Source of the DNA: Reyranella massiliensis 521
Lineage (GTDB): Bacteria > Pseudomonadota > Alphaproteobacteria > Reyranellales > Reyranellaceae
Reading direction: 5' to 3'
NCBI RefSeq assembly: GCF_000312425.1
Contig: NZ_HE997181.1
Coordinates: 1,893,160 to 1,957,159 of the forward strand
Length of the DNA: 64,000 nucleotides
Numbering within the stretch: the stretch's first letter is position 1; each line of letters starts with the position of its first letter. Under the pieces are notes generated by a model that had not been told where the DNA came from, did not search any database, and saw only the letters and a program-made list of their open reading frames with translations. The translations under genes and the position numbers were made by a program. Shown here piece after piece: positions 1-64,000 of the stretch.

Positions 1-279
1 CAGTTGCGCGACGCGAAGATCAAGCCGGTGGTGGAGGCGTTCGATCGCAGAATACTGGAACTCTACGGTCAACTGTGCGGCTGGGCGCTGGCTCGGGCGC
101 ATGGTCGTGCCAGTCATCCGTGGCTGGTGAGCGGCTATATCGGCACCAGTGATGCGTTCGACAAGGCAATGGGTAAGTTTGCGATCACCTATGCTGATCA
201 GGCCGAACGTGATCATGCGGCACTGAAGGCGGCGGTGAGTGCCGGAAAGATCGAGGCGTATATCGAGGAAGACCGCTAG
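1..279 (+). CDS. DUF2252 family protein, C-terminal part (cut by window start)
   Basis: Reading frame open from the first base to a TAG stop. The 92 residues match the C-terminus of the complete DUF2252 protein at 5947-7368, starting from the shared QLRDAKIKP segment; I count roughly 21 differences over 92 aligned positions. DUF2252 proteins have a kinase-like fold and no settled function. The gene is followed after 22 bases by a CYTH-domain gene on the same strand, so it probably heads an operon that continues to about 3351. The true start lies outside the window. Family assignment rests on the paralogue in this window. Confidence 0.85.
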   Translation, partial: QLRDAKIKPVVEAFDRRILELYGQLCGWALARAHGRASHPWLVSGYIGTSDAFDKAMGKFAITYADQAERDHAALKAAVSAGKIEAYIEEDR

Positions 280-301
280 TCGTCCATCGGGGAAGCAGCC
301 T

Positions 302-802
302 ATGGCGACCGAGATCGAACGGAAATTCCTGTTGGCCGGTGACGGCTGGCGTACGCAGTTTACGCATCGAAAGCGCATCCGGGACGGGCTCGTCGCAACC
401 GCAGGCCGGCGCAAGGTGAGAGTACGAGCTTACGATGATCGGGCGACGCTGACCATCAAGGCCAAGACCGCCAGTTTGGGCGATGCAGAATACGAATACG
501 AAATCCCATTGACGGATGCCGAGGAACTGCTGGCGACACACTGCGATGGCAGAGTGCTCAGCAAGACGAGGTACTACGTCCCCTATAAGGGCTTCGTGTG
601 GGAGATCGATGAGTATGACGGCATTCTCAGTGGCGTGGTGTTGGCCGAGGTTGAGCTATCCCGAGAAGATGTTGAGGTCCCCCTTCCTTCGTGGGTGGGG
701 GAGGAAATAACCGGCAGACCTGAGTACAGGAAGAGCAACATGCATGTGGCACGCCTAGCTGCGCTTGCGACCGACGGCGACACGACCCCTCGAAAGTATT
801 GA
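302..802 (+). CDS. CYTH domain protein (triphosphate tunnel phosphohydrolase family)
   Basis: A 166-residue protein beginning MATEIERK. The ExExK signature (E4, E6, K8) that opens the CYTH/TTM fold is intact, and basic and acidic strands follow as expected (KVRVRAY, LTIKAK, EYEYEI, WEIDEYDG). Members hydrolyse inorganic triphosphate or other triphosphorylated substrates with a divalent metal, in the cytoplasm. Length is typical of bacterial stand-alone CYTH proteins. I chose ATG 302 over the longer open frame (from 239) because the ExExK motif must be near the N-terminus and GGGGAAGC lies just upstream. It sits 22 bases after the DUF2252 end and 9 bases before the SulP gene, so co-transcription is likely. 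The specific substrate cannot be read from sequence. Confidence 0.85.
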   Translation: MATEIERKFLLAGDGWRTQFTHRKRIRDGLVATAGRRKVRVRAYDDRATLTIKAKTASLGDAEYEYEIPLTDAEELLATHCDGRVLSKTRYYVPYKGFVWEIDEYDGILSGVVLAEVELSREDVEVPLPSWVGEEITGRPEYRKSNMHVARLAALATDGDTTPRKY

Positions 803-811
803 GGGGTAACA

Positions 812-2485
812 ATGCGGTGGCGGGAGTTTTTCCCCATAACTGAATGGGTCGCCGGCTACTCCCTTAAGCGGCTGGGCCCCGACGGCATCGCTGGCTTGTC
901 TCTGGCCGCGTTCGTTATTCCCGAGTCGCTAGCCTATGCGTCGCTGGCAGGCTTGCCGCCGGTATCCGGTCTCTATTGCTACCTCGCCGCGGGCCTGGCC
1001 TACGCCGTATTCGGCACGAGCCGACAATTGGCGGTGGGCCCAACGTCGGCCCTGGCGCTCGCAGTTGCTGCCGGCATTGCCACCCTCGGCGGCGGTGATC
1101 CGACACGGGTGGCCGCCTTGGGAGCGTCCATCGCACTGTTGGTTGGCTTGATTGCCATTGGTGGCCGCTTTATCGGGCTGGCCAACCTTGCTTCCTTCTT
1201 CTCCGATTCGGTTGTGACGGGCTTTAAGACCGGCGCAGCTCTGTACATCGCATCGACCCAATTGCCGAAGCTCCTTGGGCTCGAAGGAGGCAGCGGCAAC
1301 TTCTTCGAGCGGCTTTTCAATGTCGGAACAATGATACCGGACATCTCGCTTCCGTCGTTGGCGATTGGCGGGCTGGCGATCGCGCTCTTTCTACTGCTGG
1401 AGTGGAAGCTGCCCAGTCGACCGACCACGTTGATCGTGGTCGCGGCCGCGATAGCGGCGACCGGCTTCCTCGGCCTGGGCAAGCTCGATGTCCGGCTGGT
1501 GGGCGACCTGCCGCAGGGTCTGCCGACCTTGGGCCTCTTGCCGATATCGATGGCCGATCTCGGTGATCTCCTGCCGACGGCGTTTGCTTGCTTTCTGCTA
1601 GCCTACAGCGAAACCATTTCGGTGGCGCGCAGCTTCGCTCAGAAGCGAGGTTACGAAATCGATCCGTCGCAGGAGCTTACGGCTCTCGGTGCTTCCAACG
1701 TCGCCACGGCCCTGGCTAGCGGCTTTCCAGTGGCCGGCGGCATGTCGCAAACGGCGGTCAACGACATGAACGGCGCCACCTCGTCGGTTTCGCTCGTCGT
1801 GACCTCGATCGCCGTCGCGCTGACCCTCGCTTTTTTCACAGGCCTGTTCCGCGATCTGCCCGAGCCCGTGCTGGCAGCCATCATCCTGATGGCCGCCAAG
1901 CATCTGGTGAAGCTCGAGGAGTTGCGCGAGCTCAAGAACGCGTCGCGCACCGAGTTCGCGATCTCGCTTCTCGCGCTGTTCGGCGTCCTGGCCTTCGGGC
2001 CCTTGCAGGGTCTGTTGCTGGCGGCGGTAGGCTCGCTGGTCATGCTGATCGGGCGCGCTTCCCGGCCGGCCGTCGCGGTGTTGGCGCGCGATCCGGCAAG
2101 CGGTCACTACGTGAACAAGGAGAGATATCCGGCGGCCCTGGAGCCGCCCTCCGTGCTGGTGTTGCGCACCCTCGGGGGCTGGCTCTATTTCAACGCAGAG
2201 CAGATCCGGCGCCGCTTCCAGGAGCTCGTGGCGCAGACCTCGCGCCCCTTGACCACAGTGGTGATCGACTGCTCCGTAGTGCCCATAATCGACATTACGG
2301 CCCTGACCAGCTTGCGCGTGTTCGCCGCCACCATGAAGCGCCGCGGCGTTGTGGTACGGCTTGCCGAGTTGCACGATGGCGTCGCCGATACGTTGCGCAG
2401 GCGGGGTGCCGAAGCCGATTTCGGCTCGATTGTTGCCCATCGCACCGTCGATCAGTGTGTGGCGGCAAGCGCTGGCAGGATTTGA
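812..2485 (+). CDS. SulP family anion permease with STAS domain
   Basis: A 557-residue inner-membrane transporter. The N-terminal third carries the SulP signature region (PESLAYASLAGLPPVSGLY, then GTSRQLAVGPTSA), followed by many hydrophobic segments to about residue 410. The C-terminal part (about 430-540) is a cytoplasmic STAS domain with the core VVIDCSVVPIIDITAL. The family moves sulfate, bicarbonate or dicarboxylates with Na+ or H+. No sulfate-assimilation genes are adjacent, so the substrate is open. Start ATG 812 is preceded by GAGGGG. The gene follows the CYTH gene after 9 bases and is followed by an RMD1-like gene, forming a four-gene run. Confidence 0.9.
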   Translation: MRWREFFPITEWVAGYSLKRLGPDGIAGLSLAAFVIPESLAYASLAGLPPVSGLYCYLAAGLAYAVFGTSRQLAVGPTSALALAVAAGIATLGGGDPTRVAALGASIALLVGLIAIGGRFIGLANLASFFSDSVVTGFKTGAALYIASTQLPKLLGLEGGSGNFFERLFNVGTMIPDISLPSLAIGGLAIALFLLLEWKLPSRPTTLIVVAAAIAATGFLGLGKLDVRLVGDLPQGLPTLGLLPISMADLGDLLPTAFACFLLAYSETISVARSFAQKRGYEIDPSQELTALGASNVATALASGFPVAGGMSQTAVNDMNGATSSVSLVVTSIAVALTLAFFTGLFRDLPEPVLAAIILMAAKHLVKLEELRELKNASRTEFAISLLALFGVLAFGPLQGLLLAAVGSLVMLIGRASRPAVAVLARDPASGHYVNKERYPAALEPPSVLVLRTLGGWLYFNAEQIRRRFQELVAQTSRPLTTVVIDCSVVPIIDITALTSLRVFAATMKRRGVVVRLAELHDGVADTLRRRGAEADFGSIVAHRTVDQCVAASAGRI

Positions 2486-2565
2486 GCGTCGCGGTCGTTG
2501 AAGTTCGCGACGACCGGCACGCCGTCGAAAGCTGATCCACGGTCGCGGCATTGGCGGGGGTGATC

Positions 2566-3351
2566 ATGTCCGGTTCGCTTGCCATTCGCGCGCTGCTGCT
2601 TGGACAACGCATAGAGACGCGCGGCCTCGAACATCAGGATACGATAGCCCTGGCGCCGCTGACGTTGCGAGCAGGGCAGCAGGGTATCGCCTTCCTGTTC
2701 CGCTATGGAGTCGCCGTCCTCGTGGGGCTTTCGCATGCCGAGGAGGAGGCGCTCCTGGGGACGCTGCGCGCGAGCATCGTGGAGGCTCTGCCAACACCGG
2801 AAACCGATCAGGTCCAGATTGTCGTGACACCGGACGGCGAGGACCAGATCGAGCCTTCCGGCGCCATTGTGTTGAAGGATGCGTCTACCGAACGACTGCA
2901 GATCCTCGCCAACGTGCTGTCAAAGAGCGTCGTGTTGGCGCATCACGAATCGCAGATCGCAGCGACCTTCGACAAGATTGAACCGCTGGCCGCCGGCATC
3001 CGGCGGAAGGGCCGTGTCGATCGCAAGGCCTCGCAACTCATTCAGCAGATTGGCGACATATTGCTGACACAGCATCGGATGGTGGGACGGGTTGCGATCG
3101 AGGACAAGCCGGACGTTCTTTGGGACCGCCCTGAACTCGAGCGTCTCTACGCCCGGTTGGCGGATGAATACGAACTGCTCGAACGCAACAGCGCGATCGA
3201 CCGAAAACTCACACTGGTTGGTGAAACAGTCCGGACACTTCTGGAGCTTGTGCAGGATCAGCGCAGCGTACGTCTGGAATGGTATATCATCTGCCTCATC
3301 GTTATCGAGATCCTGTTGTCCATCTATGAGATCTTCGTTCGCTCTCATTGA
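2566..3351 (+). CDS. RMD1/DUF155 family membrane-anchored protein
   Basis: About 261 residues from ATG 2566 (an upstream in-frame TTG at 2551 is possible; the G-rich stretch before 2566 favours the later start). The body is soluble with a long helical middle, and the C-terminus ends in one hydrophobic segment (LEWYIICLIVIEILLSIYEIF) before a short polar tail. That layout, with the DVLWDRPELERLYARLADEYELLERN segment, is that of DUF155/RMD1 proteins, whose eukaryotic members (RMND1) act in mitochondrial translation; the bacterial role is unknown. It is the last gene of the run starting at 1. Family call is by pattern recognition and fairly sure; function is not. Confidence 0.75.
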   Translation: MSGSLAIRALLLGQRIETRGLEHQDTIALAPLTLRAGQQGIAFLFRYGVAVLVGLSHAEEEALLGTLRASIVEALPTPETDQVQIVVTPDGEDQIEPSGAIVLKDASTERLQILANVLSKSVVLAHHESQIAATFDKIEPLAAGIRRKGRVDRKASQLIQQIGDILLTQHRMVGRVAIEDKPDVLWDRPELERLYARLADEYELLERNSAIDRKLTLVGETVRTLLELVQDQRSVRLEWYIICLIVIEILLSIYEIFVRSH

Positions 3352-3468
3352 TGCGGCTGAAGCGTACCCCAGGCCGGCTTTGATTGAACTCACCCACACG
3401 TTGCGCAGAAGGAGCGTGCGGCAAGGTCTTGCGCGATCGCATCGGTGTCGCGAGGTCCGGTGGCCGCC

Positions 3469-4683
3469 CTACAGGAGTATAGTGAACAACCTCTTCAGAA
3501 GTTCCTCCAGCGGTATTAGGGTTAGGACAAGTGGTGCGATCGGCACGATCGCCATGATGCCGACTTGCAAAACTGTCTCCTTGGTGAAGGGCGCGACGTT
3601 CATCGACTTCACTATGTCGAAACTGTTGGATAGATCGGCGAGCGATTGAATGTCGACGCTGCCTAGGAGTGGCTCCTCGTCGCTTGAGTTTCCGCCGCGC
3701 AACCATTTGCTGTCGAATTGGCGAACGTAGCGCTGGGCCAAGGCGCCGTACTCACGCAGGCCGATCAGTTTCGCCTCGGCCATCTGGGGCACAAACAGCA
3801 GGAGTGGGCCCAGCACCACGCATAGGAGCAGGACGACAAGGGTAACGATTTCGAGCTTGAAATCGAGGAGGGTGGCCTGAACAAAGAAAATGCGATCAGC
3901 AATGTGTCCGGCAAGTATTGTGCCGTGGGCAAACAGCAGTGGCACCAAGGCGTAGACCGTGGTGGAAAGAAAAAGCAAACCGCCTGCCCGGTCAGGATGA
4001 GTCGGCACCAGGTTTAGTTTGATGCGTGACACGTGCCAGAGGAAACGTGTCCAGACGAATAGGCGGAAATACCAGCGAAGCAACATGAACTGAAAGATCG
4101 GCAGGCTGACGTAGCTCAACCAGATGCCGGCAAGCGACGGCTTCGATCCGCTCGCAGAGGCTGCCGCGTACCAGGTGCCCGTTTCGATTGCCGCGTATTG
4201 CCGCCAAACGACAAGAATGCCGACAATGTAGACGATTGCGACAATGACGACCTCCGCGACTATCGAGTTTCGAAGGCGGACGGCTGACGTAATGGCGGCA
4301 TGGAATTGTGGTAGGGCTCCCTCCGGAATCAGGTCTCGTTCGATGAACTGTGGCACCAGGAGACGCATGCGCTGATGGACTACAAGCTCGGCCGCGATCA
4401 ATAGAGGCAGCGCCACCAGGAAGCGGACGTGTATGCCAACATCCTTCAGGAAGGACAAATTCTCGCCCGCGGGGAAGAGATTTCCTTCGAGAATCGAAAT
4501 CACCAGAAGCGGCAGCCAGCAAAGCAGCGAGATGACGATGACGCGCCGGCGCACCAAACGCAGCGTATCGTCCGTAAGATGGGCGCGACGAAGAAGCTGA
4601 AACAGGGGCCCCCCGATGAAGAGGGAGAATTCCATTGAATTCTCCGCAAAGGCGCCGCCAGAAGGGGATTTGGGGAGCGTCAT
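3469..4683 (-). CDS. Polytopic membrane protein of unknown function
   Basis: A 404-residue protein with about seven to nine hydrophobic segments, clustered at residues 50-75, 85-105, 145-170, 195-215, 240-275, 285-310 and 365-395. I do not recognise the family. Between the last two membrane groups is a soluble stretch with PQMAEAKLIGLREYGALAQRYVRQFDSKW, which resembles loops of hypothetical membrane proteins seen in rhizobia. Start ATG 4683 is preceded by GGGAGAATCTC on the minus strand. The gene is isolated: it is convergent with the RMD1-like gene and has no close upstream partner. The C-terminus ends in a short basic helix. Confidence 0.7.
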   Translation of the reverse strand: MTLPKSPSGGAFAENSMEFSLFIGGPLFQLLRRAHLTDDTLRLVRRRVIVISLLCWLPLLVISILEGNLFPAGENLSFLKDVGIHVRFLVALPLLIAAELVVHQRMRLLVPQFIERDLIPEGALPQFHAAITSAVRLRNSIVAEVVIVAIVYIVGILVVWRQYAAIETGTWYAAASASGSKPSLAGIWLSYVSLPIFQFMLLRWYFRLFVWTRFLWHVSRIKLNLVPTHPDRAGGLLFLSTTVYALVPLLFAHGTILAGHIADRIFFVQATLLDFKLEIVTLVVLLLCVVLGPLLLFVPQMAEAKLIGLREYGALAQRYVRQFDSKWLRGGNSSDEEPLLGSVDIQSLADLSNSFDIVKSMNVAPFTKETVLQVGIMAIVPIAPLVLTLIPLEELLKRLFTILL

Positions 4684-4938
4684 CTTCGAGATTCTCCCTA
4701 AGTGGCTTTCTTAGATTAACATCGAGTTCCGCGGGGCCTTTGAGGCAAGTCAAAGGGGTTGTACGCTCTGCACCTGAAGTTTCGTGGCCCCTTCAGGATG
4801 ATGTCAAAGTCACGGTGCAGGATTGTAATCGCCGGCATCCAGCACCGCAGCGGGCCCTGTCCGCGCGCACCGACTTTTGATTCGCAGAGATGGCCACCAG
4901 CCGAGCAGGGCCGCCCGTCGTCAAATCGTCGTTAGCGG

Positions 4939-5085
4939 TCAAGGGAGCGTAGTCGGCCGCCGGATCCATGCCGATGAAGACCGAGTGCATCGTTCTTCCT
5001 GACGGGCCGCAGCCGTGGCGGTGCCGGCGAGCAGCTCGCGCTGCGACAGGTCAACCTGCGTACGGAGATGCGTCGCCTTGTTCAT
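4939..5085 (-). pseudogene. Truncated Tat-like leader ORF, translationally coupled to the TMEM175-like gene
   Basis: A 48-residue frame starting MNKATHLRTQVDLSQRELL and continuing AGTATAAARQEE. Its ATG overlaps the TGA of the upstream channel gene (ATGA, 5082-5085) and AAGG lies about 8 bases before it. The start looks like the Tat signal region of secreted molybdo- or iron-sulfur enzyme subunits (usual pattern SRRxLL), but the first arginine of the pair is glutamine here. The frame then turns into low-quality sequence and stops. I infer a gene that lost its body by deletion or frameshift. It could instead be a short real peptide. From here down to the next gene (4684-4938) I see nothing convincing. 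Confidence 0.4.
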
Positions 5086-5672
5086 GATGCCCTTTTCAGA
5101 CGTCGCTCCCTGAGTCGGTTCGCGATCACCACCACGGAGAAGCCCATCACATAAGGCCACAGCGCGTGGCGAGGACCGATGAAGCTCCAGCCGATTGCAA
5201 GCCCGGACGAAACGATCAGAACGGCAAGCAGGAATTGATGATCTCGCTGCTTGCCCGGCTCCACATCCGGAATGAGGGCCAATAAACGCAGGCCGATGGC
5301 GGAAAGGATCAATGTGTTGCCGGCATACAACCAGATTGCGGGCGCCAGGTTGGGAAAGCGACCGACGACGATGGTGACGAACGGAAAACAGGTGGTGAAA
5401 AGCAGGTAGAGCAGCCACCAGTGGACGTATTCGCTGCCGAGGTTCTCGTCCGGCGACCGCACCTGAATACCCGATAGCCAGCGGAGCCCCAGCACGCCGA
5501 AGCTCAGGGCATAGGGCAGGAACTTGGGTGTCAGGGCGATCAAGCCTTGAATGAGCTCGCTCGCATCATGCGGTTGGAAGTCATCCGGGAGGCGGAGGTC
5601 GAGCACGAGCAACGTCATGGCGACGGCGAAGAGCCCGTCGGTCAGCGCGTCTAGGCGAGCGCGTGGATACAT
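5082..5672 (-). CDS. TMEM175-like (DUF1211) potassium channel family protein
   Basis: About 196 residues from ATG 5672 (MYPRARLDALTDG). The first membrane segment carries the family signature: FSDGxxAxxMTLLVLDL appears here as LTDGLFAVAMTLLVLDL. Five further hydrophobic segments follow. Bacterial members are K+ leak channels of the inner membrane. Longer starts (5708, 5696) exist, but an FNR-type site centred at 5730.5 would place transcription start near 5689, downstream of them, and the family motif begins right after M at 5672. The 3' end overlaps the next small frame by four bases. Confidence 0.8.
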   Translation of the reverse strand: MYPRARLDALTDGLFAVAMTLLVLDLRLPDDFQPHDASELIQGLIALTPKFLPYALSFGVLGLRWLSGIQVRSPDENLGSEYVHWWLLYLLFTTCFPFVTIVVGRFPNLAPAIWLYAGNTLILSAIGLRLLALIPDVEPGKQRDHQFLLAVLIVSSGLAIGWSFIGPRHALWPYVMGFSVVVIANRLRERRLKRAS

Positions 5673-5723
5673 CTGCTGTTGCGTCCTTCCAATCATCCCT
5701 CGCCGCATCTGCTTCCGCCTGCT

Positions 5724-5737
5724 TTGACTCAGATCAA
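5724..5737. promoter_or_regulatory. FNR/FixK-type site TTGAC-TCAG-ATCAA
   Basis: Matches the anaerobox TTGAT-N4-ATCAA except for C at position 5 of the left half. Its centre is 58.5 bases from the TMEM175-like start at 5672 on the minus strand, which fits an activator site near -41 with a short leader. It lies between divergent genes and could also touch the DUF2252 side. Confidence 0.7.
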
Positions 5738-5884
5738 ACCCCGGTGGAGCGGTGAAGTTTGCGTCGAGCCCGACGTATCAGGGTACGGATGTGTCGATGC
5801 AACACAACCATCCGTTCGATACGTCAAGCGAATGCAGATCGATGCCCGTTGCCGCGTCGCCCCGTGGTTGCATCATGCGAATGC

Positions 5885-5898
5885 TTGACTTGCATCAA
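5885..5898. promoter_or_regulatory. FNR/FixK-type site TTGAC-TTGC-ATCAA
   Basis: Second anaerobox in the same divergent region. Its centre is 55.5 bases before the TTG start at 5947 of the DUF2252 gene. The site falls inside the longer open frame that begins at 5752, which argues against that longer start. Confidence 0.7.
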
Positions 5899-5946
5899 GG
5901 CCCGCTGAGACGGGCGGACATATTCAGCTCGGGAAGGGGAGGCGAT

Positions 5947-7368
5947 TTGAACAACGTGGCAGCCTTTACGGGTCCGGCTCAGACGCCGCTGGTCAGACGA
6001 CCAGAGTATTCCATCCCTGCGGACGATCTCGTCGCAGCCGGCCAGCGTCTGCGCGATTCGGTCCCGCGGGCGAGTCAAGGTCTCTGGAAGAAGGACAAGC
6101 AACGGCTCGATCCACTTGAAATTCTGCGCGCCTCGGATGCTGGCCGGATTCCCGAGCTCGTCCCGATCCGTTACGGCCGGATGCTGCAATCACCCTTCGC
6201 CTTCTATCGAGGGGCGGCGGGCGTCATGGCCGCCGACCTCGCCGCGACACCCACCACGGGCATTCATGTCCAGGTCTGCGGCGACTGTCATCTGATGAAT
6301 TTCGGCGGCTTCGCCACGCCTGAACGTAGCATCAACTTCGACATCAACGACTTCGACGAGACCCTGCCGGCGCCCTGGGAATGGGACGTCAAGCGGCTGG
6401 TCGCGTCGTTCGTGCTGGCGGCCCGGTCGAATGGCTTGTCGGATGCGGCTGGCCGCGACGCAGCCATCGCCTGTGCCCGGAGCTATCGCAAGCGGTTGCG
6501 GCAAGTGGCAGAGATGAGCCCGCTGGAAGCATGGTACACCCACATCGGTCTGGAAGAGTACCTCGGGCTGATCGACGATCCGGCTGACCAGAAGCGGGTG
6601 CGGCGCAGAATCGACAAAGCGAAAGAAGGAAGGGCATCTGACCTGGATTATCCGAAGTTGGCCAGGATGGTCGGCGGGGTGGTGCAGATCAAGGATCAAC
6701 CTCCGCTCATCTATCACATGGATGTTCAGCATCAGGAGGGCTTCGGCGCCCTCACGGACAAGACGATGGCTGCTTACCGGGACAGCCTTCCGATTGACCG
6801 TCGCGCCCTGTTCGATCGCTACCGCTACGTCGACGGGGCGATGAAGGTTGTGGGGGTCGGAAGCGTCGGCCGGTACTGCTCTATCGGACTGTTCATGTCG
6901 TCGTCCAATGAGCCGCTGTTCCTGCAATTCAAGCAGGCCGTCCCGTCCGTTCTGGAGCCTTACGCGGGCAAGAGCCTGTTTGGCCACGCCGGGGAGCGGG
7001 TGGTCGAGGGCCAGCGCCTGATGCAGGCTTCATCGGATATTTTTCTTGGCCACACGATTGGGCCATTGGGCAACCAACTTTATGTCCGCCAGTTGCGCGA
7101 CGCGAAGATCAAGCCTCTAGTCGAAACCTTCGATCGCGACATGATGAAGATCTACGGCAGGGCGTGCGGTTGGGCGCTGGCGCGGGCGCACGGCAAGGCC
7201 AGCCATCCGTGGCTGGTCACCGGCTATCTCGGAAACAGCGACGCGTTCGACGAAGCGATGGGTGATTTCGCCATTGCTTATGCCGACCAGGCCGAGCGCG
7301 ACCACGCGGCTCTCAAGGCTGCGGTAGGCGCAGGCAGGATTCAGGTCCAGATCGAAGAAGATAGGTAA
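5947..7368 (+). CDS. DUF2252 family protein, complete copy
   Basis: A 473-residue cytoplasmic protein. The frame is open from 5752, but I place the start at TTG 5947: AAGGGGAGG lies 4-12 bases upstream, and an FNR-type box (5885-5898) occupies the preceding DNA. Family marks are GDCHLMNFGG, INFDINDFDETLP and WEWDVKRLVAS, which resemble the catalytic loop and metal-binding parts of a kinase-like fold. The C-terminus is closely related to the partial gene at 1-279. No function is established for the family. Being next to a channel gene under the same kind of regulatory site suggests a stress or low-oxygen role, as inference only. Confidence 0.85.
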   Translation: MNNVAAFTGPAQTPLVRRPEYSIPADDLVAAGQRLRDSVPRASQGLWKKDKQRLDPLEILRASDAGRIPELVPIRYGRMLQSPFAFYRGAAGVMAADLAATPTTGIHVQVCGDCHLMNFGGFATPERSINFDINDFDETLPAPWEWDVKRLVASFVLAARSNGLSDAAGRDAAIACARSYRKRLRQVAEMSPLEAWYTHIGLEEYLGLIDDPADQKRVRRRIDKAKEGRASDLDYPKLARMVGGVVQIKDQPPLIYHMDVQHQEGFGALTDKTMAAYRDSLPIDRRALFDRYRYVDGAMKVVGVGSVGRYCSIGLFMSSSNEPLFLQFKQAVPSVLEPYAGKSLFGHAGERVVEGQRLMQASSDIFLGHTIGPLGNQLYVRQLRDAKIKPLVETFDRDMMKIYGRACGWALARAHGKASHPWLVTGYLGNSDAFDEAMGDFAIAYADQAERDHAALKAAVGAGRIQVQIEEDR

Positions 7369-7520
7369 CGGGTCGTGCCGAGGGTCAACCAGCGGCGCTC
7401 TGCCTTCAACTGGTCTGGTGTGGCATTTCGCCTGATCGAGCACGGCGCGTTCGCCGCACCGCCGTGCTGACAATGTACACGTGTTCCGCGTCATCCTTCG
7501 CCGAGAGACGAGACGTTCGC

Positions 7521-8711
7521 ATGCGCAAGTTCCTGTCATTCGCGATGCTGCTGGCCGGAGTCCTCGGCGCCTGCTCGTATCCCGAGCGCGGCCCCGGCGT
7601 GCCTTCGACCCACACCACCGTCGCATTGCCGCTGGGCATCCCCAATGCCCGGTTCTTCGCCGACGGCGATCCCAAGCCCATGATGGAGGAAGCCGCCCGC
7701 GCCTACCAAAGGGAGGAGGCGACACGGCGCACCGCAGGCGGACCGACGCGCCCGCCGCCGGTCTACTACCTGGCGATTTCCGGCGGCGGCGATGACGGCG
7801 CTTTCGGCACCGGATTGCTGAATGGTTGGGCCGCGACAGGAATGCGGCCCCAGTTCAATTTCGTGACGGGCGTCAGCACCGGCGCCCTGATCGCGCCCTT
7901 CGCCTATCTCGGATCCGAGTACGATGCCGTCATGGCCGGGATGTATACGACCCTGACACCCGACAAGGTCTATCGACCGCGGGCACTCACGGCCGCGCTG
8001 TTCGACGACGCCATGGCCGATACCAGTCCGTTGGCCGAGGTGATCGCACGCTACACTGACCAGAAGATGTTCGATGCCATCGCCCGGGAGTACGGGAAGG
8101 GTCGCCTGCTGCTGATCGGCACGACCGACCTCGATGCCGAGCGACCGGTAATCTGGAACATAGGCGCGATCGCGGCCAGCGGCCATCCCGGTGGGCTGGA
8201 GCTGTTCCGCAAGATCCTGCGCGCCTCGGCGGCCATTCCCGGCGCCTTCCAGCCGGTCATGGTCGATATCGAGATCGACGGCCAGAAGTACCAAGAGATG
8301 CATGTCGACGGCGGCGCCGTTGCCCAGCTCTTCATCTATCCATCGTCGATCAACATCGCCGAGAGCGGACCACGCCGCGAACGGCACGCGTACGTCATCC
8401 GCAACGGCAAGCTCACGCCGGGCTACGAAACGAGCAAGCGGCGAACCATCTCGGTCGCCGGCCGCGCCATCAGCACCATGCTGACGTCGAGCGGGCGAAA
8501 CGACGTGCTGCGCACCTACCTGCTCGCGCAGCGCGACGGCATCGACTACAACCTCGCTTATATAGGGTCTGACTTCACCACTACCGAGATCGGCATGTTC
8601 GAGCCGGCCTACATGCAGGCTCTCTACGCCTACGGCTTTCAGAAGGGTAGGGATGGTCGGGCCTGGCACAAGCGGCCACCCCAGATCGACCCTGCGGCCG
8701 TGCGCCAGTAG
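7521..8711 (+). CDS. Patatin-like phospholipase, lipoprotein
   Basis: A 396-residue protein. Residues 1-18 form a lipoprotein signal peptide ending LGAC (C18), so the protein is probably membrane-anchored outside the cytoplasm. The patatin fold is shown by the oxyanion loop SGGGDDGAFG (88-93), the nucleophile elbow GVSTG (117-121) and a later VDGG holding the catalytic aspartate. It is a lipid acyl hydrolase; the substrate is unknown. ATG 7521 was chosen over 7464 because the signal peptide begins there. It is followed 46 bases later by an alpha/beta hydrolase gene, so a two-gene operon of lipases or esterases is likely. Confidence 0.88.
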   Translation: MRKFLSFAMLLAGVLGACSYPERGPGVPSTHTTVALPLGIPNARFFADGDPKPMMEEAARAYQREEATRRTAGGPTRPPPVYYLAISGGGDDGAFGTGLLNGWAATGMRPQFNFVTGVSTGALIAPFAYLGSEYDAVMAGMYTTLTPDKVYRPRALTAALFDDAMADTSPLAEVIARYTDQKMFDAIAREYGKGRLLLIGTTDLDAERPVIWNIGAIAASGHPGGLELFRKILRASAAIPGAFQPVMVDIEIDGQKYQEMHVDGGAVAQLFIYPSSINIAESGPRRERHAYVIRNGKLTPGYETSKRRTISVAGRAISTMLTSSGRNDVLRTYLLAQRDGIDYNLAYIGSDFTTTEIGMFEPAYMQALYAYGFQKGRDGRAWHKRPPQIDPAAVRQ

Positions 8712-8757
8712 CAACAGGACCGGCAGATCGGGGGACGGACGACTTGAGGTGCAAGAG

Positions 8758-10257
8758 ATGGTCCCTGAACGTCGCCTGACCAGAGTATTGCGGCGCTTGA
8801 TCATCTGGCCGGTTGCTGTTCTGGCTGCAGCCGTCGTGGGCTTTTCGGCCTATGCCGTCCTGGCCCTTGGACCCTTGGCGCCCTGGCACACCCTCGATCT
8901 CAGGCAGGAGTTCAGAGCAGCACGAGATGCCCACCTGGACTTCGCCGGACTGCTCGCCCTCGAGGGGCGCCTGTTCGAAGAGCTGCGCGGTGCCAAGGAA
9001 CTCCGGAGCGGCGATATAGCCGAAGAGAGGTCATCCCGGTTCTCTCCTCGCAGCTGGATCGCCCGGTTGACCGGCGCCGCGAACGACGGCGCCTCCGATA
9101 ACATCCATGTCGCGCCTTACAACCGCACGTTCGAGCTCGTGCCGGAGGAGCGGCGGGGCTCAGCGCTGTTGATCCATGGCCTGACGGACGCACCTTACTC
9201 GATGCTGGCGTTGGCACGCAGGCTGCACGCCGGCGGCCTTCATGTCGTGGTGTTGCGGTTGCCGGGGCATGGTACCGTGCCGGCTGGCCAGCTCCACATG
9301 ACCCTCCAGGACTGGCGTGCCGTCGTGCGCATAGCGGCCCGGCACGCGGCTTCGCTGGCGATGCCGAACCAACCCTTCTATGTCGGCGGCTATTCCACAG
9401 GCGGCACGCTCGCCTTGACCCATGCGATCGAGAGCCTGGCCGATGAGACGCTGCGCCAGCCGACGCGCGTTTTGCTTGTATCGCCCGCGATCGAGTTGCC
9501 GCGTATCGCCGTCCTGACGCGGATCATCGACGCGCTGGCGTTCCTGCCGGGACTGGAAGCGGCGCACTGGCAGGAGATCCTGCCGGAATACGACCCCTAC
9601 AAGTACAATTCGTTCGCGGTGAACTCGACGCGCCAGGTGCTGGCCGCCACCAACGCGCTGACGCGCGCGTTCGAGCAGGCGCAGGTGGCGGGCCTGCTGG
9701 ACAAATTGCCGCCGGTGATCGCCTGGCAGTCGGTCGTCGACTCGACGGTGGGTGCCAGGGGCGTATTCGATTCTGTGTTCGGACGTCTCGTAGGCGCGCA
9801 GCATGAGTTGATACTGTTCGACGTCAACCGCCTGGCCGTATTTCGGTCCTTGGAGAGTGCTCGAAGCGCCGACTTGCCGGGAGTACTGAGAAGCCTTCAG
9901 CGTCCACATTCCTTGACAGTGGTCGCCAACCGCGACGACGAATCGGAGCGTGTCATGATGCGTCGGCGCAGGCCAGGGCAGGGGTGGACCGAGAGCGAGA
10001 CCGACCTCGCTTGGCCCAGAAGCATCGTATCGGTCGGCCACCTTGCACTTTGCTTTCTGCCGGACGACCCGGTTTACGGGTTCCTTCCGGGCAGCGGAGC
10101 GAACGGCCAGCCGGCGTTGGGATCGCTCTTCCTGCGCGGCGAAGCTGGAGCGCTGTCCCTGCCGCTTTCGATGTTCACGCGTCTTCGCTCCAATCCTTTC
10201 TTCTCGCTCATTGCCGGCCGGGTGGACGAGATGCTGGAGGCCGATCTGCGGAGATGA
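8758..10257 (+). CDS. Alpha/beta hydrolase with N-terminal membrane anchor
   Basis: A 499-residue protein from ATG 8758, preceded by GAGGTG. One hydrophobic segment (about residues 14-36) anchors it, with the rest facing outside. The hydrolase core has LIHGLTDAPYS (near 138), LRLPGHGTVP (near 166) and the nucleophile elbow GYSTGG (near 211). The pattern of a lid after strand 4 fits the monoglyceride-lipase or carboxylesterase type. The gene is longer than usual for the family, with about 130 residues before the first strand and an extended C-terminal half. It is likely co-transcribed with the patatin gene and converges on the sulfatase gene. Confidence 0.82.
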   Translation: MVPERRLTRVLRRLIIWPVAVLAAAVVGFSAYAVLALGPLAPWHTLDLRQEFRAARDAHLDFAGLLALEGRLFEELRGAKELRSGDIAEERSSRFSPRSWIARLTGAANDGASDNIHVAPYNRTFELVPEERRGSALLIHGLTDAPYSMLALARRLHAGGLHVVVLRLPGHGTVPAGQLHMTLQDWRAVVRIAARHAASLAMPNQPFYVGGYSTGGTLALTHAIESLADETLRQPTRVLLVSPAIELPRIAVLTRIIDALAFLPGLEAAHWQEILPEYDPYKYNSFAVNSTRQVLAATNALTRAFEQAQVAGLLDKLPPVIAWQSVVDSTVGARGVFDSVFGRLVGAQHELILFDVNRLAVFRSLESARSADLPGVLRSLQRPHSLTVVANRDDESERVMMRRRRPGQGWTESETDLAWPRSIVSVGHLALCFLPDDPVYGFLPGSGANGQPALGSLFLRGEAGALSLPLSMFTRLRSNPFFSLIAGRVDEMLEADLRR

Positions 10258-10322
10258 ATGGCGAAGGGCTCAGAACTTGGCGGCTAGTTCGATCAAAGGA
10301 CCGTGGATGACGAGGTGCGGCC

Positions 10323-12761
10323 TCAATCTCGGGCGAGCGCGCGTGCTGCCTCCTTTTCGAGGTCGATGTACTGCGCTTTTTCGACGGTGACGCCGACGGC
10401 GAATATTACCCCGCCGCTAAACCTCCCAGGCGACTTGTACTCCTGGCTGACCGTGTCGCCGCTGTCGTAACCGACGCAGAGGCCGTCGCCGGACAGCGTG
10501 AATTTGCCAAGCTGCGTGCGCATCGGACCTTCGGCGACGACCTTATCGTTGACATAGAGTTTGGTCCTGCCGAGAGACTCACCATGCTTGCCCGAACTCT
10601 CGCGGGTGAACTCCATCCCGACTGTGTACTTGCCGGGCTTCAGTTCACCGGAAACGAATTTCTGTTCCGGCTTGATGCCCAGAAAGTTGTACACGTAGTA
10701 CAATTTCTTGTTCTTGATGAAGAGCGAGTGACCTCCAAAACGCGAGCCGTGAGCGAAAATCACACCCGACGCATTCGGATCTGTAATCTCGATGTTGGCG
10801 AGAATCTTGTACGATCGGCCGCGCACACTGACGGCAACGCCTTCAGGCACCGGCGAGGTGCCCGGGTAGTAGACATACCTTTCGCGGGCTGCTTCTTCGG
10901 TGGGCCGTTCAACTCCCAGCTGCTCTGCAGCGCTTCGGTCGTCGATCGGCAGCACCATGTTTTTATCTGCTTCTTCGAACCATGCCTTTATGAGCGCTCG
11001 AAGCTTGTCGGGATACTCCTTGGCGAGGTCCTTGGACTCCGACCGGTCGGCGTCCACATGATAGAGCTCCCAACGGTCCTCATCGAAATTACCTTTGCCA
11101 GTGAACGGCGCATGGACAGCGGCAGCCTTCCAGCCATCCTCCCAGATCCCGCGTGTTCCGAGCATCGCGTAATACTGGCGTCTTTTCCGTGTCGGATCGT
11201 GGGGCCTGGCATCAAAGGTGTAGCGCATCGAGACGCCGGCGAGTGGGTATTGATCTATGCCGTGATACACTTTCGGCATTTCCAGTCCGATGATCTCCAA
11301 GAGCGTCGGTACGATATCGACGGCGTGATGATACTGATCGCGAATCTCACCGCGAGCCTTGATGCCCTTTGGCCACGAGATGACCAGCGGATCGATGGTC
11401 CCGCCTGAGTATTGCGAGTAGCGCTTGAACATCTTGAAGGGGGTTGAGAATGCTGCAGCCCATCCTGTCGGATAGTGCGGATAGGTGTTCGGCCCGCCCA
11501 GATCGTTCAAGGCCTTCATGTTCTCCGCCAGATCGTCCGGGTAATTGTTGAAGAACTTGTTCTCGTTCACTGAACCGTTCGGCGTGCCCTCTCCGGACGC
11601 TCCATTGTCCGCCGCGTAGAGCACGATAGTATTTTCGAGTTGGCCTGACTCCCTCAGGTAATCGATGATGCGGCCAATTTGCACGTCCGTATATTCGGAG
11701 AACCCGGCATAGACCTCGGCCATATGGGAGAATAGTTTCTTCTCGTCGGAACTAAGCGAGTTCCATGGGCGCACAAAGTCTGCCTTGTTGGCCACCTCAT
11801 CGGGCAAGGGGTTGAGCGGCGTGAGTTGCGTTCCCTTCGGGAGCACGCCCTTGTCGATCATGCGTGCAAGTACCCATGTCCGGTAAGCGTCATAACCGTC
11901 GTCGAACTTACCCTTGTACTTGGCAATGTATTCTTGCGGCGCATGATGGGGCGCGTGATTGGCGCCGGGGTTGTACCACATGTACCAGGGCCTTGATGGA
12001 TTCGTGGCCTTCTGGTCGCGGACCATCGCGATGGCGCGGTCGGCGAGATCCTTCGAGAGGTGGTAGCCCTTTTCAGGCCCGTACGGCGGCTCAATGAAAT
12101 GATTGTCTTCAACGAGATCCGGATACCACTGATTGGTTTCTCCACCGATAAAGCCGTAGAAGCGGTCGAAGCCCTTCTGGAGGGGCCATAGTTTCCGGCT
12201 GGCGCCCGATGCGACGTCCTGCTCGGCGACGTTATGATTTTTGCCCAGCCAAAAGGTGCTGTAGCCGTTGTCCTGCAGGATCTGACCTATGGTGGCGGCC
12301 TGATCGGGCAACCGGCCATGCGCTCCGGGAAAGCCGTTGGCGCCTTCCGTAATGGCAGCCATGCCGTTCACGTTATGGTTTCGTCCGGTCAGCAGCATCG
12401 ATCGGGTCGGTGAACATAACGCCGCCGTATGAAACTGTGTGTAAGTCAGGCCCTCGGCGGCTATCTTGTCCAGAGTCGGCATGTTGATCCGGCCACCATA
12501 GGGCGACCACGCCGCAAGGCCGGTGTCGTCGTAAAGAATGAAAAGAACGTTTGGCGCACCCTCGGGCGCCTTCTTCGGAATATACGGTGTCCAGTCGGGC
12601 GTAGATTTCCGAACATCGAGATCGATGACGCCCTTGAACGTCGACGGCGCATTTTGGGCCGATGCCATCGACATCAGGACTCCGCATGTTGCGAGGCTGA
12701 TGGCTGCGAGCGGTAACATCATGCGTGTGCTGTCACGCAATTTCAGCTTGGCAGTGGTCAT
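10323..12761 (-). CDS. Periplasmic arylsulfatase (type I, formylglycine)
   Basis: An 812-residue alkaline-phosphatase-superfamily enzyme. It has a cleavable signal peptide (about residues 1-35, ending in SMASAQ), the metal site VLFILYDDTG (D78, D79) and the formylglycine motif CSPTRSMLLTGR with C116. The cysteine would be oxidised by a formylglycine-generating enzyme or an anaerobic maturase, neither of which is in this window. It hydrolyses sulfate esters in the periplasm; the length matches the large arylsulfatase class. The C-terminal 200 residues form the extra beta-rich domain common to this class. An anaerobox (12849-12862) lies upstream, so expression may rise when oxygen falls. No sulfate uptake operon is adjacent. 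Confidence 0.9.
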   Translation of the reverse strand: MTTAKLKLRDSTRMMLPLAAISLATCGVLMSMASAQNAPSTFKGVIDLDVRKSTPDWTPYIPKKAPEGAPNVLFILYDDTGLAAWSPYGGRINMPTLDKIAAEGLTYTQFHTAALCSPTRSMLLTGRNHNVNGMAAITEGANGFPGAHGRLPDQAATIGQILQDNGYSTFWLGKNHNVAEQDVASGASRKLWPLQKGFDRFYGFIGGETNQWYPDLVEDNHFIEPPYGPEKGYHLSKDLADRAIAMVRDQKATNPSRPWYMWYNPGANHAPHHAPQEYIAKYKGKFDDGYDAYRTWVLARMIDKGVLPKGTQLTPLNPLPDEVANKADFVRPWNSLSSDEKKLFSHMAEVYAGFSEYTDVQIGRIIDYLRESGQLENTIVLYAADNGASGEGTPNGSVNENKFFNNYPDDLAENMKALNDLGGPNTYPHYPTGWAAAFSTPFKMFKRYSQYSGGTIDPLVISWPKGIKARGEIRDQYHHAVDIVPTLLEIIGLEMPKVYHGIDQYPLAGVSMRYTFDARPHDPTRKRRQYYAMLGTRGIWEDGWKAAAVHAPFTGKGNFDEDRWELYHVDADRSESKDLAKEYPDKLRALIKAWFEEADKNMVLPIDDRSAAEQLGVERPTEEAARERYVYYPGTSPVPEGVAVSVRGRSYKILANIEITDPNASGVIFAHGSRFGGHSLFIKNKKLYYVYNFLGIKPEQKFVSGELKPGKYTVGMEFTRESSGKHGESLGRTKLYVNDKVVAEGPMRTQLGKFTLSGDGLCVGYDSGDTVSQEYKSPGRFSGGVIFAVGVTVEKAQYIDLEKEAARALARD

Positions 12762-12848
12762 TGGAGATGTCTTTCTCCGTTCTTTGCCGACTGGCGTAGT
12801 CGTTCTACGCCCAATCCTACGTGCCTAAGGCAGGCGGTCAGGCAAACA

Positions 12849-12862
12849 TTGATCTGAATCAA
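12849..12862. promoter_or_regulatory. FNR/FixK-type site TTGAT-CTGA-ATCAA
   Basis: A perfect match to TTGAT-N4-ATCAA. Its centre is 94.5 bases before the arylsulfatase start, which is farther than the other sites in the window, so the leader would be longer or the start site arranged differently. Confidence 0.7.
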
Positions 12863-13421
12863 AACACCGCGTGAATTCGCTTTGCCATGCCATGCGGCGC
12901 AGCTTTGAGCGCTCAGTCCAATTTTTTGTCGGCGGCGGAGAACACAGTACGAGCATAATTGACCATTTTTGTGGGTGAGAGAAGGTTCAGGAGATCCCGC
13001 GTGAGAAGGCGCTCCTAGTCGTCTCGATCGAGGCAAGGATGGGATGGCAGCACGCCGTCCTGGCGCACATCGTGATGTGAGTAGCGGAATAGGAGGCCGT
13101 GATAGCCGAAGTCCGGATGGCGTTTGCCCTCGGTCCGAGCAACGCTTTCGTGATCTACGCGCGCAGCTGATCGCTCGGCTATTGCCCCGCGGCCCCCAGC
13201 AACCGGGCGGGCGTAAGATCGAAGCAGTGCTCGAGGTCCATCCGGCAAATGCTGACTAGTCGACGATCGAAGTGTAATGCTGATTGTCGGAGGAATAGCA
13301 GCGTTGGAGGACGACCTTCATCGGACGGCGCTCGTCGAGGAGGGCTGGAGCGACCCGCGCGTCACTCAGCGGGGCAAATCGGCGGGCTCGTCGGCTTGCC
13401 CTCGGCCAGTCGGCCGAGGAT
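12863..13421. other. Gene-poor stretch before a short ORF
   Basis: No frame here has both a good start and protein-like composition. The best is a plus-strand frame at 13044-13259 whose last 40 residues (RFRDLRAQLIARLLPRG and on) look protein-like while the first half does not, suggesting an eroded gene. In the frame of the following short ORF the DNA is open from 13299 but without a start codon. Confidence 0.5.
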
Positions 13422-13592
13422 ATGGCCCGGCTATTGCAGTTCGCCGCCGAGCTGGAATTGCAAGCGAAGGCGCTGGAAGGTGAGATTGAGCCTCCGCCGC
13501 CAGGCCTCATCGAACATGTGCAGCTGCAGATGGAGCAACAGCAGCAATCCGATGCCGTTGCGGACGAATGCGCCGAGCTCCCTAAATCTTGA
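13422..13592 (+). CDS. Short helical protein, probably N-terminally eroded
   Basis: A 56-residue frame beginning MARLLQFAAELELQAKALEG, acidic and helical, then Q-rich (LQMEQQQQ), ending in TGA. The open frame extends upstream to 13299 and reads ANRRARRLALGQSAEDMARLL, which resembles small rhizobial proteins that start with an R/A-rich helix. There is no start codon in that extension, so the present gene either starts at 13422 or has lost its front. I do not recognise a function. The surroundings (12.8-16.8 kb) hold several decayed frames. Confidence 0.4.
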   Translation: MARLLQFAAELELQAKALEGEIEPPPPGLIEHVQLQMEQQQQSDAVADECAELPKS

Positions 13593-13639
13593 TCTGGGTT
13601 CGTCCGACGTAGGCTCGCACTCCTGCTTCTCGCCGTGCT

Positions 13640-13750
13640 TCATCGAGAATTGACGTCGAAATACGCAATCAAGCCCATGACGGCGATCGCTCCCAAGCCG
13701 AGCGCGAGGCCCTTGAAGTTTATGGCCAGAAGAATTGCAATAATAGCCAT
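13640..13750 (-). CDS. Tiny single-pass membrane protein (36 aa)
   Basis: Reads MAIIAILLAINFKG then LALGLGAIAVMGLIAYFDVNSR. Almost the whole peptide is one or two short hydrophobic helices with a polar end. A strong Shine-Dalgarno (GGACGGAGG) ends four bases before the ATG. No family is recognised. It is below most annotation length cut-offs and is supported mainly by ribosome-site quality and composition. The next base overlap (ATGA at 13640-13643) leads into a frame that does not look like protein. Confidence 0.5.
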   Translation of the reverse strand: MAIIAILLAINFKGLALGLGAIAVMGLIAYFDVNSR

Positions 13751-13860
13751 CTGGCCTCCGTCCGGCACGCTCGCGCGAGCGCCATCCCCAAACCCCGCAA
13801 GCCAAGGGAACGACATTGGACGCCGGTTGACGCCGCCCACGATCGCATAGGCTAAGGCAC

Positions 13861-14370
13861 TTATTGCCGTTTGCGCAGAAGCCTCGGCTGCTCCTCCAGC
13901 AGCTTCTGGGTCCTTTTAAGCATTTCTAGGAGGAGCGCATCCTGCTGTGCAGCGAGCTCATTCAATGGCGGTCCGGCCACGACGAAGCGCTGTTTTTCCA
14001 GGCGTTGGCGACCGGCCATGACCCGTCTTACGCCACCCTCCTGATGCACGCGACTGAACCCCATGCCGGCAAATTCCTTTGCCATCAGGTGACGGATCTG
14101 GTCGCATTCGGTTGGATCGAAGATGCTGTGTAGTTTCGACAAGTAAATTTCAATGTTGCCCTCGGCAATAAATACGTTCAACGCATCGTCGCCGCACGGC
14201 CCGGCCGATGGCTCGAAGTTGAATACTTCGCCTGCCACTATTTTATCTGCGAGAGTTCGCCAGTGTCGAGCCATTGCCAGAAACTGCGCTTTGTTTGCTT
14301 CGATGTCGGAGACCTCGGCCAGCCGCGTGCACTTTGCGGCGCGCTGGAAGCATTCGAAAGTGGACATCAT
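13861..14370 (-). CDS. Hypothetical protein with N-terminal small helical domain
   Basis: About 169 residues from ATG 14370 (MMSTFECFQRAAKCTRLAEV); GAGGGAG lies just upstream, favouring this over 14394. The first 50 residues (CFQRAAKCTRLAEVSDIEANKAQFLAMARHWRTLADK) match the layout of a widespread small helical domain of alphaproteobacterial proteins in which residue pairs AxxC and WRxLA recur. The rest is mixed, ending in a helix rich in E, L and R. No enzymatic motif is visible and no function is known. It is transcribed alone. Confidence 0.65.
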   Translation of the reverse strand: MMSTFECFQRAAKCTRLAEVSDIEANKAQFLAMARHWRTLADKIVAGEVFNFEPSAGPCGDDALNVFIAEGNIEIYLSKLHSIFDPTECDQIRHLMAKEFAGMGFSRVHQEGGVRRVMAGRQRLEKQRFVVAGPPLNELAAQQDALLLEMLKRTQKLLEEQPRLLRKRQ

Positions 14371-14941
14371 CGCTCCCTCCCTCAACGTGGCCAAAGCACA
14401 TGAGCGGGAGTTCGGTCATTTCTGTTCTTGATGCCGTAGACTCTCAGCCGTCGGTGCTCAATCAATTCACGCCCGACGGTAAACAAAAGGTGCGCCTCAA
14501 ATGAGGTCTTGTCACGCGGTCATTCGGCCTGCCCAGGCAGAGATCCGGCAGTTGTTCGGGGGCCTGGCCGGAAAGCATCAGGTCGCTTTGAAGAGGGTCG
14601 CGCAAGCCATGGGGCTCGGTCGACGATAGACTCACCGATCTCGTCTTCGATTGCGAATGGGAACTCGAGCTCGAAATCGAGGACGAGGATACAGCCCCTT
14701 GTTTCGGGGCGTGCCCTTCGCTTCATTGTCCTCGGCGATCTTCTTCTTCTGGCCGTTGACGAGGTCGCCTTTCGGCGTCCGGGTGAGCGCGAATCGCGGT
14801 CAGCCTTCTTCGTCAAGTACCGGGCAAGGCATGGTGCAGGAATGCAAGGAGCCGATGCAGGCAGTCATGACGCACGATCGCTTCGGCCCCGCCACCGTGC
14901 GTCGTTCGGCGCAGGTTCGCGTGGTCGGCAATGGTGGCTGC
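14371..14941. other. 571-base stretch with decayed coding sequence
   Basis: No intact gene is seen. On the minus strand a frame at 14520-14816 contains FELEFPFAIEDEIGESIVD, which resembles the helix-2 region of an acyl carrier protein but lacks the D-S-L attachment site. The neighbouring minus-strand frame just upstream reads ALTRTPKGDLVNGQKKKI, also protein-like. A frameshifted carrier-protein relic is possible. Confidence 0.35.
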
Positions 14942-15202
14942 CTAGTTGGCAAGAGCGCGATCCCGGTACTCGGATTTCATCTTCATCAGGACGATCACGT
15001 CTCCGACAGTCTTCAGGCGCTCTGCTTCCGCGTCGTTGATATCGAGCCCGAAGGCATCTTCGAGGGCCATGATGGTGTCGACCGAATCGAGGCTGGTAGC
15101 GCCGAGATCCTCGACAATGCGCGCCTCGGGCACAACCCGGTCCGTTGCGAGGCGGAGCTTGGTGGCGATCACGTCGCATACAACGGCTTCTACGTTCTCC
15201 AT
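14942..15202 (-). CDS. Acyl carrier protein-like protein
   Basis: An 86-residue acidic helical protein starting MENVEAVVCDVIATKLRL. The attachment region reads LGATSLDSVDTIMALEDAF, so the phosphopantetheine serine is S37, but the usual D before it (DSL) is T36. Helix 2 (DTIMALEDAFGLDI) and the end (TVGDVIVLMKMKSEYRDRA) fit the carrier-protein fold. AAAGGGA precedes the start. It overlaps the end of a broken upstream frame by 13 bases. It is separate from any fatty-acid operon, so a dedicated carrier for a small acyl modification pathway is more likely than the housekeeping AcpP. Confidence 0.78.
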   Translation of the reverse strand: MENVEAVVCDVIATKLRLATDRVVPEARIVEDLGATSLDSVDTIMALEDAFGLDINDAEAERLKTVGDVIVLMKMKSEYRDRALAN

Positions 15203-15591
15203 GGCAGTCCCTTTCTGCAGGACGCTTCGCTACTGAATGAACGCTCCTCGGCTTCGTTCGGTGGCGCCTGGACGGCGATAAAGTGGCGCCGCTCGAAGGG
15301 CGGGGCGACATAACCGTTCACGTCATCCTGAGCGATGTTCGCCACCAGCTCAAGACGCTCGCCCATCGAAGTGACCAACGGCTACTGCAGCCTACGGGTC
15401 AACTCTGCCGTCGATGGTGTCCCGAGCACGCGGCCCAAGAACGATGCCAGCCAATCATCGTGCTATTCGAGCAAGGCGTCTATGCCCGCCGCGGCTACCG
15501 TATCGTCGTCGCTGGTTGGGTCGCCTAGTGGTCGTGCCAGAAGGTCGTGGTTACCGATCTCAAGGAGAAATGCGATGCCCTCGCCGATCAT
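15190..15591 (-). pseudogene. Broken ORF with two in-frame TAG codons, upstream of the acyl carrier gene
   Basis: Starting at ATG 15591 the frame reads MIGEGIAFLLEIGNHDLL, then ARPLGDPTSDDDTVAAAGIDALLE, a TAG (15463-15465), HDDWLASFLGRVLGTPSTAELTRRLQ, a second TAG (15382-15384), and PLVTSMGERLELVANIAQDDV to a TAG at 15190. Composition on both sides of each stop is protein-like and the frame never shifts, so the two ambers look like point mutations in a once-continuous gene. FLLEIGNHDLL resembles the block III region of SGNH/GDSL hydrolases; that link is weak. The part from ATG 15366 (58 residues) could still be translated alone and overlaps the carrier gene. Confidence 0.5.
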
Positions 15592-15781
15592 GACGGGTCT
15601 CCGAGAGCGTCGTGGCGACTACCTCCGAAGTCCTGACCTCAACCAAGAAGTCCAGCCACGGCGGCGACGACGGTCGTGGGAAACGTTGCCTTTCCCTGGG
15701 AAGTCCGCGCGGTCGCAGTGTCGGCGCTCAAGTTCCCGCGAATAGTTCCTCTTTATCTTTAATCGATCATCACGAAACGTT

Positions 15782-15970
15782 TCAGCTTTTTGGCCATGAT
15801 GGTCCCTTGGGATCAGACGGTGCTATGGAAACACTCTGGTAGCCCGATTCCCGCAGTTCTTTCGCCCGCCGCTCTGCTTCTTGCAGTGTTGCGCAACTCT
15901 CGCCGTGAAATTTGCGTGTATCGGGGTGAATGGCCGACACTGTGTAGGGAGTAGGAGATGCGACTGCCAT
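15782..15970 (-). CDS. Small hypothetical protein (62 aa)
   Basis: Reads MAVASPTPYTVSAIHPDTRK, then FHGESCATLQEAERRAKELRESGYQSVSIAPSDPKG. The pattern, a short strand, a helix of the kind EAxxRAxELRxxGY and a final strand, is that of small alphaproteobacterial proteins with a single beta-alpha-beta unit. The open frame extends to 16006, but the extra residues look unlike protein. Ribosome site is weak. Function unknown. The bases between it and the broken frame (15592-15781) show nothing I can name. Confidence 0.5.
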   Translation of the reverse strand: MAVASPTPYTVSAIHPDTRKFHGESCATLQEAERRAKELRESGYQSVSIAPSDPKGPSWPKS

Positions 15971-15984
15971 AATATGAATGATGA

Positions 15985-16809
15985 CATGGGAATCAGCGGC
16001 TATCAAAGGCGATTGGCTCTAAGCGAGGCAGGCACGCGCAAGCGTTCACCCTTAGTGAAGGTGGCGCTTGTACGTCGGACGCGAAGCCTTTGACGCTCGT
16101 GATCGAAAAGAGTGGCCGTGAACAGCATCGTCCCACCACTTTCAAGCTGGCAGACGAGGGGCCATTACAGGTTACCTGGAGTCGCAGTGGGTCTGCGGCG
16201 AATTCGAAAGAGCAGGGAAGACCGTAAGCGTAATGACAGGTATGAGGCTTAATGAAGCTTTGTCGCTTCAAGCCGAATCGTTCTCATGTCGCGCCACGTA
16301 TGATGTGCGCTTGAGGGGAACATTGCGGCTGTGGGAAGCGCGACCCTTGCTCGTGAATTGCATCGACCGTGGAGATCGCGCCTAGAGCTGCTTGGAACAA
16401 TTTGTCCGCCGGTCGTTAAGGTCGCGCTTCGGACACTTTTCCATCCCGCCCAATCCGAGAGTGTCCGGGCTCACCTTCTGAGCTCGCTGCGGGGCAGGCT
16501 CCTTCTTCCCTGGCGCTTGAGCGCCGTCATTCGCCATTCGGACAGCAGGTCTGTGCCGGATCTTCTCTTCGGAGAAGGGAAGAGGTCCGCTCCCACGCGG
16601 GCCTTTTCTGATGGGGAACACTTCTCTGGGAATCCGGAAGAACAATACTCAAGCGCTTAAAATCGTCATCGGAGCCCGTTGCAGCGGCAACAAAAGCCCT
16701 CTTGGGAACCGATCATCGGTACCTCACTGTCCAAACCGCGACGTTCACGATCCAGGGAACGCCGAGGCCGAGAAGGGTCTTCTATACGGCGAAAGTTCAT
16801 GGGGCCGGC
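15985..16809. other. Gene-poor stretch with a coding relic and hairpins
   Basis: On the plus strand, 16015-16227 is open and reads protein-like (CTSDAKPLTLVIEKSGREQHRP, FKLADEGPLQVTWSRSG), but it has no start codon, so it is probably a relic. After that, no convincing frame appears up to the end of the ExoD gene at 16810. Two adjacent hairpins at 16562-16607, the second followed by TTTT, are listed separately. Confidence 0.4.
16562..16607 (+). terminator. Double hairpin with U tract
   Basis: CTTCTC-TTCG-GAGAAG (16562-16577) is followed by GGTCCGC-TCCCAC-GCGGGCC (16584-16603) and TTTT. The second hairpin fits a factor-independent terminator for plus-strand transcription. No gene ends just before it, so it could close a non-coding RNA in the preceding 150-250 bases. 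Confidence 0.5.
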
Positions 16810-17526
16810 TTATACGGGGATTGCCGGATCGATCCAGTCGATGGTTTGCACCGCGCCCCACACCATCACGCCGGTCATGGCGAGCGAGCACAGCGCGGCG
16901 AAGAGGGCGACCAGGAGTGCGAGGCCGTCCTCTTCCAGGTAGGCCACCGCCAGCAGCATGATGACCAGTGCCGGCACAACCTGGCTCATGGGCACCGGCG
17001 AGACCAGGGTCAGCCCCACCAGCAGCATCGCCAGCCCAACCAGCGGCCTCGCGGCTTCGAACACAATGGGCCAGCGCGGCCTGATCAGTCGCTCAACCCA
17101 GGCGAGCCGCGGCGCGACGGCGGCGATGACGCGCTCCAGCCGCGCGACGGCGACCTCGCGGCGGGCCATCGCCCACGGCAGCCGGGCGGCATCGTGGCCC
17201 AGCATGAGCTGGATTGCCGGCCACGCAATCAGCAGGCCGACGATGGTGGACGCGCCGGGAAGCAGGGCGACGATCGCCATCACCAAGAGCGTGAGGCCGA
17301 AGGAGCGCTCGCCGAGCTCGTTTATCAGCCAGCCGACCGATACGCGAGCGCCCTCTGCCCGGTCCAGCATGCGCAGGAGATGCACAGAGGTCGGGGTGAG
17401 AGGGGAGGGGGCATCGGGTTCCCGGGCCACTGGCGCGGCTCCTTGGCAATCCGGATGGGATTGGCGCGCAGTTTGAAAGCGGACCGGCGCCGACGCAAGC
17501 TGGTTCGCTTCGTCGTTGGCCGTCAC
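16810..17526 (-). CDS. exoD: ExoD family exopolysaccharide synthesis protein
   Basis: A 238-residue inner-membrane protein (GTG start at 17526, preceding residues poorly conserved). The ExoD domain starts near residue 47 (SVHLLRMLDRAEGARVSVGWLINELGERSFG) and continues with hydrophobic segments MAIVALLPGAST, LVGLAMLLVGLTLVSP, VVPALVIMLLAVAYLEEDG and LCSLAMTGVMVW. The phrase ALLPG and the motif YLEEDG are typical. In rhizobia ExoD affects exopolysaccharide production and alkaline tolerance; the biochemical role is not settled. It is downstream of a transglutaminase-like gene on the same strand with a 55-base gap. Confidence 0.82.
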   Translation of the reverse strand: MTANDEANQLASAPVRFQTARQSHPDCQGAAPVAREPDAPSPLTPTSVHLLRMLDRAEGARVSVGWLINELGERSFGLTLLVMAIVALLPGASTIVGLLIAWPAIQLMLGHDAARLPWAMARREVAVARLERVIAAVAPRLAWVERLIRPRWPIVFEAARPLVGLAMLLVGLTLVSPVPMSQVVPALVIMLLAVAYLEEDGLALLVALFAALCSLAMTGVMVWGAVQTIDWIDPAIPV

Positions 17527-17581
17527 AAGTCATCGCCGTCGGCTCGCCCGACAAGTTGCATTCGACCCCAGCGACGGAGGC

Positions 17582-18436
17582 TCACGGCGCGATCTGCACC
17601 TCGACCGACATGCCCTGAAACGCGTCGGTTGCTCCATGGAAGGCGCCGCTGATCGGCATTACCTGGTTTATGATGCGTCCGACGGCGACAGGGATGAGGT
17701 TGAAGCCGCCGACGCCGCGATTGGTCGGATCGAAGGTGATCCAGCCCGCTCCCGGCAGGAAGATCTCGGCCCACGCATGGGTCGAGCCGGCGTCGCCCGC
17801 GCCGCGGTCGGGATTGTAGAGATAGCCCGAGATGATTCGCGCGCCGAAGCCCAGGCTGCGCGCCGCCTCGATGAACAACACCGCAAGATCGCGACACGAT
17901 CCCCAGCCGCGCTCCAGCGTCTGCAGCGGCGATTGTGTGCCTTCCTCCTCGCGGCTCTGGTAGGAGATCCTCTCGAAAACGCCGGTGGCCAGGTCTTTCA
18001 ACAGGGCCAGCGTGTCGGTCTCCTGGTTGAGCACGAAGCCTCGCGCCCACTGGGCCAGCCAGTTCGATGGATCGGGATAATGCGACTCCGCGAGCGCCGC
18101 GAGATCGATTCTCTCGTCTGGCGAATAGTCGAACGGATAGCGGATGGCCGACGCTGCGATGTCGAAGACCGGCCAGGGCGCAGCAGCCAGCTCGACGACC
18201 GCCAGGCTTTCGATCACGAGCCGTTCGGTGGCTCGCGCAAACTGCGCGGTGGCGACTGCGTTGCCGAAGATGTCATTGGTCCATGACAGGGTCGCCGCCG
18301 GCGCGACGTCGAGCTTGCCCGACAGCAGGCGCAGGTCGTGGCCCTCGCGCGGGCGCAGCATGAAACGGTGCGGCCCGAGCTGCACCGGCTCGCGATAGCA
18401 ATAGGTCGTGCGGTGGCGGATATTGAGCAGGTTCAT
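17582..18436 (-). CDS. Transglutaminase-like (papain-fold) family protein
   Basis: A 284-residue cytoplasmic protein. It has the N-terminal beta domain of the bacterial transglutaminase group (MNLLNIRHRTTYCYREPVQLGPH) and then the catalytic core: C in GWGSCRDLA, H in STHAWAEIFLPG and D in WITFDPTN form the triad. Such proteins are thought to be cysteine proteases or amide-forming enzymes; in several bacteria they sit near circularly permuted ATP-grasp genes, which are absent here. Start ATG 18436 follows a small membrane-peptide gene by 24 bases. Confidence 0.82.
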   Translation of the reverse strand: MNLLNIRHRTTYCYREPVQLGPHRFMLRPREGHDLRLLSGKLDVAPAATLSWTNDIFGNAVATAQFARATERLVIESLAVVELAAAPWPVFDIAASAIRYPFDYSPDERIDLAALAESHYPDPSNWLAQWARGFVLNQETDTLALLKDLATGVFERISYQSREEEGTQSPLQTLERGWGSCRDLAVLFIEAARSLGFGARIISGYLYNPDRGAGDAGSTHAWAEIFLPGAGWITFDPTNRGVGGFNLIPVAVGRIINQVMPISGAFHGATDAFQGMSVEVQIAP

Positions 18437-18460
18437 CGGCAGCTTCGGTCGGTCGCGGGT

Positions 18461-18595
18461 TCAGCCGGCGGAGAACAGCTGCAATCCGGATGACCAGAGG
18501 CTGATGGCGCCGCCTAGCGCGGCGAGGGCCAGCAGGCCGAGCAGCGCGTCGTGCGCGATCGAGCAGAACTCCGTGCGGCAGCGGAAGTAGGTCAT
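18461..18595 (-). CDS. Small single-pass membrane protein (44 aa)
   Basis: Reads MTYFRCRTEFCSIAHDALLG, then LLALAALGGAISLWSSGLQLFSAG. It has a cysteine-containing polar front and one hydrophobic helix. AGGA lies six bases before the ATG. It is just upstream of the transglutaminase-like gene in the same direction, so co-expression is likely. No family recognised. Support is composition and ribosome site only. Confidence 0.45.
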   Translation of the reverse strand: MTYFRCRTEFCSIAHDALLGLLALAALGGAISLWSSGLQLFSAG

Positions 18596-18764
18596 GAATC
18601 CTGCTCAAGTCTGTGATCGTGGCTATCGCCGGAACGATCATCGTCCGAGCGACGCTAGTTGGAAATGGTGACGACGGGCGTCTCTTGCGAGGTGCAATAC
18701 CCGGATTCTTTTCCCCGGCGTGCAGCCGAATGGCCTTTACATCGCAACTTTCCGCGCGTCCGCT

Positions 18765-20024
18765 TCAGGTTTCGCGACGCTGAACCGACGGCGCGGGGGC
18801 TGCCGGGGTGGCCGCCAGGACACGCCTCCTGACGGCGGCGCCAATCGCCGCGAGGACGGGTATGGAAAACATCGAGAGGGTCGAGGCGACGAGGATGGTC
18901 TGGCCCAGCGTGCGATCGAGCAGCTTCTCCGTCATGGCCGACTGCAGGACGACGAACGCGAACTCGCCGCCGGCGGCCAGGAGCAGTGCCGTCTCCAGCG
19001 CGGCGGCGCGCCCCAGCCGCCACAACCGCGCCAGTCCGAAGACGATGGCACCGTTCAGGGCCGTCACGCCGACCATCAGACCGAGGATGAGCGCAGGAGC
19101 TGCCGCGAGACGCGACAGGTCAAGGCTGATGCCGACGGATACGAAGAACAGTCCCAGCAGGAGGCCCTTGAACGGCTCGACCGTCCTTTCGATCTGCTTG
19201 CGATGCTCCGTCTCGGCCAGCAGCAGGCCGGCAATGAAAGCGCCCAAGGCCATCGACAGTCCGACCATTGCAGCCGCCAGCCCCGCACCGATCACCACCA
19301 GGAGAGAGGCTGCCATGAACAGCTCCGGGCTGTCCGCCCGGGCGACAGATCTCATCATCGGGCGCAGCACGAGACGACCAAGGGCGACGAGGCCGAGCAA
19401 GCCGAGCGCGGCCGGTGCGAATGCGATGAGGGGCTTGAAAGTGAAGTCGTTGTCCTGATGACTTCCCAGAAACGCGATCGTCACGAGGATCGGCGCCACC
19501 GCCAGGTCCTGCAGCAGCAGGACCGAGAAAGTCGCGCGGCCAGCCCTCGAATGCTGGCGCTTCTGTTCCGCCAGCAGGGGCATTACGATGGCCGTCGACG
19601 AGAGCGCCAACGCCATTCCCAGCACCGTCGCGGTGACCGCGCCGTGGCCCAGAAGGGTCGCGATGACAGCAATCGCGGTGGCGCAGGCGATCACCTGCAG
19701 GCCCCCGAGGCCGAACACCAGGCGCCGCATGGTCCAGAGGCGATCCCACGATAGCTCGAGGCCGATCATGAACAGTAGGAACACCACGCCGAGCTCGGCG
19801 AGATGCGCCACCTGCGATGGGCTTTCGATCGTCAGATAGGCCAGCCACGGCAGCGACTGATGAAGGGCGCCGAGGCCGAACGGGCCCAGCAGCACGCCGG
19901 CGGCCAGGAAGCCGAGGACCGGGCTGATCTTCCAGCGCCGCAGGATCGGCACCACGACGCCGGCGGTTGCCAGGAAGAGCACGACGTCCTTGTAGTCGCC
20001 GCCGGCTGCGTCACCTGCCATCAT
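18765..20024 (-). CDS. CPA2 family cation:proton antiporter (KefB/RosB-like), no RCK domain
   Basis: A 419-residue membrane protein with about 12 hydrophobic segments. Family marks are SPVLGFLAAGVLLGPFGL near the start, the ALALSSTAIVMPLL segment, LLLQDLAVAPIL with the conserved QD, and LGAFIAGLLLAET. It exchanges K+ or Na+ for H+ across the inner membrane. Unlike KefB/KefC it ends after the last helix with a short tail (AATPAAPAPSVQRRET), so the cytoplasmic TrkA-N domain is missing. AGGAGT precedes ATG 20024. The neighbour downstream on the minus strand is a different operon. Confidence 0.88.
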   Translation of the reverse strand: MMAGDAAGGDYKDVVLFLATAGVVVPILRRWKISPVLGFLAAGVLLGPFGLGALHQSLPWLAYLTIESPSQVAHLAELGVVFLLFMIGLELSWDRLWTMRRLVFGLGGLQVIACATAIAVIATLLGHGAVTATVLGMALALSSTAIVMPLLAEQKRQHSRAGRATFSVLLLQDLAVAPILVTIAFLGSHQDNDFTFKPLIAFAPAALGLLGLVALGRLVLRPMMRSVARADSPELFMAASLLVVIGAGLAAAMVGLSMALGAFIAGLLLAETEHRKQIERTVEPFKGLLLGLFFVSVGISLDLSRLAAAPALILGLMVGVTALNGAIVFGLARLWRLGRAAALETALLLAAGGEFAFVVLQSAMTEKLLDRTLGQTILVASTLSMFSIPVLAAIGAAVRRRVLAATPAAPAPSVQRRET

Positions 20025-20048
20025 GACTCCTGCCGCGGTCGTGGGTGG

Positions 20049-20297
20049 CTAGCATACGCCCGTCGCCGCGGCGTCCGCCGCGAGTGCTGCAGCTAGCTCG
20101 TCGGGATCGACGGCGATCGCCTCGCGCCGCTGGCCGGGCGCGGGGTTGGCGGGAAGGTGCAAGGTGGTCACCAGCCGGCGAAAGGCGACGAACGACAAGC
20201 CCGGGATCTGCTCCTCCTCGGTGACGACCGCGTAGGTCCCGGGGGGCTGGACGGCGTCCACTCCGGTCAGGAGAAACGGACGCGTAAACGTAACCAT
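20049..20297 (-). CDS. Small hypothetical protein (82 aa)
   Basis: Begins MVTFTRPFLLTGVDAVQPPG, followed by TYAVVTEEEQIPGLSFVAFRRLVTTLHLP, and ends in an A-rich helix. The order, strand, GVDxxQPPGTY turn, EEE strand and SFxAFRR, recurs in short rhizobial proteins of unknown role. The frame is open to 20486, but the extra front is not protein-like; a start slightly upstream at a CTG is possible. It lies 24 bases before the antiporter gene in the same direction and may be co-transcribed with it. Confidence 0.6.
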   Translation of the reverse strand: MVTFTRPFLLTGVDAVQPPGTYAVVTEEEQIPGLSFVAFRRLVTTLHLPANPAPGQRREAIAVDPDELAAALAADAAATGVC

Positions 20298-20334
20298 CGT
20301 CTCGGTGATGCGCGTCGACAGGGTATGCCTCGAT

Positions 20335-20649
20335 TCAGTGACGCCATTTCTTGGCCGGCGGCAAGCCATCGGTGACATCGATATGGGCCGCTTGCTCAAG
20401 GGGCTTGTGCCGATTGGACGAGAACCGAACCGTGAGCACGCCTCTGTCCTCTGTGAAGAGGCGCAAATCGTTGCGGCCGATGGCAAGACCCAGCGCGTCG
20501 GCGGGCATGCGCAGTTCGCCCGACGCTACGACCTTGCCGGTGGGCATGAGGTAGCCGTCCAGGTCGTAGTCGGCAGGACCGAAGCCCTCGCCGTCCGAGC
20601 TGGCCAGGCTGCCGGTCCCACGCATGACCCCAAGATAGTGCATCGCCAT
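20335..20649 (-). CDS. Hypothetical protein (104 aa)
   Basis: Starts MAMHYLGVMRGTGSLASSDG at 20649, chosen because GGAAGGA lies about nine bases upstream; a start at 20667 is the alternative. The sequence has a beta-rich layout (GYLMPTGKVVASGELRMPADAL, LTVRFSSNRH) and ends AAHIDVTDGLPPAKKWRH. Such proteins are frequent in rhizobia and of unknown function. It is likely in one unit with the next two genes downstream on the minus strand. Confidence 0.6.
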   Translation of the reverse strand: MAMHYLGVMRGTGSLASSDGEGFGPADYDLDGYLMPTGKVVASGELRMPADALGLAIGRNDLRLFTEDRGVLTVRFSSNRHKPLEQAAHIDVTDGLPPAKKWRH

Positions 20650-21293
20650 ATACAGATTCCTTCCCATTCTTACCGCTTCGGGAAATGGGGCCATCCCATC
20701 TCTATCCGACAGTTCAAGCGTCGCGACACATGTCGGCTGCGAAAGCGCGTCTCGAGAGGCGCCCAAACACATCACCTCGTTACAGTTGTGAAGGTGGGCA
20801 GACTGCATGCCCAACCCGTCATCGAATTTGGCTCGGCTCGACCTGAAGTAAGAGCCGTGCCCGCAATCGTGCTGAACGATGAAGACACGCACGAGCGGCA
20901 GGCCGGTCGGCAGGGCAGTTTCAAGGCTCCTTGGCCTCTGATCAGCGGCTGCGCGAAGGCCCCAACGGCCCGCCGCACCTCGATGCCCGAGCGATTCGGC
21001 GCTCGGTCGGCATCCATGACGCTGTCCTTTGTGCGACAGGATCGACGATGATGTCGACGGAATGTATATGAGACGTTCGATTGCCCATTACAATGTATCC
21101 TTGTAAAGGGCGTGCGAAGCGCCCATATGCAGTTAGTCGACAAACGGACTGATGATTTGGCCGCGCCGTGCACCTTAAGGCGCCTGCCAGCGACTTGATC
21201 CCGAAAACCAATGCGAATTCGACAGCCAGCCCTCTGCGCCAAGCACCGGGCGGCTATGCATTTCTTCAACTAAGCAGTGAAAGGGTTCTCCTC
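20650..21293. other. Gene-free leader and promoter region
   Basis: Open frames here lack protein-like composition. A small hairpin with a GGGCG/CGCCC stem is at 21108-21124. The last 100 bases would be the promoter and long 5' leader of the cold shock gene. Confidence 0.5.
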
Positions 21294-21506
21294 ATGTCTA
21301 TGGGAACCGTGAAGTGGTTTAACTCGTCCAAGGGCTTCGGCTTCATTCAGCCGGATAACGGCGGCAAGGACGCTTTCGTCCATATCAGCGCCGTCGAACG
21401 GGCCGGCCTCAACCACCTGGTCGAGGGCCAGAAGATCGAGTTCGACCTGGTGTCGGATCAGCGTAGCGGCAAGCAGTCCGCCGAGAATCTCAAGACCGTC
21501 GCCTGA
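21294..21506 (+). CDS. cspA: Cold shock protein (CspA family)
   Basis: A 70-residue single-domain RNA-binding protein. Both RNA-binding motifs are intact: KGFGFIQ (RNP1) and DAFVHIS (RNP2). It starts [16 protein letters not shown] and ends with the usual basic and polar tail. It acts as an RNA chaperone in the cytoplasm. ATG 21294 with AAGGG upstream was chosen over a longer frame beginning at 21168. Copies in alphaproteobacteria are often several per genome, so cold induction is not certain for this one. Confidence 0.95.
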
Positions 21507-21658
21507 CCCTCGGATCGCCGTTTCCTCTTTCCGGCTGACCACGAATGTACTGGTCGCCGGAGCGAGGAATGAGGCGTCGCATCTCTCCAAAAGAGGGAAG
21601 AGCGGGACTTGTCATTCGGCGGGTCGCTCGTGGTCCGGCGTAACCAACGAGGCCGCCC

Positions 21659-21916
21659 ATGAGCCGCGCAAGCACCGCCAATGTCTCACGCCTATTCGAG
21701 CTTACCGACGATGAGGCGATTACCCTGCGGCGCATCGCCTTCAGCGAAGCGGAAGTCCGTTCCCTGCGTCGCGGCGACGTCGATCGCCTGCTGAAGCTGC
21801 GTCTCATCGCCGAGGCCAAGAACAGCTTGGTCCTTACGATCTCGGGGAAGGAGCATTTCGATTCGCTGCCCCGCTCCATCTTTGCCGCCAAACTGTATCA
21901 GCGCAACGGCTGGTAA
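21659..21916 (+). CDS. Small hypothetical protein (85 aa), possible winged helix
   Basis: Reads MSRASTANVSRLFELTDDEA, then ITLRRIAFSEAEVRSLRRGDVDRLLKLRLIAEAKNSLVLTISGKEHFDSLP. The spacing (helix, VDRLLKLRLIAE helix, then a strand pair with LVLTISGKEH) resembles a winged-helix domain in which the last part is the wing. No other domain is present. GAGG is found eight bases before the ATG. Function unknown; compare the similar-sized gene at 25231-25470, which has a like ending (LTVKDGESLCLTDAGRQI). Confidence 0.6.
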   Translation: MSRASTANVSRLFELTDDEAITLRRIAFSEAEVRSLRRGDVDRLLKLRLIAEAKNSLVLTISGKEHFDSLPRSIFAAKLYQRNGW

Positions 21917-21987
21917 CCGACAGGTTTGCCCATGCATCATCTGCACATTGCGACGTGGCGCGTTCGTGCTTTCCGCACGGTTGTGTC

Positions 21988-22080
21988 TTGAAAAGCTGGA
22001 AGGAGTGGCTCGTGCCGCCGGTCTTGTTTCCGGCGCTGCTCGTCATCGTCATCGTCGCCTATGCGATTTTTCGAAGTTGA
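21988..22080 (+). CDS. Tiny membrane peptide (30 aa), related to the one at 24522
   Basis: From TTG 21988 the frame reads (M)KSWKEWLVPPVLFPALLVI then VIVAYAIFRS and stops. It aligns with the peptide encoded at 24522-24611 (MKKWLVLPVVFPIFLILLIV): both have K-W-L-V-x-P-V-x-F-P followed by one hydrophobic helix. The start codon is unsure; an in-frame GTG at 21955 would add 11 residues and neither has a good ribosome site. The likeness of the two peptides is the main support. Confidence 0.5.
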   Translation: MKSWKEWLVPPVLFPALLVIVIVAYAIFRS

Positions 22081-22112
22081 CGGCTTTGGTAGCCGCGGAT
22101 CAGGAGCATTGG

Positions 22113-22334
22113 ATGGATAACCTCCAGAGGAAGCGGGGGCGACTGCGGCTTGAACTCGTGGCCGCGTATGGTGCCTGGCTGAAGGTTGCCGAAGACCGGG
22201 CAAGGTCGACGCTTCGTCATATCGTGGTCGAGCTATCCGGCAGCCCCCAGGAAACCCGGACAGAATGGCTCGAGTATCTGGCTGCAAAGAAGCGGTTGGT
22301 GCTGGCCTACGCCGAGCAGTCCGCAACAGCCTAG
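22113..22334 (+). CDS. Small helical protein (73 aa)
   Basis: Begins MDNLQRKRGRLRLELVAAYG and continues AWLKVAEDRARSTLRHIVVELSGSPQETRTEWLEYLAAKKRLVLAYAEQ. Strongly helical and charged, with tryptophans at regular points. CAGGAGC precedes the ATG. It follows the tiny membrane peptide by 32 bases, an arrangement repeated at 24522 (peptide) and 24641 (next gene). No family recognised. Confidence 0.6.
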   Translation: MDNLQRKRGRLRLELVAAYGAWLKVAEDRARSTLRHIVVELSGSPQETRTEWLEYLAAKKRLVLAYAEQSATA

Positions 22335-22343
22335 TTGGGGGAC

Positions 22344-22751
22344 ATGCCGCGACATTCCCCGGAAACACGACGACCGCTGGGCACCCTTGCGTGGCGTCAG
22401 TACGACGTCACGCTGGACTCAGGTCATTGTGTGAAGGTGGGCTTCTCGCTCGCCGACCCTCATGACGAGACGATCGCGGAAATCAGCCGCAAGCACAGTG
22501 CTTCCAATCTGGGCTTCATCGTCATCCTCGATGACCCAGACTCGCTGGAAGAGGTCGTGCTATGGCTCCGCCAGGCCGGCTCGCTGACGATGATGTCCCA
22601 GAACGGCGCCATGCTGATCGGCGACGAAATGAAAACGCTACTGCCCCGGTACTTCACCGTATTCTTCGATGAAATCAGGCATATCGCGCCAGACCTGGCA
22701 GATGTCTTGTTGGTCGGCGTACCGAAGGCGAGCAAGAAGCATCTCAATTGA
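22344..22751 (+). CDS. Hypothetical protein (135 aa)
   Basis: Starts MPRHSPETRRPLGTLAWRQY after a GGGGGAC ribosome site; nine bases separate it from the previous stop, so the two are co-transcribed. Mixed alpha/beta composition with a central part NLGFIVILDDPDSLEEVVLWLRQAGSLTMM that looks like a strand followed by a helix. No catalytic motif is clear. Not recognised. Confidence 0.6.
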   Translation: MPRHSPETRRPLGTLAWRQYDVTLDSGHCVKVGFSLADPHDETIAEISRKHSASNLGFIVILDDPDSLEEVVLWLRQAGSLTMMSQNGAMLIGDEMKTLLPRYFTVFFDEIRHIAPDLADVLLVGVPKASKKHLN

Positions 22752-22901
22752 TCGGCCATTCTGCGGTGGCTTGGCGACAGGACGATAGGCTGCACCACAT
22801 AGCAGCTCCTCGCCGCTATTTGAAAAACGAATGGTAGCTTCAGGGCTTGCCGCTTTCACGCGCCGCCGCTGGAAATGAAGTGAGCCTCTCCGTGCTCCAG
22901 G

Positions 22902-23204
22902 TCAGGAATGCGCCTCGTGCGCCAGGCGATCGAAGTCATCGAGGACGGCGGCGATCAGCGTGCGGCGGCGAGTGTCTTCGGTCGGCAGCATGGCGGCATA
23001 TAGCGCCAGCACGTAGCGCGCCTTCTCGGCCGCTTCGGGCCAGGTGGCGGCGGGGGCGGCGAGGAGATGCGCCTCGAGCTCGCTCTGGCGCTCGCGCAGG
23101 ATCTTTTCGTTGGCCTCCACCTCCGACAAGAGTCGTCGCAGATCCGTGGCTTTCTGCGCCGCCATTCCGCGGCGGGCGTCGAGGTCGATCGGCTTTTCGG
23201 TCAT
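22902..23204 (-). CDS. Small coiled-coil protein (100 aa)
   Basis: Reads MTEKPIDLDARRGMAAQKAT, then DLRRLLSEVEANEKILRERQSELEAHLLAAPAATWPEAAEKARYVLALYAAM. Residues 15-50 form a heptad-like helix rich in L, E and R; a second helical part ends in DDFDRLAHEAHS. Frames extend to 23240, but MTEKP is the natural start. Rhizobial genomes hold many proteins of this layout with no known role. Confidence 0.6.
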   Translation of the reverse strand: MTEKPIDLDARRGMAAQKATDLRRLLSEVEANEKILRERQSELEAHLLAAPAATWPEAAEKARYVLALYAAMLPTEDTRRRTLIAAVLDDFDRLAHEAHS

Positions 23205-23394
23205 GACGGGTGCGCCTCTGTTCGGAAAATACGGCAACAACGGCGAGCCGACGGCGAAGCGCTCGGCGCTGCGATCAGACGACGGACAAGGAAGGTCCGA
23301 ATACCCACAGGTTATCAGGCGGCCGTGATACTGTCCTGCATTGCAATGCTCCCGCGCTAGGGGAGGTTGTCCATGAAGACTCCCGGCCGGTCGC

Positions 23395-23670
23395 TCAGCC
23401 CGATTCGCGATGGGACTTCTTGAATTTGCCGCGCGCTGCCAGTACGCCCCTGTGGGTCAGCATGACGCTGCGTACCGGGACAGGACCGCAGGCCAGCAGC
23501 TCGTGCTCGCGCGCATATTCGAGAGCCGCGTTCAATTCCTTAGTGTGGTCCTCGTCAAGCCGGCCGCATACCACATCGATGTCGACCCAGTGGAGGTCCT
23601 CGCCCGTCAGCTCGTGAAGGGTCTTGCAGATGCGCAAGGCGATATGTTTGGGCTGCACAGATTTGGCCAT
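23395..23670 (-). CDS. Small hypothetical protein (91 aa), possible winged helix
   Basis: Reads MAKSVQPKHIALRICKTLHE, then LTGEDLHWVDIDVVCGRLDEDHTKELNAALEYAREHELLACGPVPVRSVMLTHRGVLAA. Order and lengths of helices followed by SVMLTHRG suggest a winged-helix fold, as in several short proteins nearby. GAGAGGCGG lies just before ATG 23670. It stands alone. Function unknown. Confidence 0.6.
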   Translation of the reverse strand: MAKSVQPKHIALRICKTLHELTGEDLHWVDIDVVCGRLDEDHTKELNAALEYAREHELLACGPVPVRSVMLTHRGVLAARGKFKKSHRESG

Positions 23671-23790
23671 GTCCGCCTCTCAGGAGCCAACGGCGTCGTC
23701 GATGTTCCACAGGGGGGCAGGGGAATCCTGTCGCCGCCCAGGCAAACGAGGCCGCCGGGCGGCGGCCTCGCGGCGTCGAGGTCCAGTGCC

Positions 23791-24039
23791 TCAGATGTTG
23801 CGGCTGTTGCGCAAGGCATCGGCATCGCGTTGCGCCACCTCTTTCGTGAGCCCGTACTTGGCGACGAGCTGGGTGACCAGGTCGTCGTTGCTCGTGAGGT
23901 TATTCAGCTCCTGTTCGCTGAACTTGCTCCACTTCACGCGGATATCCTGCAGCAGCACCTTCTTGGCTTGCGCAGCATCGGCCGGCATTGTCTTGTCGAC
24001 GGGGATCGTTGCGGCGTTCGCCTTCGGTTGATCGGACAT
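23791..24039 (-). CDS. CsbD-like small stress protein
   Basis: An 82-residue protein from MSDQPKANAATIPVDKTMPA. The C-terminal part, LLQDIRVKWSKFSEQELNNLTSNDDLVTQLVAKYGLTKEVAQRDADAL, follows the CsbD pattern: W-x-K-x-S-x-x-E-L-x-x-L, a short loop, then a helix with KYGLxKExAxxxxD. CsbD proteins are small, hydrophilic and often induced by general stress; no biochemical role is set. An 18-base palindrome lies 33 bases upstream of the start. The longer frame to 24108 does not look like protein. Confidence 0.6.
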   Translation of the reverse strand: MSDQPKANAATIPVDKTMPADAAQAKKVLLQDIRVKWSKFSEQELNNLTSNDDLVTQLVAKYGLTKEVAQRDADALRNSRNI

Positions 24040-24072
24040 TTTGGAGGTCCCCTTTCCGGGAGCGGCCGTTTC

Positions 24073-24090
24073 TCGAACGAGATCGTTCGA
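24073..24090. promoter_or_regulatory. Palindrome TCGAACGA-GA-TCGTTCGA
   Basis: A perfect 8-base inverted repeat with a 2-base centre, in the region upstream of the CsbD-like gene. The size suits a dimeric regulator. The binding protein is unknown. Confidence 0.45.
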
Positions 24091-24521
24091 ACAGCACACC
24101 AGGGACATGGCGACGCCGGGCTCCGATTAACAGGTGACGCGTGGCTTATATATCTTCCAGGGAACAACCGATTAGGCTCGACTCCGGGCACTTCGTGCGG
24201 ACCGTTTCTGCCATATGGCGGTGCGCTCCTCGTGCGCTCCAGCAATGAGGCTTCATCACAGTGATTGCGCTAAAATCTGCGGTTGTCGGGCACGACGATA
24301 CGCCATGGCGCGTGGACGGCGACGCACAGACCGGATCGACCGGCAGCAGCGCAGCCGCACTTGGGCGCGGTACAGGTGGCTACCTGCCTCAGCGTGATTG
24401 CCAACGGGTGATAGACGCGACGCGCGCTGAAGTATAACAAGAAACCACCATCGCCCGCGTAAGCCGGCCTGCGATGGCTGAGAGAGACGTGCGCTCCCGC
24501 CCCGACCGCTGGAGGCGCGCG
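24091..24521. other. Gene-free stretch before the tiny membrane peptide
   Basis: About 430 bases with no protein-like frame. A TTATATAT stretch is at about 24144 and could be part of a promoter. Nothing else was seen. Confidence 0.4.
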
Positions 24522-24611
24522 ATGAAGAAATGGCTCGTACTGCCGGTCGTGTTCCCGATCTTCCTGATCCTGCTGATTGTCGGCCGCGCGCTCCCGCGCA
24601 CGCTGACGTGA
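24522..24611 (+). CDS. Tiny membrane peptide (29 aa)
   Basis: Reads MKKWLVLPVVFPIFLILLIV and then GRALPRTLT. One hydrophobic helix follows a K-K-W front. The start is very well supported: GGAGG sits seven bases before the ATG. It shares the K-W-L-V-x-P-V-x-F-P motif with the peptide at 21988-22080. The next gene begins 29 bases downstream. Peptides of this size are missed by ordinary gene finding, and the pair suggests a family. Confidence 0.65.
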   Translation: MKKWLVLPVVFPIFLILLIVGRALPRTLT

Positions 24612-24640
24612 GGCCGTCCGCGGCCGGAAAGCGACGTCAC

Positions 24641-25003
24641 ATGAATCTTCCCAAGGACACCAAGCCCCTGATCTGGGGCGCCGTCGGCGGCGCCGTGCTG
24701 TGCATGGCGCTCGGCTTCACCTGGGGCGGCTGGATCACCGGCGCCACCGCGCGCAAGGAGGCCGCCATCGCTCAGCACGACGGCATGGTCGCCGCGTTGG
24801 CGCCGATCTGCGCCGAGCGCTTCCGTAGCGAGGCCGACGGCCCGGCCAGGCTTGCCGATCTCACCAAGGCGAGCTCGTGGGAACGCGGCGGCATAGTCGA
24901 GCGGGGCGGCTATGCTCTGATGCCAGGATCCAAGACCAGCAACAGCGATGTCGCTCGTGCCTGCGCCGAGATGCTCGCGAATCCGGCGTCACCGAAAACC
25001 TGA
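24641..25003 (+). CDS. Membrane-anchored hypothetical protein (120 aa)
   Basis: Starts MNLPKDTKPLIWGAVGGAVL with one membrane segment at about 8-32, then a soluble region with ARKEAAIAQHDGMVAALAPICAERF and a C-terminal VARACAEML. Two cysteines in the soluble part (IC, AC) could pair if outside the membrane. Such anchored proteins with PICxxRF recur in rhizobia and have no known role. GGAAAGC precedes the start. Likely co-transcribed with the preceding tiny peptide. Confidence 0.6.
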   Translation: MNLPKDTKPLIWGAVGGAVLCMALGFTWGGWITGATARKEAAIAQHDGMVAALAPICAERFRSEADGPARLADLTKASSWERGGIVERGGYALMPGSKTSNSDVARACAEMLANPASPKT

Positions 25004-25230
25004 AGCGCGGCCGCCCTTCACGGGCGACGAAGACCTCTTCGCTCACGGGCCGCGCGTCAGTGGCCCGCTTACCTGGGCGAGGAATGGTCATGCGGCAAAC
25101 GCGAGACCAAAAGCCCCAGCAGAAAATTGATCCCGGCGGTGGCTCGGCCTTCATTTCCGGCCGCTCACAGCAACTCCGGTCGCAGCGTCGCCCTTCGGCG
25201 CACGTAGCGGTGCGCAGGAAGGACTTCTCG

Positions 25231-25470
25231 ATGGCAGGACAACGACCCGACCAGATCGCTCGCCGCGTCGTGCGCGACATCATGATCTACACGCGCGGCA
25301 TCAAAATGCGTTGGGTGCCGCTGGAGACCGTGGCGCGGCGCCTGGAGCTGAACGACACCGGCGCAACGCAGGCGGCGCTGATGCTCGCCGAAACCGCGGG
25401 ATGGCTGACGGTCAAGGACGGCGAAAGCCTTTGCCTCACCGACGCCGGCCGGCAGATCGCGACGCGGTAG
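25231..25470 (+). CDS. Small hypothetical protein (79 aa), winged-helix-like
   Basis: Begins MAGQRPDQIARRVVRDIMIY and continues TRGIKMRWVPLETVARRLELNDTGATQAALMLAETAGWLTVKDGESLCLTDAGRQIATR. The pattern fits a winged helix: helix, helix LETVARRLEL, recognition-like helix, then a hairpin ending in LTDAGRQ. AGGAAGGA lies before the start. It may bind nucleic acid; no partner domain exists. Confidence 0.6.
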   Translation: MAGQRPDQIARRVVRDIMIYTRGIKMRWVPLETVARRLELNDTGATQAALMLAETAGWLTVKDGESLCLTDAGRQIATR

Positions 25471-25536
25471 CCGGAGGGCCGCGCCGATCGACGTCGGGCG
25501 TCGGACCGAAGAGTCTTGGACGACGCATGGAGGCGA

Positions 25537-25854
25537 TCAGCAGCGTGCGGTTTGTTGTCGGTAGCCGTCGAAGTATTGGCTTCCGCAGGGGACGCGCTGC
25601 TGAACGACGTCGTCGCGGTAGCCGCTCTGGCCGCGGTTCGTCACGGTCACCGTCCGATAGCCGTCGTTCCGGTAGTACTGGTTGTTGTAGTACGCTGGCG
25701 CCGGCTGATAGTAACCCGTTGGCGCAGGCTGGTAATAGCCCGTCGGTGTGGGCTGATAGTAGCCGCGCGGTGCGGGATAGCTGTCGCCTTGGCATGCCGC
25801 CGCGGTCATCCCGATGCCCGTAACGAGAAGCAGTTTCGGAAGAAGCCTCAACAT
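25537..25854 (-). CDS. Small lipoprotein with tyrosine-rich repeats
   Basis: A 105-residue protein from MLRLLPKLLLVTGIGMTAAA with a lipobox cysteine at residue 21 (TAAAC). The body has three copies of P-x-P-x-GYYQP and then YYNNQYYRNDGY, giving about 17 percent tyrosine. The repeats are visible in the DNA as 27-base units at about 25690-25775. GGGAGGAATAG precedes ATG 25854, ruling against the longer frame to 25968. It probably sits on the outer membrane surface; function unknown. Confidence 0.7.
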   Translation of the reverse strand: MLRLLPKLLLVTGIGMTAAACQGDSYPAPRGYYQPTPTGYYQPAPTGYYQPAPAYYNNQYYRNDGYRTVTVTNRGQSGYRDDVVQQRVPCGSQYFDGYRQQTARC

Positions 25855-25990
25855 CTCTATTCCTCCCGGCAGATGCCTGATCGCACCTGCGAGCCGGTCA
25901 CTCTCTTCAGTCATTCTGTCTTCTTGACGACGGAAAACGGTCCGAGGAGCGACAAGGTTCCCGCCCATCGCTTTTGTGCAGTAGGCGAGG

Positions 25991-26449
25991 CTAACCGGAA
26001 CCCCGAATGCCGCTTTCCTCGCACAGGCCGGTCACAACGGCCCGCTGCCGCGGTGTGCTGCCGATCTCGACGAGGACAAAATCCGGTTTCTCCGGCGTGC
26101 CGGCGATAACCCCGATGAAAGGCGCCAGACCGAGAAGGCGGCCTTCGCTGTTGCGGCCGTCGACCAGGCCGCAGACCGTCACTTTCCCATGGCTATTGCG
26201 GGCGGCTCGCATCTCTCCGAACCGGGCCGATGAGCCGTCCTTGAGCCACACCATCACCCCAGCGACGATGGCTTCCTGCTGGAGTGGTGTCAGGGGAACG
26301 GGCTTGCCGGCGTCGATCGATGCTCCAGGTGGCGCCGGCGGAAGATCGCTATAAGGGGGCTGCAGCGTGATGGGATAATGCGAAACGTCGAATTTGCATC
26401 CGCACGCGAGCAGGGCTGCGATGAGCACGAGATGGCGCAGCGCTTGCAC
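25991..26449 (-). CDS. Lipoprotein of unknown function (152 aa)
   Basis: From GTG 26449, preceded by GGGGGAGA. A signal peptide MQALRHLVLIAALLACGC ends in a lipobox cysteine (C16 or C18). The soluble part has VMVWLKDGSSARFGEMRAARNSHGKVTVCGLVDGRNSEG and PFIGVIAG, a pattern seen in small lipoproteins of rhizobia, where the KDPxSAxFxxxxA part is conserved. The cysteine in VTVCG and the one in GLCEE may form a disulfide. It stands alone on the minus strand. Confidence 0.65.
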   Translation of the reverse strand: MQALRHLVLIAALLACGCKFDVSHYPITLQPPYSDLPPAPPGASIDAGKPVPLTPLQQEAIVAGVMVWLKDGSSARFGEMRAARNSHGKVTVCGLVDGRNSEGRLLGLAPFIGVIAGTPEKPDFVLVEIGSTPRQRAVVTGLCEESGIRGSG

Positions 26450-26566
26450 AGTGGATCTCCCCCACAGATCACTGAACCCTTGGCGGGTTCAATGCAGCCC
26501 ACTCCGGTAGGCCCGTCCAGATGAGGCACCGCCCGATCTCCGGCGAAAACATCGAGTACCGGCAAA

Positions 26567-26893
26567 CTAGGGCAGCCTGCTCCTCTGGAACGACTTCACT
26601 GCCAACGCGGCCACCAGTCCGCCAAGCGCTATGCCACTGAAGCCGATGACGATGGCCAGTATCTGCGTAAGCGGTCGGGTCGGCACGTAATCGCCATAGC
26701 CGATCGTAAGTCCGGTGATGAAGGCGAAGTAGAGGCCCTTGCCGATGCCCCAGCCTTCGACCAAGCCCACGATTGCTCCCAAGACTGCCTGCAGCACGAG
26801 CAAGCTCGATAGCACGGGCCAGGTGATCCGGATGCCCTCCAGCAAGGAGTAGAGGTAGAGGCGACGCAGCGCTTTCGGGGAACGATCGGGCAT
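26567..26893 (-). CDS. Small two-helix potassium channel
   Basis: A 108-residue inner-membrane protein with two membrane helices flanking a pore loop. The selectivity filter is TIGYGDYVP, which matches the K+ channel signature. No cytoplasmic RCK domain follows; the tail is only VKSFQRSRLP. A tetramer would be needed for a pore. AGGACCG precedes the ATG. It is the second candidate K+ pore in the window, after the TMEM175-like protein. Confidence 0.85.
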   Translation of the reverse strand: MPDRSPKALRRLYLYSLLEGIRITWPVLSSLLVLQAVLGAIVGLVEGWGIGKGLYFAFITGLTIGYGDYVPTRPLTQILAIVIGFSGIALGGLVAALAVKSFQRSRLP

Positions 26894-26951
26894 CGGTCCT
26901 CAGTCTCCTGGTCCTGGCGAGGTAACGCCAAAGAGTGACTTCGTTCGGATC

Positions 26952-29900
26952 CTAGGTGGATCGCCGACGGAAGAGGCGGTCAGGCAGGGCTTTCAGCGTT
27001 TCGCGGATCTTCTGGAACAACACGTAGAGTCCAGGAATGATGAAGATGCCCAGGCAGCTAGCGGCCAGCATGCCGCCGAAGACGGCCGTGCCCACCGCCC
27101 GCTGGGTCGCGGCGCCCGCGCCCGTTGCAATGACGAGCGGCACCAGGCCGACGATGAAGGCGAAGGAGGTCATCATCACGGCGCGGAAACGCAGGCTCGC
27201 CGCCGTTGTCGCCGCCGTCACGGCATCGGCGCCTTTCTCGCGCTCGGCCATGGCGAACTCGACAATCAGAATGGCGTTTTTCGCTGCGAGGGCAATCAGC
27301 ACGACGATGCCGATCTGGGCGAACAGATTGTTGTCGAGCCCGCTCAGCCACAGCGCCGCCATGGCACCAAACAGGCCGGCCGACACCGACAGCAGCGCCG
27401 CTACCGGGATCGCCGTGCTTTCGTACAGCGCGACGAGGAAGAGGTAGGCGAACAGAAGGGCAAGCGCCAGGATGAAGCCGGTCTGTCCCGCAGCTGCCTT
27501 CTCCTGGAAGGCCGTTCCGGTCCATTGGTAGCCGTAGCCGGCGGGTAGTGCCGTCTTTGCAAGCGTTTCCATGGCGGCCATCGCCTGGCCCGAAGAGTAG
27601 CCCGGTGCCGGGCCGCCATTGATGGTGACGGAGCGCAGATTGTTGTAGCGGATGACCTGTGCGGGTGCAGTGACCAGCCGGATCTCGGCGATCGCGCGAA
27701 GCGGGATGAGTTCGCCGGAGGCGTTTCGTATGCGCACGCGGTAGACGTCGCGGGCGACGCGCCGGTCACTTGCTTCCGCCTGGACCTTCACCTGCCAGGT
27801 CCTGCCGAACAGGTTGAAGTCGTTGGCATAGTAGCCGCCCATGGCCGTCTGCAGGGCATCGAACACGTGGGCGATGTCGACGCCCAGGATCTGGGCGCGC
27901 TCCCGGTCGAGGTCGAGATAGATCTGCGGCGTCGCCGCTCCGTAGGTCGTGTAGACGCCGGCCAGCTCGGGAACGCTCTGGGCTGCCGAGACGAGACCGC
28001 GCGCGGTCGCGGCCATGTCGGTCGGCGAGGCTCCTGTACGGCTTACGAGCTGGAACTCGAACCCGGCGGACGTGCTGAGGCCGATGATGGGCGGCAGGTT
28101 GAACGGGATGATGGTCGCGGCCGCAATCCGGCGGAAATCCTGGTTGAGCTGGTCAAGGGCCGCGAACACCGACATGCCGGGAGCCTTGCGTTCGTCGAAC
28201 GGCTTCATCGCCGCCACGAAGAAGGCGCGGTTGGGCAGGTTGAGGCCGTCGAGCATGCTGTAGCCGCTGACGGTGAAGAGGTTCTGCAGCCAGGGCTTGC
28301 CGCGGACGATGCCCTCGACCTGCTCGACGACGGCCAGGGTCCGGCTCGTCGATGCGGCATCCGGCAACTGGATCTCGCCCATGAAGGCGCCCTGGTCTTC
28401 GTTGGGCAGAAAGCCGGTGGGTACGATGCGTGCCAGCCCGCCGGTCCCGGCAATGAAGGCCAGGGCAAGGAGGCCTGCGATCAGAGCGCGGCGCGCCAGC
28501 GGCGTGGCAAGGCGCACATAACCGTTGCGGCTGGCGTCGATGCCGCGGTTCAGGCGGGCAATGATGCCTCTGCTCTTGCCGCGGTGGCGCAGGACCAGGG
28601 AGCAGAGTGCAGGGGACAGGGACAGGGCGTTGATGGCCGAGATCACCATCGATGCCGACACGGCCACGGCGAACTGCTGGTAGAGCTGGCCGGTGATGCC
28701 GGGAATGAAGGCCGTCGGGACGAAGACCGACAGCAAGACCAGCGTGATGGCGATGATAGGGCCCGTTACCTGGCTCATGGCCTTTTCGGTGGCCTGCGCC
28801 GGCGTCAGGTCGGGTTCCGTCTCGAGGATATGCTCGACGGCTTCGACGACGACGATCGCATCGTCGACCACGATGCCGATGGCAAGCACCAGGGCCAGCA
28901 GCGAGATCGTGTTGGCCGAGAAGCCCATGGCCAGCATGATGGCAAAGGTGCCTATCAGGGCAACCGGCACGGCGACGATCGGAATGATCGTGGCACGAAA
29001 ATTCCCGAGAAAGACGAAGACGACGATGCCGACCAGGATAAAGGCCTCGAAGAGGGTATGGATCACGGCCTCGATCGTCGCCTCTACGAAAACCGTGGTA
29101 TCGTACATGACTTCGTAAGCGACATCCTCGGGCAGCAGCGGATCGAGCTCCTTCAGCGTCTCGCGGACGCCCTTGGCTGTGGCGAGCGCGTTGGCACCGG
29201 GCAGCAGGTAGATCTGAATGCCGGCAGCCGGCTTGCCGTTGTAGCGGCCGACCGAGTCGCTCGACTTGGCTCCCAATTCGACCCTCGCCACGTCTTTCAG
29301 CCGGACGACCGTGCCCTGCGGGTTGGTGCGGACGATGATGTCCTCGTATTCCTTGACCGTCGACAGGCGGCCCTTGGTCGTGATGTTGAGTTCGAGTTCG
29401 ACGGGCCCCATCAGCGGGGCGGCCCCGACGCGGCCGACGGCGGCCTGGATGTTCTGCGACTGGATCGCCTTCACGACGTCGTCGGTCGAAACCTCCAGGC
29501 TTGCCAGGCGATCGAGCGAGAGCCAGGCGCGCATCGCGTAGTCGAGCGGGCCGAACAGAACGGCATCGCCCACCCCCGGCACGCGCCGCAGGTTGTCGAG
29601 CATCTCGATGGTGGCGTAGTTCGACAGGAATTGACCGTCCCGGCTGCCCTTGGGCGAATGGACCGCCACGAGCTGCAACAGGGCCGAGGACTGCTTCTTG
29701 ACCGTAACGCCGTTGCGTTTCACCTCCTGCGGCAGACGGGCGGAAGCCTGGTTGACGCGATTGTTTACATTGACCGTATTGAGGTCGGGATCCGATCCGA
29801 CGGCGAAGCTCACCGTCAGCGTGTAGCTACCGTCGCCGCCCGATACCGACTTCATGTAGATCATACGCTCGACGCCGTTGACCTCGGCTTCGATGACCTG

Positions 29901-30092
29901 GGCCACCGTCGCCTCGACCACGGACGCCGAGGCGCCGGGATAGGTCGTCGTCACGCGCACCTGTGGCGGGACAATGTCGGGGAACTGCGACACCGGCAAC
30001 GCCGATGCCGCAATCAGGCCGGCGATCGTGATGACCGCCGAGATGACGAACGCAAAGCGCGGGCGGCGAATGAAGATCGAGGAAATGGTCAT
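26952..30092 (-). CDS. RND efflux pump permease (HAE1/AcrB type)
   Basis: A 1046-residue inner-membrane transporter with the duplicated 12-helix RND layout. Residues of the proton relay are present: [14 protein letters not shown] has the DD pair of helix 4, and [12 protein letters not shown] has the lysine of helix 10. The N-terminus, [21 protein letters not shown], and the large periplasmic loops are standard. It exports drugs or other hydrophobic compounds as a trimer. The gene lies 10 bases after the adaptor gene. No outer-membrane channel (TolC-like) gene is next to it, so that part must be encoded elsewhere. Confidence 0.93.
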
Positions 30093-30102
30093 TGATCTGG
30101 CG

Positions 30103-31206
30103 CTACGGCTGGCCGGACGGGGGTGCCAGCTCGGGCGCTACGGTCATTCCTGGACGAACTCTCTGCTGGCCTTGGACGATGACCTTCTCGCCTTCCTTGA
30201 GGCCGTCTTCGACGACGACGAGCCCGTCGCGCTCGGCGCCGACCTTGATCCGGCGCTGCTCGGCCTTGTCGTCGCGATTTACGACATAGAGATAGTATCC
30301 GCTCTGGTCCGACGCGATCACCGATTGCGGCACCATCACGACTTTGGCCGCCTGCTTCTCCTCCAGGATCACGCGGACCGTCTGCCCGTCGGTCAGACGT
30401 CCGTCGGTATTGGGAAAGCTGGCGCGGAGCGTCTGGCCGTCGGTGCGCGGATCGACCTGAACGTCGATGAAGTCCAGGGTTCCAGGCTCGGGATGTAGGC
30501 TGTCGTCGGCAAGCCGAACACGCACCGTCAACGCTTCTCCCGACGCGCCACCGCGCCGCGCTTCGAGAAGTTCGCGCTGTGTTACCGCGAACAGCACCAT
30601 CATGGGCTGTTCGGCCACGACAGTGGCCAGAATGCCGGACTCCGGCCCTACGACATTGCCCGGCGGGACGTTTGCACGGCCAATGCGGCCGGCGATCGGC
30701 GATCGGATCTCGGTGTAGGAAAGCTTGATCTTGGCGTCCTTCAACGAGGCGTCGGCCTCGGTGAGCGCGCCCTTGGCACCAATGAGTTCGGCTCGACGCT
30801 GATCGAGCGTTTGCTGCGTACCCACGTTAGTACGGGCCAGGTCCTCGGCGCGCTTGAACTGCACTTCGGCATTGGCGAGCGCGCCGACGGCGGCAGCCCG
30901 TTGACCTTCCCGTTGTTCCACGTTCGCCTGATAGGGCTCGGGCTCGATCAGGAAGAGAAGCTGGTCCTGCTTGACGAGGTCGCCGTCCTTGAACTTGCGC
31001 GGGCCCAGGAAGCCCTGGACGCGCGCCCGCAGGTCCACCTTGTCCAGCGCTTGAGCGCGGCCGATGAATTCGCGCTGCACGGCGAGTGAACGCGCCTCGG
31101 CAGGTTGGACGAGGACCGCAAGAGGGGCGGACGTGGGCTGCTGACCGACCGCGGCCGTACTGACGGTCAGCAGCATTGCGAGCAGCACTGCCGGGGACGC
31201 CTTCAT
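30103..31206 (-). CDS. RND efflux periplasmic adaptor (membrane fusion protein)
   Basis: A 367-residue protein with a signal peptide [20 protein letters not shown]. It shows the order lipoyl half, helical hairpin (about 85-160, [30 protein letters not shown]), lipoyl half ([20 protein letters not shown]), then beta-barrel and membrane-proximal domains. It bridges the permease and an outer-membrane channel. AGGGAGACC precedes ATG 31206; the open frame to 31320 is ruled out by the signal peptide. Second gene of an operon starting at 31685. Confidence 0.92.
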
Positions 31207-31229
31207 AATCGGTCTCCCTGGACTCTGGC

Positions 31230-31685
31230 TCAACGACTCTTGGCCGGGCGATACAGGAGCATCACGCCGTCCTTGACGGAGAAGGGAGTAATATCGCTGC
31301 CACGTCGTGCATCTCGCCATACGGGAGGCGATGCCTGCGCGTCGACGGGAACGCCGTGGACCCCCTGGAGCAACTTTTCGATCAGATCGGGCGTGGCGCC
31401 GGGAAAGAACACCACGGTTTGTATCAGTTGATCACCGCCATCGAAGGCGAAGGCGACCGATGCAGGCATGCCGATCATGGTAATGCCGTCGACGAACAGC
31501 GACGGTGCTGCGCCACCTGGCGGCCGCGCACAGGCGGGCACCTGGGGTTGGCATGGCGCGGTTCGCCCGCCGCTGGCCGAGGCGATCTGCCTCGAACTCA
31601 GGCCCCATTCCGCGTACTGCCACCAGCACAGAGCCGGCGCCGCCTGTGCGATGACAAGTACGGCTGCCAGGGCAAGTATCCGCAT
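31230..31685 (-). CDS. Periplasmic protein of unknown function (151 aa), first gene of RND operon
   Basis: Starts MRILALAAVLVIAQAAPALC with a signal peptide; GGGAGG four bases before ATG 31685 makes this start better than 31709. The mature part has four cysteines near its front (ALCWW, APCQPQVPAC) and then FVDGITMIGMPASVAFAFDGGDQLIQTVVFFP. I do not know the family. The stop lies 23 bases before the adaptor start, so it belongs to the efflux operon. An anaerobox is centred 57.5 bases before the start. Confidence 0.65.
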   Translation of the reverse strand: MRILALAAVLVIAQAAPALCWWQYAEWGLSSRQIASASGGRTAPCQPQVPACARPPGGAAPSLFVDGITMIGMPASVAFAFDGGDQLIQTVVFFPGATPDLIEKLLQGVHGVPVDAQASPPVWRDARRGSDITPFSVKDGVMLLYRPAKSR

Positions 31686-31735
31686 TCCGCCTCCCGCGTT
31701 TGTCGTCATCGTAGGGGCTGGCCCGGCTGCGTTCG

Positions 31736-31749
31736 TTGATTTTGCTCAA
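31736..31749. promoter_or_regulatory. FNR/FixK-type site TTGAT-TTTG-CTCAA
   Basis: Core TTGA-N6-TCAA with one mismatch in the right half (C for A). Its centre is 57.5 bases before the efflux operon start (31685, minus strand) and 112.5 bases before the Tat-exported gene (31855, plus strand). Distance fits control of the efflux operon best. Confidence 0.55.
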
Positions 31750-31854
31750 GGCTGCAGATCGGGACGGCGAATAGGCTCGACCGATCCGGGCATGCGGCCC
31801 GGTCGCCCTAAGAGCCAGATGAGACGGCGGGCCAATTCAGTGAGGGGAGAGGCA

Positions 31855-32487
31855 ATGTTTCTGAAAAATCGTCGAACGGCCTTGAAACTGTTGAGCGGTG
31901 CTGCGGTCGCCACGGCTGGTATGCCGCTTGCGGCGAGGGCGCAAAGCGCCGAGTTGACCGTGCCGAACCGCTACCAGAACTTCAAGCGCGGTACGATTCA
32001 TAGCATGCATCCCGAAGCCCGCAGCTTCGTGATCATCTGGCAGGATCTCGGCCGCGTGAAGATGAAGGCTGCGGACCTGGTGACCAACTTCGCGTCGCTC
32101 AGGGTCGGACAAACAGTCGACGTCCACTGGTATGACTACCTGGACTTCCTGATCGCCAAGACGACGCCGGCTGTGACGGCACGCGCGAAGGCCATGCTTG
32201 CGGAAGGCGCAAGGCTGGAGGGCATTCCGGGGGCCCGACAGCGGGTGAACCTGTGGCAGATGTCGGGCATGTGCACCCGGGTCGATACCGCGGGTAACGT
32301 CGTGTACCTGATCAATGCTTCCGGCGGCGAGCCCGACAAGCCGGCCCCCGACAGTGGCGAGGTGATCCAGATGCCGCAGATCGTCACCGAGGAGGGTAAG
32401 GCCGCCCTTCGCACCCTGAAGACCGGCGACCAGATCACGACCGTGTTCAGCCAGCAGACCGCGATCCAGGTGACGGTTATCCGCTAG
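31855..32487 (+). CDS. Tat-exported periplasmic protein of unknown function
   Basis: A 210-residue protein from ATG 31855 (GAGGGGAGAGG upstream). The signal is of the Tat type: KNRRTALKLLSGAAVATAG, then an A-rich end at ARAQS. The mature part reads like two repeats of small beta domains: RGTIHSMHPEARSFVIIWQDLGRVKMKAADLV and KTGDQITTVFSQQTAIQVTV, resembling OB-like folds with TVDVHWYDYLDF between. No cofactor motif was seen. It is followed by the Ca2+/H+ exchanger 60 bases later on the same strand. Confidence 0.7.
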   Translation: MFLKNRRTALKLLSGAAVATAGMPLAARAQSAELTVPNRYQNFKRGTIHSMHPEARSFVIIWQDLGRVKMKAADLVTNFASLRVGQTVDVHWYDYLDFLIAKTTPAVTARAKAMLAEGARLEGIPGARQRVNLWQMSGMCTRVDTAGNVVYLINASGGEPDKPAPDSGEVIQMPQIVTEEGKAALRTLKTGDQITTVFSQQTAIQVTVIR

Positions 32488-32547
32488 GAGGGGGACCGCG
32501 TATTGCACAAAAGGGAGGCGGCCAAGACGCCGCCTCGAGGAGAAGTC

Positions 32548-33639
32548 ATGAAGGTGCTGCGCAGCATCCTCTCGGAAGCGCCGCTTGCCTGGCTGCTGTT
32601 TGCCGTACCGATAACGGCGTGGGTTCACCACGCGCGGCCCGATTCCCCCTTGCTTGTCTTCATCCTGGCCTGCGTCGCGATCGTGCCGCTGGCCGGGCTG
32701 CTGGGCCTCGCGACAGAAAAGCTCGCGGTCCGGACGGGCGAGGGGATTGGCGGCTTCCTCAATGCCACGCTCGGCAATGCCGCGGAGCTGATCATCGCCC
32801 TGGTCGCCCTGCGTGCCGGCATGCTGGACGTGGTGAAGGCGTCGCTCACCGGCTCCATCATCGGCAATCTGCTTCTGGTGATGGGAGCGGCCTTCCTGGC
32901 CGGTGGCCTGCGCTACAAGGTCCAATACTTCGCCTCCATCGGCGTGCGCACGCAGATCGGCATGATGGCCCTGGCTGCCGTGGCCATCCTGGTCCCTTCG
33001 GTGTTCGCGGCGATGGGCGCAGGGGAATTCGTCAAACGGTCCGCCGTCTTCAGCGTGATCGTGTCGGTCATCCTTCTGGTTGTCTATTTCTGCAGCCTTG
33101 CCTTCACCCTTCGCAGCCATGCCGACTTGTTTCGGGGCGAGGAGGCTGAGGGCGGCGATCATCACGGTGCGCCGTGGCAGGTCTCGTTGTCGATCGGCGT
33201 GATGGCCGTCGTTACGGTGCTGATCGTCTGGATGAGCGAAATACTGGTTGCCACGGTCGAGCAGGCGTCTCACGCGCTGGGCCTGTCCAATTTGTTCGTG
33301 GGCGTCGTCGTGGTTGCGGTCGTGGGGAACGCGGCCGAACACAGCACGGCCATCATGGTGGCGATGCGCAACCGCATGGAAATGGCTGTCGGCATCGCGG
33401 TCGGCAGCAGTACGCAAGTGGCGCTGTTCGTGGCGCCGCTGCTCGTCCTGCTCAGCCTTTGGATCGCACCGGAGCCGCTCAGCCTGGCCTTCTCGGGCGT
33501 CGAGGTCTTCCTCGTCATGGCGGCGACCTTCGTCGCCTCGATCCTGATCCTCGACGGTAAATCGACATGGTTCACCGGCGTTCAGCTCATTGCCATGTAC
33601 CTTGTCATGGCAGTGACCGTGTTCGCCGTGCCGGCGTGA
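32548..33639 (+). CDS. Calcium/proton exchanger (CaCA family, Cax type)
   Basis: A 363-residue inner-membrane antiporter. The two alpha-repeats are clear: [21 protein letters not shown] (about 60-80) and [17 protein letters not shown] (about 260-280), each with the GNxxE ion-binding glutamate. Between them is a loop with GGDHHGA. It expels Ca2+ (or Na+) in exchange for H+. ATG 32548 follows GAGGAGAAG, which is better than the TTG at 32503. Length is right for the family. Confidence 0.92.
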
Positions 33640-33717
33640 ACGAGACAATCGTCGACCACAGGGCCTTGGACGCGAGCATTGCGGCAAGTGAAGGCATCGA
33701 ACAACGGAGGTATGGAT

Positions 33718-33936
33718 ATGCGTATCCTGATCGTATTGCTGGCCGTCGGCGGTCTGGTCTCTGGCTGCGAGCAGTTCAACAACATGAGCACTGGCCAGAA
33801 GGGAGCCGTGACAGGCGCTGCCTTGGGTACTGGCATCGGGCTGGTATCGGGCGGCAGTTTCGGCCAGGTCGTCGGCGCCGGCTTGATCGGCGGTGCCGTT
33901 GGCTACATTGGCGGCAGCGCCATCGGTGACAGGTAG
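33718..33936 (+). CDS. Small glycine-zipper lipoprotein (72 aa)
   Basis: Reads MRILIVLLAVGGLVSGCEQF, a lipoprotein signal with the cysteine at residue 17, then a glycine-rich segment GAVTGAALGTGIGLVSGGSFGQVVGAGLIGGAVGYIGG, typical of glycine-zipper membrane inserters such as the osmotically inducible small lipoproteins. GGAGG is seven bases before ATG 33718 but only one from ATG 33712, which decides the start. It is probably an outer-membrane stress lipoprotein. Confidence 0.8.
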   Translation: MRILIVLLAVGGLVSGCEQFNNMSTGQKGAVTGAALGTGIGLVSGGSFGQVVGAGLIGGAVGYIGGSAIGDR

Positions 33937-34093
33937 ACGAACGCACTGCTGTTTCCGACATCGGCGGCATAGCCAAACTGTACTTATATTGCCGCTGTCG
34001 GGGCTCAGCATCGGCACAACCAGAGGTGTGATTTCAGAGCGTATGCACACTAAACCGAATGACACGTCGCATTATGGCTGATAATCTCGCACG

Positions 34094-34876
34094 GTGGATT
34101 CAAAAGCCTATCCCCGTCAGCCTCGGGGCTTAGCGCTCACGAGGCCAAAACAGGCGACCGACCTGCCATGCGACCATTGCATCGGCAGGCATCTGAATCT
34201 TTGCCAGTCCCTGGACGAAGAACGACTTCAGCAGTTGCTGGAGTTGGGAAGCATTCGTCACTGGCAACGGCACCAGATCCTTTTCCGTGCCGGTGACCTT
34301 GCCTCGAGTTTCTTCAAGATCAGGAAGGGCCTCGTTTCGGTCTTCAGGACCCTCGACGATGGCCGCCGCCAGATCGTGGCGGTACGGGTTCCGGGAGACT
34401 GCGTCGGCTATCTGGACACCGACGGCCACTATGCGTTTGGAGGCGATGCCCTGACGGACGTCGAAGCCTGTTCGTTCGACCGACGTCGATTCGATGCTCT
34501 CGCTGCGGAGAATCCCGATCTGGCAGCCGCGCTTGCCGCCGCGCTCTCGAGCGCGCTTGCGCAATCGGGTGAGTCCATGCTCGTCGTCGGCAAGCTCCGT
34601 TCTACGGAACGGGTAGCCCATTTCCTAGGCAAGATGGCGTTGCTCCATCGCGAGCTGTACGCGAAGCCAGGCCCCTTCCAACTTTATATGAATCGCAGCG
34701 AGATCGCCGATCTCCTGGGCCTCACGATCGAGACCGTGAGCCGTTCGATGACCAAGTTGAAGGAGCGGGCGGTCATCGGCCTGATCGAGAGCAACGAAGT
34801 GATCGTTCTGGATCACGCGAAGCTTCGAGAGATCGGCAAGATCGACGACGGTGGCAGGACGAGCGCTATCGGCTGA
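34094..34876 (+). CDS. CRP/FNR family regulator with four candidate Fe-S cysteines
   Basis: A 260-residue transcription factor (GTG start 34094). The N-terminal part has CDHCIGRHLNLC (C26, C29, C37), and C126 in DVEACSF sits where FNR has its fourth cluster ligand; together these suggest an oxygen-labile 4Fe-4S sensor of the FnrN/FnrL/AadR kind. The cyclic-nucleotide-like beta roll covers about 45-140, the dimer helix about 150-180, and the helix-turn-helix NRSEIADLLGLTIETVSRSMTKLKE contains the E-x-x-S-R set that reads TTGA half-sites. Six such sites are in this window. No such site lies before the gene itself. Confidence 0.9.
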   Translation: MDSKAYPRQPRGLALTRPKQATDLPCDHCIGRHLNLCQSLDEERLQQLLELGSIRHWQRHQILFRAGDLASSFFKIRKGLVSVFRTLDDGRRQIVAVRVPGDCVGYLDTDGHYAFGGDALTDVEACSFDRRRFDALAAENPDLAAALAAALSSALAQSGESMLVVGKLRSTERVAHFLGKMALLHRELYAKPGPFQLYMNRSEIADLLGLTIETVSRSMTKLKERAVIGLIESNEVIVLDHAKLREIGKIDDGGRTSAIG

Positions 34877-34948
34877 CGTCCACTTTTCTCGACCTACCTG
34901 AGTGTTGGCGGTACGATCGCCTTCGTCCTCGTCGCTGCGAGGTGAGTT

Positions 34949-35218
34949 GTGAGCTGGCCATTTGGTCTTCTGCGTCTATGGGCGATCGCCTCGGCCATAT
35001 GGCTGATCGGATGGACGTTGTTTGTCCGACAAAAATGCCATTCAAACCCGGATGGCTCGTATCTGTGCATGTCTGATGGCCGGGCCTTTCAAGACGGTCG
35101 TGGTGATATCGCCTCTTGGGGGCCACTCGAACTCTACCTTCTCGGCTTTGCAATTCCCGCTGCCGTACTGGTCCTCGGCGCGATCGTCGTCTGGTTCGTT
35201 CGCCGTTCGGCACGTTAG
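34949..35218 (+). CDS. Small two-helix membrane protein (89 aa)
   Basis: From GTG 34949 with GAGGTGA just upstream. It has a hydrophobic segment LLRLWAIASAIWLIGWTLF at the start, a polar loop with two cysteines (KCHSNPDGSYLC), and a second segment LLGFAIPAAVLVLGAIVVWFV, ending in basic residues. The loop would face the periplasm and its cysteines could pair. Not recognised. It lies between the regulator and the DUF3141 gene. Confidence 0.6.
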   Translation: MSWPFGLLRLWAIASAIWLIGWTLFVRQKCHSNPDGSYLCMSDGRAFQDGRGDIASWGPLELYLLGFAIPAAVLVLGAIVVWFVRRSAR

Positions 35219-35251
35219 CACGGTGACATGACAGCGACATGTCATCCGCTC

Positions 35252-35265
35252 TTGACTTAGATCAA
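35252..35265. promoter_or_regulatory. FNR/FixK-type site TTGAC-TTAG-ATCAA
   Basis: Anaerobox with centre 61.5 bases before the GTG start at 35320 of the DUF3141 gene. It lies inside the longer open frame from 35239, arguing for the later start. Likely drives the four-gene string to 40414. Confidence 0.75.
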
Positions 35266-35319
35266 GACGCGGGTGCGGGAGGCGACGATACTGCCGGCGT
35301 TCAATTCCGGATAGGCAAC

Positions 35320-37485
35320 GTGTCGACACCGCCCAACCTCGGTTTCTTCCACGAGTACTGGCTCGACGCTTGGCAGCGGTCGATCCTGACGCTCGACGCG
35401 CTGCGCGAGCGCGGTAACATCTATTTCGAGCAGTCCGGCAAAGAGGCCCCCAATGTACTGGGCTTTGCAGTCGAGGTCGTGCGTGATGGTCGGACGCTGC
35501 CGCAGCCAGTCAACTACGTGCTCGTGTGGGTCGTGCCACCGGAGAACACGGTGATCGATCCGCTCAAGCCGCCTTTCGTCGTCGTCGATCCGCGCGCCGG
35601 GCATGGACCCGGGATCGGCGGCATGAAGCAGGAGAGCGAGATCGGCGTCGCGCTGGCCGCAGGTCATGCTTGCTACTTCATCGGCTTCCTGCCGGCTCCA
35701 GTGGCGGGTCAGACCGTAGAGCATGTCTGCGCCGCCGAAGCCGCGTTCCTCGAGGAAGTGGCCAGCCTGCATCCCGATGCCGAGGGCAAGCCTGTAATCG
35801 TCGCCAACTGCCAGGCTGGCTGGCAAATCATGATGATGGCCGCGATGCGCCCGGAGCTGTGCGGGCCTCTGGTGCTCGCCGGATCGCCGCTTTCCTACTG
35901 GGCCGGGGTGCGCGGCCGCAACCCGATGCGCTACCTGGGCGGTACGCTGGGCGGGACATGGCTGACGGCGCTCGCCGGCGATCTCGGAAATGGCATCTTC
36001 GATGGGGCAAGCCTGGTCGCCAACTTCGAATCGCTGAATCCTGCCAACACCTACTGGCAGAAGCCCTACAACCTCTACTCGAAGGTCGATACGGAGACGT
36101 CGCGCTTTCTCGACTTTGAAACCTGGTGGGGAAGCCCGGTCCTGCTGAATGCTGGCGAGATGCAGTGGATCGCCGATAATCTGTTCGTCGGCAACAAGCT
36201 GACGTCGGGCGAAATCCGCACTTCCGACGGCGCGCACATCGACCTTCGCAACATCCAGTCGCCCATCGTCGTCCTCTGCTCCTGGGGCGACAACATAACA
36301 CCGCCACAGCAGGCGCTGGGCTGGATCACCGACCTCTATGCCGACGACCAGGACATCGTCGCGAATGGACAGACAATCGTCTACACGCTGCATCAAACGA
36401 TCGGGCATCTCGGCATATTCGTTTCCGGTAAGGTTGCAACCAAAGAGCATGCCGAGTTCGCTTCCTGCATGGAGATGATCGACATGCTGCCGCCCGGTCT
36501 GTATGAGGCCGTGATCACCGAGGTCGACGAGAAGACGAACCGCCCGGACCTCATCCACGGCAAGTATCTCTTTCGGCTGGAAGCACGGACCATCGACGAT
36601 ATCCGTGCGCTGGGCGCCAACAGCCCGGAGGATGACCGCCGATTTGCAACCGTGGCGCGCGTATCGGAGGTCAATCTCGGTCTCTACCGTACGATGCTGC
36701 AGCCCGCGGTCCGGGCCATGACGACGCAGCAATCGGCGGATCTGCTGCGGGAGATGCATGCCAACCGGCTGCGATTTGCGGCTTTCTCCGATCGCAACCC
36801 GGCGATGCGTCCGGTGAAGGAACTGGCTGCGGCCGTTCGCGCCGATCGCAAGCCGGTTGCGCCCAACAACCCGCTGCTTGTCTGGGAGCAGATAGCCTCC
36901 ACATGGATCTCGACTTGCTGGGAGAACTACAGGCTCACGCGCGACGCCATGACGGAAGCGTCGTTCCTAACAACCTACGGATCGCCGGTGCTGCAGTCGC
37001 TCGTGGGGCTCGGCCCTGGAACCGGAACGACCGGGCCGAACAGGGATCTGGTTCGGGAGGCAAATACCGCGCGCCGACAGGTCGACCTCGAAAAACGCTT
37101 CGACGTCGGAGGCTTGGCCGAAGCCGTCATACGGTCGATCATGTATGTCCGGATGCCCGAACACGCCGTCGACGAGCGAGGGTTCGCCGCCTTGCAGGCC
37201 ATCCGGCAGGTTCAGCCGGCCAACCGGCGTCTCGGCCGCAGCGAAGCCAAGATGTTGCTTCGCGACCAGTACCTTTTGCTCCGATCCGATGAGGAGAGAG
37301 CAATCGGGGCGCTTCCCCGGCTGCTGCCGCGCGACGAGCGTCAACGCGGGATTGGCTGGCAGGCCATCCAGGACGTGACCATGGCAAGCGGCGGTCTGCC
37401 GGAGGAAGGCAGACGGCGCTTGCAGCGCATCGGAGAGCTGTTCGACATCAAGCCGCAATCGACATCGGGCACGGAGCATGCCTGA
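35320..37485 (+). CDS. DUF3141 family protein (PHA-synthase-like alpha/beta hydrolase fold)
   Basis: A 721-residue cytoplasmic protein. The start is placed at GTG 35320 (GGATAGG upstream), since the anaerobox occupies the DNA before it. The hydrolase-like part has VVDPRAGHGPGIGG, then VIVANCQAGWQIMMMAAMRP, in which the nucleophile-elbow position holds cysteine (NCQAGW) as in polyhydroxyalkanoate synthases, and later IVVLCSWGDNITPPQQALGW and QTIGHLGIFVSG, holding the expected Asp and His. The C-terminal half is helical. The family occurs beside phosphate acyltransferase and acetate kinase genes, as here; its reaction is unknown. It overlaps the next gene by 8 bases. Confidence 0.8.
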   Translation: MSTPPNLGFFHEYWLDAWQRSILTLDALRERGNIYFEQSGKEAPNVLGFAVEVVRDGRTLPQPVNYVLVWVVPPENTVIDPLKPPFVVVDPRAGHGPGIGGMKQESEIGVALAAGHACYFIGFLPAPVAGQTVEHVCAAEAAFLEEVASLHPDAEGKPVIVANCQAGWQIMMMAAMRPELCGPLVLAGSPLSYWAGVRGRNPMRYLGGTLGGTWLTALAGDLGNGIFDGASLVANFESLNPANTYWQKPYNLYSKVDTETSRFLDFETWWGSPVLLNAGEMQWIADNLFVGNKLTSGEIRTSDGAHIDLRNIQSPIVVLCSWGDNITPPQQALGWITDLYADDQDIVANGQTIVYTLHQTIGHLGIFVSGKVATKEHAEFASCMEMIDMLPPGLYEAVITEVDEKTNRPDLIHGKYLFRLEARTIDDIRALGANSPEDDRRFATVARVSEVNLGLYRTMLQPAVRAMTTQQSADLLREMHANRLRFAAFSDRNPAMRPVKELAAAVRADRKPVAPNNPLLVWEQIASTWISTCWENYRLTRDAMTEASFLTTYGSPVLQSLVGLGPGTGTTGPNRDLVREANTARRQVDLEKRFDVGGLAEAVIRSIMYVRMPEHAVDERGFAALQAIRQVQPANRRLGRSEAKMLLRDQYLLLRSDEERAIGALPRLLPRDERQRGIGWQAIQDVTMASGGLPEEGRRRLQRIGELFDIKPQSTSGTEHA

Positions 37486-38434
37486 TCTCCTACCGTCTCA
37501 AGCACACGAGAAGTACCGGCGGCTGATCGCGGCCGCCCAGAAACACCCGCCGATGGCAACGGCGGTCGTGCATCCTTGCGATGCCGTATCGCTGGAGAGC
37601 GTCAGCGAAGCTGCACGCATCGGCCTGATCAAGCCGATCCTTGTCGGGCCTGTGGCCCGGGTGCGGGACATGGCGCAGCGTGCCTCGATCGACATTGGCG
37701 CTTTCGAGCTGGTGGATTCCCTCCATAGTCATGACTCGGCTGTCAAGGCGGTCGAACTGGTTAGGGCCGGAAAGGCCGAAGCGCTGATGAAAGGCAGTCT
37801 CCACACCGACGAGCTGATGGGAGCGGTCGTGGCGCGCGACAGCGGCATCCGGACGGCCAGGCGCATCAGCCATTGCTTCGTGATGGATGTGCCGACGCAT
37901 GATCAGGCGCTGATCATTTCCGATGCCGCCGTAAATATCGCGCCGACGCTCGAGGTCAAGGTCGACATCGTGCAGAACGCCATCGACCTCGCAAAGGCCC
38001 TTGGGATCGACGTGCCTCGTGTGGCGATCCTCAGCGCAATGGAGACCGTCAATCCCAAGGTGCCGTCGACCGTCGAGGCCGCCGCCCTATGCAAGATGGC
38101 CGATCGCGGGCAGATCACCGGCGGGGTGCTCGACGGGCCGCTCGCGCTGGACAATGCCATCAGCGCCGAAGCGGCGGCCATCAAGCAGATCGTTTCGCCT
38201 GTGGCCGGCCGGGCCAACATCCTCATCGTACCCGATCTGGAAGCCGGGAACATGCTGGCCAAGAGCCTGTCGTTTCTTGCTTCGGCGGACGCGGCCGGGA
38301 TCGTGCTCGGTGCCCGCGTCCCGATCGTTCTGACGAGTCGGGCCGATTCGCTGTCGACCAGACTGGCCTCCTGCGCGGTGGCCAGTCTGGTGGCCGCGGT
38401 GCGCCGGACGCCTGCTGCGGCTGTCAAATCGTGA
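37478..38434 (+). CDS. Phosphate acetyl/butyryltransferase
   Basis: A 318-residue enzyme of the Pta/Ptb family that swaps CoA and phosphate on a short acyl group. Marks: LVGPVARVRDMA, ALMKGSLHTDELMGAVV, GGVLDGPLALDNAIS and ILIVPDLEAGNMLAKSL. Its length matches the short (Ptb or minimal Pta) form, without an N-terminal hydratase domain. It overlaps the DUF3141 stop by 8 bases and precedes FabI and AckA, forming with AckA a route from acyl-CoA to acyl-phosphate to ATP. Whether the acyl is acetyl or larger cannot be told. Confidence 0.88.
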   Translation: MPDLLPSQAHEKYRRLIAAAQKHPPMATAVVHPCDAVSLESVSEAARIGLIKPILVGPVARVRDMAQRASIDIGAFELVDSLHSHDSAVKAVELVRAGKAEALMKGSLHTDELMGAVVARDSGIRTARRISHCFVMDVPTHDQALIISDAAVNIAPTLEVKVDIVQNAIDLAKALGIDVPRVAILSAMETVNPKVPSTVEAAALCKMADRGQITGGVLDGPLALDNAISAEAAAIKQIVSPVAGRANILIVPDLEAGNMLAKSLSFLASADAAGIVLGARVPIVLTSRADSLSTRLASCAVASLVAAVRRTPAAAVKS

Positions 38435-38442
38435 GGGCGCCC

Positions 38443-39222
38443 ATGAGAGAAGCCATCCGGCCGGTGCTGACAGGCCACAAGGCACTGGTCGTCGGAATCG
38501 CCAACGACCAGTCCATTGCCTATGGCTGCGCCCGCGCCTTCCGCGACGCCGGGGCCGACATTGCCGTCACATGGCTGAATGAGAAGGCACGGACTTACGT
38601 CGAACCGTTAGCCGACGAGCTGGAAGCGCCGATCAGGGCGGAGCTGAATGTCGCCGTGCCCGGGCAGCTCGAAGCCGTCTTCGACGAAGTCGCACGCAAG
38701 TGGGGAAGGCTCGACATTCTTGTGCACTCGATTGCATTTGCCCCCTTGGACGACCTGCGCGGCGGATTGCTCGATTGTTCGGCCGAGGGCTTCGCCAAGG
38801 CGATGGACGTTTCCTGCCACTCGTTCATTCGCATGGCCCGCCTTGCCGTGCCGCTGATGAAGGACGGCGGCACGATGTTTGCCATGAGTTACTACGGCGC
38901 CAGCCGCGTCGTGCCAAACTACAACGTCATGGGGCCGGTCAAGGCGGCGCTGGAGGCTTCGTGCCGCTATCTCGCCTACGAGCTGGGACCTCGCGGCATT
39001 CGGGTGCATGCCATCTCGCCCGGCCCGCTCAAGACACGGGCGGCGTCCGGTCTGAAGGATTTCGAGCTTTTGCTCAACGAGGCGGCCAAGAAAGCGCCGC
39101 TGGGCGAACTCGTCGACATCATGGATGTCGGCTACGCCTGTGCCTACCTCGCGACACCGTTCGCCCATCGGATCACCGGCGGGACGGTTTATGTCGACGG
39201 CGGCACGAACATCGTGGCCTGA
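38443..39222 (+). CDS. fabI: Enoyl-ACP reductase, FabI type
   Basis: A 259-residue NADH-dependent short-chain dehydrogenase relative. FabI features are the GIANDQSIAYGCARAF nucleotide loop, VHSIAFAP, SYYGASRVVPNYNVMGPVKAALEA with the catalytic Y and K spaced as Y-x6-K, and the SPGPLKTRAASGL end loop. It reduces the double bond of enoyl-ACP in fatty acid elongation. The position between Pta and AckA genes, rather than in a fab operon, suggests a second copy with a special role, perhaps redox balance at low oxygen. ATG 38443 lies eight bases after the Pta stop. Confidence 0.9.
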   Translation: MREAIRPVLTGHKALVVGIANDQSIAYGCARAFRDAGADIAVTWLNEKARTYVEPLADELEAPIRAELNVAVPGQLEAVFDEVARKWGRLDILVHSIAFAPLDDLRGGLLDCSAEGFAKAMDVSCHSFIRMARLAVPLMKDGGTMFAMSYYGASRVVPNYNVMGPVKAALEASCRYLAYELGPRGIRVHAISPGPLKTRAASGLKDFELLLNEAAKKAPLGELVDIMDVGYACAYLATPFAHRITGGTVYVDGGTNIVA

Positions 39223-39229
39223 GCCGACC

Positions 39230-40414
39230 ATGGCCTCGACACCGGGCTGCATCGCCGTCCTCAATGCGGGCTCTTCGAGCATCAAGTTCGCGCTTTACGA
39301 CGCACGTCCTGACGGGAACCTGCTGTTCCGCGGCCAGATCGAGAAGCTGGGCCTTGCTCCGCATCTGATCGCCCGAGATGCGGCGGGCGTGACCGTCGTC
39401 GAGAGACATTGGCCGGAGGGCGGCCTCGATCACCATTCGGCGACGGCCGAGATCATGACGATGGGCCGCGAGTTGCTGAACGGCCGGCCCGTGCTTGCCT
39501 TCGGGCACCGGGTGGTCCACGGCGGCACCGCGTATTCGGAGCCCGTGCGGATCGATGCGGCGATCATGGCCGACCTGGCAAAGCTCGTACCCCTGGCGCC
39601 ACTGCATCAGCCGCACAACCTCGCACCGATCGCGGCGATTGCGGGCGCGGCGCCGGATTTGCCGCAGATCGCCTGTTTCGACACGGCATTCCATCGAACG
39701 CAGCCGGCGCTTGCCCAGGAATTCGCCCTGCCGCGGGAGATCACCGCAAGCGGCGTAAGGCGCTACGGCTTTCACGGCCTTTCCTACGACTATGTCGTGC
39801 GGCAGGTGCGGAAGACGCTGACGCTTGCTCCAGAGGCGCGGCTGGTCGTTGCCCATCTCGGCAATGGGGCCAGCCTTTGCGCCGTCCGCGACGGCAGAAG
39901 CGTGGCCAGTACCATGGGCTTCACGGCCGTCGACGGCCTGATGATGGGAACACGCACAGGCGCGCTGGACCCCGGTGTGCTGCTCTATCTCCTGCAGGAG
40001 CGCGGCTTCGATGCCGCGAGGATCGAAGACCTGATCTACCGGCGATCGGGCCTGCTCGGCGTATCGGGCCTCTCGTCCGACATGCGTACGCTCCGGCAAT
40101 CCAAGGCGCCGGAAGCAGGCGAGGCGATTGCGCTGTTCGTCTACCGGATCGTTCGCGAGATCGGCTCGCTTGCCGCGGCCATGGGAGGAATCGACGCGAT
40201 CGTGTTCACTGCCGGCATCGGCGAGAACGATGCCGCGACGCGGGCGGAGATCGTGGCGGGATGCCGGTGGTTGGGCCTGGAACTCGACGAAAGGCTCAAT
40301 GAGCAGGGCGGTCGTTGCATCAGCGCGGCCGGTGCGACGGTTTCCGCCTGGATCGTTCCAACCGATGAGGAGCGCATGATCGCTCACTATACCCGTGAAG
40401 CTCTGGCCGATTGA
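39230..40414 (+). CDS. ackA: Acetate kinase
   Basis: A 394-residue enzyme that makes ATP from acetyl-phosphate and ADP. All ASKHA family marks are present: VLNAGSSSIKF at the start, GHRVVHGG, HLGNGASLCAV, MGTRTGALDPG and FTAGIGEND. Length matches the family (about 400). ATG 39230 is seven bases after the FabI stop, so translation is probably coupled. The stop codon TGA overlaps the next anaerobox. Confidence 0.93.
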   Translation: MASTPGCIAVLNAGSSSIKFALYDARPDGNLLFRGQIEKLGLAPHLIARDAAGVTVVERHWPEGGLDHHSATAEIMTMGRELLNGRPVLAFGHRVVHGGTAYSEPVRIDAAIMADLAKLVPLAPLHQPHNLAPIAAIAGAAPDLPQIACFDTAFHRTQPALAQEFALPREITASGVRRYGFHGLSYDYVVRQVRKTLTLAPEARLVVAHLGNGASLCAVRDGRSVASTMGFTAVDGLMMGTRTGALDPGVLLYLLQERGFDAARIEDLIYRRSGLLGVSGLSSDMRTLRQSKAPEAGEAIALFVYRIVREIGSLAAAMGGIDAIVFTAGIGENDAATRAEIVAGCRWLGLELDERLNEQGGRCISAAGATVSAWIVPTDEERMIAHYTREALAD

Positions 40415-40424
40415 CGAATATCAA
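40411..40424. promoter_or_regulatory. FNR/FixK-type site TTGAC-GAAT-ATCAA
   Basis: Anaerobox overlapping the acetate kinase stop codon (40412-40414). Its centre is 54.5 bases before the PPK2 start at 40472, giving that gene its own promoter in addition to read-through. Confidence 0.7.
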
Positions 40425-40471
40425 GGGCAGGTCGGACAGGCGGCGATAGGCTTCGAGATGGGGAGGGCGTC

Positions 40472-41269
40472 ATGGCCAAGGACGACAAGGAGAAGCTGAA
40501 ACGCAAGGTCTACGAGAAGCAGCTTCGTAAGCTGCAAGTCGAGCTCTGCTATCTCCAGGACTGGATCAAAGCGACCGGCGAGCGGGTCATCATCGTGCTG
40601 GAAGGGCGCGATGCCGCCGGCAAGGGCGGGTTGATCAAGGCCATTACGGCGCGCGTCAGTCCGCGCGTGTTCCGTGTGTTCGCTCTGCCCGCGCCGACGG
40701 ACCGCGATCGCACCCAGATGTACATTCAACGCTACATGCAGCACTTTCCGGCCGGCGGTGAAATCGTGATCTTCGATCGCAGCTGGTACAATCGCGCTGG
40801 CGTCGAGGCCGTGATGGGATTCTGCACGAGAGAGCAGCACGAACTCTTCCTGCAGAACTGCCCAATTGCAGAACGCTTTATCGTCAACGGCGGGATCCGC
40901 CTGCTGAAGCTCTGGCTCGAAGTGGGGCAGGACGAGCAGGAGAGGCGCTTCACGGCGCGAATCGACGACCCAATCCGTCAGTGGAAGTTGAGTCCCATGG
41001 ACCTCGAGTCCTACAAGCGCTGGTACGAATACTCGCGCGCGCGCGACCTGATGCTGAAACATACGGATACGGACGATGCCCCGTGGCACATCGTACGCAC
41101 CGACGACAAGCGTCGCGGACGGCTGAATGCCATCTCGCATATTCTGTCCCGTATTCCCTACAAGCGCATCGACAAGGCGAAGCCCAAGCTGCCGGCGCGT
41201 TCCGAGAAGCGGCAATACGACGATCGGGCGACGCTCAAGGGCCGGCACTTCGTAGAGGAACTTTTCTGA
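40472..41269 (+). CDS. ppk2: Polyphosphate kinase 2
   Basis: A 265-residue kinase. The Walker A region is EGRDAAGKGGLIKAI, followed by the lid ALPAPTDRDRTQMYIQRYMQHFP and the Walker B-like IVIFDRSWYNRAGVEAVMGF; the phrase KLWLEVGQDEQERRF is typical. It moves phosphate between polyphosphate and nucleoside di- or monophosphates. One-domain length. It has its own anaerobox and may store or release energy as polyphosphate when oxygen is short. The next gene starts 18 bases later. Confidence 0.93.
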   Translation: MAKDDKEKLKRKVYEKQLRKLQVELCYLQDWIKATGERVIIVLEGRDAAGKGGLIKAITARVSPRVFRVFALPAPTDRDRTQMYIQRYMQHFPAGGEIVIFDRSWYNRAGVEAVMGFCTREQHELFLQNCPIAERFIVNGGIRLLKLWLEVGQDEQERRFTARIDDPIRQWKLSPMDLESYKRWYEYSRARDLMLKHTDTDDAPWHIVRTDDKRRGRLNAISHILSRIPYKRIDKAKPKLPARSEKRQYDDRATLKGRHFVEELF

Positions 41270-41287
41270 GAATCGAGGAGAGTCGAG

Positions 41288-41725
41288 ATGGCCAAGCTCC
41301 TGACCGTAAAGGAACTACAGGCGAAGATCGCCGAAGCCGAGGGCGCGAAAGCGTCGGCAGCACTGAAACGGCAGCAGGCCGAGGAGCGGGAAAGGGCGGA
41401 ACTTCTGGACCACCTCACCAAACCGTCGGGCCTCAGCGACGAAGAAGTCATGGAAAAGGCGTCGATCATCATCAACCGTGCGGTGGAGAACGGCTTGATG
41501 TCGGTACAGGTCTTTCGTTTTCCCCACACGCTCTGCACCGACAATGGGCGGGCCATCAACCAGGGTGAAGCTGGTTGGGAGAAGACACTGACGGGGATTC
41601 CAAACGAAATCTTCCAGTTCTGGAAACGCCAGCTCCAGCCGCGCGGATATCACATCCGCTACGAAATCATAAACTATCCGAATGGAATGCCGGGCGACGT
41701 GGGGGTCTTTCTCAGCTGGGGCTGA
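41288..41725 (+). CDS. Hypothetical protein (145 aa) downstream of PPK2
   Basis: Starts MAKLLTVKELQAKIAEAEGA with a coiled-coil helix (about 8-50, rich in A, E, K, R), then a compact C-terminal domain IINRAVENGLMSVQVFRFPHTLCTDNGRAINQ and WEKTLTGIPNEIFQFWKRQLQPRGYHIRYEIINYPNGMPGDVGVFLSWG. I do not know the family, but the conserved-looking aromatic end suggests a real domain. GAGGAGAG precedes the ATG. Likely co-transcribed with PPK2. A CTCAGC/GCTGAG hairpin (41711-41726) spans the stop. Confidence 0.7.
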   Translation: MAKLLTVKELQAKIAEAEGAKASAALKRQQAEERERAELLDHLTKPSGLSDEEVMEKASIIINRAVENGLMSVQVFRFPHTLCTDNGRAINQGEAGWEKTLTGIPNEIFQFWKRQLQPRGYHIRYEIINYPNGMPGDVGVFLSWG

Positions 41726-41819
41726 GGACGGGCGCACCGTGGCCGGGGCAGACGATCCGCCTTGCCTTTGCCGGTCGTGACGCCGGTGGTAGGGCTTGGC
41801 GCTGAGGAAATCCCCGTCG

Positions 41820-43169
41820 TCAGATTTCTCGGAATGCCCGTTGGAAGCTGTCTACGACGGGCTTGGTCAGGTATTCGAAGAATGTTCGATCGCCTGTCCG
41901 GATGAACACTTCAACGGGCATGCCGGCCATGGCGCGGAATCCGGGAATCTTGCCCGATTCGGCCTGATCCAGCCGGACGCGCGCGAGATAGACGTCGCGA
42001 TTGGTGCCGTCGAGGCTTGCATTGAAGCCGGCACGGTCGGGAACGGCGTCGGCGGACACGTAGATCACGGTGCCTGTGAGCATCGGGGTTGAACGCGCAT
42101 TCATGAAGTTCAAGCGGATGGTCGCCTCTTGATTGACCCTCACGTGATCGATGTCCTGCGGCCTGACGCGGACTTCGATCAGGAGATTCTCGTCCACCGG
42201 CAGGAGATCTAGGATGCTGCGACCAGGTTCGACCACGCCGCCGGGCGTGTGATACCGCATCTTGACGACGACACCGCGCACAGGCGCCACGATCTGGATG
42301 CGATTGAGGACCGCTTGTGCGGATCGAATGCGCTCGCGAACGTCCTGGAGTTCACCGAGCGTTTCGTGGAGCTGTTCCATCGCGGTCTTCACGGCGAGGC
42401 TGTAGACGCCGTTGATCTGTTCCTTGGCCCGCGCGATCCGATCGCGGGCATCTCCGACCTCGCCAAGCAGGCGAGCGATTTCACCACTTGAGCCGGCGTG
42501 GGCGCGCTGCAGCGTCAGCAACTCCGACCGGCGGATGAGGCCGCTGTTGGCCAGCTGCGACTTGCTGTCGATTTCCTCCGTATACAGTGCGACTTGGCGC
42601 TCGACATTCATGATCTGGATCTTTCCAGCGTCGATGCGCTGGACTAGGGCATTGATGCTCTCCTGCAGAGACGCGACCTCGCTCTGGATGTTGCTCTGAC
42701 GCGCTACGAAGGTGCTCATCTGGACTTCGAGCATCGAGGCCAGCTCGGGATCGTCCAGATACGATTTCATGCTATCCGGCCACTGCAGATCGTCCTTGCG
42801 CATGGCCTCGGCCTGAAGCCTGATCCGCATCGCTTCGAGCCGTGCTTCGCGCAGAACGAGCCGTCGCAGCTCCGCCTTGGGGGCCGTATCGTCCAGTTCG
42901 ATCAGGATCTGGCCGGCCTCGACGCGGTCGCCTTCGCGTACCTTGATCTCCCGGATCACGCCGCCGTCGGGATGCTGGATGATCTTGTTCTCGCCGGTGG
43001 CGACGAATGACCCGGCCGTGACGATCGCGCCGGAAATCAGGGCGACGCCGGCCCAGAAACCGAACACCACCATGAAGGCAACGAGAAGCAGGGCGCCCCA
43101 CAGGCTGGCGCGACGGCTCGACCGGGAGATGCTGTCGTACCAATCCGTTTCTGGGTTTACGGCTTGCAT
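41820..43169 (-). CDS. Type I secretion adaptor (HlyD family)
   Basis: A 449-residue periplasmic adaptor with one N-terminal membrane helix (about 28-50), a lipoyl half (KIIQHPDGGVIREIKVREGDRVEAGQILIELDDT), a long coiled coil (about 105-270) and a C-terminal barrel with IVAPVRGVVVKMRYHTPGGVVEPGRSILDLLP. This is the PrtE/HlyD pattern. It joins the ABC exporter at 43188 to a TolC-type channel, which is not in the window. It is the last gene of the four-gene secretion string, 18 bases after the exporter. Confidence 0.9.
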   Translation of the reverse strand: MQAVNPETDWYDSISRSSRRASLWGALLLVAFMVVFGFWAGVALISGAIVTAGSFVATGENKIIQHPDGGVIREIKVREGDRVEAGQILIELDDTAPKAELRRLVLREARLEAMRIRLQAEAMRKDDLQWPDSMKSYLDDPELASMLEVQMSTFVARQSNIQSEVASLQESINALVQRIDAGKIQIMNVERQVALYTEEIDSKSQLANSGLIRRSELLTLQRAHAGSSGEIARLLGEVGDARDRIARAKEQINGVYSLAVKTAMEQLHETLGELQDVRERIRSAQAVLNRIQIVAPVRGVVVKMRYHTPGGVVEPGRSILDLLPVDENLLIEVRVRPQDIDHVRVNQEATIRLNFMNARSTPMLTGTVIYVSADAVPDRAGFNASLDGTNRDVYLARVRLDQAESGKIPGFRAMAGMPVEVFIRTGDRTFFEYLTKPVVDSFQRAFREI

Positions 43170-43187
43170 GATCGACTTCCTTCGCTT

Positions 43188-45020
43188 CTAGCCCTGGAGG
43201 CTGTCGAGGATGTTGGCGCCTTCCACGGCCTTGCCTGCCTGACCACTGATCATCGGCAGGATTTCGTCGCGCTTGCCCATCGCCTGAACAGTGCCATTCT
43301 TCAGCACCATGATCTTGTCCACGCTGCGCAGGAGAGCGGGGCGCTGGGTGATCGCAACGACCGTAATGCCCTTCTTCTTGGCCCGTATCAGCGCTTTGCC
43401 CAGGGCAACTTCGCCGGCGACGTCCAGATTGGAGTTCGGCTCGTCCAGGACGACGAGCTTCGGGTCGCCGAAGAAGGCACGAGCAAGTCCGATTCGCTGC
43501 TTCTGGCCGCCGGAAAGGGGGCTGCCGTCGACGGTGATTGGCGTCTCGTAGCCGAGAGTGAAGTTCGAAACCATCTCGTGGATGTCGGCCAGTTCGGCGG
43601 CGGCAAACACCGCTTCGTCCGAGGCATCCTCGCGCATGCGGCCGATATTGGCCTTGATGGTTGCCGGAAAGAGCTGCACGTCCTGTGGCAGGTATCCGAC
43701 GCTCTCGCCGAACTGCCGGGGGTCCCAGTTGCGCAGATCCATCATGTCGAGCCGGATCGACCCGGCCGTCGGGAAGATGGAGCCGACCAGCATCCTACCC
43801 AGCGTCGACTTGCCGGTGCCGGAGGCGCCGACAATGGCCATGGACTCGCCGGGATTGAGCTGGAACGACACGCCGTTCAAGATGACTTGCTTGTTCGGCG
43901 GCGGCACGTAGAGGACACGCTCGACGGTGAGCAATCCGTGCGGCCGGGGCAAGCGCAGGCGCTCGAAGTTGAGCGGCGAACTCTGGAGAAGACCGCGGAT
44001 GCGGTTGTACGCCGTACGCGCCTGAACGAAGCTCCGCCAACCCTCGATGGTGCCTTCTATGGGGGCCAGGGCCCGGCTGGCGACGATCGACGATGCGATC
44101 ATCATACCGCCGGTCAGATCGCCCTTCAGGGCCAGCCAGGCGCCGACGCCAAGCAACGCGATCTGCGTCATGAGGCGAATGAGCTTCGACACGCCGGCCA
44201 GCATAATGTTGCGATCCTGCGCCAGGACCTGGGTCTTCAGCGACTCCCGTGTCTCGCGCCCCCAGATCTGCACGGCTTCCGGCACCATGCCCATGGCGTT
44301 CAGCACGCCGGCATTTCGTGCCATCGCATCCGCCTGGAGCGTGGCTCGAAGCCCGAAGGTGTTTGATAGTGAGAAGGGACCTGCCGTGACCCGCTGGTTC
44401 ACGTAGGCGATGATCAGCAGGATCAACCCCGTTCCCGTGACGATGAAGCCGAGATAGGGGTGCACCAGAAAGACGGCCAGCAGGTAGAGCGGCGTGACCG
44501 GAGCATCGAGCATGGTCAGCAGCACGGGCCCCGTAATGAAGCTGCGGAGCTGCTGCAGATCGCCCAGAACCTGGAATTCCCGGCTCGAACCATTCTGCGA
44601 GGCTTTTGCTGCCGCGCTGAGCACCGCCGGTCCCAGCTTGCTTTCCACTTCGACCGCCGTGCGCATCAGGATGATGCGGCGGACGATGTCGACCAGCACA
44701 TGCATGACCAGCGCCGCGATGACGACGATCGTCAACATCACCAGCGTATCCATGCTGCGGCTGGTCAGCACGCGATCCGAGATCTGGAAGAGATAGATTG
44801 GTACGGCGAGAACCAGCGTGTTTACGGCGAAAGAGAAGAGGGCAACGGTAATGAGGCTCTTGCGCACGATCGCCAGGCCTCGGCCCAGCACCTCGCGAAA
44901 CTCCTTGTCAGAGGAGCGCCGCTGCAGGGGCGGCTTGGGCGGTGGGGGCGGTGCACCGGCCGACGGCGTCGATGCTGGTTCGTCTTCGCCACCCGGAGGA
45001 GTACGCACAGCAACATTCAT
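43188..45020 (-). CDS. Type I secretion ABC transporter (permease plus ATPase)
   Basis: A 610-residue half-transporter. The membrane domain covers about 55-330. The ATPase domain has Walker A GASGTGKST, Q loop in GYLPQDVQLFP, signature LSGGQKQR and Walker B LVVLDEPNSNLD. It belongs to the PrtD/AprD group, lacking the N-terminal peptidase-like domain, and starts with a P-rich tail (STPSAGAPPPPPKPPLQRR). It drives one-step export of proteins with C-terminal signals. Start ATG 45020 lies 23 bases after the preceding gene, so the genes are coupled. Confidence 0.92.
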   Translation of the reverse strand: MNVAVRTPPGGEDEPASTPSAGAPPPPPKPPLQRRSSDKEFREVLGRGLAIVRKSLITVALFSFAVNTLVLAVPIYLFQISDRVLTSRSMDTLVMLTIVVIAALVMHVLVDIVRRIILMRTAVEVESKLGPAVLSAAAKASQNGSSREFQVLGDLQQLRSFITGPVLLTMLDAPVTPLYLLAVFLVHPYLGFIVTGTGLILLIIAYVNQRVTAGPFSLSNTFGLRATLQADAMARNAGVLNAMGMVPEAVQIWGRETRESLKTQVLAQDRNIMLAGVSKLIRLMTQIALLGVGAWLALKGDLTGGMMIASSIVASRALAPIEGTIEGWRSFVQARTAYNRIRGLLQSSPLNFERLRLPRPHGLLTVERVLYVPPPNKQVILNGVSFQLNPGESMAIVGASGTGKSTLGRMLVGSIFPTAGSIRLDMMDLRNWDPRQFGESVGYLPQDVQLFPATIKANIGRMREDASDEAVFAAAELADIHEMVSNFTLGYETPITVDGSPLSGGQKQRIGLARAFFGDPKLVVLDEPNSNLDVAGEVALGKALIRAKKKGITVVAITQRPALLRSVDKIMVLKNGTVQAMGKRDEILPMISGQAGKAVEGANILDSLQG

Positions 45021-45043
45021 GGCTTTCCCACACTGCTTCTAAA

Positions 45044-46960
45044 TTATGAAAGAACGCTGCTCAGAGGATCTGACGTCATGTGCGCGGCGGTCTCCATCGG
45101 CATCGGCGTGGTGGAGTGTTCCACGGGCATTGCCGCTGCCGCGCCATGCTGGATCAAAGCCGCCACCTCGGGGGCGAGTTTTGCCGGATCGTTGAGAACC
45201 AGGCTGCTCTTGCTCGACAGCATGTCCACCGATTGGGTGATGATATTGGTCTGGACGAGGACCGATTCCGAGTACTGCTGACCGCCGACGTGCTGGCCGC
45301 CGAGCGGGCCAAGCGTGACGAGTAGGGCCTCGTTCGACAGCGAGTTGCTGCCGGTGGACACATAGCCCGACTCGCCGTTGCCCAATGTCTGTTTCACCAC
45401 ATCGCTGTCACTCACGATGTTGGTCTGGGTGAGCACGTTGAAGTCGTAGTAGTTGCCGGTGATGAACAGCACGTTCAGCTTCATGCTACCGTCGCCCGGC
45501 ACGACGAAACCCTTGTCGAGGTCGAGGGTCTGCTCGCCACGCTGCAGATCGCTCACCAAGGAGCGCATGTCCGACGACAGCGCTGAGGAGCCACCGCTGT
45601 AGTCGGCAATCGTCGCCGAGTTCGTCAGCCAGCTTGCGCCCGTGCTGACCGTCTCGGTGCCGGAACCACCTTGCCCCTCGTCGACTTGAACATAGTCGCT
45701 GTTCAGCAGTACGTTGGTTTGGAATATCCAGTTCGCCGAATAGTGACTTCCGGTGACGATCGTCAGGTCGTACTGGGCGCCGGTTTGGATCGACGTCAGT
45801 TCGTTAATCTGCTCGTTGGCTCCGGTCTCGATCATCTTGTAGTGATCGGTGGCCGTGTGCTGGACCAGATCGTTGTCCCGCATGTCGTTGGTCTGCGTGA
45901 CGAGCTTTACGTTGTAGTAGTCGCCCGTGACGCGATCGATGTTCCACTGAAGTCCGCCGAAGTAGCCCATCTCATAGGGATTGTGGGCGAGCGTCTGGAT
46001 GAACTCCGCGACATTGTTGGCTTCATTGCCACCTGCCTGGATCACGGCGGTGTCGGAGGTCCCTGCAATTGCCGACTGATCGACAAGGACGTTGGTTTGG
46101 ACGACGACGTCGCTTCTATAACTATCGCCCAAGACCACGAGGGTCCCGATCGCGCCCTGCGTGTCGACAATCCCGGCAAAATTCATTGCCAGGTTGTCGC
46201 CTGTATGGATGACGGCCATGTTTGCCGAGCTGTCGGTCGGCGTCTCGGGCACAAGATCTGCCGGCCCCTTCGGCGGAGTTGCATCGGCCGGAAGGACGAC
46301 GCCGTCAAGAGTGACGCCGGGCTGCATCGGTGCCGACACCGCCGGCAGAGAATGGTCCCCCAGCGCTTGCAAGGTGGCGACGATGGACTCGGGCGTGGCG
46401 GCGGCTCCGACATAGGCTTCCGGGATCTGCGCCTCGGCCGTGTGTACCAGGTCGTGCAGGCTGGCCGTGTGATGATGCGGCCACGGGGAGCTCTCTCCGT
46501 CGGGGCCAATAACGATGTCGTCGTCGTGGAGCGTGTTGATCTGTGTTGCTCGGAGGTCGAGTGGATCGCCTTTGTTGTCGTACTTGACCTCGATTTCCCG
46601 ATAGAGGTCGGCGCCACCGCCACTACGGCTGCTGGCATGCGGATCGACAGGCTTGGGGGCCTGGGGAACGCCGGGCAGATGCAGCGACGGGGCTGCGGGG
46701 GGAAGAAACTTGCGCGCGCCCAGGTGCAGGGGATCCCAAGCGTCGGGGCCTGGATCGTGTATCTGCGGCGAGCGGCCGACACTGAGCTCGGGAAGCTCGG
46801 CGGGGGAGTGCGCTGACAGACGGGCCGCGGGCGCATCGTCTAAGCGTTTCGGCCGAAGGAAGAAGTCTTCATAGTCGATCTGGACGCGATGTGGCTCGAG
46901 GGCGATCCGCGGATAGCCACTGAAGAAGGAGAGGTAGTTCTTCTTGGTTTCGAGCTGCAT
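45044..46960 (-). CDS. Large QTN-repeat protein, probable type I secretion substrate
   Basis: A 638-residue protein with no signal peptide, start MQLETKKNYLSFFSGYPRIA (GAGGATCC upstream; alternative 46981). The first 240 residues are proline- and histidine-containing and likely disordered. After that come five units built around a QTN tripeptide (near 288, 356, 414, 512 and 570), each with the form Y-x5-V/L-x-QTN, followed by SDxV, and mostly by a TGxNxxxN segment. The repeats suggest a beta-helix or ladder. No RTX glycine repeats are seen. The gene adjoins the exporter genes, so I infer export. The family is not known to me. Confidence 0.65.
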   Translation of the reverse strand: MQLETKKNYLSFFSGYPRIALEPHRVQIDYEDFFLRPKRLDDAPAARLSAHSPAELPELSVGRSPQIHDPGPDAWDPLHLGARKFLPPAAPSLHLPGVPQAPKPVDPHASSRSGGGADLYREIEVKYDNKGDPLDLRATQINTLHDDDIVIGPDGESSPWPHHHTASLHDLVHTAEAQIPEAYVGAAATPESIVATLQALGDHSLPAVSAPMQPGVTLDGVVLPADATPPKGPADLVPETPTDSSANMAVIHTGDNLAMNFAGIVDTQGAIGTLVVLGDSYRSDVVVQTNVLVDQSAIAGTSDTAVIQAGGNEANNVAEFIQTLAHNPYEMGYFGGLQWNIDRVTGDYYNVKLVTQTNDMRDNDLVQHTATDHYKMIETGANEQINELTSIQTGAQYDLTIVTGSHYSANWIFQTNVLLNSDYVQVDEGQGGSGTETVSTGASWLTNSATIADYSGGSSALSSDMRSLVSDLQRGEQTLDLDKGFVVPGDGSMKLNVLFITGNYYDFNVLTQTNIVSDSDVVKQTLGNGESGYVSTGSNSLSNEALLVTLGPLGGQHVGGQQYSESVLVQTNIITQSVDMLSSKSSLVLNDPAKLAPEVAALIQHGAAAAMPVEHSTTPMPMETAAHMTSDPLSSVLS

Positions 46961-47010
46961 GCTGGATCCTCGCCAAGACAAGCCCCGGCAAACGGCACAT
47001 TGTCATGATG

Positions 47011-47049
47011 AGAGAAAGAAGAAGCTCGCCCGGCCGAAGCCGGGCGAGC
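47011..47049 (-). terminator. Strong factor-independent terminator
   Basis: On the minus strand, GCTCGCCCGGC-TTCG-GCCGGGCGAGC is an 11-pair stem with a TTCG loop, followed by TTCTTTCTTTCTC. It ends transcription after the Q/N-rich protein gene and before the QTN-repeat gene. Confidence 0.85.
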
Positions 47050-47061
47050 CCCTAAGCCGCC

Positions 47062-47967
47062 TTAGCCGTGGTGGCCGCCGCCACCGCCGCCCAGCCCGCC
47101 GCTGTCCGTGGTGATGACATCGCTGCCAACCACGCTGAAGTCCGCCTGGTTGAACTGGATGTTCGCTCCCATCACGATGCTCTGCGTGAACGCATCCTGC
47201 GTGATCGAAGCCGTTGCGTCGGCCACCATGCTTGCCGGGGCGTTGTCGTGTACGGACGAGGTGGCATCCTCGATCTTTGCATAGCCACCGTCCGCCGAAG
47301 CCTTCATCGAGAAGGACGTGCCACCGGCATCGTCATGGCCCCAGCCGAATCCGCTCTCGCCACCGCCGCCAGCGAAGGATACGGTCGGGTTGGACAGCGT
47401 GTCGGCGTCGACGAGGTTGTTGACCTGGTCGAGGTTGAAGATGCTGCTGGTCCCCGAGCCGTTGACGGCCTGATCGACCGTCTCCGGCATCTGGAAGAAG
47501 ATGCCGTCGAGATTGTCGGCCGAGATCTCCGGCACCAGGTCGAGACCCGTAAGATCGACCGAAACGTTCACTGTCGTATTGACCGTGTTGTTCACCGTGT
47601 TGTCGACGGTGTTTTCGATCGAGTCGGAGGTCGCGTTGACGTTGCCGTTGACGTTGGCGGAGCTGTTCTCGCTGTGGTTCTCGCTCCAGTTGCCGTTGCC
47701 ATTGGCATTGCCGTTCAGGTTGCCGTTACCGTTGAGATTGCCATTGCCGTTCGAGTTGGCCGAGTCGACCGACTGAGCGACAGCCTGCACGGCAGCCTGG
47801 GTTTCGTACTGGCTCTGCCCCTGGGCCTGGCCCTGGCCCTGGCCCTGGCCCTGCAGATTGGCCTGACCCTGGGCCTGCCCCTGGAGCTGGCCCTGGGCTT
47901 CGAGCTGCGCCTGCAACTGAGCCTGGATGTCGTTCGGATCGTTGCTGTGATTGTTGTCGTTAGGCAT
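47062..47967 (-). CDS. Q/G/N-rich low-complexity protein, first gene of secretion locus
   Basis: A 301-residue acidic protein without a signal peptide, start MPNDNNHSNDPNDIQAQLQA (CGGAGAC upstream). Residues 14-55 are Q, A and G-rich (QGQ repeats), 68-100 N and G-rich (GNGNLNGNG), 112-130 have NTVNNTVNTTVN, followed by a more ordered part and a glycine-histidine end (GGLGGGGGGHHG). It has almost no lysine or arginine and no cysteine, which fits an extracellular protein. It precedes the QTN-repeat gene and the exporter. Function unknown. Its DNA carries hexamer-like repeats. Confidence 0.65.
   Translation of the reverse strand: MPNDNNHSNDPNDIQAQLQAQLEAQGQLQGQAQGQANLQGQGQGQGQAQGQSQYETQAAVQAVAQSVDSANSNGNGNLNGNGNLNGNANGNGNWSENHSENSSANVNGNVNATSDSIENTVDNTVNNTVNTTVNVSVDLTGLDLVPEISADNLDGIFFQMPETVDQAVNGSGTSSIFNLDQVNNLVDADTLSNPTVSFAGGGGESGFGWGHDDAGGTSFSMKASADGGYAKIEDATSSVHDNAPASMVADATASITQDAFTQSIVMGANIQFNQADFSVVGSDVITTDSGGLGGGGGGHHG
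47690..47755. repeat. GTTGCC-like tandem hexamers (N/G coding)
   Basis: Imperfect repeats of GCCGTT / GCCATT and variants, encoding the NGNLNGNGN part of the Q/N-rich protein. Such repeats can change length by slippage in steps of two codons. Confidence 0.7.
47815..47905. repeat. CTGGCC-like tandem hexamers (Q/G/A coding)
   Basis: Repeated CTGGCC units, with variants CTGGGC and CTGCCC, encoding the QGQ repeats of the same protein. At least five units in a row are close to identical near 47820-47850. Confidence 0.75.
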
Positions 47968-48892
47968 GTGTGTCTCCGTAAGTGATCTTTGGAGGACGCC
48001 CCGCCACACTCATGCCCGCTATTCATCTGTGTGCGGAACATCGACCGTGAACGTGACGTCGATTTGAAAAGAAAGACTTGAGATTTCGCCTCCGGCCGCA
48101 TCGCGCTGGCAGAAAGCGAGCAGTTCAGAAAGGTCAGCGGGGTGGCATGACTGATCTCCTTTCCAGTTCTTGCTCTCTTCCCAAGGGAGAGCAGTGGTTG
48201 CAGGTCCCCAAGCTCGCCTTGCCGCCGGGCTGGCTGGGTTTCCCCGGCCGGATCGGGCGTTGGCAAAGTCTTGATGTGGCGCTTGCCGAAGGTCCTTACC
48301 CCCAAGGCAGACGGCCCTTGATGGCGGAGATCGGATCTGGCCGACGGAGCCGAGATCGCGTGGATCGCCTCCGGTTTGCAGTCGGACTGTCACCGTTCGC
48401 CCGATTATTGTGTTGCGTTTTTCTCCCTAAGAGCGATGGACAACCAGAGATTGCGCTCTTGACCGTCTCGTCGTCAGTAGAAGCGTCTGCCTATTCCGGT
48501 TCGGCCTCAACCGGACAATCGCCACCCTCGATTCAAAGTTTTTGAGACCCACGAGTAACCGATATTTATCGGCATTTTTATTAGTATCGCGTTGAGCTGA
48601 GGTGAGCGGGTCTACGTGCTTGGGGCCGCTGACTGCGCCGAAGGATACACTCGCTTTCCGAGTGTTTTATCTAGAAATAGCGGAAAAGCTCGGTGCGTCG
48701 CAGGCGCGCTGAAGTGCAATTTCTTTCTGACATTTTCGTGATAGCGACCGAATGTGGTGCTTCGAGCCTGGGAGAAACGCGACCCAGGATTACAATCTCC
48801 AGCGAGTAAGCTATACAGACGTCAAGACGATTTTGATGTGGTGGGACACGTCGAAATTGGGAGTCCGAGGGGTTCGGGCTCCTTTGATCGAA
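47968..48892. other. Gene-poor stretch upstream of the secretion locus
   Basis: About 925 bases without a convincing gene. Open frames at 48078-48545 and 48019-48393 have shadow-like composition. The first 100-200 bases should hold the promoter of the secretion locus. Between 48550 and 48700 the DNA is locally AT-richer (ATTTTTATTAG), unlike its surroundings. Confidence 0.5.
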
Positions 48893-48911
48893 GGTTGGGT
48901 TGGGGTTGGGG
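48893..48911 (+). repeat. Four G tracts (GGTTGGGTTGGGGTTGGGG)
   Basis: Four G runs separated each by TT directly before the transposase-remnant start. The pattern could form a G-quadruplex on this strand and covers the ribosome-binding region. Confidence 0.6.
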
Positions 48912-48913
48912 TC

Positions 48914-49492
48914 ATGAACCAAGGGCCGGACTTCAAGGCCCGCGAAACGCTTGCGCTATTCGCGGATGAGTTGAGTGCACATCGGTATCTAGAGGGGCTG
49001 TTGTGGCCCAACGGCGTGTGTTGTCCACGCTGCGGCACCATCGGCAAGGTCGGCAAGCTGAATGGCGAGACGACCCGTGTCGGTACCTACAAGTGCTACG
49101 TCTGCCGGAAGGCTTTTTCTGTCCTACATGGCACTCTGATGAGTTCCAGCCATGTGCCTGCCCATAAATGGCTGCAAGCAATCTATCTTACCGAGGGTGG
49201 AACCAAGCCGATGCGGCCGTACCATCTGCATCAAATTCTGAACGTATCGTTCAAGACGGCATCGTCGATGCTGCGCCGCATCGGCGATGCGGCAGCTCAG
49301 CTTCAGTATGAGGCACCTCAGCGCAAACAGCAGGTCCCGGTTCTAAGATCGGCACCAATTGATGCCCCGCGGCACCCGAGCTTCCTGCCGGCGTCTCGCC
49401 CGTTGTCTCCTGCGCTATCCAGCAGGACTGTCCGGGTCAATATCGAGACCGTTCGCGGCGTTCCGGCTCGACTTGGATCTGAGGCCCTGTGA
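48914..49492 (+). pseudogene. IS1595-type transposase, N-terminal remnant
   Basis: A 192-residue frame. The front matches the IS1595/ISXO2 transposase head: a zinc ribbon CPRC (37-40) and CYVC (61-64), then FSVLHGTLMSSSHVPAHKWLQAIYL and the helix-turn-helix-like YHLHQILNVSFKTASSMLRRIGDA. After about residue 130 the sequence becomes unlike the family, and the DDE catalytic domain is missing. The tail runs 78 bases into the opposite-strand gene at 49415. It is therefore inactive as a transposase, unless the DNA-binding head has been kept for another use. Confidence 0.75.
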
Positions 49493-50293
49493 GCTGGCTT
49501 TCCTGACGGCTTCCTGCAGCCGGGGCAACATGTCCCAGATGCGCCGGTTGAGGTTTCTCAGATCGGCGCATGTCTTGAGAATGCCGTCGAGACGCTTCTG
49601 GTCGATGGCGTGTTGCTGGCCGAAGCTGATCTTGCCCCCCTTTATTACCAGCCGCATGGTTTGGGTGTGTGTGATGGCGCCGTTGCCATCCACTGTATAC
49701 ATTGCGTGAAGGAATTCGTTGCGAACCTGGTTGGTATCGTTGAAATCCTTGATGAGCTGATCGAGGGCGGAACGGACCTCGCGATTGTCTATCTTGATTC
49801 GGGCAAGGCGAGTTACGAGATCCAGTCGTGCCCGCGTAGTGTTGAGCGTTGAAAAAACGATTGCCGCCGATGCTTCATCGGTTTGCAGCAGAATCATCAG
49901 AATGTAGATCAGCAGGCTCTCGTTGTTGGATGAGCTGAAGACAAGCTGTCCAATCAAGGCCATGAGGTTGGCGCGGCTGGCTACGGTCTCGCGGGCAGCG
50001 ATCTCGATCGCATTGAAATCCGGTGGATCGGGAAGAACGTCTGTGGCCGCCTCACCGAGCGACGAGGGGGCCGCTTCGTCAACATCCGGTGAGCCGTCCT
50101 GGTTGATACTCTCCGAGTCGTCGTTTTGCTCGTCGGTGCTGGAGCGGGCCGAACCTTTGTCCACCACGCGGACCAGTCTGCGAACAATCTCCTCGAATTC
50201 GATCTTTGTCTCGCCGTCGAGCATATCCTTCATTCGATCGACAAACAGTGCGAACTGCGCATCGCTATGTGCCGAGATATTCTTGCGCGCCAT
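49415..50293 (-). CDS. Hypothetical protein with RNEFLH (HEPN-like) motif
   Basis: A 292-residue protein starting MARKNISAHSDAQFALFVDR. It has an N-terminal helical part, an acidic linker (about 50-90, rich in D, E and S), and a C-terminal helical domain. That domain includes NESLLIYILMILLQTDE, then LIKDFNDTNQVRNEFLHAMY (R191 to H196), matching the R-x4-6-H motif of HEPN ribonucleases. No partner nucleotidyltransferase gene is next to it. It sits between a transposase remnant and an AlpA-type gene. HEPN membership is my inference; housekeeping or other helical families could give the same motif. Confidence 0.55.
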   Translation of the reverse strand: MARKNISAHSDAQFALFVDRMKDMLDGETKIEFEEIVRRLVRVVDKGSARSSTDEQNDDSESINQDGSPDVDEAAPSSLGEAATDVLPDPPDFNAIEIAARETVASRANLMALIGQLVFSSSNNESLLIYILMILLQTDEASAAIVFSTLNTTRARLDLVTRLARIKIDNREVRSALDQLIKDFNDTNQVRNEFLHAMYTVDGNGAITHTQTMRLVIKGGKISFGQQHAIDQKRLDGILKTCADLRNLNRRIWDMLPRLQEAVRKASSQGLRSKSSRNAANGLDIDPDSPAG

Positions 50294-50701
50294 GTGTCGG
50301 CTTCCCGATGGACCAAAACGACCAAATCGATGCCAGCGATGCAGAACTCATGCATATGCCGCCACCAAACAGATACTACAGAGACATGGCACAAGTGGCA
50401 TTGGCATTCGAGTTGCAGCACTTAGCTGAACATACAACCACATAAATACACACCGAATGCGATGTCCAGCTGTGCTGGAAGGCACTTGCCGAAGCTTTAG
50501 GCATCGACCACCTCCCAGTCCTTTTCAAACTCATTCGGCGTCTGGGTCGTTCAAGATTGGTTGAACTGACGTCATCGCTGATGCAGCTTAATGTTCTAAC
50601 TGGGATGTTCGGGTTTGTGGCCCCGGACTTGATCGTGAGTGCGAATATTGCGCGGTCGGCAGCGCCTGTGGTGGGAGCACAGGGTGTGAAGGGAAGCAAA
50701 C
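50294..50701. other. Gene-free stretch between divergent accessory genes
   Basis: No good frame. It should hold the promoters of the HEPN-like gene (minus) and AlpA-like gene (plus). No clear operator symmetry was found by eye. Confidence 0.4.
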
Positions 50702-50980
50702 ATGACCAATGTTCAACAGCCATTGCTACAACCAACCGGACAGTCGTGTGAGGCCGCGAAGGAGCCGATGGTACGGCTTCTGTCAAAGCGGCAACTGAAA
50801 GAGATGGTTCTGTACACCGGGCAGCATATTCAACGCCTGGAGGATGCCGGAAAGTTCCCCAAGCGCGTTCGCCTGGGCGATGGACCGCGAGGCCGGGTTG
50901 GCTGGCTCGAGAGCGAAGTACTGGAGTGGCTGCGGGAACGGATCGAGGCCCGCAACAAGGAAGCCGGCAACGCAACCTAG
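50702..50980 (+). CDS. AlpA-type phage/excision regulator
   Basis: A 92-residue protein. After a short lead it has LLSKRQLKEMVLYTGQHIQRLEDAGKFPKRVRLGDGPRGRVGWLESEVLEWLRERIEAR. This is the AlpA/Xis-like winged helix, with S-x-x-x-L..., T-x-x-x-I-x-R-L-E-x-x-G-x-F-P and GWxxSEVxxWLxxR all in place. Such proteins switch on integrases or act as excisionases. No integrase gene is in the window, so it may be a remnant of a removed element. GAAGGGAAGC precedes the ATG. Confidence 0.85.
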   Translation: MTNVQQPLLQPTGQSCEAAKEPMVRLLSKRQLKEMVLYTGQHIQRLEDAGKFPKRVRLGDGPRGRVGWLESEVLEWLRERIEARNKEAGNAT

Positions 50981-50989
50981 ACCATCAGG

Positions 50990-52012
50990 TCAGGCTTTGC
51001 CTGGGATCCAGTGAGCCACTTCGTAGCCATCGACCACTTTGTCGGTAGGCTCGAATCCTTCGGGATTGCGAAGTGGTTCGATGACCTTGCGTGCCACTGC
51101 GACCGAGTTGGGCTCTGCGTACTTTTGCATATGACCGGCTATGTCGATGACGCGATCCGACATAGCCGCAAGAGGAGTGGACTCGTCGAAATGGACGTAG
51201 CCTGCATTCACCCCGCAGCGCACGGAAAAATCTTCTCTCATCAGCTTCACGTTCCGATTGAAGGCCTCGAGCGCCAGGATGACATCCTTGCCGGCCAGGA
51301 CTGCCTGGTCGATCGTCGGAAAGCAGGCCATTACCCCATCCGGGGTCCAGGCCGTCTTCAGGATGCCGTGAGTGTCGAACACGGCCTCGACCATCTTTCG
51401 GTACTCCGCGAAGTCGTACTGTATGGCCGCGTTTTCCTCGCGTTCCTTCATGGCCGTCGATCCTACGACGTCGATGGACAGGAAGGCCACCTCGCGGCCG
51501 AAGGCATCCAGCTTCTTCTTGGCTTCGGCGAAGGCCCGCAGAAGCTCGTTGCGATCGACACTCTTGGCGTTTTCGAAGCTCTTGAAACCCTTGTCGAGCG
51601 CCACGGCCGCCTGCGTGCCCTCGTCGAGCTGCATGGACTCCTTCCAACGCTGAAGCTGCCGCCGCATCTGCCGCGCAGTTGCTCGGCTCGTAATGTGGTT
51701 ATGCATCGACCCCACGCCGACGGCCACGACCGCCAACCCGGCGACCAGTATCCAATCGGTCCGGTCCTTGCCAGCGATCTTGGTCGGAATCTGCTCCCGT
51801 AGCTTCGGCCCGACGAACTGCAGAATCTGGTCTCGCTTGCGCAGAGCATAGTCCGTCACCGCGTAGCCATGCGGTTTGTCGAAGTAGGCGAGGGCATGGG
51901 GCGCCAGCAGCAGGACGATCGCGATCAGGATCAGCCAGCGCAAAAGCGATACGAGACCCGACATGACGATGATCGGGAATGACCGGCGCGGCAACGTAAA
52001 GGTTCCCGACAT
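50990..52012 (-). CDS. Membrane-bound class III nucleotidyl cyclase
   Basis: A 340-residue protein with two membrane helices (about 16-45 and 86-106) and a helical linker to a C-terminal cyclase domain. The domain has VAFLSIDVVGSTAMKERE (first metal aspartate), TAWTPDGVMACFPT (second; the usual GDG is PDG here) and RCGVNAGYVHFDESTPLAAMSDRVIDIAGHMQKYA. It makes cAMP or cGMP inside the cell; residues that choose the base cannot be assigned safely. GGAGAGACG precedes ATG 52012. Its end is 10 bases from the AlpA stop on the other strand. Confidence 0.82.
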   Translation of the reverse strand: MSGTFTLPRRSFPIIVMSGLVSLLRWLILIAIVLLLAPHALAYFDKPHGYAVTDYALRKRDQILQFVGPKLREQIPTKIAGKDRTDWILVAGLAVVAVGVGSMHNHITSRATARQMRRQLQRWKESMQLDEGTQAAVALDKGFKSFENAKSVDRNELLRAFAEAKKKLDAFGREVAFLSIDVVGSTAMKEREENAAIQYDFAEYRKMVEAVFDTHGILKTAWTPDGVMACFPTIDQAVLAGKDVILALEAFNRNVKLMREDFSVRCGVNAGYVHFDESTPLAAMSDRVIDIAGHMQKYAEPNSVAVARKVIEPLRNPEGFEPTDKVVDGYEVAHWIPGKA

Positions 52013-52294
52013 CGTCTCTCCAGCGGGAGGCCGCGGTTGCTACGTTGTACTTAGAGCCAACCGGGGCGTGTCCCCTCAATGGGATTTGGCGGACCCATGC
52101 TGCACATCAGCTACCGCGATCTTGACCACCAGAGCATAGCGCGACATTGAGGCTTCTCCGTCGATGCGATGAGTTTGCGTGGCGTTTTTGACTCACAGCA
52201 CCTCTCTCGGAATTCGTTCAAAGCGTTCAGGCAAGAGGAGTAGCCCCATGTCACCGGCATCCACGACAGTCCTGCGCGGAAGGCGCTTCAGGTC

Positions 52295-53713
52295 ATGATC
52301 GACTATCAAATCACTCTGCCGACGATCCTGATCGGCCTCTTCGTGCTGTCACAAGGTCTGTACTTGATGGCCTTCGCGATCGATCTCTACCTCTTCTCAC
52401 TCCCCGTGAACCGCGTGGACATGGACGAGGCAGAGTATCTGCAACCCGACGAGTTTCCTTTCATCGTCCTCTTCTATCCGGTCTTGAAGGAACTCGAAGC
52501 CACGATGCGGACGACGCTCACGTCGCTGGCCGAGCTCGATTACCCGCGCGATCGCTATCGTGTCATCGCGATTCCCAATTCCGACGACATCGAAACCATT
52601 GCCAGTCTCGAGCGGCTGCAGGGCGAGTTTCCGTTCCTTCAGTTGATACGGGTGCCGCCGACGAGCGACCGTTCCTGGCACGTCGTTTGGAATGCCTGGC
52701 AGCGTAACGACAAGGCCTATTGGTGGCACAGCGGGCAGCGCGCCTACAATCGGGACCTGCCGCCGAAGAAGACGCGGCAGTTAATCTACGCCTTCTACAC
52801 GATGGTTGCGGAGGTCGGCGGGCGCGAAGATTTCCTGATCGACTATATCGATGCCGACAGCTGCCCGCCGCGCGACCACCTGCTGGCAGCCGCGGTCGGG
52901 ATCCGCCGGTACGACGTCCTGCAAGCCAAGAACGTCGCGGGCAATCTCAACGCCAGCATGGCGGCCTCGTGGCATGCCTTCGACCACATGGCCTGGGACG
53001 GCATGAAATACCCGCACCTGTCGTCCAATGGGCGCCAGCCCTACTGGGTGCTGGGCAAGGGCACGATCTTCCGGGCCTCCGATCTCGTCGCGCTCGGGGG
53101 CTTCCATCCCTGGCTGACGATTGAAGACCCCGAAGTCGGCATGCGCTTCTGGGTGAACGGCAAGCGCCTCGGCATCATCGAGAACTCGCTGATCGAGGAG
53201 GTACCTTCGACGCTGATGAGGGGCATCACGCAGCGCAAGCGCTGGGTTGCAGGCTTCTTCCAGAGCCTTGGCTCGCCTCTTCGGTCGATGGGTATGACGC
53301 GGTGGCAGCGCTTCAAGGCGTGGCTCATCTTCATGCCTTGCCTGTCGCTGTCCCTGAACGCCTTTGGTATCCCGATCGGCATCTGGGCGCTATGGACCTG
53401 GCTGGACGGCACGTCGGTCATGCCCGAATGGACGATTGGCCTGGCCGCCTTCAACGTTGCGACCTACGCCGTGATGCTCTCGGCGCTGTACTGGTCGACA
53501 TGGAAGCGCACGGCTCTGGTGCTCACCAGCATGCGTGCCCGGCTATGGTACATGCTGAGGGTCAATCCGGTGTCGCTCGCCATCTGGTGGCTGATCTGGC
53601 TCGTGCCGCTCTGGATCGGCTATCGCATGTATGTTCAGGACAAGGGCCTCGTGTGGGAGCGAACGGAGAAGATCAACGCCAACGAGCCACTTATGCTGGA
53701 ACTCCGGCGTTAG
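52295..53713 (+). CDS. Membrane glycosyltransferase family 2
   Basis: A 472-residue enzyme. A first membrane helix (about 8-32) is followed by a GT-A domain with FPFIVLFYPVLKELEATMRTTLTSL, the DxD in YIDADSC, the acid pair in TIEDPEVGMRFW and the QRKRW motif (in ITQRKRWVAGFF), then several membrane helices at about 345-450. This is the layout of processive or polyprenol-linked polysaccharide synthases. It opens the exopolysaccharide locus. A hairpin terminator follows at 53723-53755. Confidence 0.85.
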   Translation: MIDYQITLPTILIGLFVLSQGLYLMAFAIDLYLFSLPVNRVDMDEAEYLQPDEFPFIVLFYPVLKELEATMRTTLTSLAELDYPRDRYRVIAIPNSDDIETIASLERLQGEFPFLQLIRVPPTSDRSWHVVWNAWQRNDKAYWWHSGQRAYNRDLPPKKTRQLIYAFYTMVAEVGGREDFLIDYIDADSCPPRDHLLAAAVGIRRYDVLQAKNVAGNLNASMAASWHAFDHMAWDGMKYPHLSSNGRQPYWVLGKGTIFRASDLVALGGFHPWLTIEDPEVGMRFWVNGKRLGIIENSLIEEVPSTLMRGITQRKRWVAGFFQSLGSPLRSMGMTRWQRFKAWLIFMPCLSLSLNAFGIPIGIWALWTWLDGTSVMPEWTIGLAAFNVATYAVMLSALYWSTWKRTALVLTSMRARLWYMLRVNPVSLAIWWLIWLVPLWIGYRMYVQDKGLVWERTEKINANEPLMLELRR

Positions 53714-53722
53714 AGTATTCGG

Positions 53723-53755
53723 CCCACCGCATGTCGGCCTTTGGCATGCGGTGGG
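53723..53755 (+). terminator. Hairpin after glycosyltransferase gene
   Basis: CCCACCGCATG ... CATGCGGTGGG, an 11-pair perfect stem with an 11-base loop, ten bases after the stop codon. The following TGTTCC is only weakly T-rich. Confidence 0.65.
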
Positions 53756-53873
53756 TGTTCCAAGTTCCGAGGCTTGGGTGACGTAAGTCGGATAGCAGGT
53801 GCTTCAAATCCAAAAGTCGACGCGTACGGCATGTGGCAGACAAAGGGAGGGTGTTGCAAGGGAGCGTTAAATC

Positions 53874-55025
53874 ATGTCCAGGCGTCATGCGTTGGTAACG
53901 GGAGGGGCGGGGTTCATCGGATCCCATCTTGTCGACAAGCTTCTCGATCGCGGATTTGAAGTAACGGTCCTCGATTGTCTATTGCCTCAAGTTCACGGCG
54001 ATGCCGAAATGGCCGCCGATGGCTGGCCGATCTATCTCAATCCGGAAGCCCGGCGCATCAAGGGCAACATTCTCGATGACGGAGTCTTCGAGTCCAGCCT
54101 CACCGGCGTGACGCATCTCGTCCATCTGGCGGCTTCGGTCGGCGTCGGTCAGAGCATGACCAACATCGTCGACTATACGCGCAACAACACCATGGCCACT
54201 GCGGTCGTCCTCGACGTACTGTCGAGGTGCCAGCACAGCGTCGAACGGATGGCCGTAGCCTCGTCGATGTCGGTCTACGGCGAAGGCGAGTATCGCTCGG
54301 CGTCCACGCAGGGCTCGCTCGCGCCGCCGCCGCGCACGCAGGAACAGCTCCAGCACAGGGCGTGGGAACTCACGCGAAGCGACGGAAAGATGACTGAAGC
54401 ACTCGAGCCGGTCGCGACGAAGGAGGGGAAGCCGCTGCATCCGGCTTCGATCTACGCGATCAACAAGCGCGACCAGGAGGAGATGTGCCTAACCGTCGGC
54501 CGAGCGCTGGGCATTCCGACTGTCGCGCTTCGCCTCTTCAACGCGTACGGATCGCGCCAGGCGCTCAGCAACCCTTACACGGGCGTCGCGGCGATCTTCA
54601 TTTCGCGGCTTCTGAACGGGGAACCGCCACTTGTATTCGAGGACGGCGAACAGAAACGCGATTTCGTGCATGTCGGCGACGTTGCCGAAGCTTTCGCGAC
54701 GGTACTCGAGAGCGACAAACGCGTCTGGGAGGCTTTCAACGTCGGCAGTGGGCAGTCCGTCACAGTGAACAGCATTGCGCGTACGCTGGCACGCCTGTTG
54801 CGCAAGAACATCGCGCCGCAGGTGCTGGACAAGTACAGGGTCGGCGATATCCGGCATTGCTTCGCCGACATCTCGAGGATTGAGAAGGAGTTCGAATTCA
54901 AACCCCGACAGGAATTCGACGACGGGATGGAGGAACTCATTCGCTGGGTCGTGACGGCCCGCAAGCCGGTCGACAGGTCCGCGAGCAGTCTGGCCGAACT
55001 CACACGCGGTCGGATGGTGGTCTGA
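53874..55025 (+). CDS. NAD-dependent sugar epimerase (dTDP-L-rhamnose 4-epimerase-like)
   Basis: A 383-residue extended short-chain dehydrogenase. Marks are the GGAGFIGSHL nucleotide loop, ASSMSVYGEGEY, the catalytic Y-x3-K in YAINKRDQEEM, and ALRLFNAYGSRQALSNPYTGV with FEDGEQKRDFVHVGDVA. The RQALSNPYTGV phrase and the insertion after SVYGEG are those of WbiB-type dTDP-L-rhamnose 4-epimerases. It would supply a nucleotide sugar for the polysaccharide made by neighbouring genes. The exact substrate is inferred. AAGGGAGC precedes the ATG. Confidence 0.82.
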   Translation: MSRRHALVTGGAGFIGSHLVDKLLDRGFEVTVLDCLLPQVHGDAEMAADGWPIYLNPEARRIKGNILDDGVFESSLTGVTHLVHLAASVGVGQSMTNIVDYTRNNTMATAVVLDVLSRCQHSVERMAVASSMSVYGEGEYRSASTQGSLAPPPRTQEQLQHRAWELTRSDGKMTEALEPVATKEGKPLHPASIYAINKRDQEEMCLTVGRALGIPTVALRLFNAYGSRQALSNPYTGVAAIFISRLLNGEPPLVFEDGEQKRDFVHVGDVAEAFATVLESDKRVWEAFNVGSGQSVTVNSIARTLARLLRKNIAPQVLDKYRVGDIRHCFADISRIEKEFEFKPRQEFDDGMEELIRWVVTARKPVDRSASSLAELTRGRMVV

Positions 55026-55038
55026 CCCCGCTACGCGC

Positions 55039-55065
55039 CCTGACCAGCCCGGTAGGCTGGTCAGG
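55039..55065. terminator. Bidirectional hairpin between convergent genes
   Basis: CCTGACCAGCC-CGGTA-GGCTGGTCAGG, an 11-pair stem that includes the xylanase stop codon. It probably ends transcription from both the epimerase and xylanase sides. Confidence 0.7.
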
Positions 55066-56191
55066 CACGGTGGTGCAGAGCATTGGCGATGGTGTGGTAC
55101 ATTGGCTTGCGTCGCATCGCCGTGTCGAATGGCAGGCCGCGATTGACACCAGGCGACGATCCATCCCTCCAGCCGCCCGGATAGCGGGCAAGGTCAGCCG
55201 GCGTAACCTGCAGCCAAGAGTGCCGGTCGCTCAGCCCCCAGGTTGTCACACCGCGTACTGCGGATTGCGCCAGGGCGACGTCGAGATAGCGAGCCGTCGC
55301 ATCGGCGACCTGACGGTCCCGCTGCTCCACCGACTGGATGTAGTCATGTTCCTTGACGTCCAGTTCGGTGATCACGATGAACAGCCCGAGATCCGCGATG
55401 TTCCGTAGGAACTGCGCATAGATGTCCGCGCGAAACTGGCCTTTGGACAAATCGAGATGTGCCTGCAAGCCGACGCCGTCCAGTGGAACGCCGGCGCGCT
55501 TCAGCCGTTCGAGCAGCTTCAGGAAAAGGTAGCGACGATCGTTCTCGACTCGATCCTCGGTTTCCAGCGCGAACTCGTTGATGATCAGCTCTGCACCGGG
55601 GGCGAGGCGGCGAGCCTCGTTCAACGCCCTTGGAATGTAGTCCGGACCAAATGCCTGGAGAAACACGCTGCCGCGAAGGCCATCCATACGGTACCCGGTT
55701 TCGATCGGTTCGTTGATCACGTCCCATTGGGTGATCGTGCTGCGATAGCGGCCCAGCACGGCTTCGAAGTATCGTTGGATGAGCCCCCAGTTCTTTTGCG
55801 TAACGAGCGCCGATTCTGCCCAGGCGGGGATGCCGCCATGCCATAGCAAGGTGTGCCCATGCAGACGCATTCCCTGAGCCGCGGCGAAAGCCAGCAGGCT
55901 GTCCATCGGACCAAACTGGAAGGATCCTGGCGACCGTTCGATGGCGTCCCATTTGAGGGCGATTTCCGGCGTCAACCAGGCGCATTCGCGCAACACGGTG
56001 CCTCGCAGGTCGTCCTCACGGACAATATCTTCGATCCGTACGGCAGATCCGAAAAAGCGCCCGGCGCCAGCGGCGATCTGCGAGAGCGAATCGTCGGTCG
56101 ACCGCGACGGTTGCCCGGCGAGCGTCAATTCGCTGTGTCCGATGATTGCGCTGGCAGCGAGAAGGCGTCTGCGAGTCAGTCCAGAAGGCAA
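55061..56191 (-). CDS. Glycoside hydrolase family 10 (endo-1,4-beta-xylanase type), exported
   Basis: A 376-residue protein with a Tat-like signal (LTRRRLLAASAIIG). The TIM-barrel marks of GH10 are present: ALKWDAIE, LHGHTLLWHGGIPAW, the acid/base glutamate in WDVINEP, and the nucleophile glutamate in ITELDVKEHD, followed by WGLSDRHSWL. It cleaves beta-1,4-xylan-like chains outside the cytoplasm. Its place in an exopolysaccharide locus suggests it trims the cell's own polymer rather than feeding on plant xylan; this is inference. Confidence 0.9.
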   Translation of the reverse strand: MPSGLTRRRLLAASAIIGHSELTLAGQPSRSTDDSLSQIAAGAGRFFGSAVRIEDIVREDDLRGTVLRECAWLTPEIALKWDAIERSPGSFQFGPMDSLLAFAAAQGMRLHGHTLLWHGGIPAWAESALVTQKNWGLIQRYFEAVLGRYRSTITQWDVINEPIETGYRMDGLRGSVFLQAFGPDYIPRALNEARRLAPGAELIINEFALETEDRVENDRRYLFLKLLERLKRAGVPLDGVGLQAHLDLSKGQFRADIYAQFLRNIADLGLFIVITELDVKEHDYIQSVEQRDRQVADATARYLDVALAQSAVRGVTTWGLSDRHSWLQVTPADLARYPGGWRDGSSPGVNRGLPFDTAMRRKPMYHTIANALHHRA

Positions 56192-56551
56192 GGAGTCCTC
56201 ACACGCCGATCGGGCGTTCCTTCATGATCTCCCCTGATCATCGAAATTGCCAGCCTCTCCGGACATGCGAGTGCCCAGGCTCGATGACGTGAGTGAAGCG
56301 TCATCGATTGCAGGGCCTTTCGGCCTGCGTGCCTGGGCGAAGGTATTGCCGCGGGTGGGAGCCGTGTCGGCAATGCCAGCCCGACGATGCTATCCGTCCA
56401 GTACGGCGTATCGCACCCGGACTTGAGCGCCCCAGATGTGGAGGCCGTTATGCTTTCCGAGACCCGATGCTGATTGGAGTCGACAGCCAGCCACAATCAC
56501 CGTTGAAGTACGTCTTGGGAATCAGGGATGGGAAAGGGTGGAGGCGAAGCC
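56192..56551. other. Divergent promoter region
   Basis: 360 bases between the GH10 gene (minus) and a small secreted protein gene (plus). No protein-like frame and no clear operator symmetry was found. Confidence 0.4.
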
Positions 56552-57040
56552 ATGAGATATTCAGCGGCGCTCATCGTCTTCTTTGTCTTTTTTGCAATCT
56601 TGCCGGAGACAACGAAGAGCCAGGCAAAATCCAGTCAGCTCTGCGAGCAGAAAGTCGAGTATACTGTCGTGTCACCCGATGCGACTGAGAATCCGGAGCT
56701 TCGAGCTTTCTCGGGGGTCTGGGCGGGCAACGTCTCGTTCCAGTCGACCATCGAGATGTGCGTTGCCCTTGTTGTCGAAAAGATCGAGGCGGACGGCAAG
56801 GTCGATACCAAGTTCGTCTGGCTGACAGGGTCAAGCACGGGCATCGAAAACCTGGCGAGCCTGGGCGCAGTGTCTTGGTCGGGGAAGATCGAAGGCGACA
56901 CGCTGCGCCTCGTTGGAACCAACAACGGCAACACCTACACGTACGTGTTTCGTCCGAACGGGGCGAACGAAATGACGGGTTCCTTCTTCCAGAACAGTCA
57001 TCAATACCCCTTGACGTTGACGCGGCGGCAGGCGGGCTGA
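56552..57040 (+). CDS. Secreted protein of unknown function (162 aa)
   Basis: From ATG 56552 (GGAGG seven bases upstream; the ATG at 56528 has no such site). It has a signal peptide MRYSAALIVFFVFFAILPET, and the mature part is beta-rich: FSGVWAGNVSFQSTIEMCVALVVEKIEADGKVDTKFVWLTG and TYTYVFRPNGANEMTGSFF. It looks like a small lipocalin-like or DUF1579-like beta barrel, as in proteins that measure extractable ligand; this is not certain. Two cysteines (one at QLCEQ, one at MCVAL) may form a disulfide. Confidence 0.6.
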   Translation: MRYSAALIVFFVFFAILPETTKSQAKSSQLCEQKVEYTVVSPDATENPELRAFSGVWAGNVSFQSTIEMCVALVVEKIEADGKVDTKFVWLTGSSTGIENLASLGAVSWSGKIEGDTLRLVGTNNGNTYTYVFRPNGANEMTGSFFQNSHQYPLTLTRRQAG

Positions 57041-57047
57041 GCCCCTA

Positions 57048-57072
57048 CCTGCCAGGGCCGGTGTCCGGCAGG
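57048..57072. terminator. Hairpin between convergent genes
   Basis: CCTGCC ... GGCAGG with further inner GG/CC pairs, between the end of the secreted protein gene and the end of glmS. No strong T run on either side. Confidence 0.45.
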
Positions 57073-57097
57073 GCACGCGAACCGGAGAGGACGTCGC

Positions 57098-58921
57098 CTA
57101 CTCGACGGTGACGCTCTTGGCGAGGTTGCGGGGCTGATCGACGTCGGTACCTTTAGCCACCGCCGTATAGTAGGCTAGCAGCTGAACCGGGACGGTGTAG
57201 AGGATCGGTGCCACTGCCGGTTCGACTCTGGGCAGGATGATGGACGCGGCGGCCTGCGAACCCAGGCGAGAGACGCCTTCGGCATCGCTTAACAGCACCA
57301 GCTTGCCGCCACGCGCCTTCACCTGTTCGAAGTTCGAGGCGATCTTGTCGAAGACGGCGTCGCTCGGCGCCACCACGACGACAGGCACCATTTCGTCGAT
57401 CAGCGCGATCGGGCCGTGCTTCATTTCTCCGCCGGCATAGCCCTCGGCATGGATGTAGGAAATTTCCTTGAGCTTCAGCGCACCTTCCAGCGCAATCGGG
57501 AAGGACGAACCGCGGCCTATGTAGAGGACATCGCGCGCGTCGGCGAGGATTTCCTGGCCGATCCACCTGAACTGTTCTTCCATACCAATAGCTGCGTTGA
57601 TGTGGGCCGGCAGCTCGATCAGGGCGCCGGCGAGCCGCATCTCCTCTTCCCGGGAGAGGTTGCGACGTGCCCGACCGGCACCGATTGCCGCCGCGAGCAA
57701 CACGGTAAGCTGCGTCGTGAACGCCTTGGTTGACGCAACGCCGATCTCGGGCCCGGCAAGCGTCGGCAGCACGGCGTGCGACTCGCGAGCGATGGCGCTT
57801 TCGGGAACATTTACGACGGACAGGATGGTCTGCTTCTGTGCCTTGGCGTAGCGCAGTGCGGCCAGGGTATCGACGGTCTCGCCCGACTGCGAGACAGCGA
57901 TGCACACGCCGTTCTCTGACATCGGTGGTTCGCGATAGCGCAGTTCCGAAGCGACTTCGATGTCGACCGGCAGGCGCGCAAGTCGCTCGAACCAGTACTT
58001 GGCCACCATGCAGGCATAGAAGGCCGTACCGCAGGCCGTCATGGTCAACCGTGAGACCTTGGTCCAGTCGCAGGGCAGGGCCGGCAGGGTCACCAACCGC
58101 GTGGCAGGTTCGAGATAGGTCTGCAACGTATCGCCGATGACGGAAGGCTGTTCGTGAATCTCCTTCAGCATGAAGTGGCGATGGTTGCCCTTGCCCATCA
58201 TGGCGCCCGAGATGCCGCTTTGGCGGACCTCGCGCTTTACCTCGGTTTGGCCCTGGTAGATCGTCGCGCCCTTGGCGGTCAGCACGACCCAGTCGTCGTC
58301 CTCCAGATAAGTCACTCGCTTGGTGAAGGGCGCCAGGGCCAGGGCGTCGGTGCCGATGTACATTTCACCGTCGCCGTGGCCTACTGCGAGTGAACTGCCG
58401 CGTCGCGCCCCCATCAGAATGTCGTGACGGCCCGTAAACAGGGCAACCAGCGCGAATGCGCCGCGAAGCCGCTCCATCGCCTTGCCCATGGCCTGTTGCG
58501 GCGACATCTGCCGTTCGAGATTCGACGTCAGCAGTTGCGCCACGACCTCGGTGTCGGTGTCGCTGTCGAAACGGCGGCCTTCGGCCACGAGTTCGTTCTT
58601 CAGCTCCTGAAAGTTCTCGATGATGCCGTTGTGGACGATCGCTACCTGATCCGTAGCGATGGGATGGGCGTTGCGCTCGCTGGGCTTGCCGTGGGTCGCC
58701 CAGCGCGTATGGCCGATGCCGATCGTGCCGGGCAGCGGGTCCTTTGCCAAGCGGGCTTCGAGATTGACCAGCTTTCCTTCGGTGCGCCGGCGTTCGATGT
58801 GTCCGTTGACCAGGGTGGCGACGCCTGCCGAATCGTAGCCTCTGTATTCGAGACGCTTCAGTGCCTCGACCAGCGAGGGCGTGACAGGAGCATTGCCGAT
58901 GACGCCAATAATTCCGCACAT
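57098..58921 (-). CDS. glmS: Glutamine-fructose-6-phosphate aminotransferase
   Basis: A 607-residue enzyme, close to the usual 609. It starts MCGIIGVIGNAPVTPSLVEA, with the catalytic Cys2 exposed after Met removal. The glutaminase half has HTRWATHGKPSERNAHP and HNGIIENFQELK; the two SIS domains have ACGTAFYACMVAKYWFE and GRGSSFPIALEGALKLKEISY; the end is DQPRNLAKSVTVE. It makes glucosamine-6-phosphate, the entry to amino-sugar synthesis. It lies 14 bases after the sugar transferase gene, so it is tied to the exopolysaccharide locus and may be a second copy. Confidence 0.95.
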   Translation of the reverse strand: MCGIIGVIGNAPVTPSLVEALKRLEYRGYDSAGVATLVNGHIERRRTEGKLVNLEARLAKDPLPGTIGIGHTRWATHGKPSERNAHPIATDQVAIVHNGIIENFQELKNELVAEGRRFDSDTDTEVVAQLLTSNLERQMSPQQAMGKAMERLRGAFALVALFTGRHDILMGARRGSSLAVGHGDGEMYIGTDALALAPFTKRVTYLEDDDWVVLTAKGATIYQGQTEVKREVRQSGISGAMMGKGNHRHFMLKEIHEQPSVIGDTLQTYLEPATRLVTLPALPCDWTKVSRLTMTACGTAFYACMVAKYWFERLARLPVDIEVASELRYREPPMSENGVCIAVSQSGETVDTLAALRYAKAQKQTILSVVNVPESAIARESHAVLPTLAGPEIGVASTKAFTTQLTVLLAAAIGAGRARRNLSREEEMRLAGALIELPAHINAAIGMEEQFRWIGQEILADARDVLYIGRGSSFPIALEGALKLKEISYIHAEGYAGGEMKHGPIALIDEMVPVVVVAPSDAVFDKIASNFEQVKARGGKLVLLSDAEGVSRLGSQAAASIILPRVEPAVAPILYTVPVQLLAYYTAVAKGTDVDQPRNLAKSVTVE

Positions 58922-58935
58922 AGGAACCCGCCAGG

Positions 58936-60456
58936 TTACTTTGCGCCCTGACCGCGGATCACTGCCGGAAGGGTCGCGATAAGAATGTAGAGGTCGAGCC
59001 AAAGGGCTCGATTGCGAATGTAGAAGCAGTCTTGGGCGCGCTGGTCTCCAAGATCGCCGTTGCTGCGCGACGAGATCTGCCAGAGTCCGGTAAGACCGGG
59101 CGGCACCGTCACCCGCAGCGCCTGGAATTCGGGATCGAACGCGTTCATGTGGTAGGCGGGAAACGGCCGCGGCCCCACGAGGCTCATGTCGCCGCGGATC
59201 ACGTTCCAGAGCTGGGGCAACTCGTCCAGGCTCGTGCGCCTCAGGAAGTTGCCGATATGCGGCAGAATTCTTGGGTCGGCCGGCAACTTGAAGTATCGCT
59301 GCCACTGCTCCTGCAAGGCCGGATCGGCTGCCAGCACGCGCTCGAGCCGTTGCTCGGCGTCCTGATACATCGTCCGCAGCTTCAGCACCTGAATGGGCTT
59401 GCCGTAGCGGCCGACGCGACGCTGACCGTAGAACGCCGGCCCTGGATCCGCGATCTTGATGGCCAGGGCGAGCAGGCAGATGACAGGCGCCGTGAGGACC
59501 GCAATCGGCAAGGTCACGGCAAGATCGATGATGCGCTTTTGAACACCGCTGGGATGGAGTGGCTGACCGACCAGCTCCAGGGCGACGAAGCGATCGAAAT
59601 GGCGGGTCTGCAAGCCCGTGGAGGCAAGATCGCCGAGCTGATTGACCACAAGGATTTGCCGGGCGCCCAGTCGATAGAGCAAGCTCGGATCCTCCGGTAG
59701 GGCACGGCGATCGGGCACAATGACGACTTCGGGACCGTTGGCCGCCTGGCCTTCTTCGAGCATGCGGATTCGAGGTAGCCCCGAGACCGGGTCGTCTTTG
59801 TCCTGGCCAAGCGCCGGATTGCCCGCAGCATCGCCGGCGCGCACGCCATCGTCGATGAATCCGACAGGCCTCAGTCCCCAGGTGGGCTGGCTCATCAACA
59901 GACGGGCGAGCATCTGGCTGTTGGCGCCGATCCCAAGAATGGCGGCCGGGGCAATTGTCCGTCCGAGCCGCATGTTGATCAGGTGATCGACCCACGACCC
60001 GAGGACCAGCGAGACCAGGCCGGCAATCGGCACGAACAGCAGTTCGGCCGACAGCCCCTCGCGGCCCCACATGAGCGTGCCCGCGAACACGAACAGCAAT
60101 GTCGCTGTGCCGCGCAGACGGAAGCGTTCCATCGGGCCTTTTGTGCTGGAACGATAGAGGCCCAGCAAAGCATGTATGCCGATCAGCAGGGCGAGCGTCG
60201 CGGGCCCATGTATTTGCAACTCGGTCGCGAGATTGAGCGGATAGGCGAGGCCTGCGACATTCACCAGCGAGGCGGCCATCGCAACAGCAATGGCGCCGCA
60301 GGCGATGTCGCCTGCCAGAAGCCCGGCTTCGAGAAGCACGTGACGCCTGCTCCATCTGGTCGCGGACGCAACACCGCGCGCCGAAGCGTCGTGCGGGAAC
60401 TGCCCGCTATCCGGCGACGACAGTGTCTGGACGAGTTGTGCGTCAACGTTCGACAT
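58936..60456 (-). CDS. Polyprenyl-phosphate sugar-1-phosphate transferase (WbaP-like)
   Basis: A 506-residue membrane enzyme. The N-terminal half has four to five membrane helices and a CoA-binding-like domain (APAAILGIGANSQMLARLLM). The C-terminal transferase has IDLAVTLPIAVLTAPVICLLALAIKIADPGPAFYGQRRVGRYGKPIQVLKLRTM and RRTSLDELPQLWNVIRGDMSLVGPRPFPAYH, which are the family's catalytic segments. It loads the first sugar phosphate onto undecaprenyl phosphate to begin a polymer unit. Co-transcribed with glmS downstream. Confidence 0.92.
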   Translation of the reverse strand: MSNVDAQLVQTLSSPDSGQFPHDASARGVASATRWSRRHVLLEAGLLAGDIACGAIAVAMAASLVNVAGLAYPLNLATELQIHGPATLALLIGIHALLGLYRSSTKGPMERFRLRGTATLLFVFAGTLMWGREGLSAELLFVPIAGLVSLVLGSWVDHLINMRLGRTIAPAAILGIGANSQMLARLLMSQPTWGLRPVGFIDDGVRAGDAAGNPALGQDKDDPVSGLPRIRMLEEGQAANGPEVVIVPDRRALPEDPSLLYRLGARQILVVNQLGDLASTGLQTRHFDRFVALELVGQPLHPSGVQKRIIDLAVTLPIAVLTAPVICLLALAIKIADPGPAFYGQRRVGRYGKPIQVLKLRTMYQDAEQRLERVLAADPALQEQWQRYFKLPADPRILPHIGNFLRRTSLDELPQLWNVIRGDMSLVGPRPFPAYHMNAFDPEFQALRVTVPPGLTGLWQISSRSNGDLGDQRAQDCFYIRNRALWLDLYILIATLPAVIRGQGAK

Positions 60457-60770
60457 AGGCTCGCAACCACTCGAACTAAGGGCCAGGGGCTCTTCTTTCC
60501 GCCCGATCCGGCAGCGGCGGGCCCGCGCCGTTCAGGCTTGTCACGTTATGGCGTGCGATTGCGCTCTCAAGCGCCAAGAGGGAGTAGTCCTCTCAATAAG
60601 TTCAAATGGTGAGGTGGGAGTGGTGCTGAAAGTGCACCACTGCACGACCGAACGTCGATATGCCTGCTCGAGGCGGCAGGGGCCAAACGTTCGGCGGCGC
60701 TCCGAAATTACTCGAAGCGGCTGAGGAGCGTGACGGAACAGTGCGCTGCTCCAGGCGGTAGCATTACGCT
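60457..60770. other. Leader region of the sugar transferase gene
   Basis: About 310 bases with no gene. A GTGGTGC/GCACCAC hairpin (60620-60640) lies in the middle and could be an attenuator or the end of the export gene's transcript. Confidence 0.45.
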
Positions 60771-60798
60771 TGTGCCTATTCAGATGTGCCTATTCAGA
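60771..60798. repeat. 14-base tandem duplication
   Basis: TGTGCCTATTCAGA occurs twice in a row, covering the stop codon of the export gene. It probably comes from replication slippage. The coding end is unchanged by it. Confidence 0.8.
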
Positions 60799-62178
60799 CG
60801 GCCGCACCAGTCCAGCGGTAGTTGCCTGCGGAGCCGCACTTCCTGTCGTCTCTTGCCTGGAGGCATCGGTCCGATTCGGCGTCAGCTCCAGAGTCGGCGG
60901 AACAACCGAACCGACCTGGACGATGTCGCCGGGCTGGAGCATGAATTCGGCGGCCGAGTCGTACTTGACGGTCGTGGTGCTCTTGGCGCGGCTCACGGTT
61001 ATGGCGAGCTGCTCACCGTTCGCTCCCGTGAGCCACCCCATCTGGCCTGTACGGGCCGCGCGCGCGCGCACTGCGGAGGGCAGCGTAACCGTCAACTCCA
61101 GCAGCTGACGGTCCGTTTCTCGGAGTTCGGCCATGACGCGGCGTTGGTAATTGTTCCGCAGCTCCGCAATCTTGTACTGCAGGTCGCCGATAGCGAGTTC
61201 GGCCCTCAGCGTTTCGGACTGAAGGCGCGCAATGCTTCCCTCAATACGCGCTTCCTCGCGCTTGATCTCGATATAGGTGGGCTTGCGCGCGAGCCCGGAC
61301 TTCGCCAGCTGCTCGTAGTCGGCAATCAGCTGCTTGTTCAACTCACGCTGTCGGCTTTCGAGTTCGGACTGTTGCTTGAGAGAGGCGATTTCGGCGTCCA
61401 GTCGCGGAAACTGCTTTTGCAGGGCCTCGACTTCCTGCCGCTCAGCCTGCCGCTCGGTCGCGAAGACCCGTTGTTCGTTGTCGCGGATCTGGGCGATACG
61501 GGCCGGGTCGGCGACGAGTCCGGATATGTCCTGAAAATCGATACGATCGTCGCCGTTCTGTTGCGCCACCAGCCGGGCCCGTTTGGCAAGGAGAGCAACG
61601 CGGCTGATCTCCAGCAACCGAACACGCTCATCTGCCTGGAAGGCATCTCCGGCGACACCGCTGTGATCGGAAACGCCGACACCTCCCGCATGGGCTATCG
61701 CGGCGAGAAGCGACTGTCCTTCCCGATAGGGATAGGGGCCGGGCGTCCGGACGAGGCCCAGGACATAGATCGGACGAAACTCTGCGATCTTCACGCTGAC
61801 CACCGGCCTGCGTACATACCCCTGCTCAAGCGAGTAGCCGATGCTCTTCTCGAGTTCGCCGAGCGTAAGCGTAGCAGCGCGAACCTCGCCGACGATCGGC
61901 AAGCGGATATTGCCGCCCTGATCGACAATCGACTCACCGGACAGGTCGGGTTGGCCAAACACAGTCACGGCAATCTTGTCACCAGGCGCGAGTTTGTAGG
62001 CTTGCGGCGCTGGCGATTGGCCGGCAGCCGGTTCCATTGCCCATGCCAGGAGGACGGCGCTCACCAGAACCTGACAAAGGTAACCCAGTGAATTCCCTCG
62101 CCGCCGATTGCCCCCGCGATTTCCAACGATTGAGATCATGCCGCCACCGGATCCGTTGACTGGGTCGCTCTGTTGCAT
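60790..62178 (-). CDS. Polysaccharide export outer-membrane-type protein (ExoF/Wza-like)
   Basis: A 462-residue protein (or 449 from ATG 62139). A membrane or signal segment (about 33-53) is followed by the export domain: YKLAPGDKIAVTVFGQPDLSGESIVDQGGNIRLPIVGEVRAATLTLGELEKSIGYSLEQ, then an SLBB-like part PIYVLGLVRTPGPYPYREGQSLLAAIAHAGG, then a long coiled coil (about 220-350) and a beta-rich end. This order matches ExoF of rhizobia. It helps move exopolysaccharide to the cell surface. No lipobox cysteine is present. It is divergent from the LuxR-type regulator gene. Confidence 0.87.
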   Translation of the reverse strand: MQQSDPVNGSGGGMISIVGNRGGNRRRGNSLGYLCQVLVSAVLLAWAMEPAAGQSPAPQAYKLAPGDKIAVTVFGQPDLSGESIVDQGGNIRLPIVGEVRAATLTLGELEKSIGYSLEQGYVRRPVVSVKIAEFRPIYVLGLVRTPGPYPYREGQSLLAAIAHAGGVGVSDHSGVAGDAFQADERVRLLEISRVALLAKRARLVAQQNGDDRIDFQDISGLVADPARIAQIRDNEQRVFATERQAERQEVEALQKQFPRLDAEIASLKQQSELESRQRELNKQLIADYEQLAKSGLARKPTYIEIKREEARIEGSIARLQSETLRAELAIGDLQYKIAELRNNYQRRVMAELRETDRQLLELTVTLPSAVRARAARTGQMGWLTGANGEQLAITVSRAKSTTTVKYDSAAEFMLQPGDIVQVGSVVPPTLELTPNRTDASRQETTGSAAPQATTAGLVRPSE

Positions 62179-62551
62179 TGTAGGCGAGGCGGAAGAGGCG
62201 GCGCGGGCCCTTATAGGGAAGGGCCTGAAATTTGCCTTCTAATAGGAGGTACTCCCAGCGACCAGGCCGCTAGGGAAGGCGACAACGGCTCGAATGGCCC
62301 GATCGGCCCGATCGGCATTCTTCCGTGGTTGAACAAGTTTCAACAGTGGGCTGCGCAAGTCAGCCTGAGGTCGACGAAATCCCGTCGCCTGAACCGCTTA
62401 AGGCGAGCTTAATGAGGTAGGTGGTCAGGGCTCATCACGAGTCGATTTCTCGATTGATGTACTCCGCGTTGATAACGGGGGGCCACTGATCTCAGAGCAA
62501 GGGTAGGGCGAGCAAAGGCGCGGCGAGCGTCGCGCCCGGGGAGTAATGATC
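62179..62551. other. Divergent promoter region of the export and regulator genes
   Basis: 373 bases with no gene. It includes the palindrome at 62328-62344 and, before it, repeats of CGATCGGCC at about 62300-62315. Confidence 0.5.
62328..62344. promoter_or_regulatory. Inverted repeat GTTGAA-CAAGT-TTCAAC
   Basis: Six-base arms with a five-base centre. The spacing (TTGA-N7-TCAA) is one base too long for an FNR site. It may be an operator for a regulator of the polysaccharide genes, possibly the adjacent LuxR-type protein. Confidence 0.5.
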
Positions 62552-63460
62552 ATGGGTACAGTAGCAACCATCATCATCGAGCCACGGCTGCTTGTGCGGG
62601 AAGCACTCGAATCACTGATGGAAAGTCATTCCTATCACTTCGTATGCGGGGCAAGCTCTGCGGCAGACATCGAGAACTCGGCGATCGTCGCCGAAGGCCC
62701 CAAACTTGTCATCTTGAGTGCATTGTCCGCCGACAATGCCGCCTCGGAGGCCGCCAGCATCCGGAGGCTGTGGCCTGACAGCAAGGTCGTCTTGCTGTTC
62801 GAGCACCTCTCTCCGGCCGATTTCCAGCAACTGATAACGTCGCAACTCGACGGCTGCGTTCCGCTATTCGTATCTCCACATACGCTGTTCAGCATGCTCG
62901 ATCTGGTCATGATCAAGGATGTGCGCGTCATGGTGGTGGGGGACGGGAAAGGCCCCTCGATCCCTTCGATGCATGGCGAAGAATCACAGCAGATGAATCT
63001 GGGGAAATCCCTATCGAGTGACGCCAAGCAGGAATCGATGGCGACCGGCATGCTCACCCTCCAGCGGGCCCAGCCCTCGGTGAACGGTGGCGGCACGGTG
63101 GACTCGGAGGCAGGCGGCAATGGCATGCCGTGTGCGCCCACGTTCCGGAATTTCCCCAAATTGTCGGAGCGCGAGGCGCAGATCCTCGACGGCCTCGTGA
63201 AGGGGCATGCGAATAAGGTGATCGCGCGTACCTGGGACATCGCTGAAGCGACGGTCAAGGTCCATATGAAGTCGATCCTTCGGAAGATCCATGTCGGGAA
63301 CCGCACGCAGGCGGCCATCTGGGCACTGGAGAACGGCTATCCTTGCGACGAAGTCAAAGTTCGAGCCCTGAAGGCGGCTGCGGCCATCCAGGGTCATGCT
63401 GCCACAATGGCCCCTGATTTGAACGGTCACGGATCGAACGAGACCGTGCGGCTTTCGTAG
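62552..63460 (+). CDS. LuxR-family regulator with a degenerate receiver domain
   Basis: A 302-residue protein. The N-terminal part (about 1-120) has the length and strand pattern of a receiver domain (ATIIIEPRLLVREALESLM, then PKLVILSAL), but the phospho-acceptor aspartate position is serine in ILSA. After a 70-residue linker, the LuxR helix-turn-helix begins at LSEREAQILDGLVKGHANKVIARTWDIAEATVKVHMKSILRKIHVGNRTQAAIWAL. It can bind DNA, but probably not by standard phospho-control. ATG 62552 (GGGGAG eight bases upstream) is preferred to 62546. It is divergent from the export gene and likely controls the locus. Confidence 0.85.
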   Translation: MGTVATIIIEPRLLVREALESLMESHSYHFVCGASSAADIENSAIVAEGPKLVILSALSADNAASEAASIRRLWPDSKVVLLFEHLSPADFQQLITSQLDGCVPLFVSPHTLFSMLDLVMIKDVRVMVVGDGKGPSIPSMHGEESQQMNLGKSLSSDAKQESMATGMLTLQRAQPSVNGGGTVDSEAGGNGMPCAPTFRNFPKLSEREAQILDGLVKGHANKVIARTWDIAEATVKVHMKSILRKIHVGNRTQAAIWALENGYPCDEVKVRALKAAAAIQGHAATMAPDLNGHGSNETVRLS

Positions 63461-63559
63461 CCGAGACGAGACGGCTTCTGCCTGCCGAGCCGCGAATTGT
63501 AGCCAACATTCGGCATGGCGGTGTCGTAGTGGGTCGCCGATCGATGAGTGGAGGGGCTT

Positions 63560-64000
63560 GTGTCGAAGAATGATCTCGTGGTCGTCACCGGCGCCGGTGG
63601 CTTTATCGGTGGCCATCTGGTGCGTGTGCTGCAGGAGCGCGGTCATACCAAGATCCGCGCGGTGGACGTGAAGCCTCTGGCGGAGTGGTACCAGAAGACG
63701 CCGGGTGTCGAGAACCAGGTGGGCGACCTCGCCCTGCTGGAGCCCTGCCGCAAGGCGGCCAAGGACGCCGCGATGATCTACAACCTGGCCGCCGACATGG
63801 GCGGCATGGGCTTCATCGAGACGCACAAGGCGGAGTGCATGCTGTCGGTGCTGGTCAGCACCCACATGCTGGTCGCGGCCAAGGAAGCCGGCGTGCCGCG
63901 CTTCTTCTATTCGTCGTCGGCCTGCGTCTACAACGGCGACAAGCAGACCGATGCCAATGTGACGGCGCTGAAGGAAGCCGACGCCTATCCCGCCCTGCCG
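63560..64000 (+). CDS. NAD-dependent epimerase (GDP-mannose 3,5-epimerase-like), cut by window end
   Basis: From GTG 63560 (GGAGGGG upstream), the frame stays open to the window end: 147 residues. It has the nucleotide loop GAGGFIGGHLV and then MIYNLAADMGGMGFIETHKAECMLSVLVSTHMLVAAKEAGVPRFFYSSSACVYNGDKQ. The AADMGGMGFI and SSACVY parts match GDP-mannose 3,5-epimerases. It would make GDP-L-galactose-type sugars for the polysaccharide. The catalytic Y-x3-K lies beyond the window. Confidence 0.85.
   Translation, partial: MSKNDLVVVTGAGGFIGGHLVRVLQERGHTKIRAVDVKPLAEWYQKTPGVENQVGDLALLEPCRKAAKDAAMIYNLAADMGGMGFIETHKAECMLSVLVSTHMLVAAKEAGVPRFFYSSSACVYNGDKQTDANVTALKEADAYPALP

Follow-up and report, generated by a model that had tools for sequence, protein, structure and literature searches.

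A clustered FNR/FixK-type regulon predicted in Reyranella massiliensis 521, with conserved sites before PPK2, DUF2252 and DUF3141 genes

The window analysed here, a stretch of 64,000 nucleotides of the Reyranella massiliensis 521 genome, carries the gene of an FNR/FnrN-type regulator together with several genes and operons preceded by FNR/FixK-type sites (Table 1). The start chosen for the DUF2252 gene agrees with its nearest relatives, which align from residues 1–9. The association of phosphotransacylase, FabI and AckA genes in the DUF3141 operon is a recurrent one: among 59 loci with enough flanking sequence, the three lie on the same strand within 5 kb in 32, and in the same order in 27. 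The sulfatase has a paralogue (39% identity) elsewhere in the genome, at 3198486, which is found about 110 bases below a strict site at 3198258. Scans of the window for tRNA genes and, at gathering scores, for Rfam families gave no matches.

Table 1. Sites and genes of the window, with positions counted from its first nucleotide
Feature	Position	Strand	Remarks
404-aa protein gene below the 4740 site	3469..4683	-	no Pfam match
FNR/FixK-type site	4740..4753	-	TTGAGGCAAGTCAA; minus-strand reading TTGACTTGCCTCAA
TMEM175-like channel gene	5082..5672	-	Pfam TMEM175 1e-17; start set at 5672
Strict site TTGATCTGAGTCAA	5724..5737	-	directed at TMEM175-like gene; poor -10 box
Strict site TTGACTTGCATCAA	5885..5898	+	directed at DUF2252; -10 TATTCA at 5921-5926
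DUF2252 gene	5947..7368	+	Pfam DUF2252 3.6e-135; start TTG 5947
Sulfatase gene	10323..12761	-	Pfam Sulfatase 2.9e-60
Strict site TTGATTCAGATCAA	12849..12862	-	directed at sulfatase; weak -10 TAGGCA
Efflux genes, taken as one operon	26952..31685	-	
RND permease	26952-30092	-	efflux operon
HlyD-type adaptor	30103-31320	-	efflux operon
Probably exported 151-aa protein	start 31685	-	first gene of efflux operon
Site between efflux operon and gene 31855	31736..31749		-10 boxes on either side
210-aa protein gene	31855..32487	+	divergent from efflux operon
FNR/FnrN-type CRP-FNR regulator (P0001), 260 aa	34094..34876	+	Pfam cNMP_binding and HTH_Crp_2
Strict site TTGACTTAGATCAA	35252..35265	+	directed at DUF3141; -10-like GATACT at 35287-35292
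DUF3141 operon	35320..40414	+	
DUF3141 (PHA-synthase-like hydrolase)	35320-37485	+	DUF3141 operon
Phosphotransacylase	37478-38434	+	DUF3141 operon
FabI-like enoyl reductase	38461 (set start) to 39222	+	DUF3141 operon
Acetate/propionate-type kinase	ORF 39125-40414	+	DUF3141 operon
Strict site TTGACGAATATCAA	40411..40424	+	directed at PPK2; -10 TAGGCT at 40447-40452
Polyphosphate kinase 2 (PPK2) gene	40472..41269	+	TIGR03707 above cut-off; Pfam PPK2

The pattern TTGA-N6-TCAA (strict version TTGAY-N4-RTCAA, with the reversed pattern as control) occurs seven times in the window. In 100 shuffles it occurred 0.45 times on average, and no shuffle contained as many as seven copies. The sequence-only reading had listed six of these sites (5724, 5885, 12849, 31736, 35252, and 40411), all of them correctly, and had overlooked the one at 4740–4753, which is accompanied by a well-placed -10 box (TAATCT, 4718–4713) directed at gene 3469–4683. 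The site at 31736 is flanked by TACGAT (31713–31708) on the minus strand, facing the efflux operon, and by TAGGCT (31772–31777) on the plus strand, facing gene 31855..32487, which is a possible second target. The spacing of 54–62 bases reported for five genes was reproduced, with the centres of the sites 58.5, 55.5, 57.5, 61.5, and 54.5 bases from starts set by reading at 5672, 5947, 31685, 35320, and 40472, respectively; for the sulfatase (start 12761) the distance is 94.5 bases. Among relatives, the site lies about 48 to 85 bases from the projected start in the majority of PPK2, DUF2252, and near DUF3141 genes and up to 141 bases away in distant DUF3141 genes. Because the spacing differs among relatives, its constancy was dropped as the main argument.

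A scan of the whole genome, as the sequence-only reading had proposed, found the forward pattern well in excess of the reversed one, with 71 sites against 26 and, in the strict version, 32 against three. The regulon had been described as scattered, but its sites are strongly clustered: 16 of the 32 strict sites fall in two clusters that make up 1.3% of the chromosome, and the densest 45 kb holds nine of them, compared with at most five in 5000 random placements. The window covers most of one cluster. The other, at 4.63 Mb, includes genes of universal stress proteins, Hsp20, Hsp60, CBS proteins, a cation ATPase, PfkB, and a ribosome hibernation domain. A strict site also lies immediately before ccoN, a cbb3 oxidase gene and known target. 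When the strict sites were classed against open reading frames taken with their longest possible starts, the two clusters together with the ccoN pair accounted for 18, of which 13 lay between frames, four in the 5' ends of frames, 6 to 139 bases from the start, and one (1890370) close to the 3' end of a doubtful frame; the frames of these four 5'-end sites were taken as over-long. Across 37 genomes of the genus, the median number of strict sites is 27 in those with an FNR/FixK-type match (E < 1e-15, a cut-off of our own choosing; n=32) and 10 in the others (n=5; one-sided Mann-Whitney p = 0.0008); the latter five together still contain 49 strict sites against 21 reversed ones.

Conservation was scored as the presence of an exact site within -150 to +12 of the projected start, again with the reversed pattern as control. 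At 70% identity or more, the site is present before 17 of 21 PPK2 and 10 of 10 DUF2252 orthologues (own genes included), as well as before 13 of 20 DUF3141 homologues, the remaining seven being without it; the reversed control gave no matches. Further out, the site is absent in 41 of 52 DUF3141 homologues of 50–70% identity, in all 13 DUF2252 paralogues below 50%, and in all eight PPK2 paralogues at 50–53%. These three sites are retained before relatives, as expected for an FNR/FixK regulon. The sequence-only reading had placed all of the targets under one regulon, and it is for PPK2, DUF2252, and DUF3141 that this is supported. Membership of TMEM175, the sulfatase, and the efflux operon is weakly supported, since the TMEM175-like gene has no close orthologue (matches in three of 40 other genomes of the genus, none above 34% identity), no sulfatase orthologue above 50% identity was found, and only one of four orthologues of the first efflux gene carries the site (that of genome G035, at 62%; three others of 50–70% are without it).

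The position of the -10 box was assessed in 62 promoters picked by the site alone and aligned on it, which, being related, do not represent 62 independent events. In 28 of them a TANNNT motif begins between -13 and -11, against 14 matches summed over the other 53 offsets. At this class II distance, it is present in 15 of 18 PPK2, eight of 15 DUF2252, and two of two efflux promoters, and the combination of site and box occurs 12 times in the genome, with none in the control. By sequence, the PPK2 and DUF2252 promoters are thus predicted to have the class II arrangement, in which a sigma70 -10 box accompanies a site with its centre at -41.5, in agreement with the activator binding near -41 proposed earlier. 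DUF3141 promoters mostly lack the box, with TANNNT in three of 25 and [TG]ANNNT in seven of 25 (p 0.033 for the GATACT of the window), and the idea that every target shares a class II -10 box was dropped on this account. For the other sites, p values, uncorrected for the two directions, are 0.006–0.029 for 4740 (minus) and for 31736 both ways, 0.10 for 12849 (minus), and 0.26 for 5724 (minus). In the second cluster, just two of nine strict sites have a -10 box with p <0.05 in the better direction.

Scattered matches do arise by chance, as seen from the 14 strict sites that belong neither to a cluster nor to the ccoN pair, seven of which lie deep within long open frames (five others lie between frames, and two within 45 bases of a frame start). 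As an account of the sites as a whole, however, chance or base composition is highly improbable, with every count and control (shuffles, reversed patterns, relatives, and -10 offsets) standing against it; it is ruled out for the DUF3141, DUF2252, and PPK2 sites, while the TMEM175 site may still be explained in this way.

The protein encoded at 34094 has the features ascribed to it earlier, namely cluster-type cysteines (C26, C29, C37, and C126) and an E-x-x-S-R recognition helix, here I-E-T-V-S-R. Its best relatives in the PDB are FNR-type regulators (E 3e-22), and C126, presumably the fourth cluster cysteine, aligns with one of theirs. The C-x2-C-x7-C motif is conserved in 12 of 12 orthologues of at least 57% identity (own included). 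The best match in the NCBIfam library is the FnrL equivalog NF045989, but we do not class the protein as FnrL, as its 119.8 bits fall below the cut-off of 300; nor does it qualify as FixK, which is defined by the lack of cluster cysteines. By its motifs, it is predicted to be a cysteine-type FNR/FnrN regulator. Its gene lies 0.16–1.02 kb from PPK2 in 10 of the 11 other genomes with an FNR of at least 57% identity which, together with the retained cysteines, suggests that it is a working part of a unit containing PPK2. No exact-pattern site is found immediately before the FNR gene.

The footprints in relatives, the clustering, and the co-occurrence of sites with FNR/FixK genes support the prediction of an FNR/FixK-type regulator common to the targets. 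The 34094 protein, which had been put forward as that regulator, is nevertheless one of several candidates. A second cysteine-type FNR, 56% identical to it, is encoded in the genome, as are two FixK types without the cysteine motif, one at 391536, adjoining a FixL/FixJ-like pair (named from the translations), and the other at 4630853, within the second site cluster. All four carry the E-T-V-S-R helix, which fits TTGA arms. In seven genomes with a PPK2 orthologue (G007, G011, G014, G032, G036, G062, and G063) no intact cysteine-type FNR was found, yet the exact PPK2 site persists in five and a one-mismatch site in G011 and G036, and the 34094 protein was rejected as the sole regulator on these grounds. 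An alternative is that the sites are read mainly by the FixK types at 391 kb and 4.63 Mb, with the 34094 FNR as a minor or local partner. In its favour, they share the recognition helix I-E-T-V-S-R with FNR, the best full-length regulator match is FixK-like and without the cysteine motif in six of the seven genomes, and G014 (99% complete) matches FNR only with a 175-residue frame that has the cysteines but is missing its middle, with no helix motif found. The retention of the FNR gene beside PPK2 and of its cysteines argues against such a minor role, and G007, just 73% complete, has no regulator match whatever; we regard predominant reading by FixK as a serious option, although one that probably does not apply. 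Far less probable is ownership of the sites by another CRP/FNR member, such as a nitric oxide sensor of the DNR type, with a signal other than oxygen. Additional members of the family are encoded at 596502 and 2760661, and CRP/FNR motifs overlap between subfamilies, but E-T-V-S-R is found in the FNR/FixK types, ccoN has a site, and the number of sites tracks FNR/FixK.

The sites are thus attributed to a genuine regulon of the FNR/FixK type, known in kind but unusual in its targets and clustering, for which a response to oxygen is predicted. They likely serve as activator sites of a low-oxygen programme of survival and energy supply, with the window holding most of one cluster. As oxygen falls, the FNR encoded at 34094 would assemble its iron-sulphur cluster and dimerise, and the dimer would bind at -41.5 and bring in RNA polymerase. 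The same sites would also be served by a FixLJ-FixK branch, whose genes lie elsewhere, and a single set of promoters would in this way receive input from two oxygen sensors. Phosphotransacylase and kinase may then convert acyl-CoA through acyl-phosphate to ATP, the enoyl reductase may re-oxidise NADH, and PPK2 may buffer phosphate and nucleotides, and the second cluster, with its universal stress proteins, Hsp20, Hsp60, ribosome hibernation factor, and cation ATPase, would protect idle cells.

The regulator is related in sequence to FNR of Aliivibrio and Escherichia coli, with a matching central cysteine and, for PPK2 and DUF2252, the same predicted -41.5 geometry, but in the alignment its N terminus has C-x2-C-x7-C in place of C-x2-C-x5-C. 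The targets of those FNRs differ from the ones described here. The genes of the second cluster (universal stress proteins, Hsp20, CBS, cation ATPase, PfkB, and ribosome hibernation) resemble the targets of mycobacterial DosR, although DosR is a response regulator, whereas the regulators here belong to the CRP/FNR family, and the likeness is one of gene lists. More speculatively, and less probably than not, the two FNR/FixK islands could form a DosR-like dormancy programme, one supplying ATP from acyl-phosphate and polyphosphate and the other protecting idle ribosomes and proteins, in which promoters outlive their regulator, FNR and FixK are exchanged over constant sites, and the FNR gene travels with PPK2.

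The FnrN/FnrL and FixK regulons of Alphaproteobacteria have targets that include cco and genes of universal stress proteins (PMC4999443, PMC2908626), as do the targets predicted here, and the present system also shares with them the type of site, the pairing of cysteine-containing FNR with cysteine-less FixK, and the occurrence of several copies per genome. In PMC4999443, a takeover of FnrN sites by FixK is proposed for Caulobacterales, and Rhodospirillales are described as having FnrN alone, with 21 genes in 17 operons and mainly redox targets. Compared with that account, the predicted targets here include the DUF3141-phosphotransacylase-FabI-kinase operon, PPK2, DUF2252, and the efflux operon; and, in contrast to its Rhodospirillales, FixK types are also present. 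A further difference is that two clusters account for half of the strict sites. Judged by titles and abstract starts, the literature retrieved on DUF3141 and DUF2252 contains nothing on oxygen, and that on clustered FnrN/FixK sites nothing on this gene set; by title, nothing retrieved for Reyranella with FNR bears on the subject, nor does anything retrieved for FNR with DosR-type genes, and a search on the ANR box returned nothing relevant.

DUF3141 and DUF2252 are both conserved in the low-oxygen regulon predicted here and so gain a context in which their roles can be tested. The system may also serve as a compact example of how regulons evolve, with sites that persist while the regulator changes.

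The six TTGA-N6-TCAA sites located by the sequence-only reading (5724 before TMEM175, 5885 before DUF2252, 12849 before the sulfatase, 31736 before the efflux operon, 35252 before the DUF3141 string, and 40411 before PPK2) are placed correctly, and its list is incomplete by a seventh site, at 4740, facing the gene at 3469–4683. These seven sites compare with a mean of 0.45 in shuffles of the window. In the scanned genome, a single contig of 5.79 Mb in which the window occupies positions 1893160–1957159, 71 copies of the pattern are present versus 26 of the reversed control, and the strict form, TTGAY-N4-RTCAA, is found 32 times versus three. Two clusters (table) together account for 16 of the 32 strict sites; the densest 45 kb contains nine, whereas the maximum in 5000 random placements averaged 2.6 and never exceeded five.

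The second cluster, with a FixK-type gene inside it, comprises genes for universal stress proteins, CBS proteins, cytochrome c, a ribosome-hibernation/cold-shock fusion, a beta-CASP protein, Hsp60, Hsp20, a cation ATPase, a PAS histidine kinase, and others, a list in which we would read a survival theme. A third group, a pair of strict sites at 385–387 kb, lies ~3–5 kb from a FixK-type gene and a pair that we read, from the translations, as FixL/FixJ-like. One of its sites is directly 5′ of ccoN, and the other precedes what appears, from the translated start, to be a universal stress protein-like gene. FNR targets in the available text of PMC2908626 include the cco operon, so the ccoN site can be used as an internal positive control. 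DUF2252 has five paralogues in this genome, three of them near strict sites; for the remaining two (48–50% identity) no strict site is listed nearby.

Conservation was scored as an exact site within −150 to +12 of the projected start in loci of relatives. Among the best 30 or fewer matches per search, the PPK2 site is kept at 17 of 21 loci with at least 70% identity (own row included) and at one of nine with 50–70%, all eight at 50–53%, taken as paralogues, being without it; the DUF2252 site is kept at 10 of 10 (own included), five of seven at 50–70%, and none of 13 below 50%; the site of the first efflux gene is present in its own copy, one of four loci at 50–70%, and neither of two below 50%; and the sulfatase site is found in its own copy only, with none in 29 relatives below 50%. 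The DUF3141 loci were not restricted to the genus, with the own row left out and 3 of 75 having too little flank, and among the matches listed 13 of 20 at 70% identity or higher and 11 of 52 at 50–70% keep the site. TMEM175 has it in its own copy only, the two other scored loci (~30% identity) being without it. The reversed pattern is absent from all footprint loci of all target families. Between relatives the inner six bases differ and the arms are constant, as would be expected for a protein footprint.

Alignment on the site alone included 62 promoters (25 of DUF3141, own included, 18 of PPK2, 15 of DUF2252, two of the efflux operon, and one each of TMEM175 and the sulfatase), which are related and thus do not represent 62 independent proofs. 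With the site centre set at −41.5, the columns above background are −12 (T, 44%), −11 (A, 68%), and −7 (T, 55%). Of the 62 promoters, 28 have a TANNNT beginning at −13 to −11, versus 14 hits in total over the other 53 offsets. This box is found in 15/18 PPK2, 8/15 DUF2252, and 2/2 efflux promoters, and in 3/25 of DUF3141 and 0/1 each of TMEM175 and the sulfatase. These family counts argue well for class II geometry in PPK2 and DUF2252 and do not show it for DUF3141; the activator position near −41 proposed earlier is supported for the former two families. In the DUF3141 promoters A at −11 (76%) and T at −10 (56%) are prominent, but −12 is mostly G. A G at −33, after the site, is present in 79% of all 62. 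A TGACGCAGTGCAGC[AG]TAA-like stretch follows the site, upstream of the expected −10 box, in several DUF3141 promoters of Reyranella relatives (surveyed loci L047, L048, L049, L069, L091, L111, and L112).

Within the window, a well-placed −10 box (p 0.006–0.033, uncorrected) accompanies the sites at 4740 (minus), 5885, 31736 (both directions), 35252 (GATACT), and 40411, and the box is poor at 5724 (minus, p 0.26) and 12849 (minus, p 0.10). It reaches p 0.02 before ccoN, and p < 0.05 in the better direction at only two of nine strict sites of the second cluster. Site and TANNNT at class II distance coincide 12 times in the genome versus none for the control, six of these pairs being in the cluster spanning the window and four of the six inside the window.

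The regulator encoded at 34094 does carry the expected cysteines (C26, C29, C37, and C126) and helix (I-E-T-V-S-R); its best NCBIfam match is FnrL, at 119.8 bits, under the 300-bit cut-off. Six further matches to it, one partial, are present in the same genome. An FNR of this type (at least 57% identity) is found in 12 of 41 genus genomes, own included, and shares a contig with PPK2 in 11, at 0.16–1.02 kb in ten and 5.6 kb in its own; in genome G064 the two are on separate contigs. In seven genomes with a PPK2 orthologue, the search for a cysteine-type FNR found no intact copy; the PPK2 site is exact in five of these and has one mismatch in two. Six of them have a FixK-like match without the cysteine motif, and no regulator match was found in G007 (73% complete). 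In G014, which retains the PPK2 site, the shortened FNR frame is possibly a decaying regulator gene. Since PPK2 sites persist where no intact cysteine-type FNR was found, they do not depend on the 34094 gene alone; this persistence and the further FNR and FixK types in the genome speak against the 34094 protein as the one regulator. Site number follows FNR/FixK regulators as a group (p = 0.0008): among 37 genomes, the median count of strict sites is 27 in the 32 with a match at E < 1e-15 (total 874, reversed 135), versus 10 in the other five (total 49, reversed 21).

Features near or related to the sites (G000, genome coordinates; window, window coordinates)
Feature	Coordinates	Observation
Cluster spanning window	G000 1,890,370–1,933,583	7 strict sites; includes 2.8 kb left of window
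Second cluster	G000 4,612,560–4,644,123 (L018:12561 to L020:4111)	9 strict sites
Second cysteine-type FNR	G000 2665679	56% identity to 34094 protein; N-terminal cysteines present
FixK-like protein	G000 391536	N-terminal cysteines absent
FixK-like protein, second cluster	G000 4630853	N-terminal cysteines absent
FNR-type match	G014:C48:600723-601193 (L258)	175-aa frame; cysteine motif present, middle missing, helix motif not found
DUF2252 paralogue	G000 1892038–1893435 (window 1–276 = its end)	Strict site 1891918
DUF2252 gene	G000 1899106–1900524 (window 5947–7368)	Strict site 1899044
DUF2252 paralogue	G000 2698901–2700259	Strict site 2700658, ~360 bases off, small ORF between
Second sulfatase	G000 3198486–3200732	39% identical; ~110 bases below strict site 3198258
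Second ccoN copy	G000 591274–592659	No strict site listed nearby
Efflux site	window 31736–31749	−10 box either side; possible two-way promoter for efflux operon and unknown gene at 31855
ORF-poor stretch	window 13000–26900	Few long convincing ORFs; Pfam matches (10 ORFs scanned) only transglutaminase-like protein and Na/H exchanger; possibly decayed genes
IS1595-type transposase zinc ribbon	window 48752–49492	~8 kb right of cluster's last site
Polysaccharide synthesis and export genes	window 52295–62178	Glycosyltransferase, epimerase, Poly_export

The DUF3141 protein is 84% identical to one from an unclassified alphaproteobacterial MAG and ~72–75% to many Reyranella records, its closest named relatives, from which the genome would belong to Reyranella; the protein also has weak matches to PHA synthases. 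It forms one string with a phosphotransacylase, a FabI-like enoyl reductase, and an acetate/propionate-type kinase; of the 59 loci whose flanks are long enough, 32 have all three partners after it, 27 of them in the same order. PPK2, with its own site, comes next after the string. The available text of PMC10888616, which deals with microaerobic metabolism, reports a rise of pta and two ackA genes in a B. diazoefficiens phaR mutant.

FNR/FixK regulons with the same site are well known in Alphaproteobacteria (available text of PMC4999443 and PMC2908626). For Rhodospirillales, the former text describes FnrN only, with mainly redox targets, whereas the present genome has a mix of FNR and FixK; titles and abstract beginnings of the papers listed contained nothing on the present gene set. 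The predicted targets, the clustering of sites, and this mix go beyond what the available parts of both papers describe. We regard the set as a putative FNR/FixK-type regulon with predicted low-oxygen response, binding, and transcription starts, in which the parts of the DUF3141 string and PPK2 would fit the production of ATP from acyl-CoA with re-oxidation of NADH.
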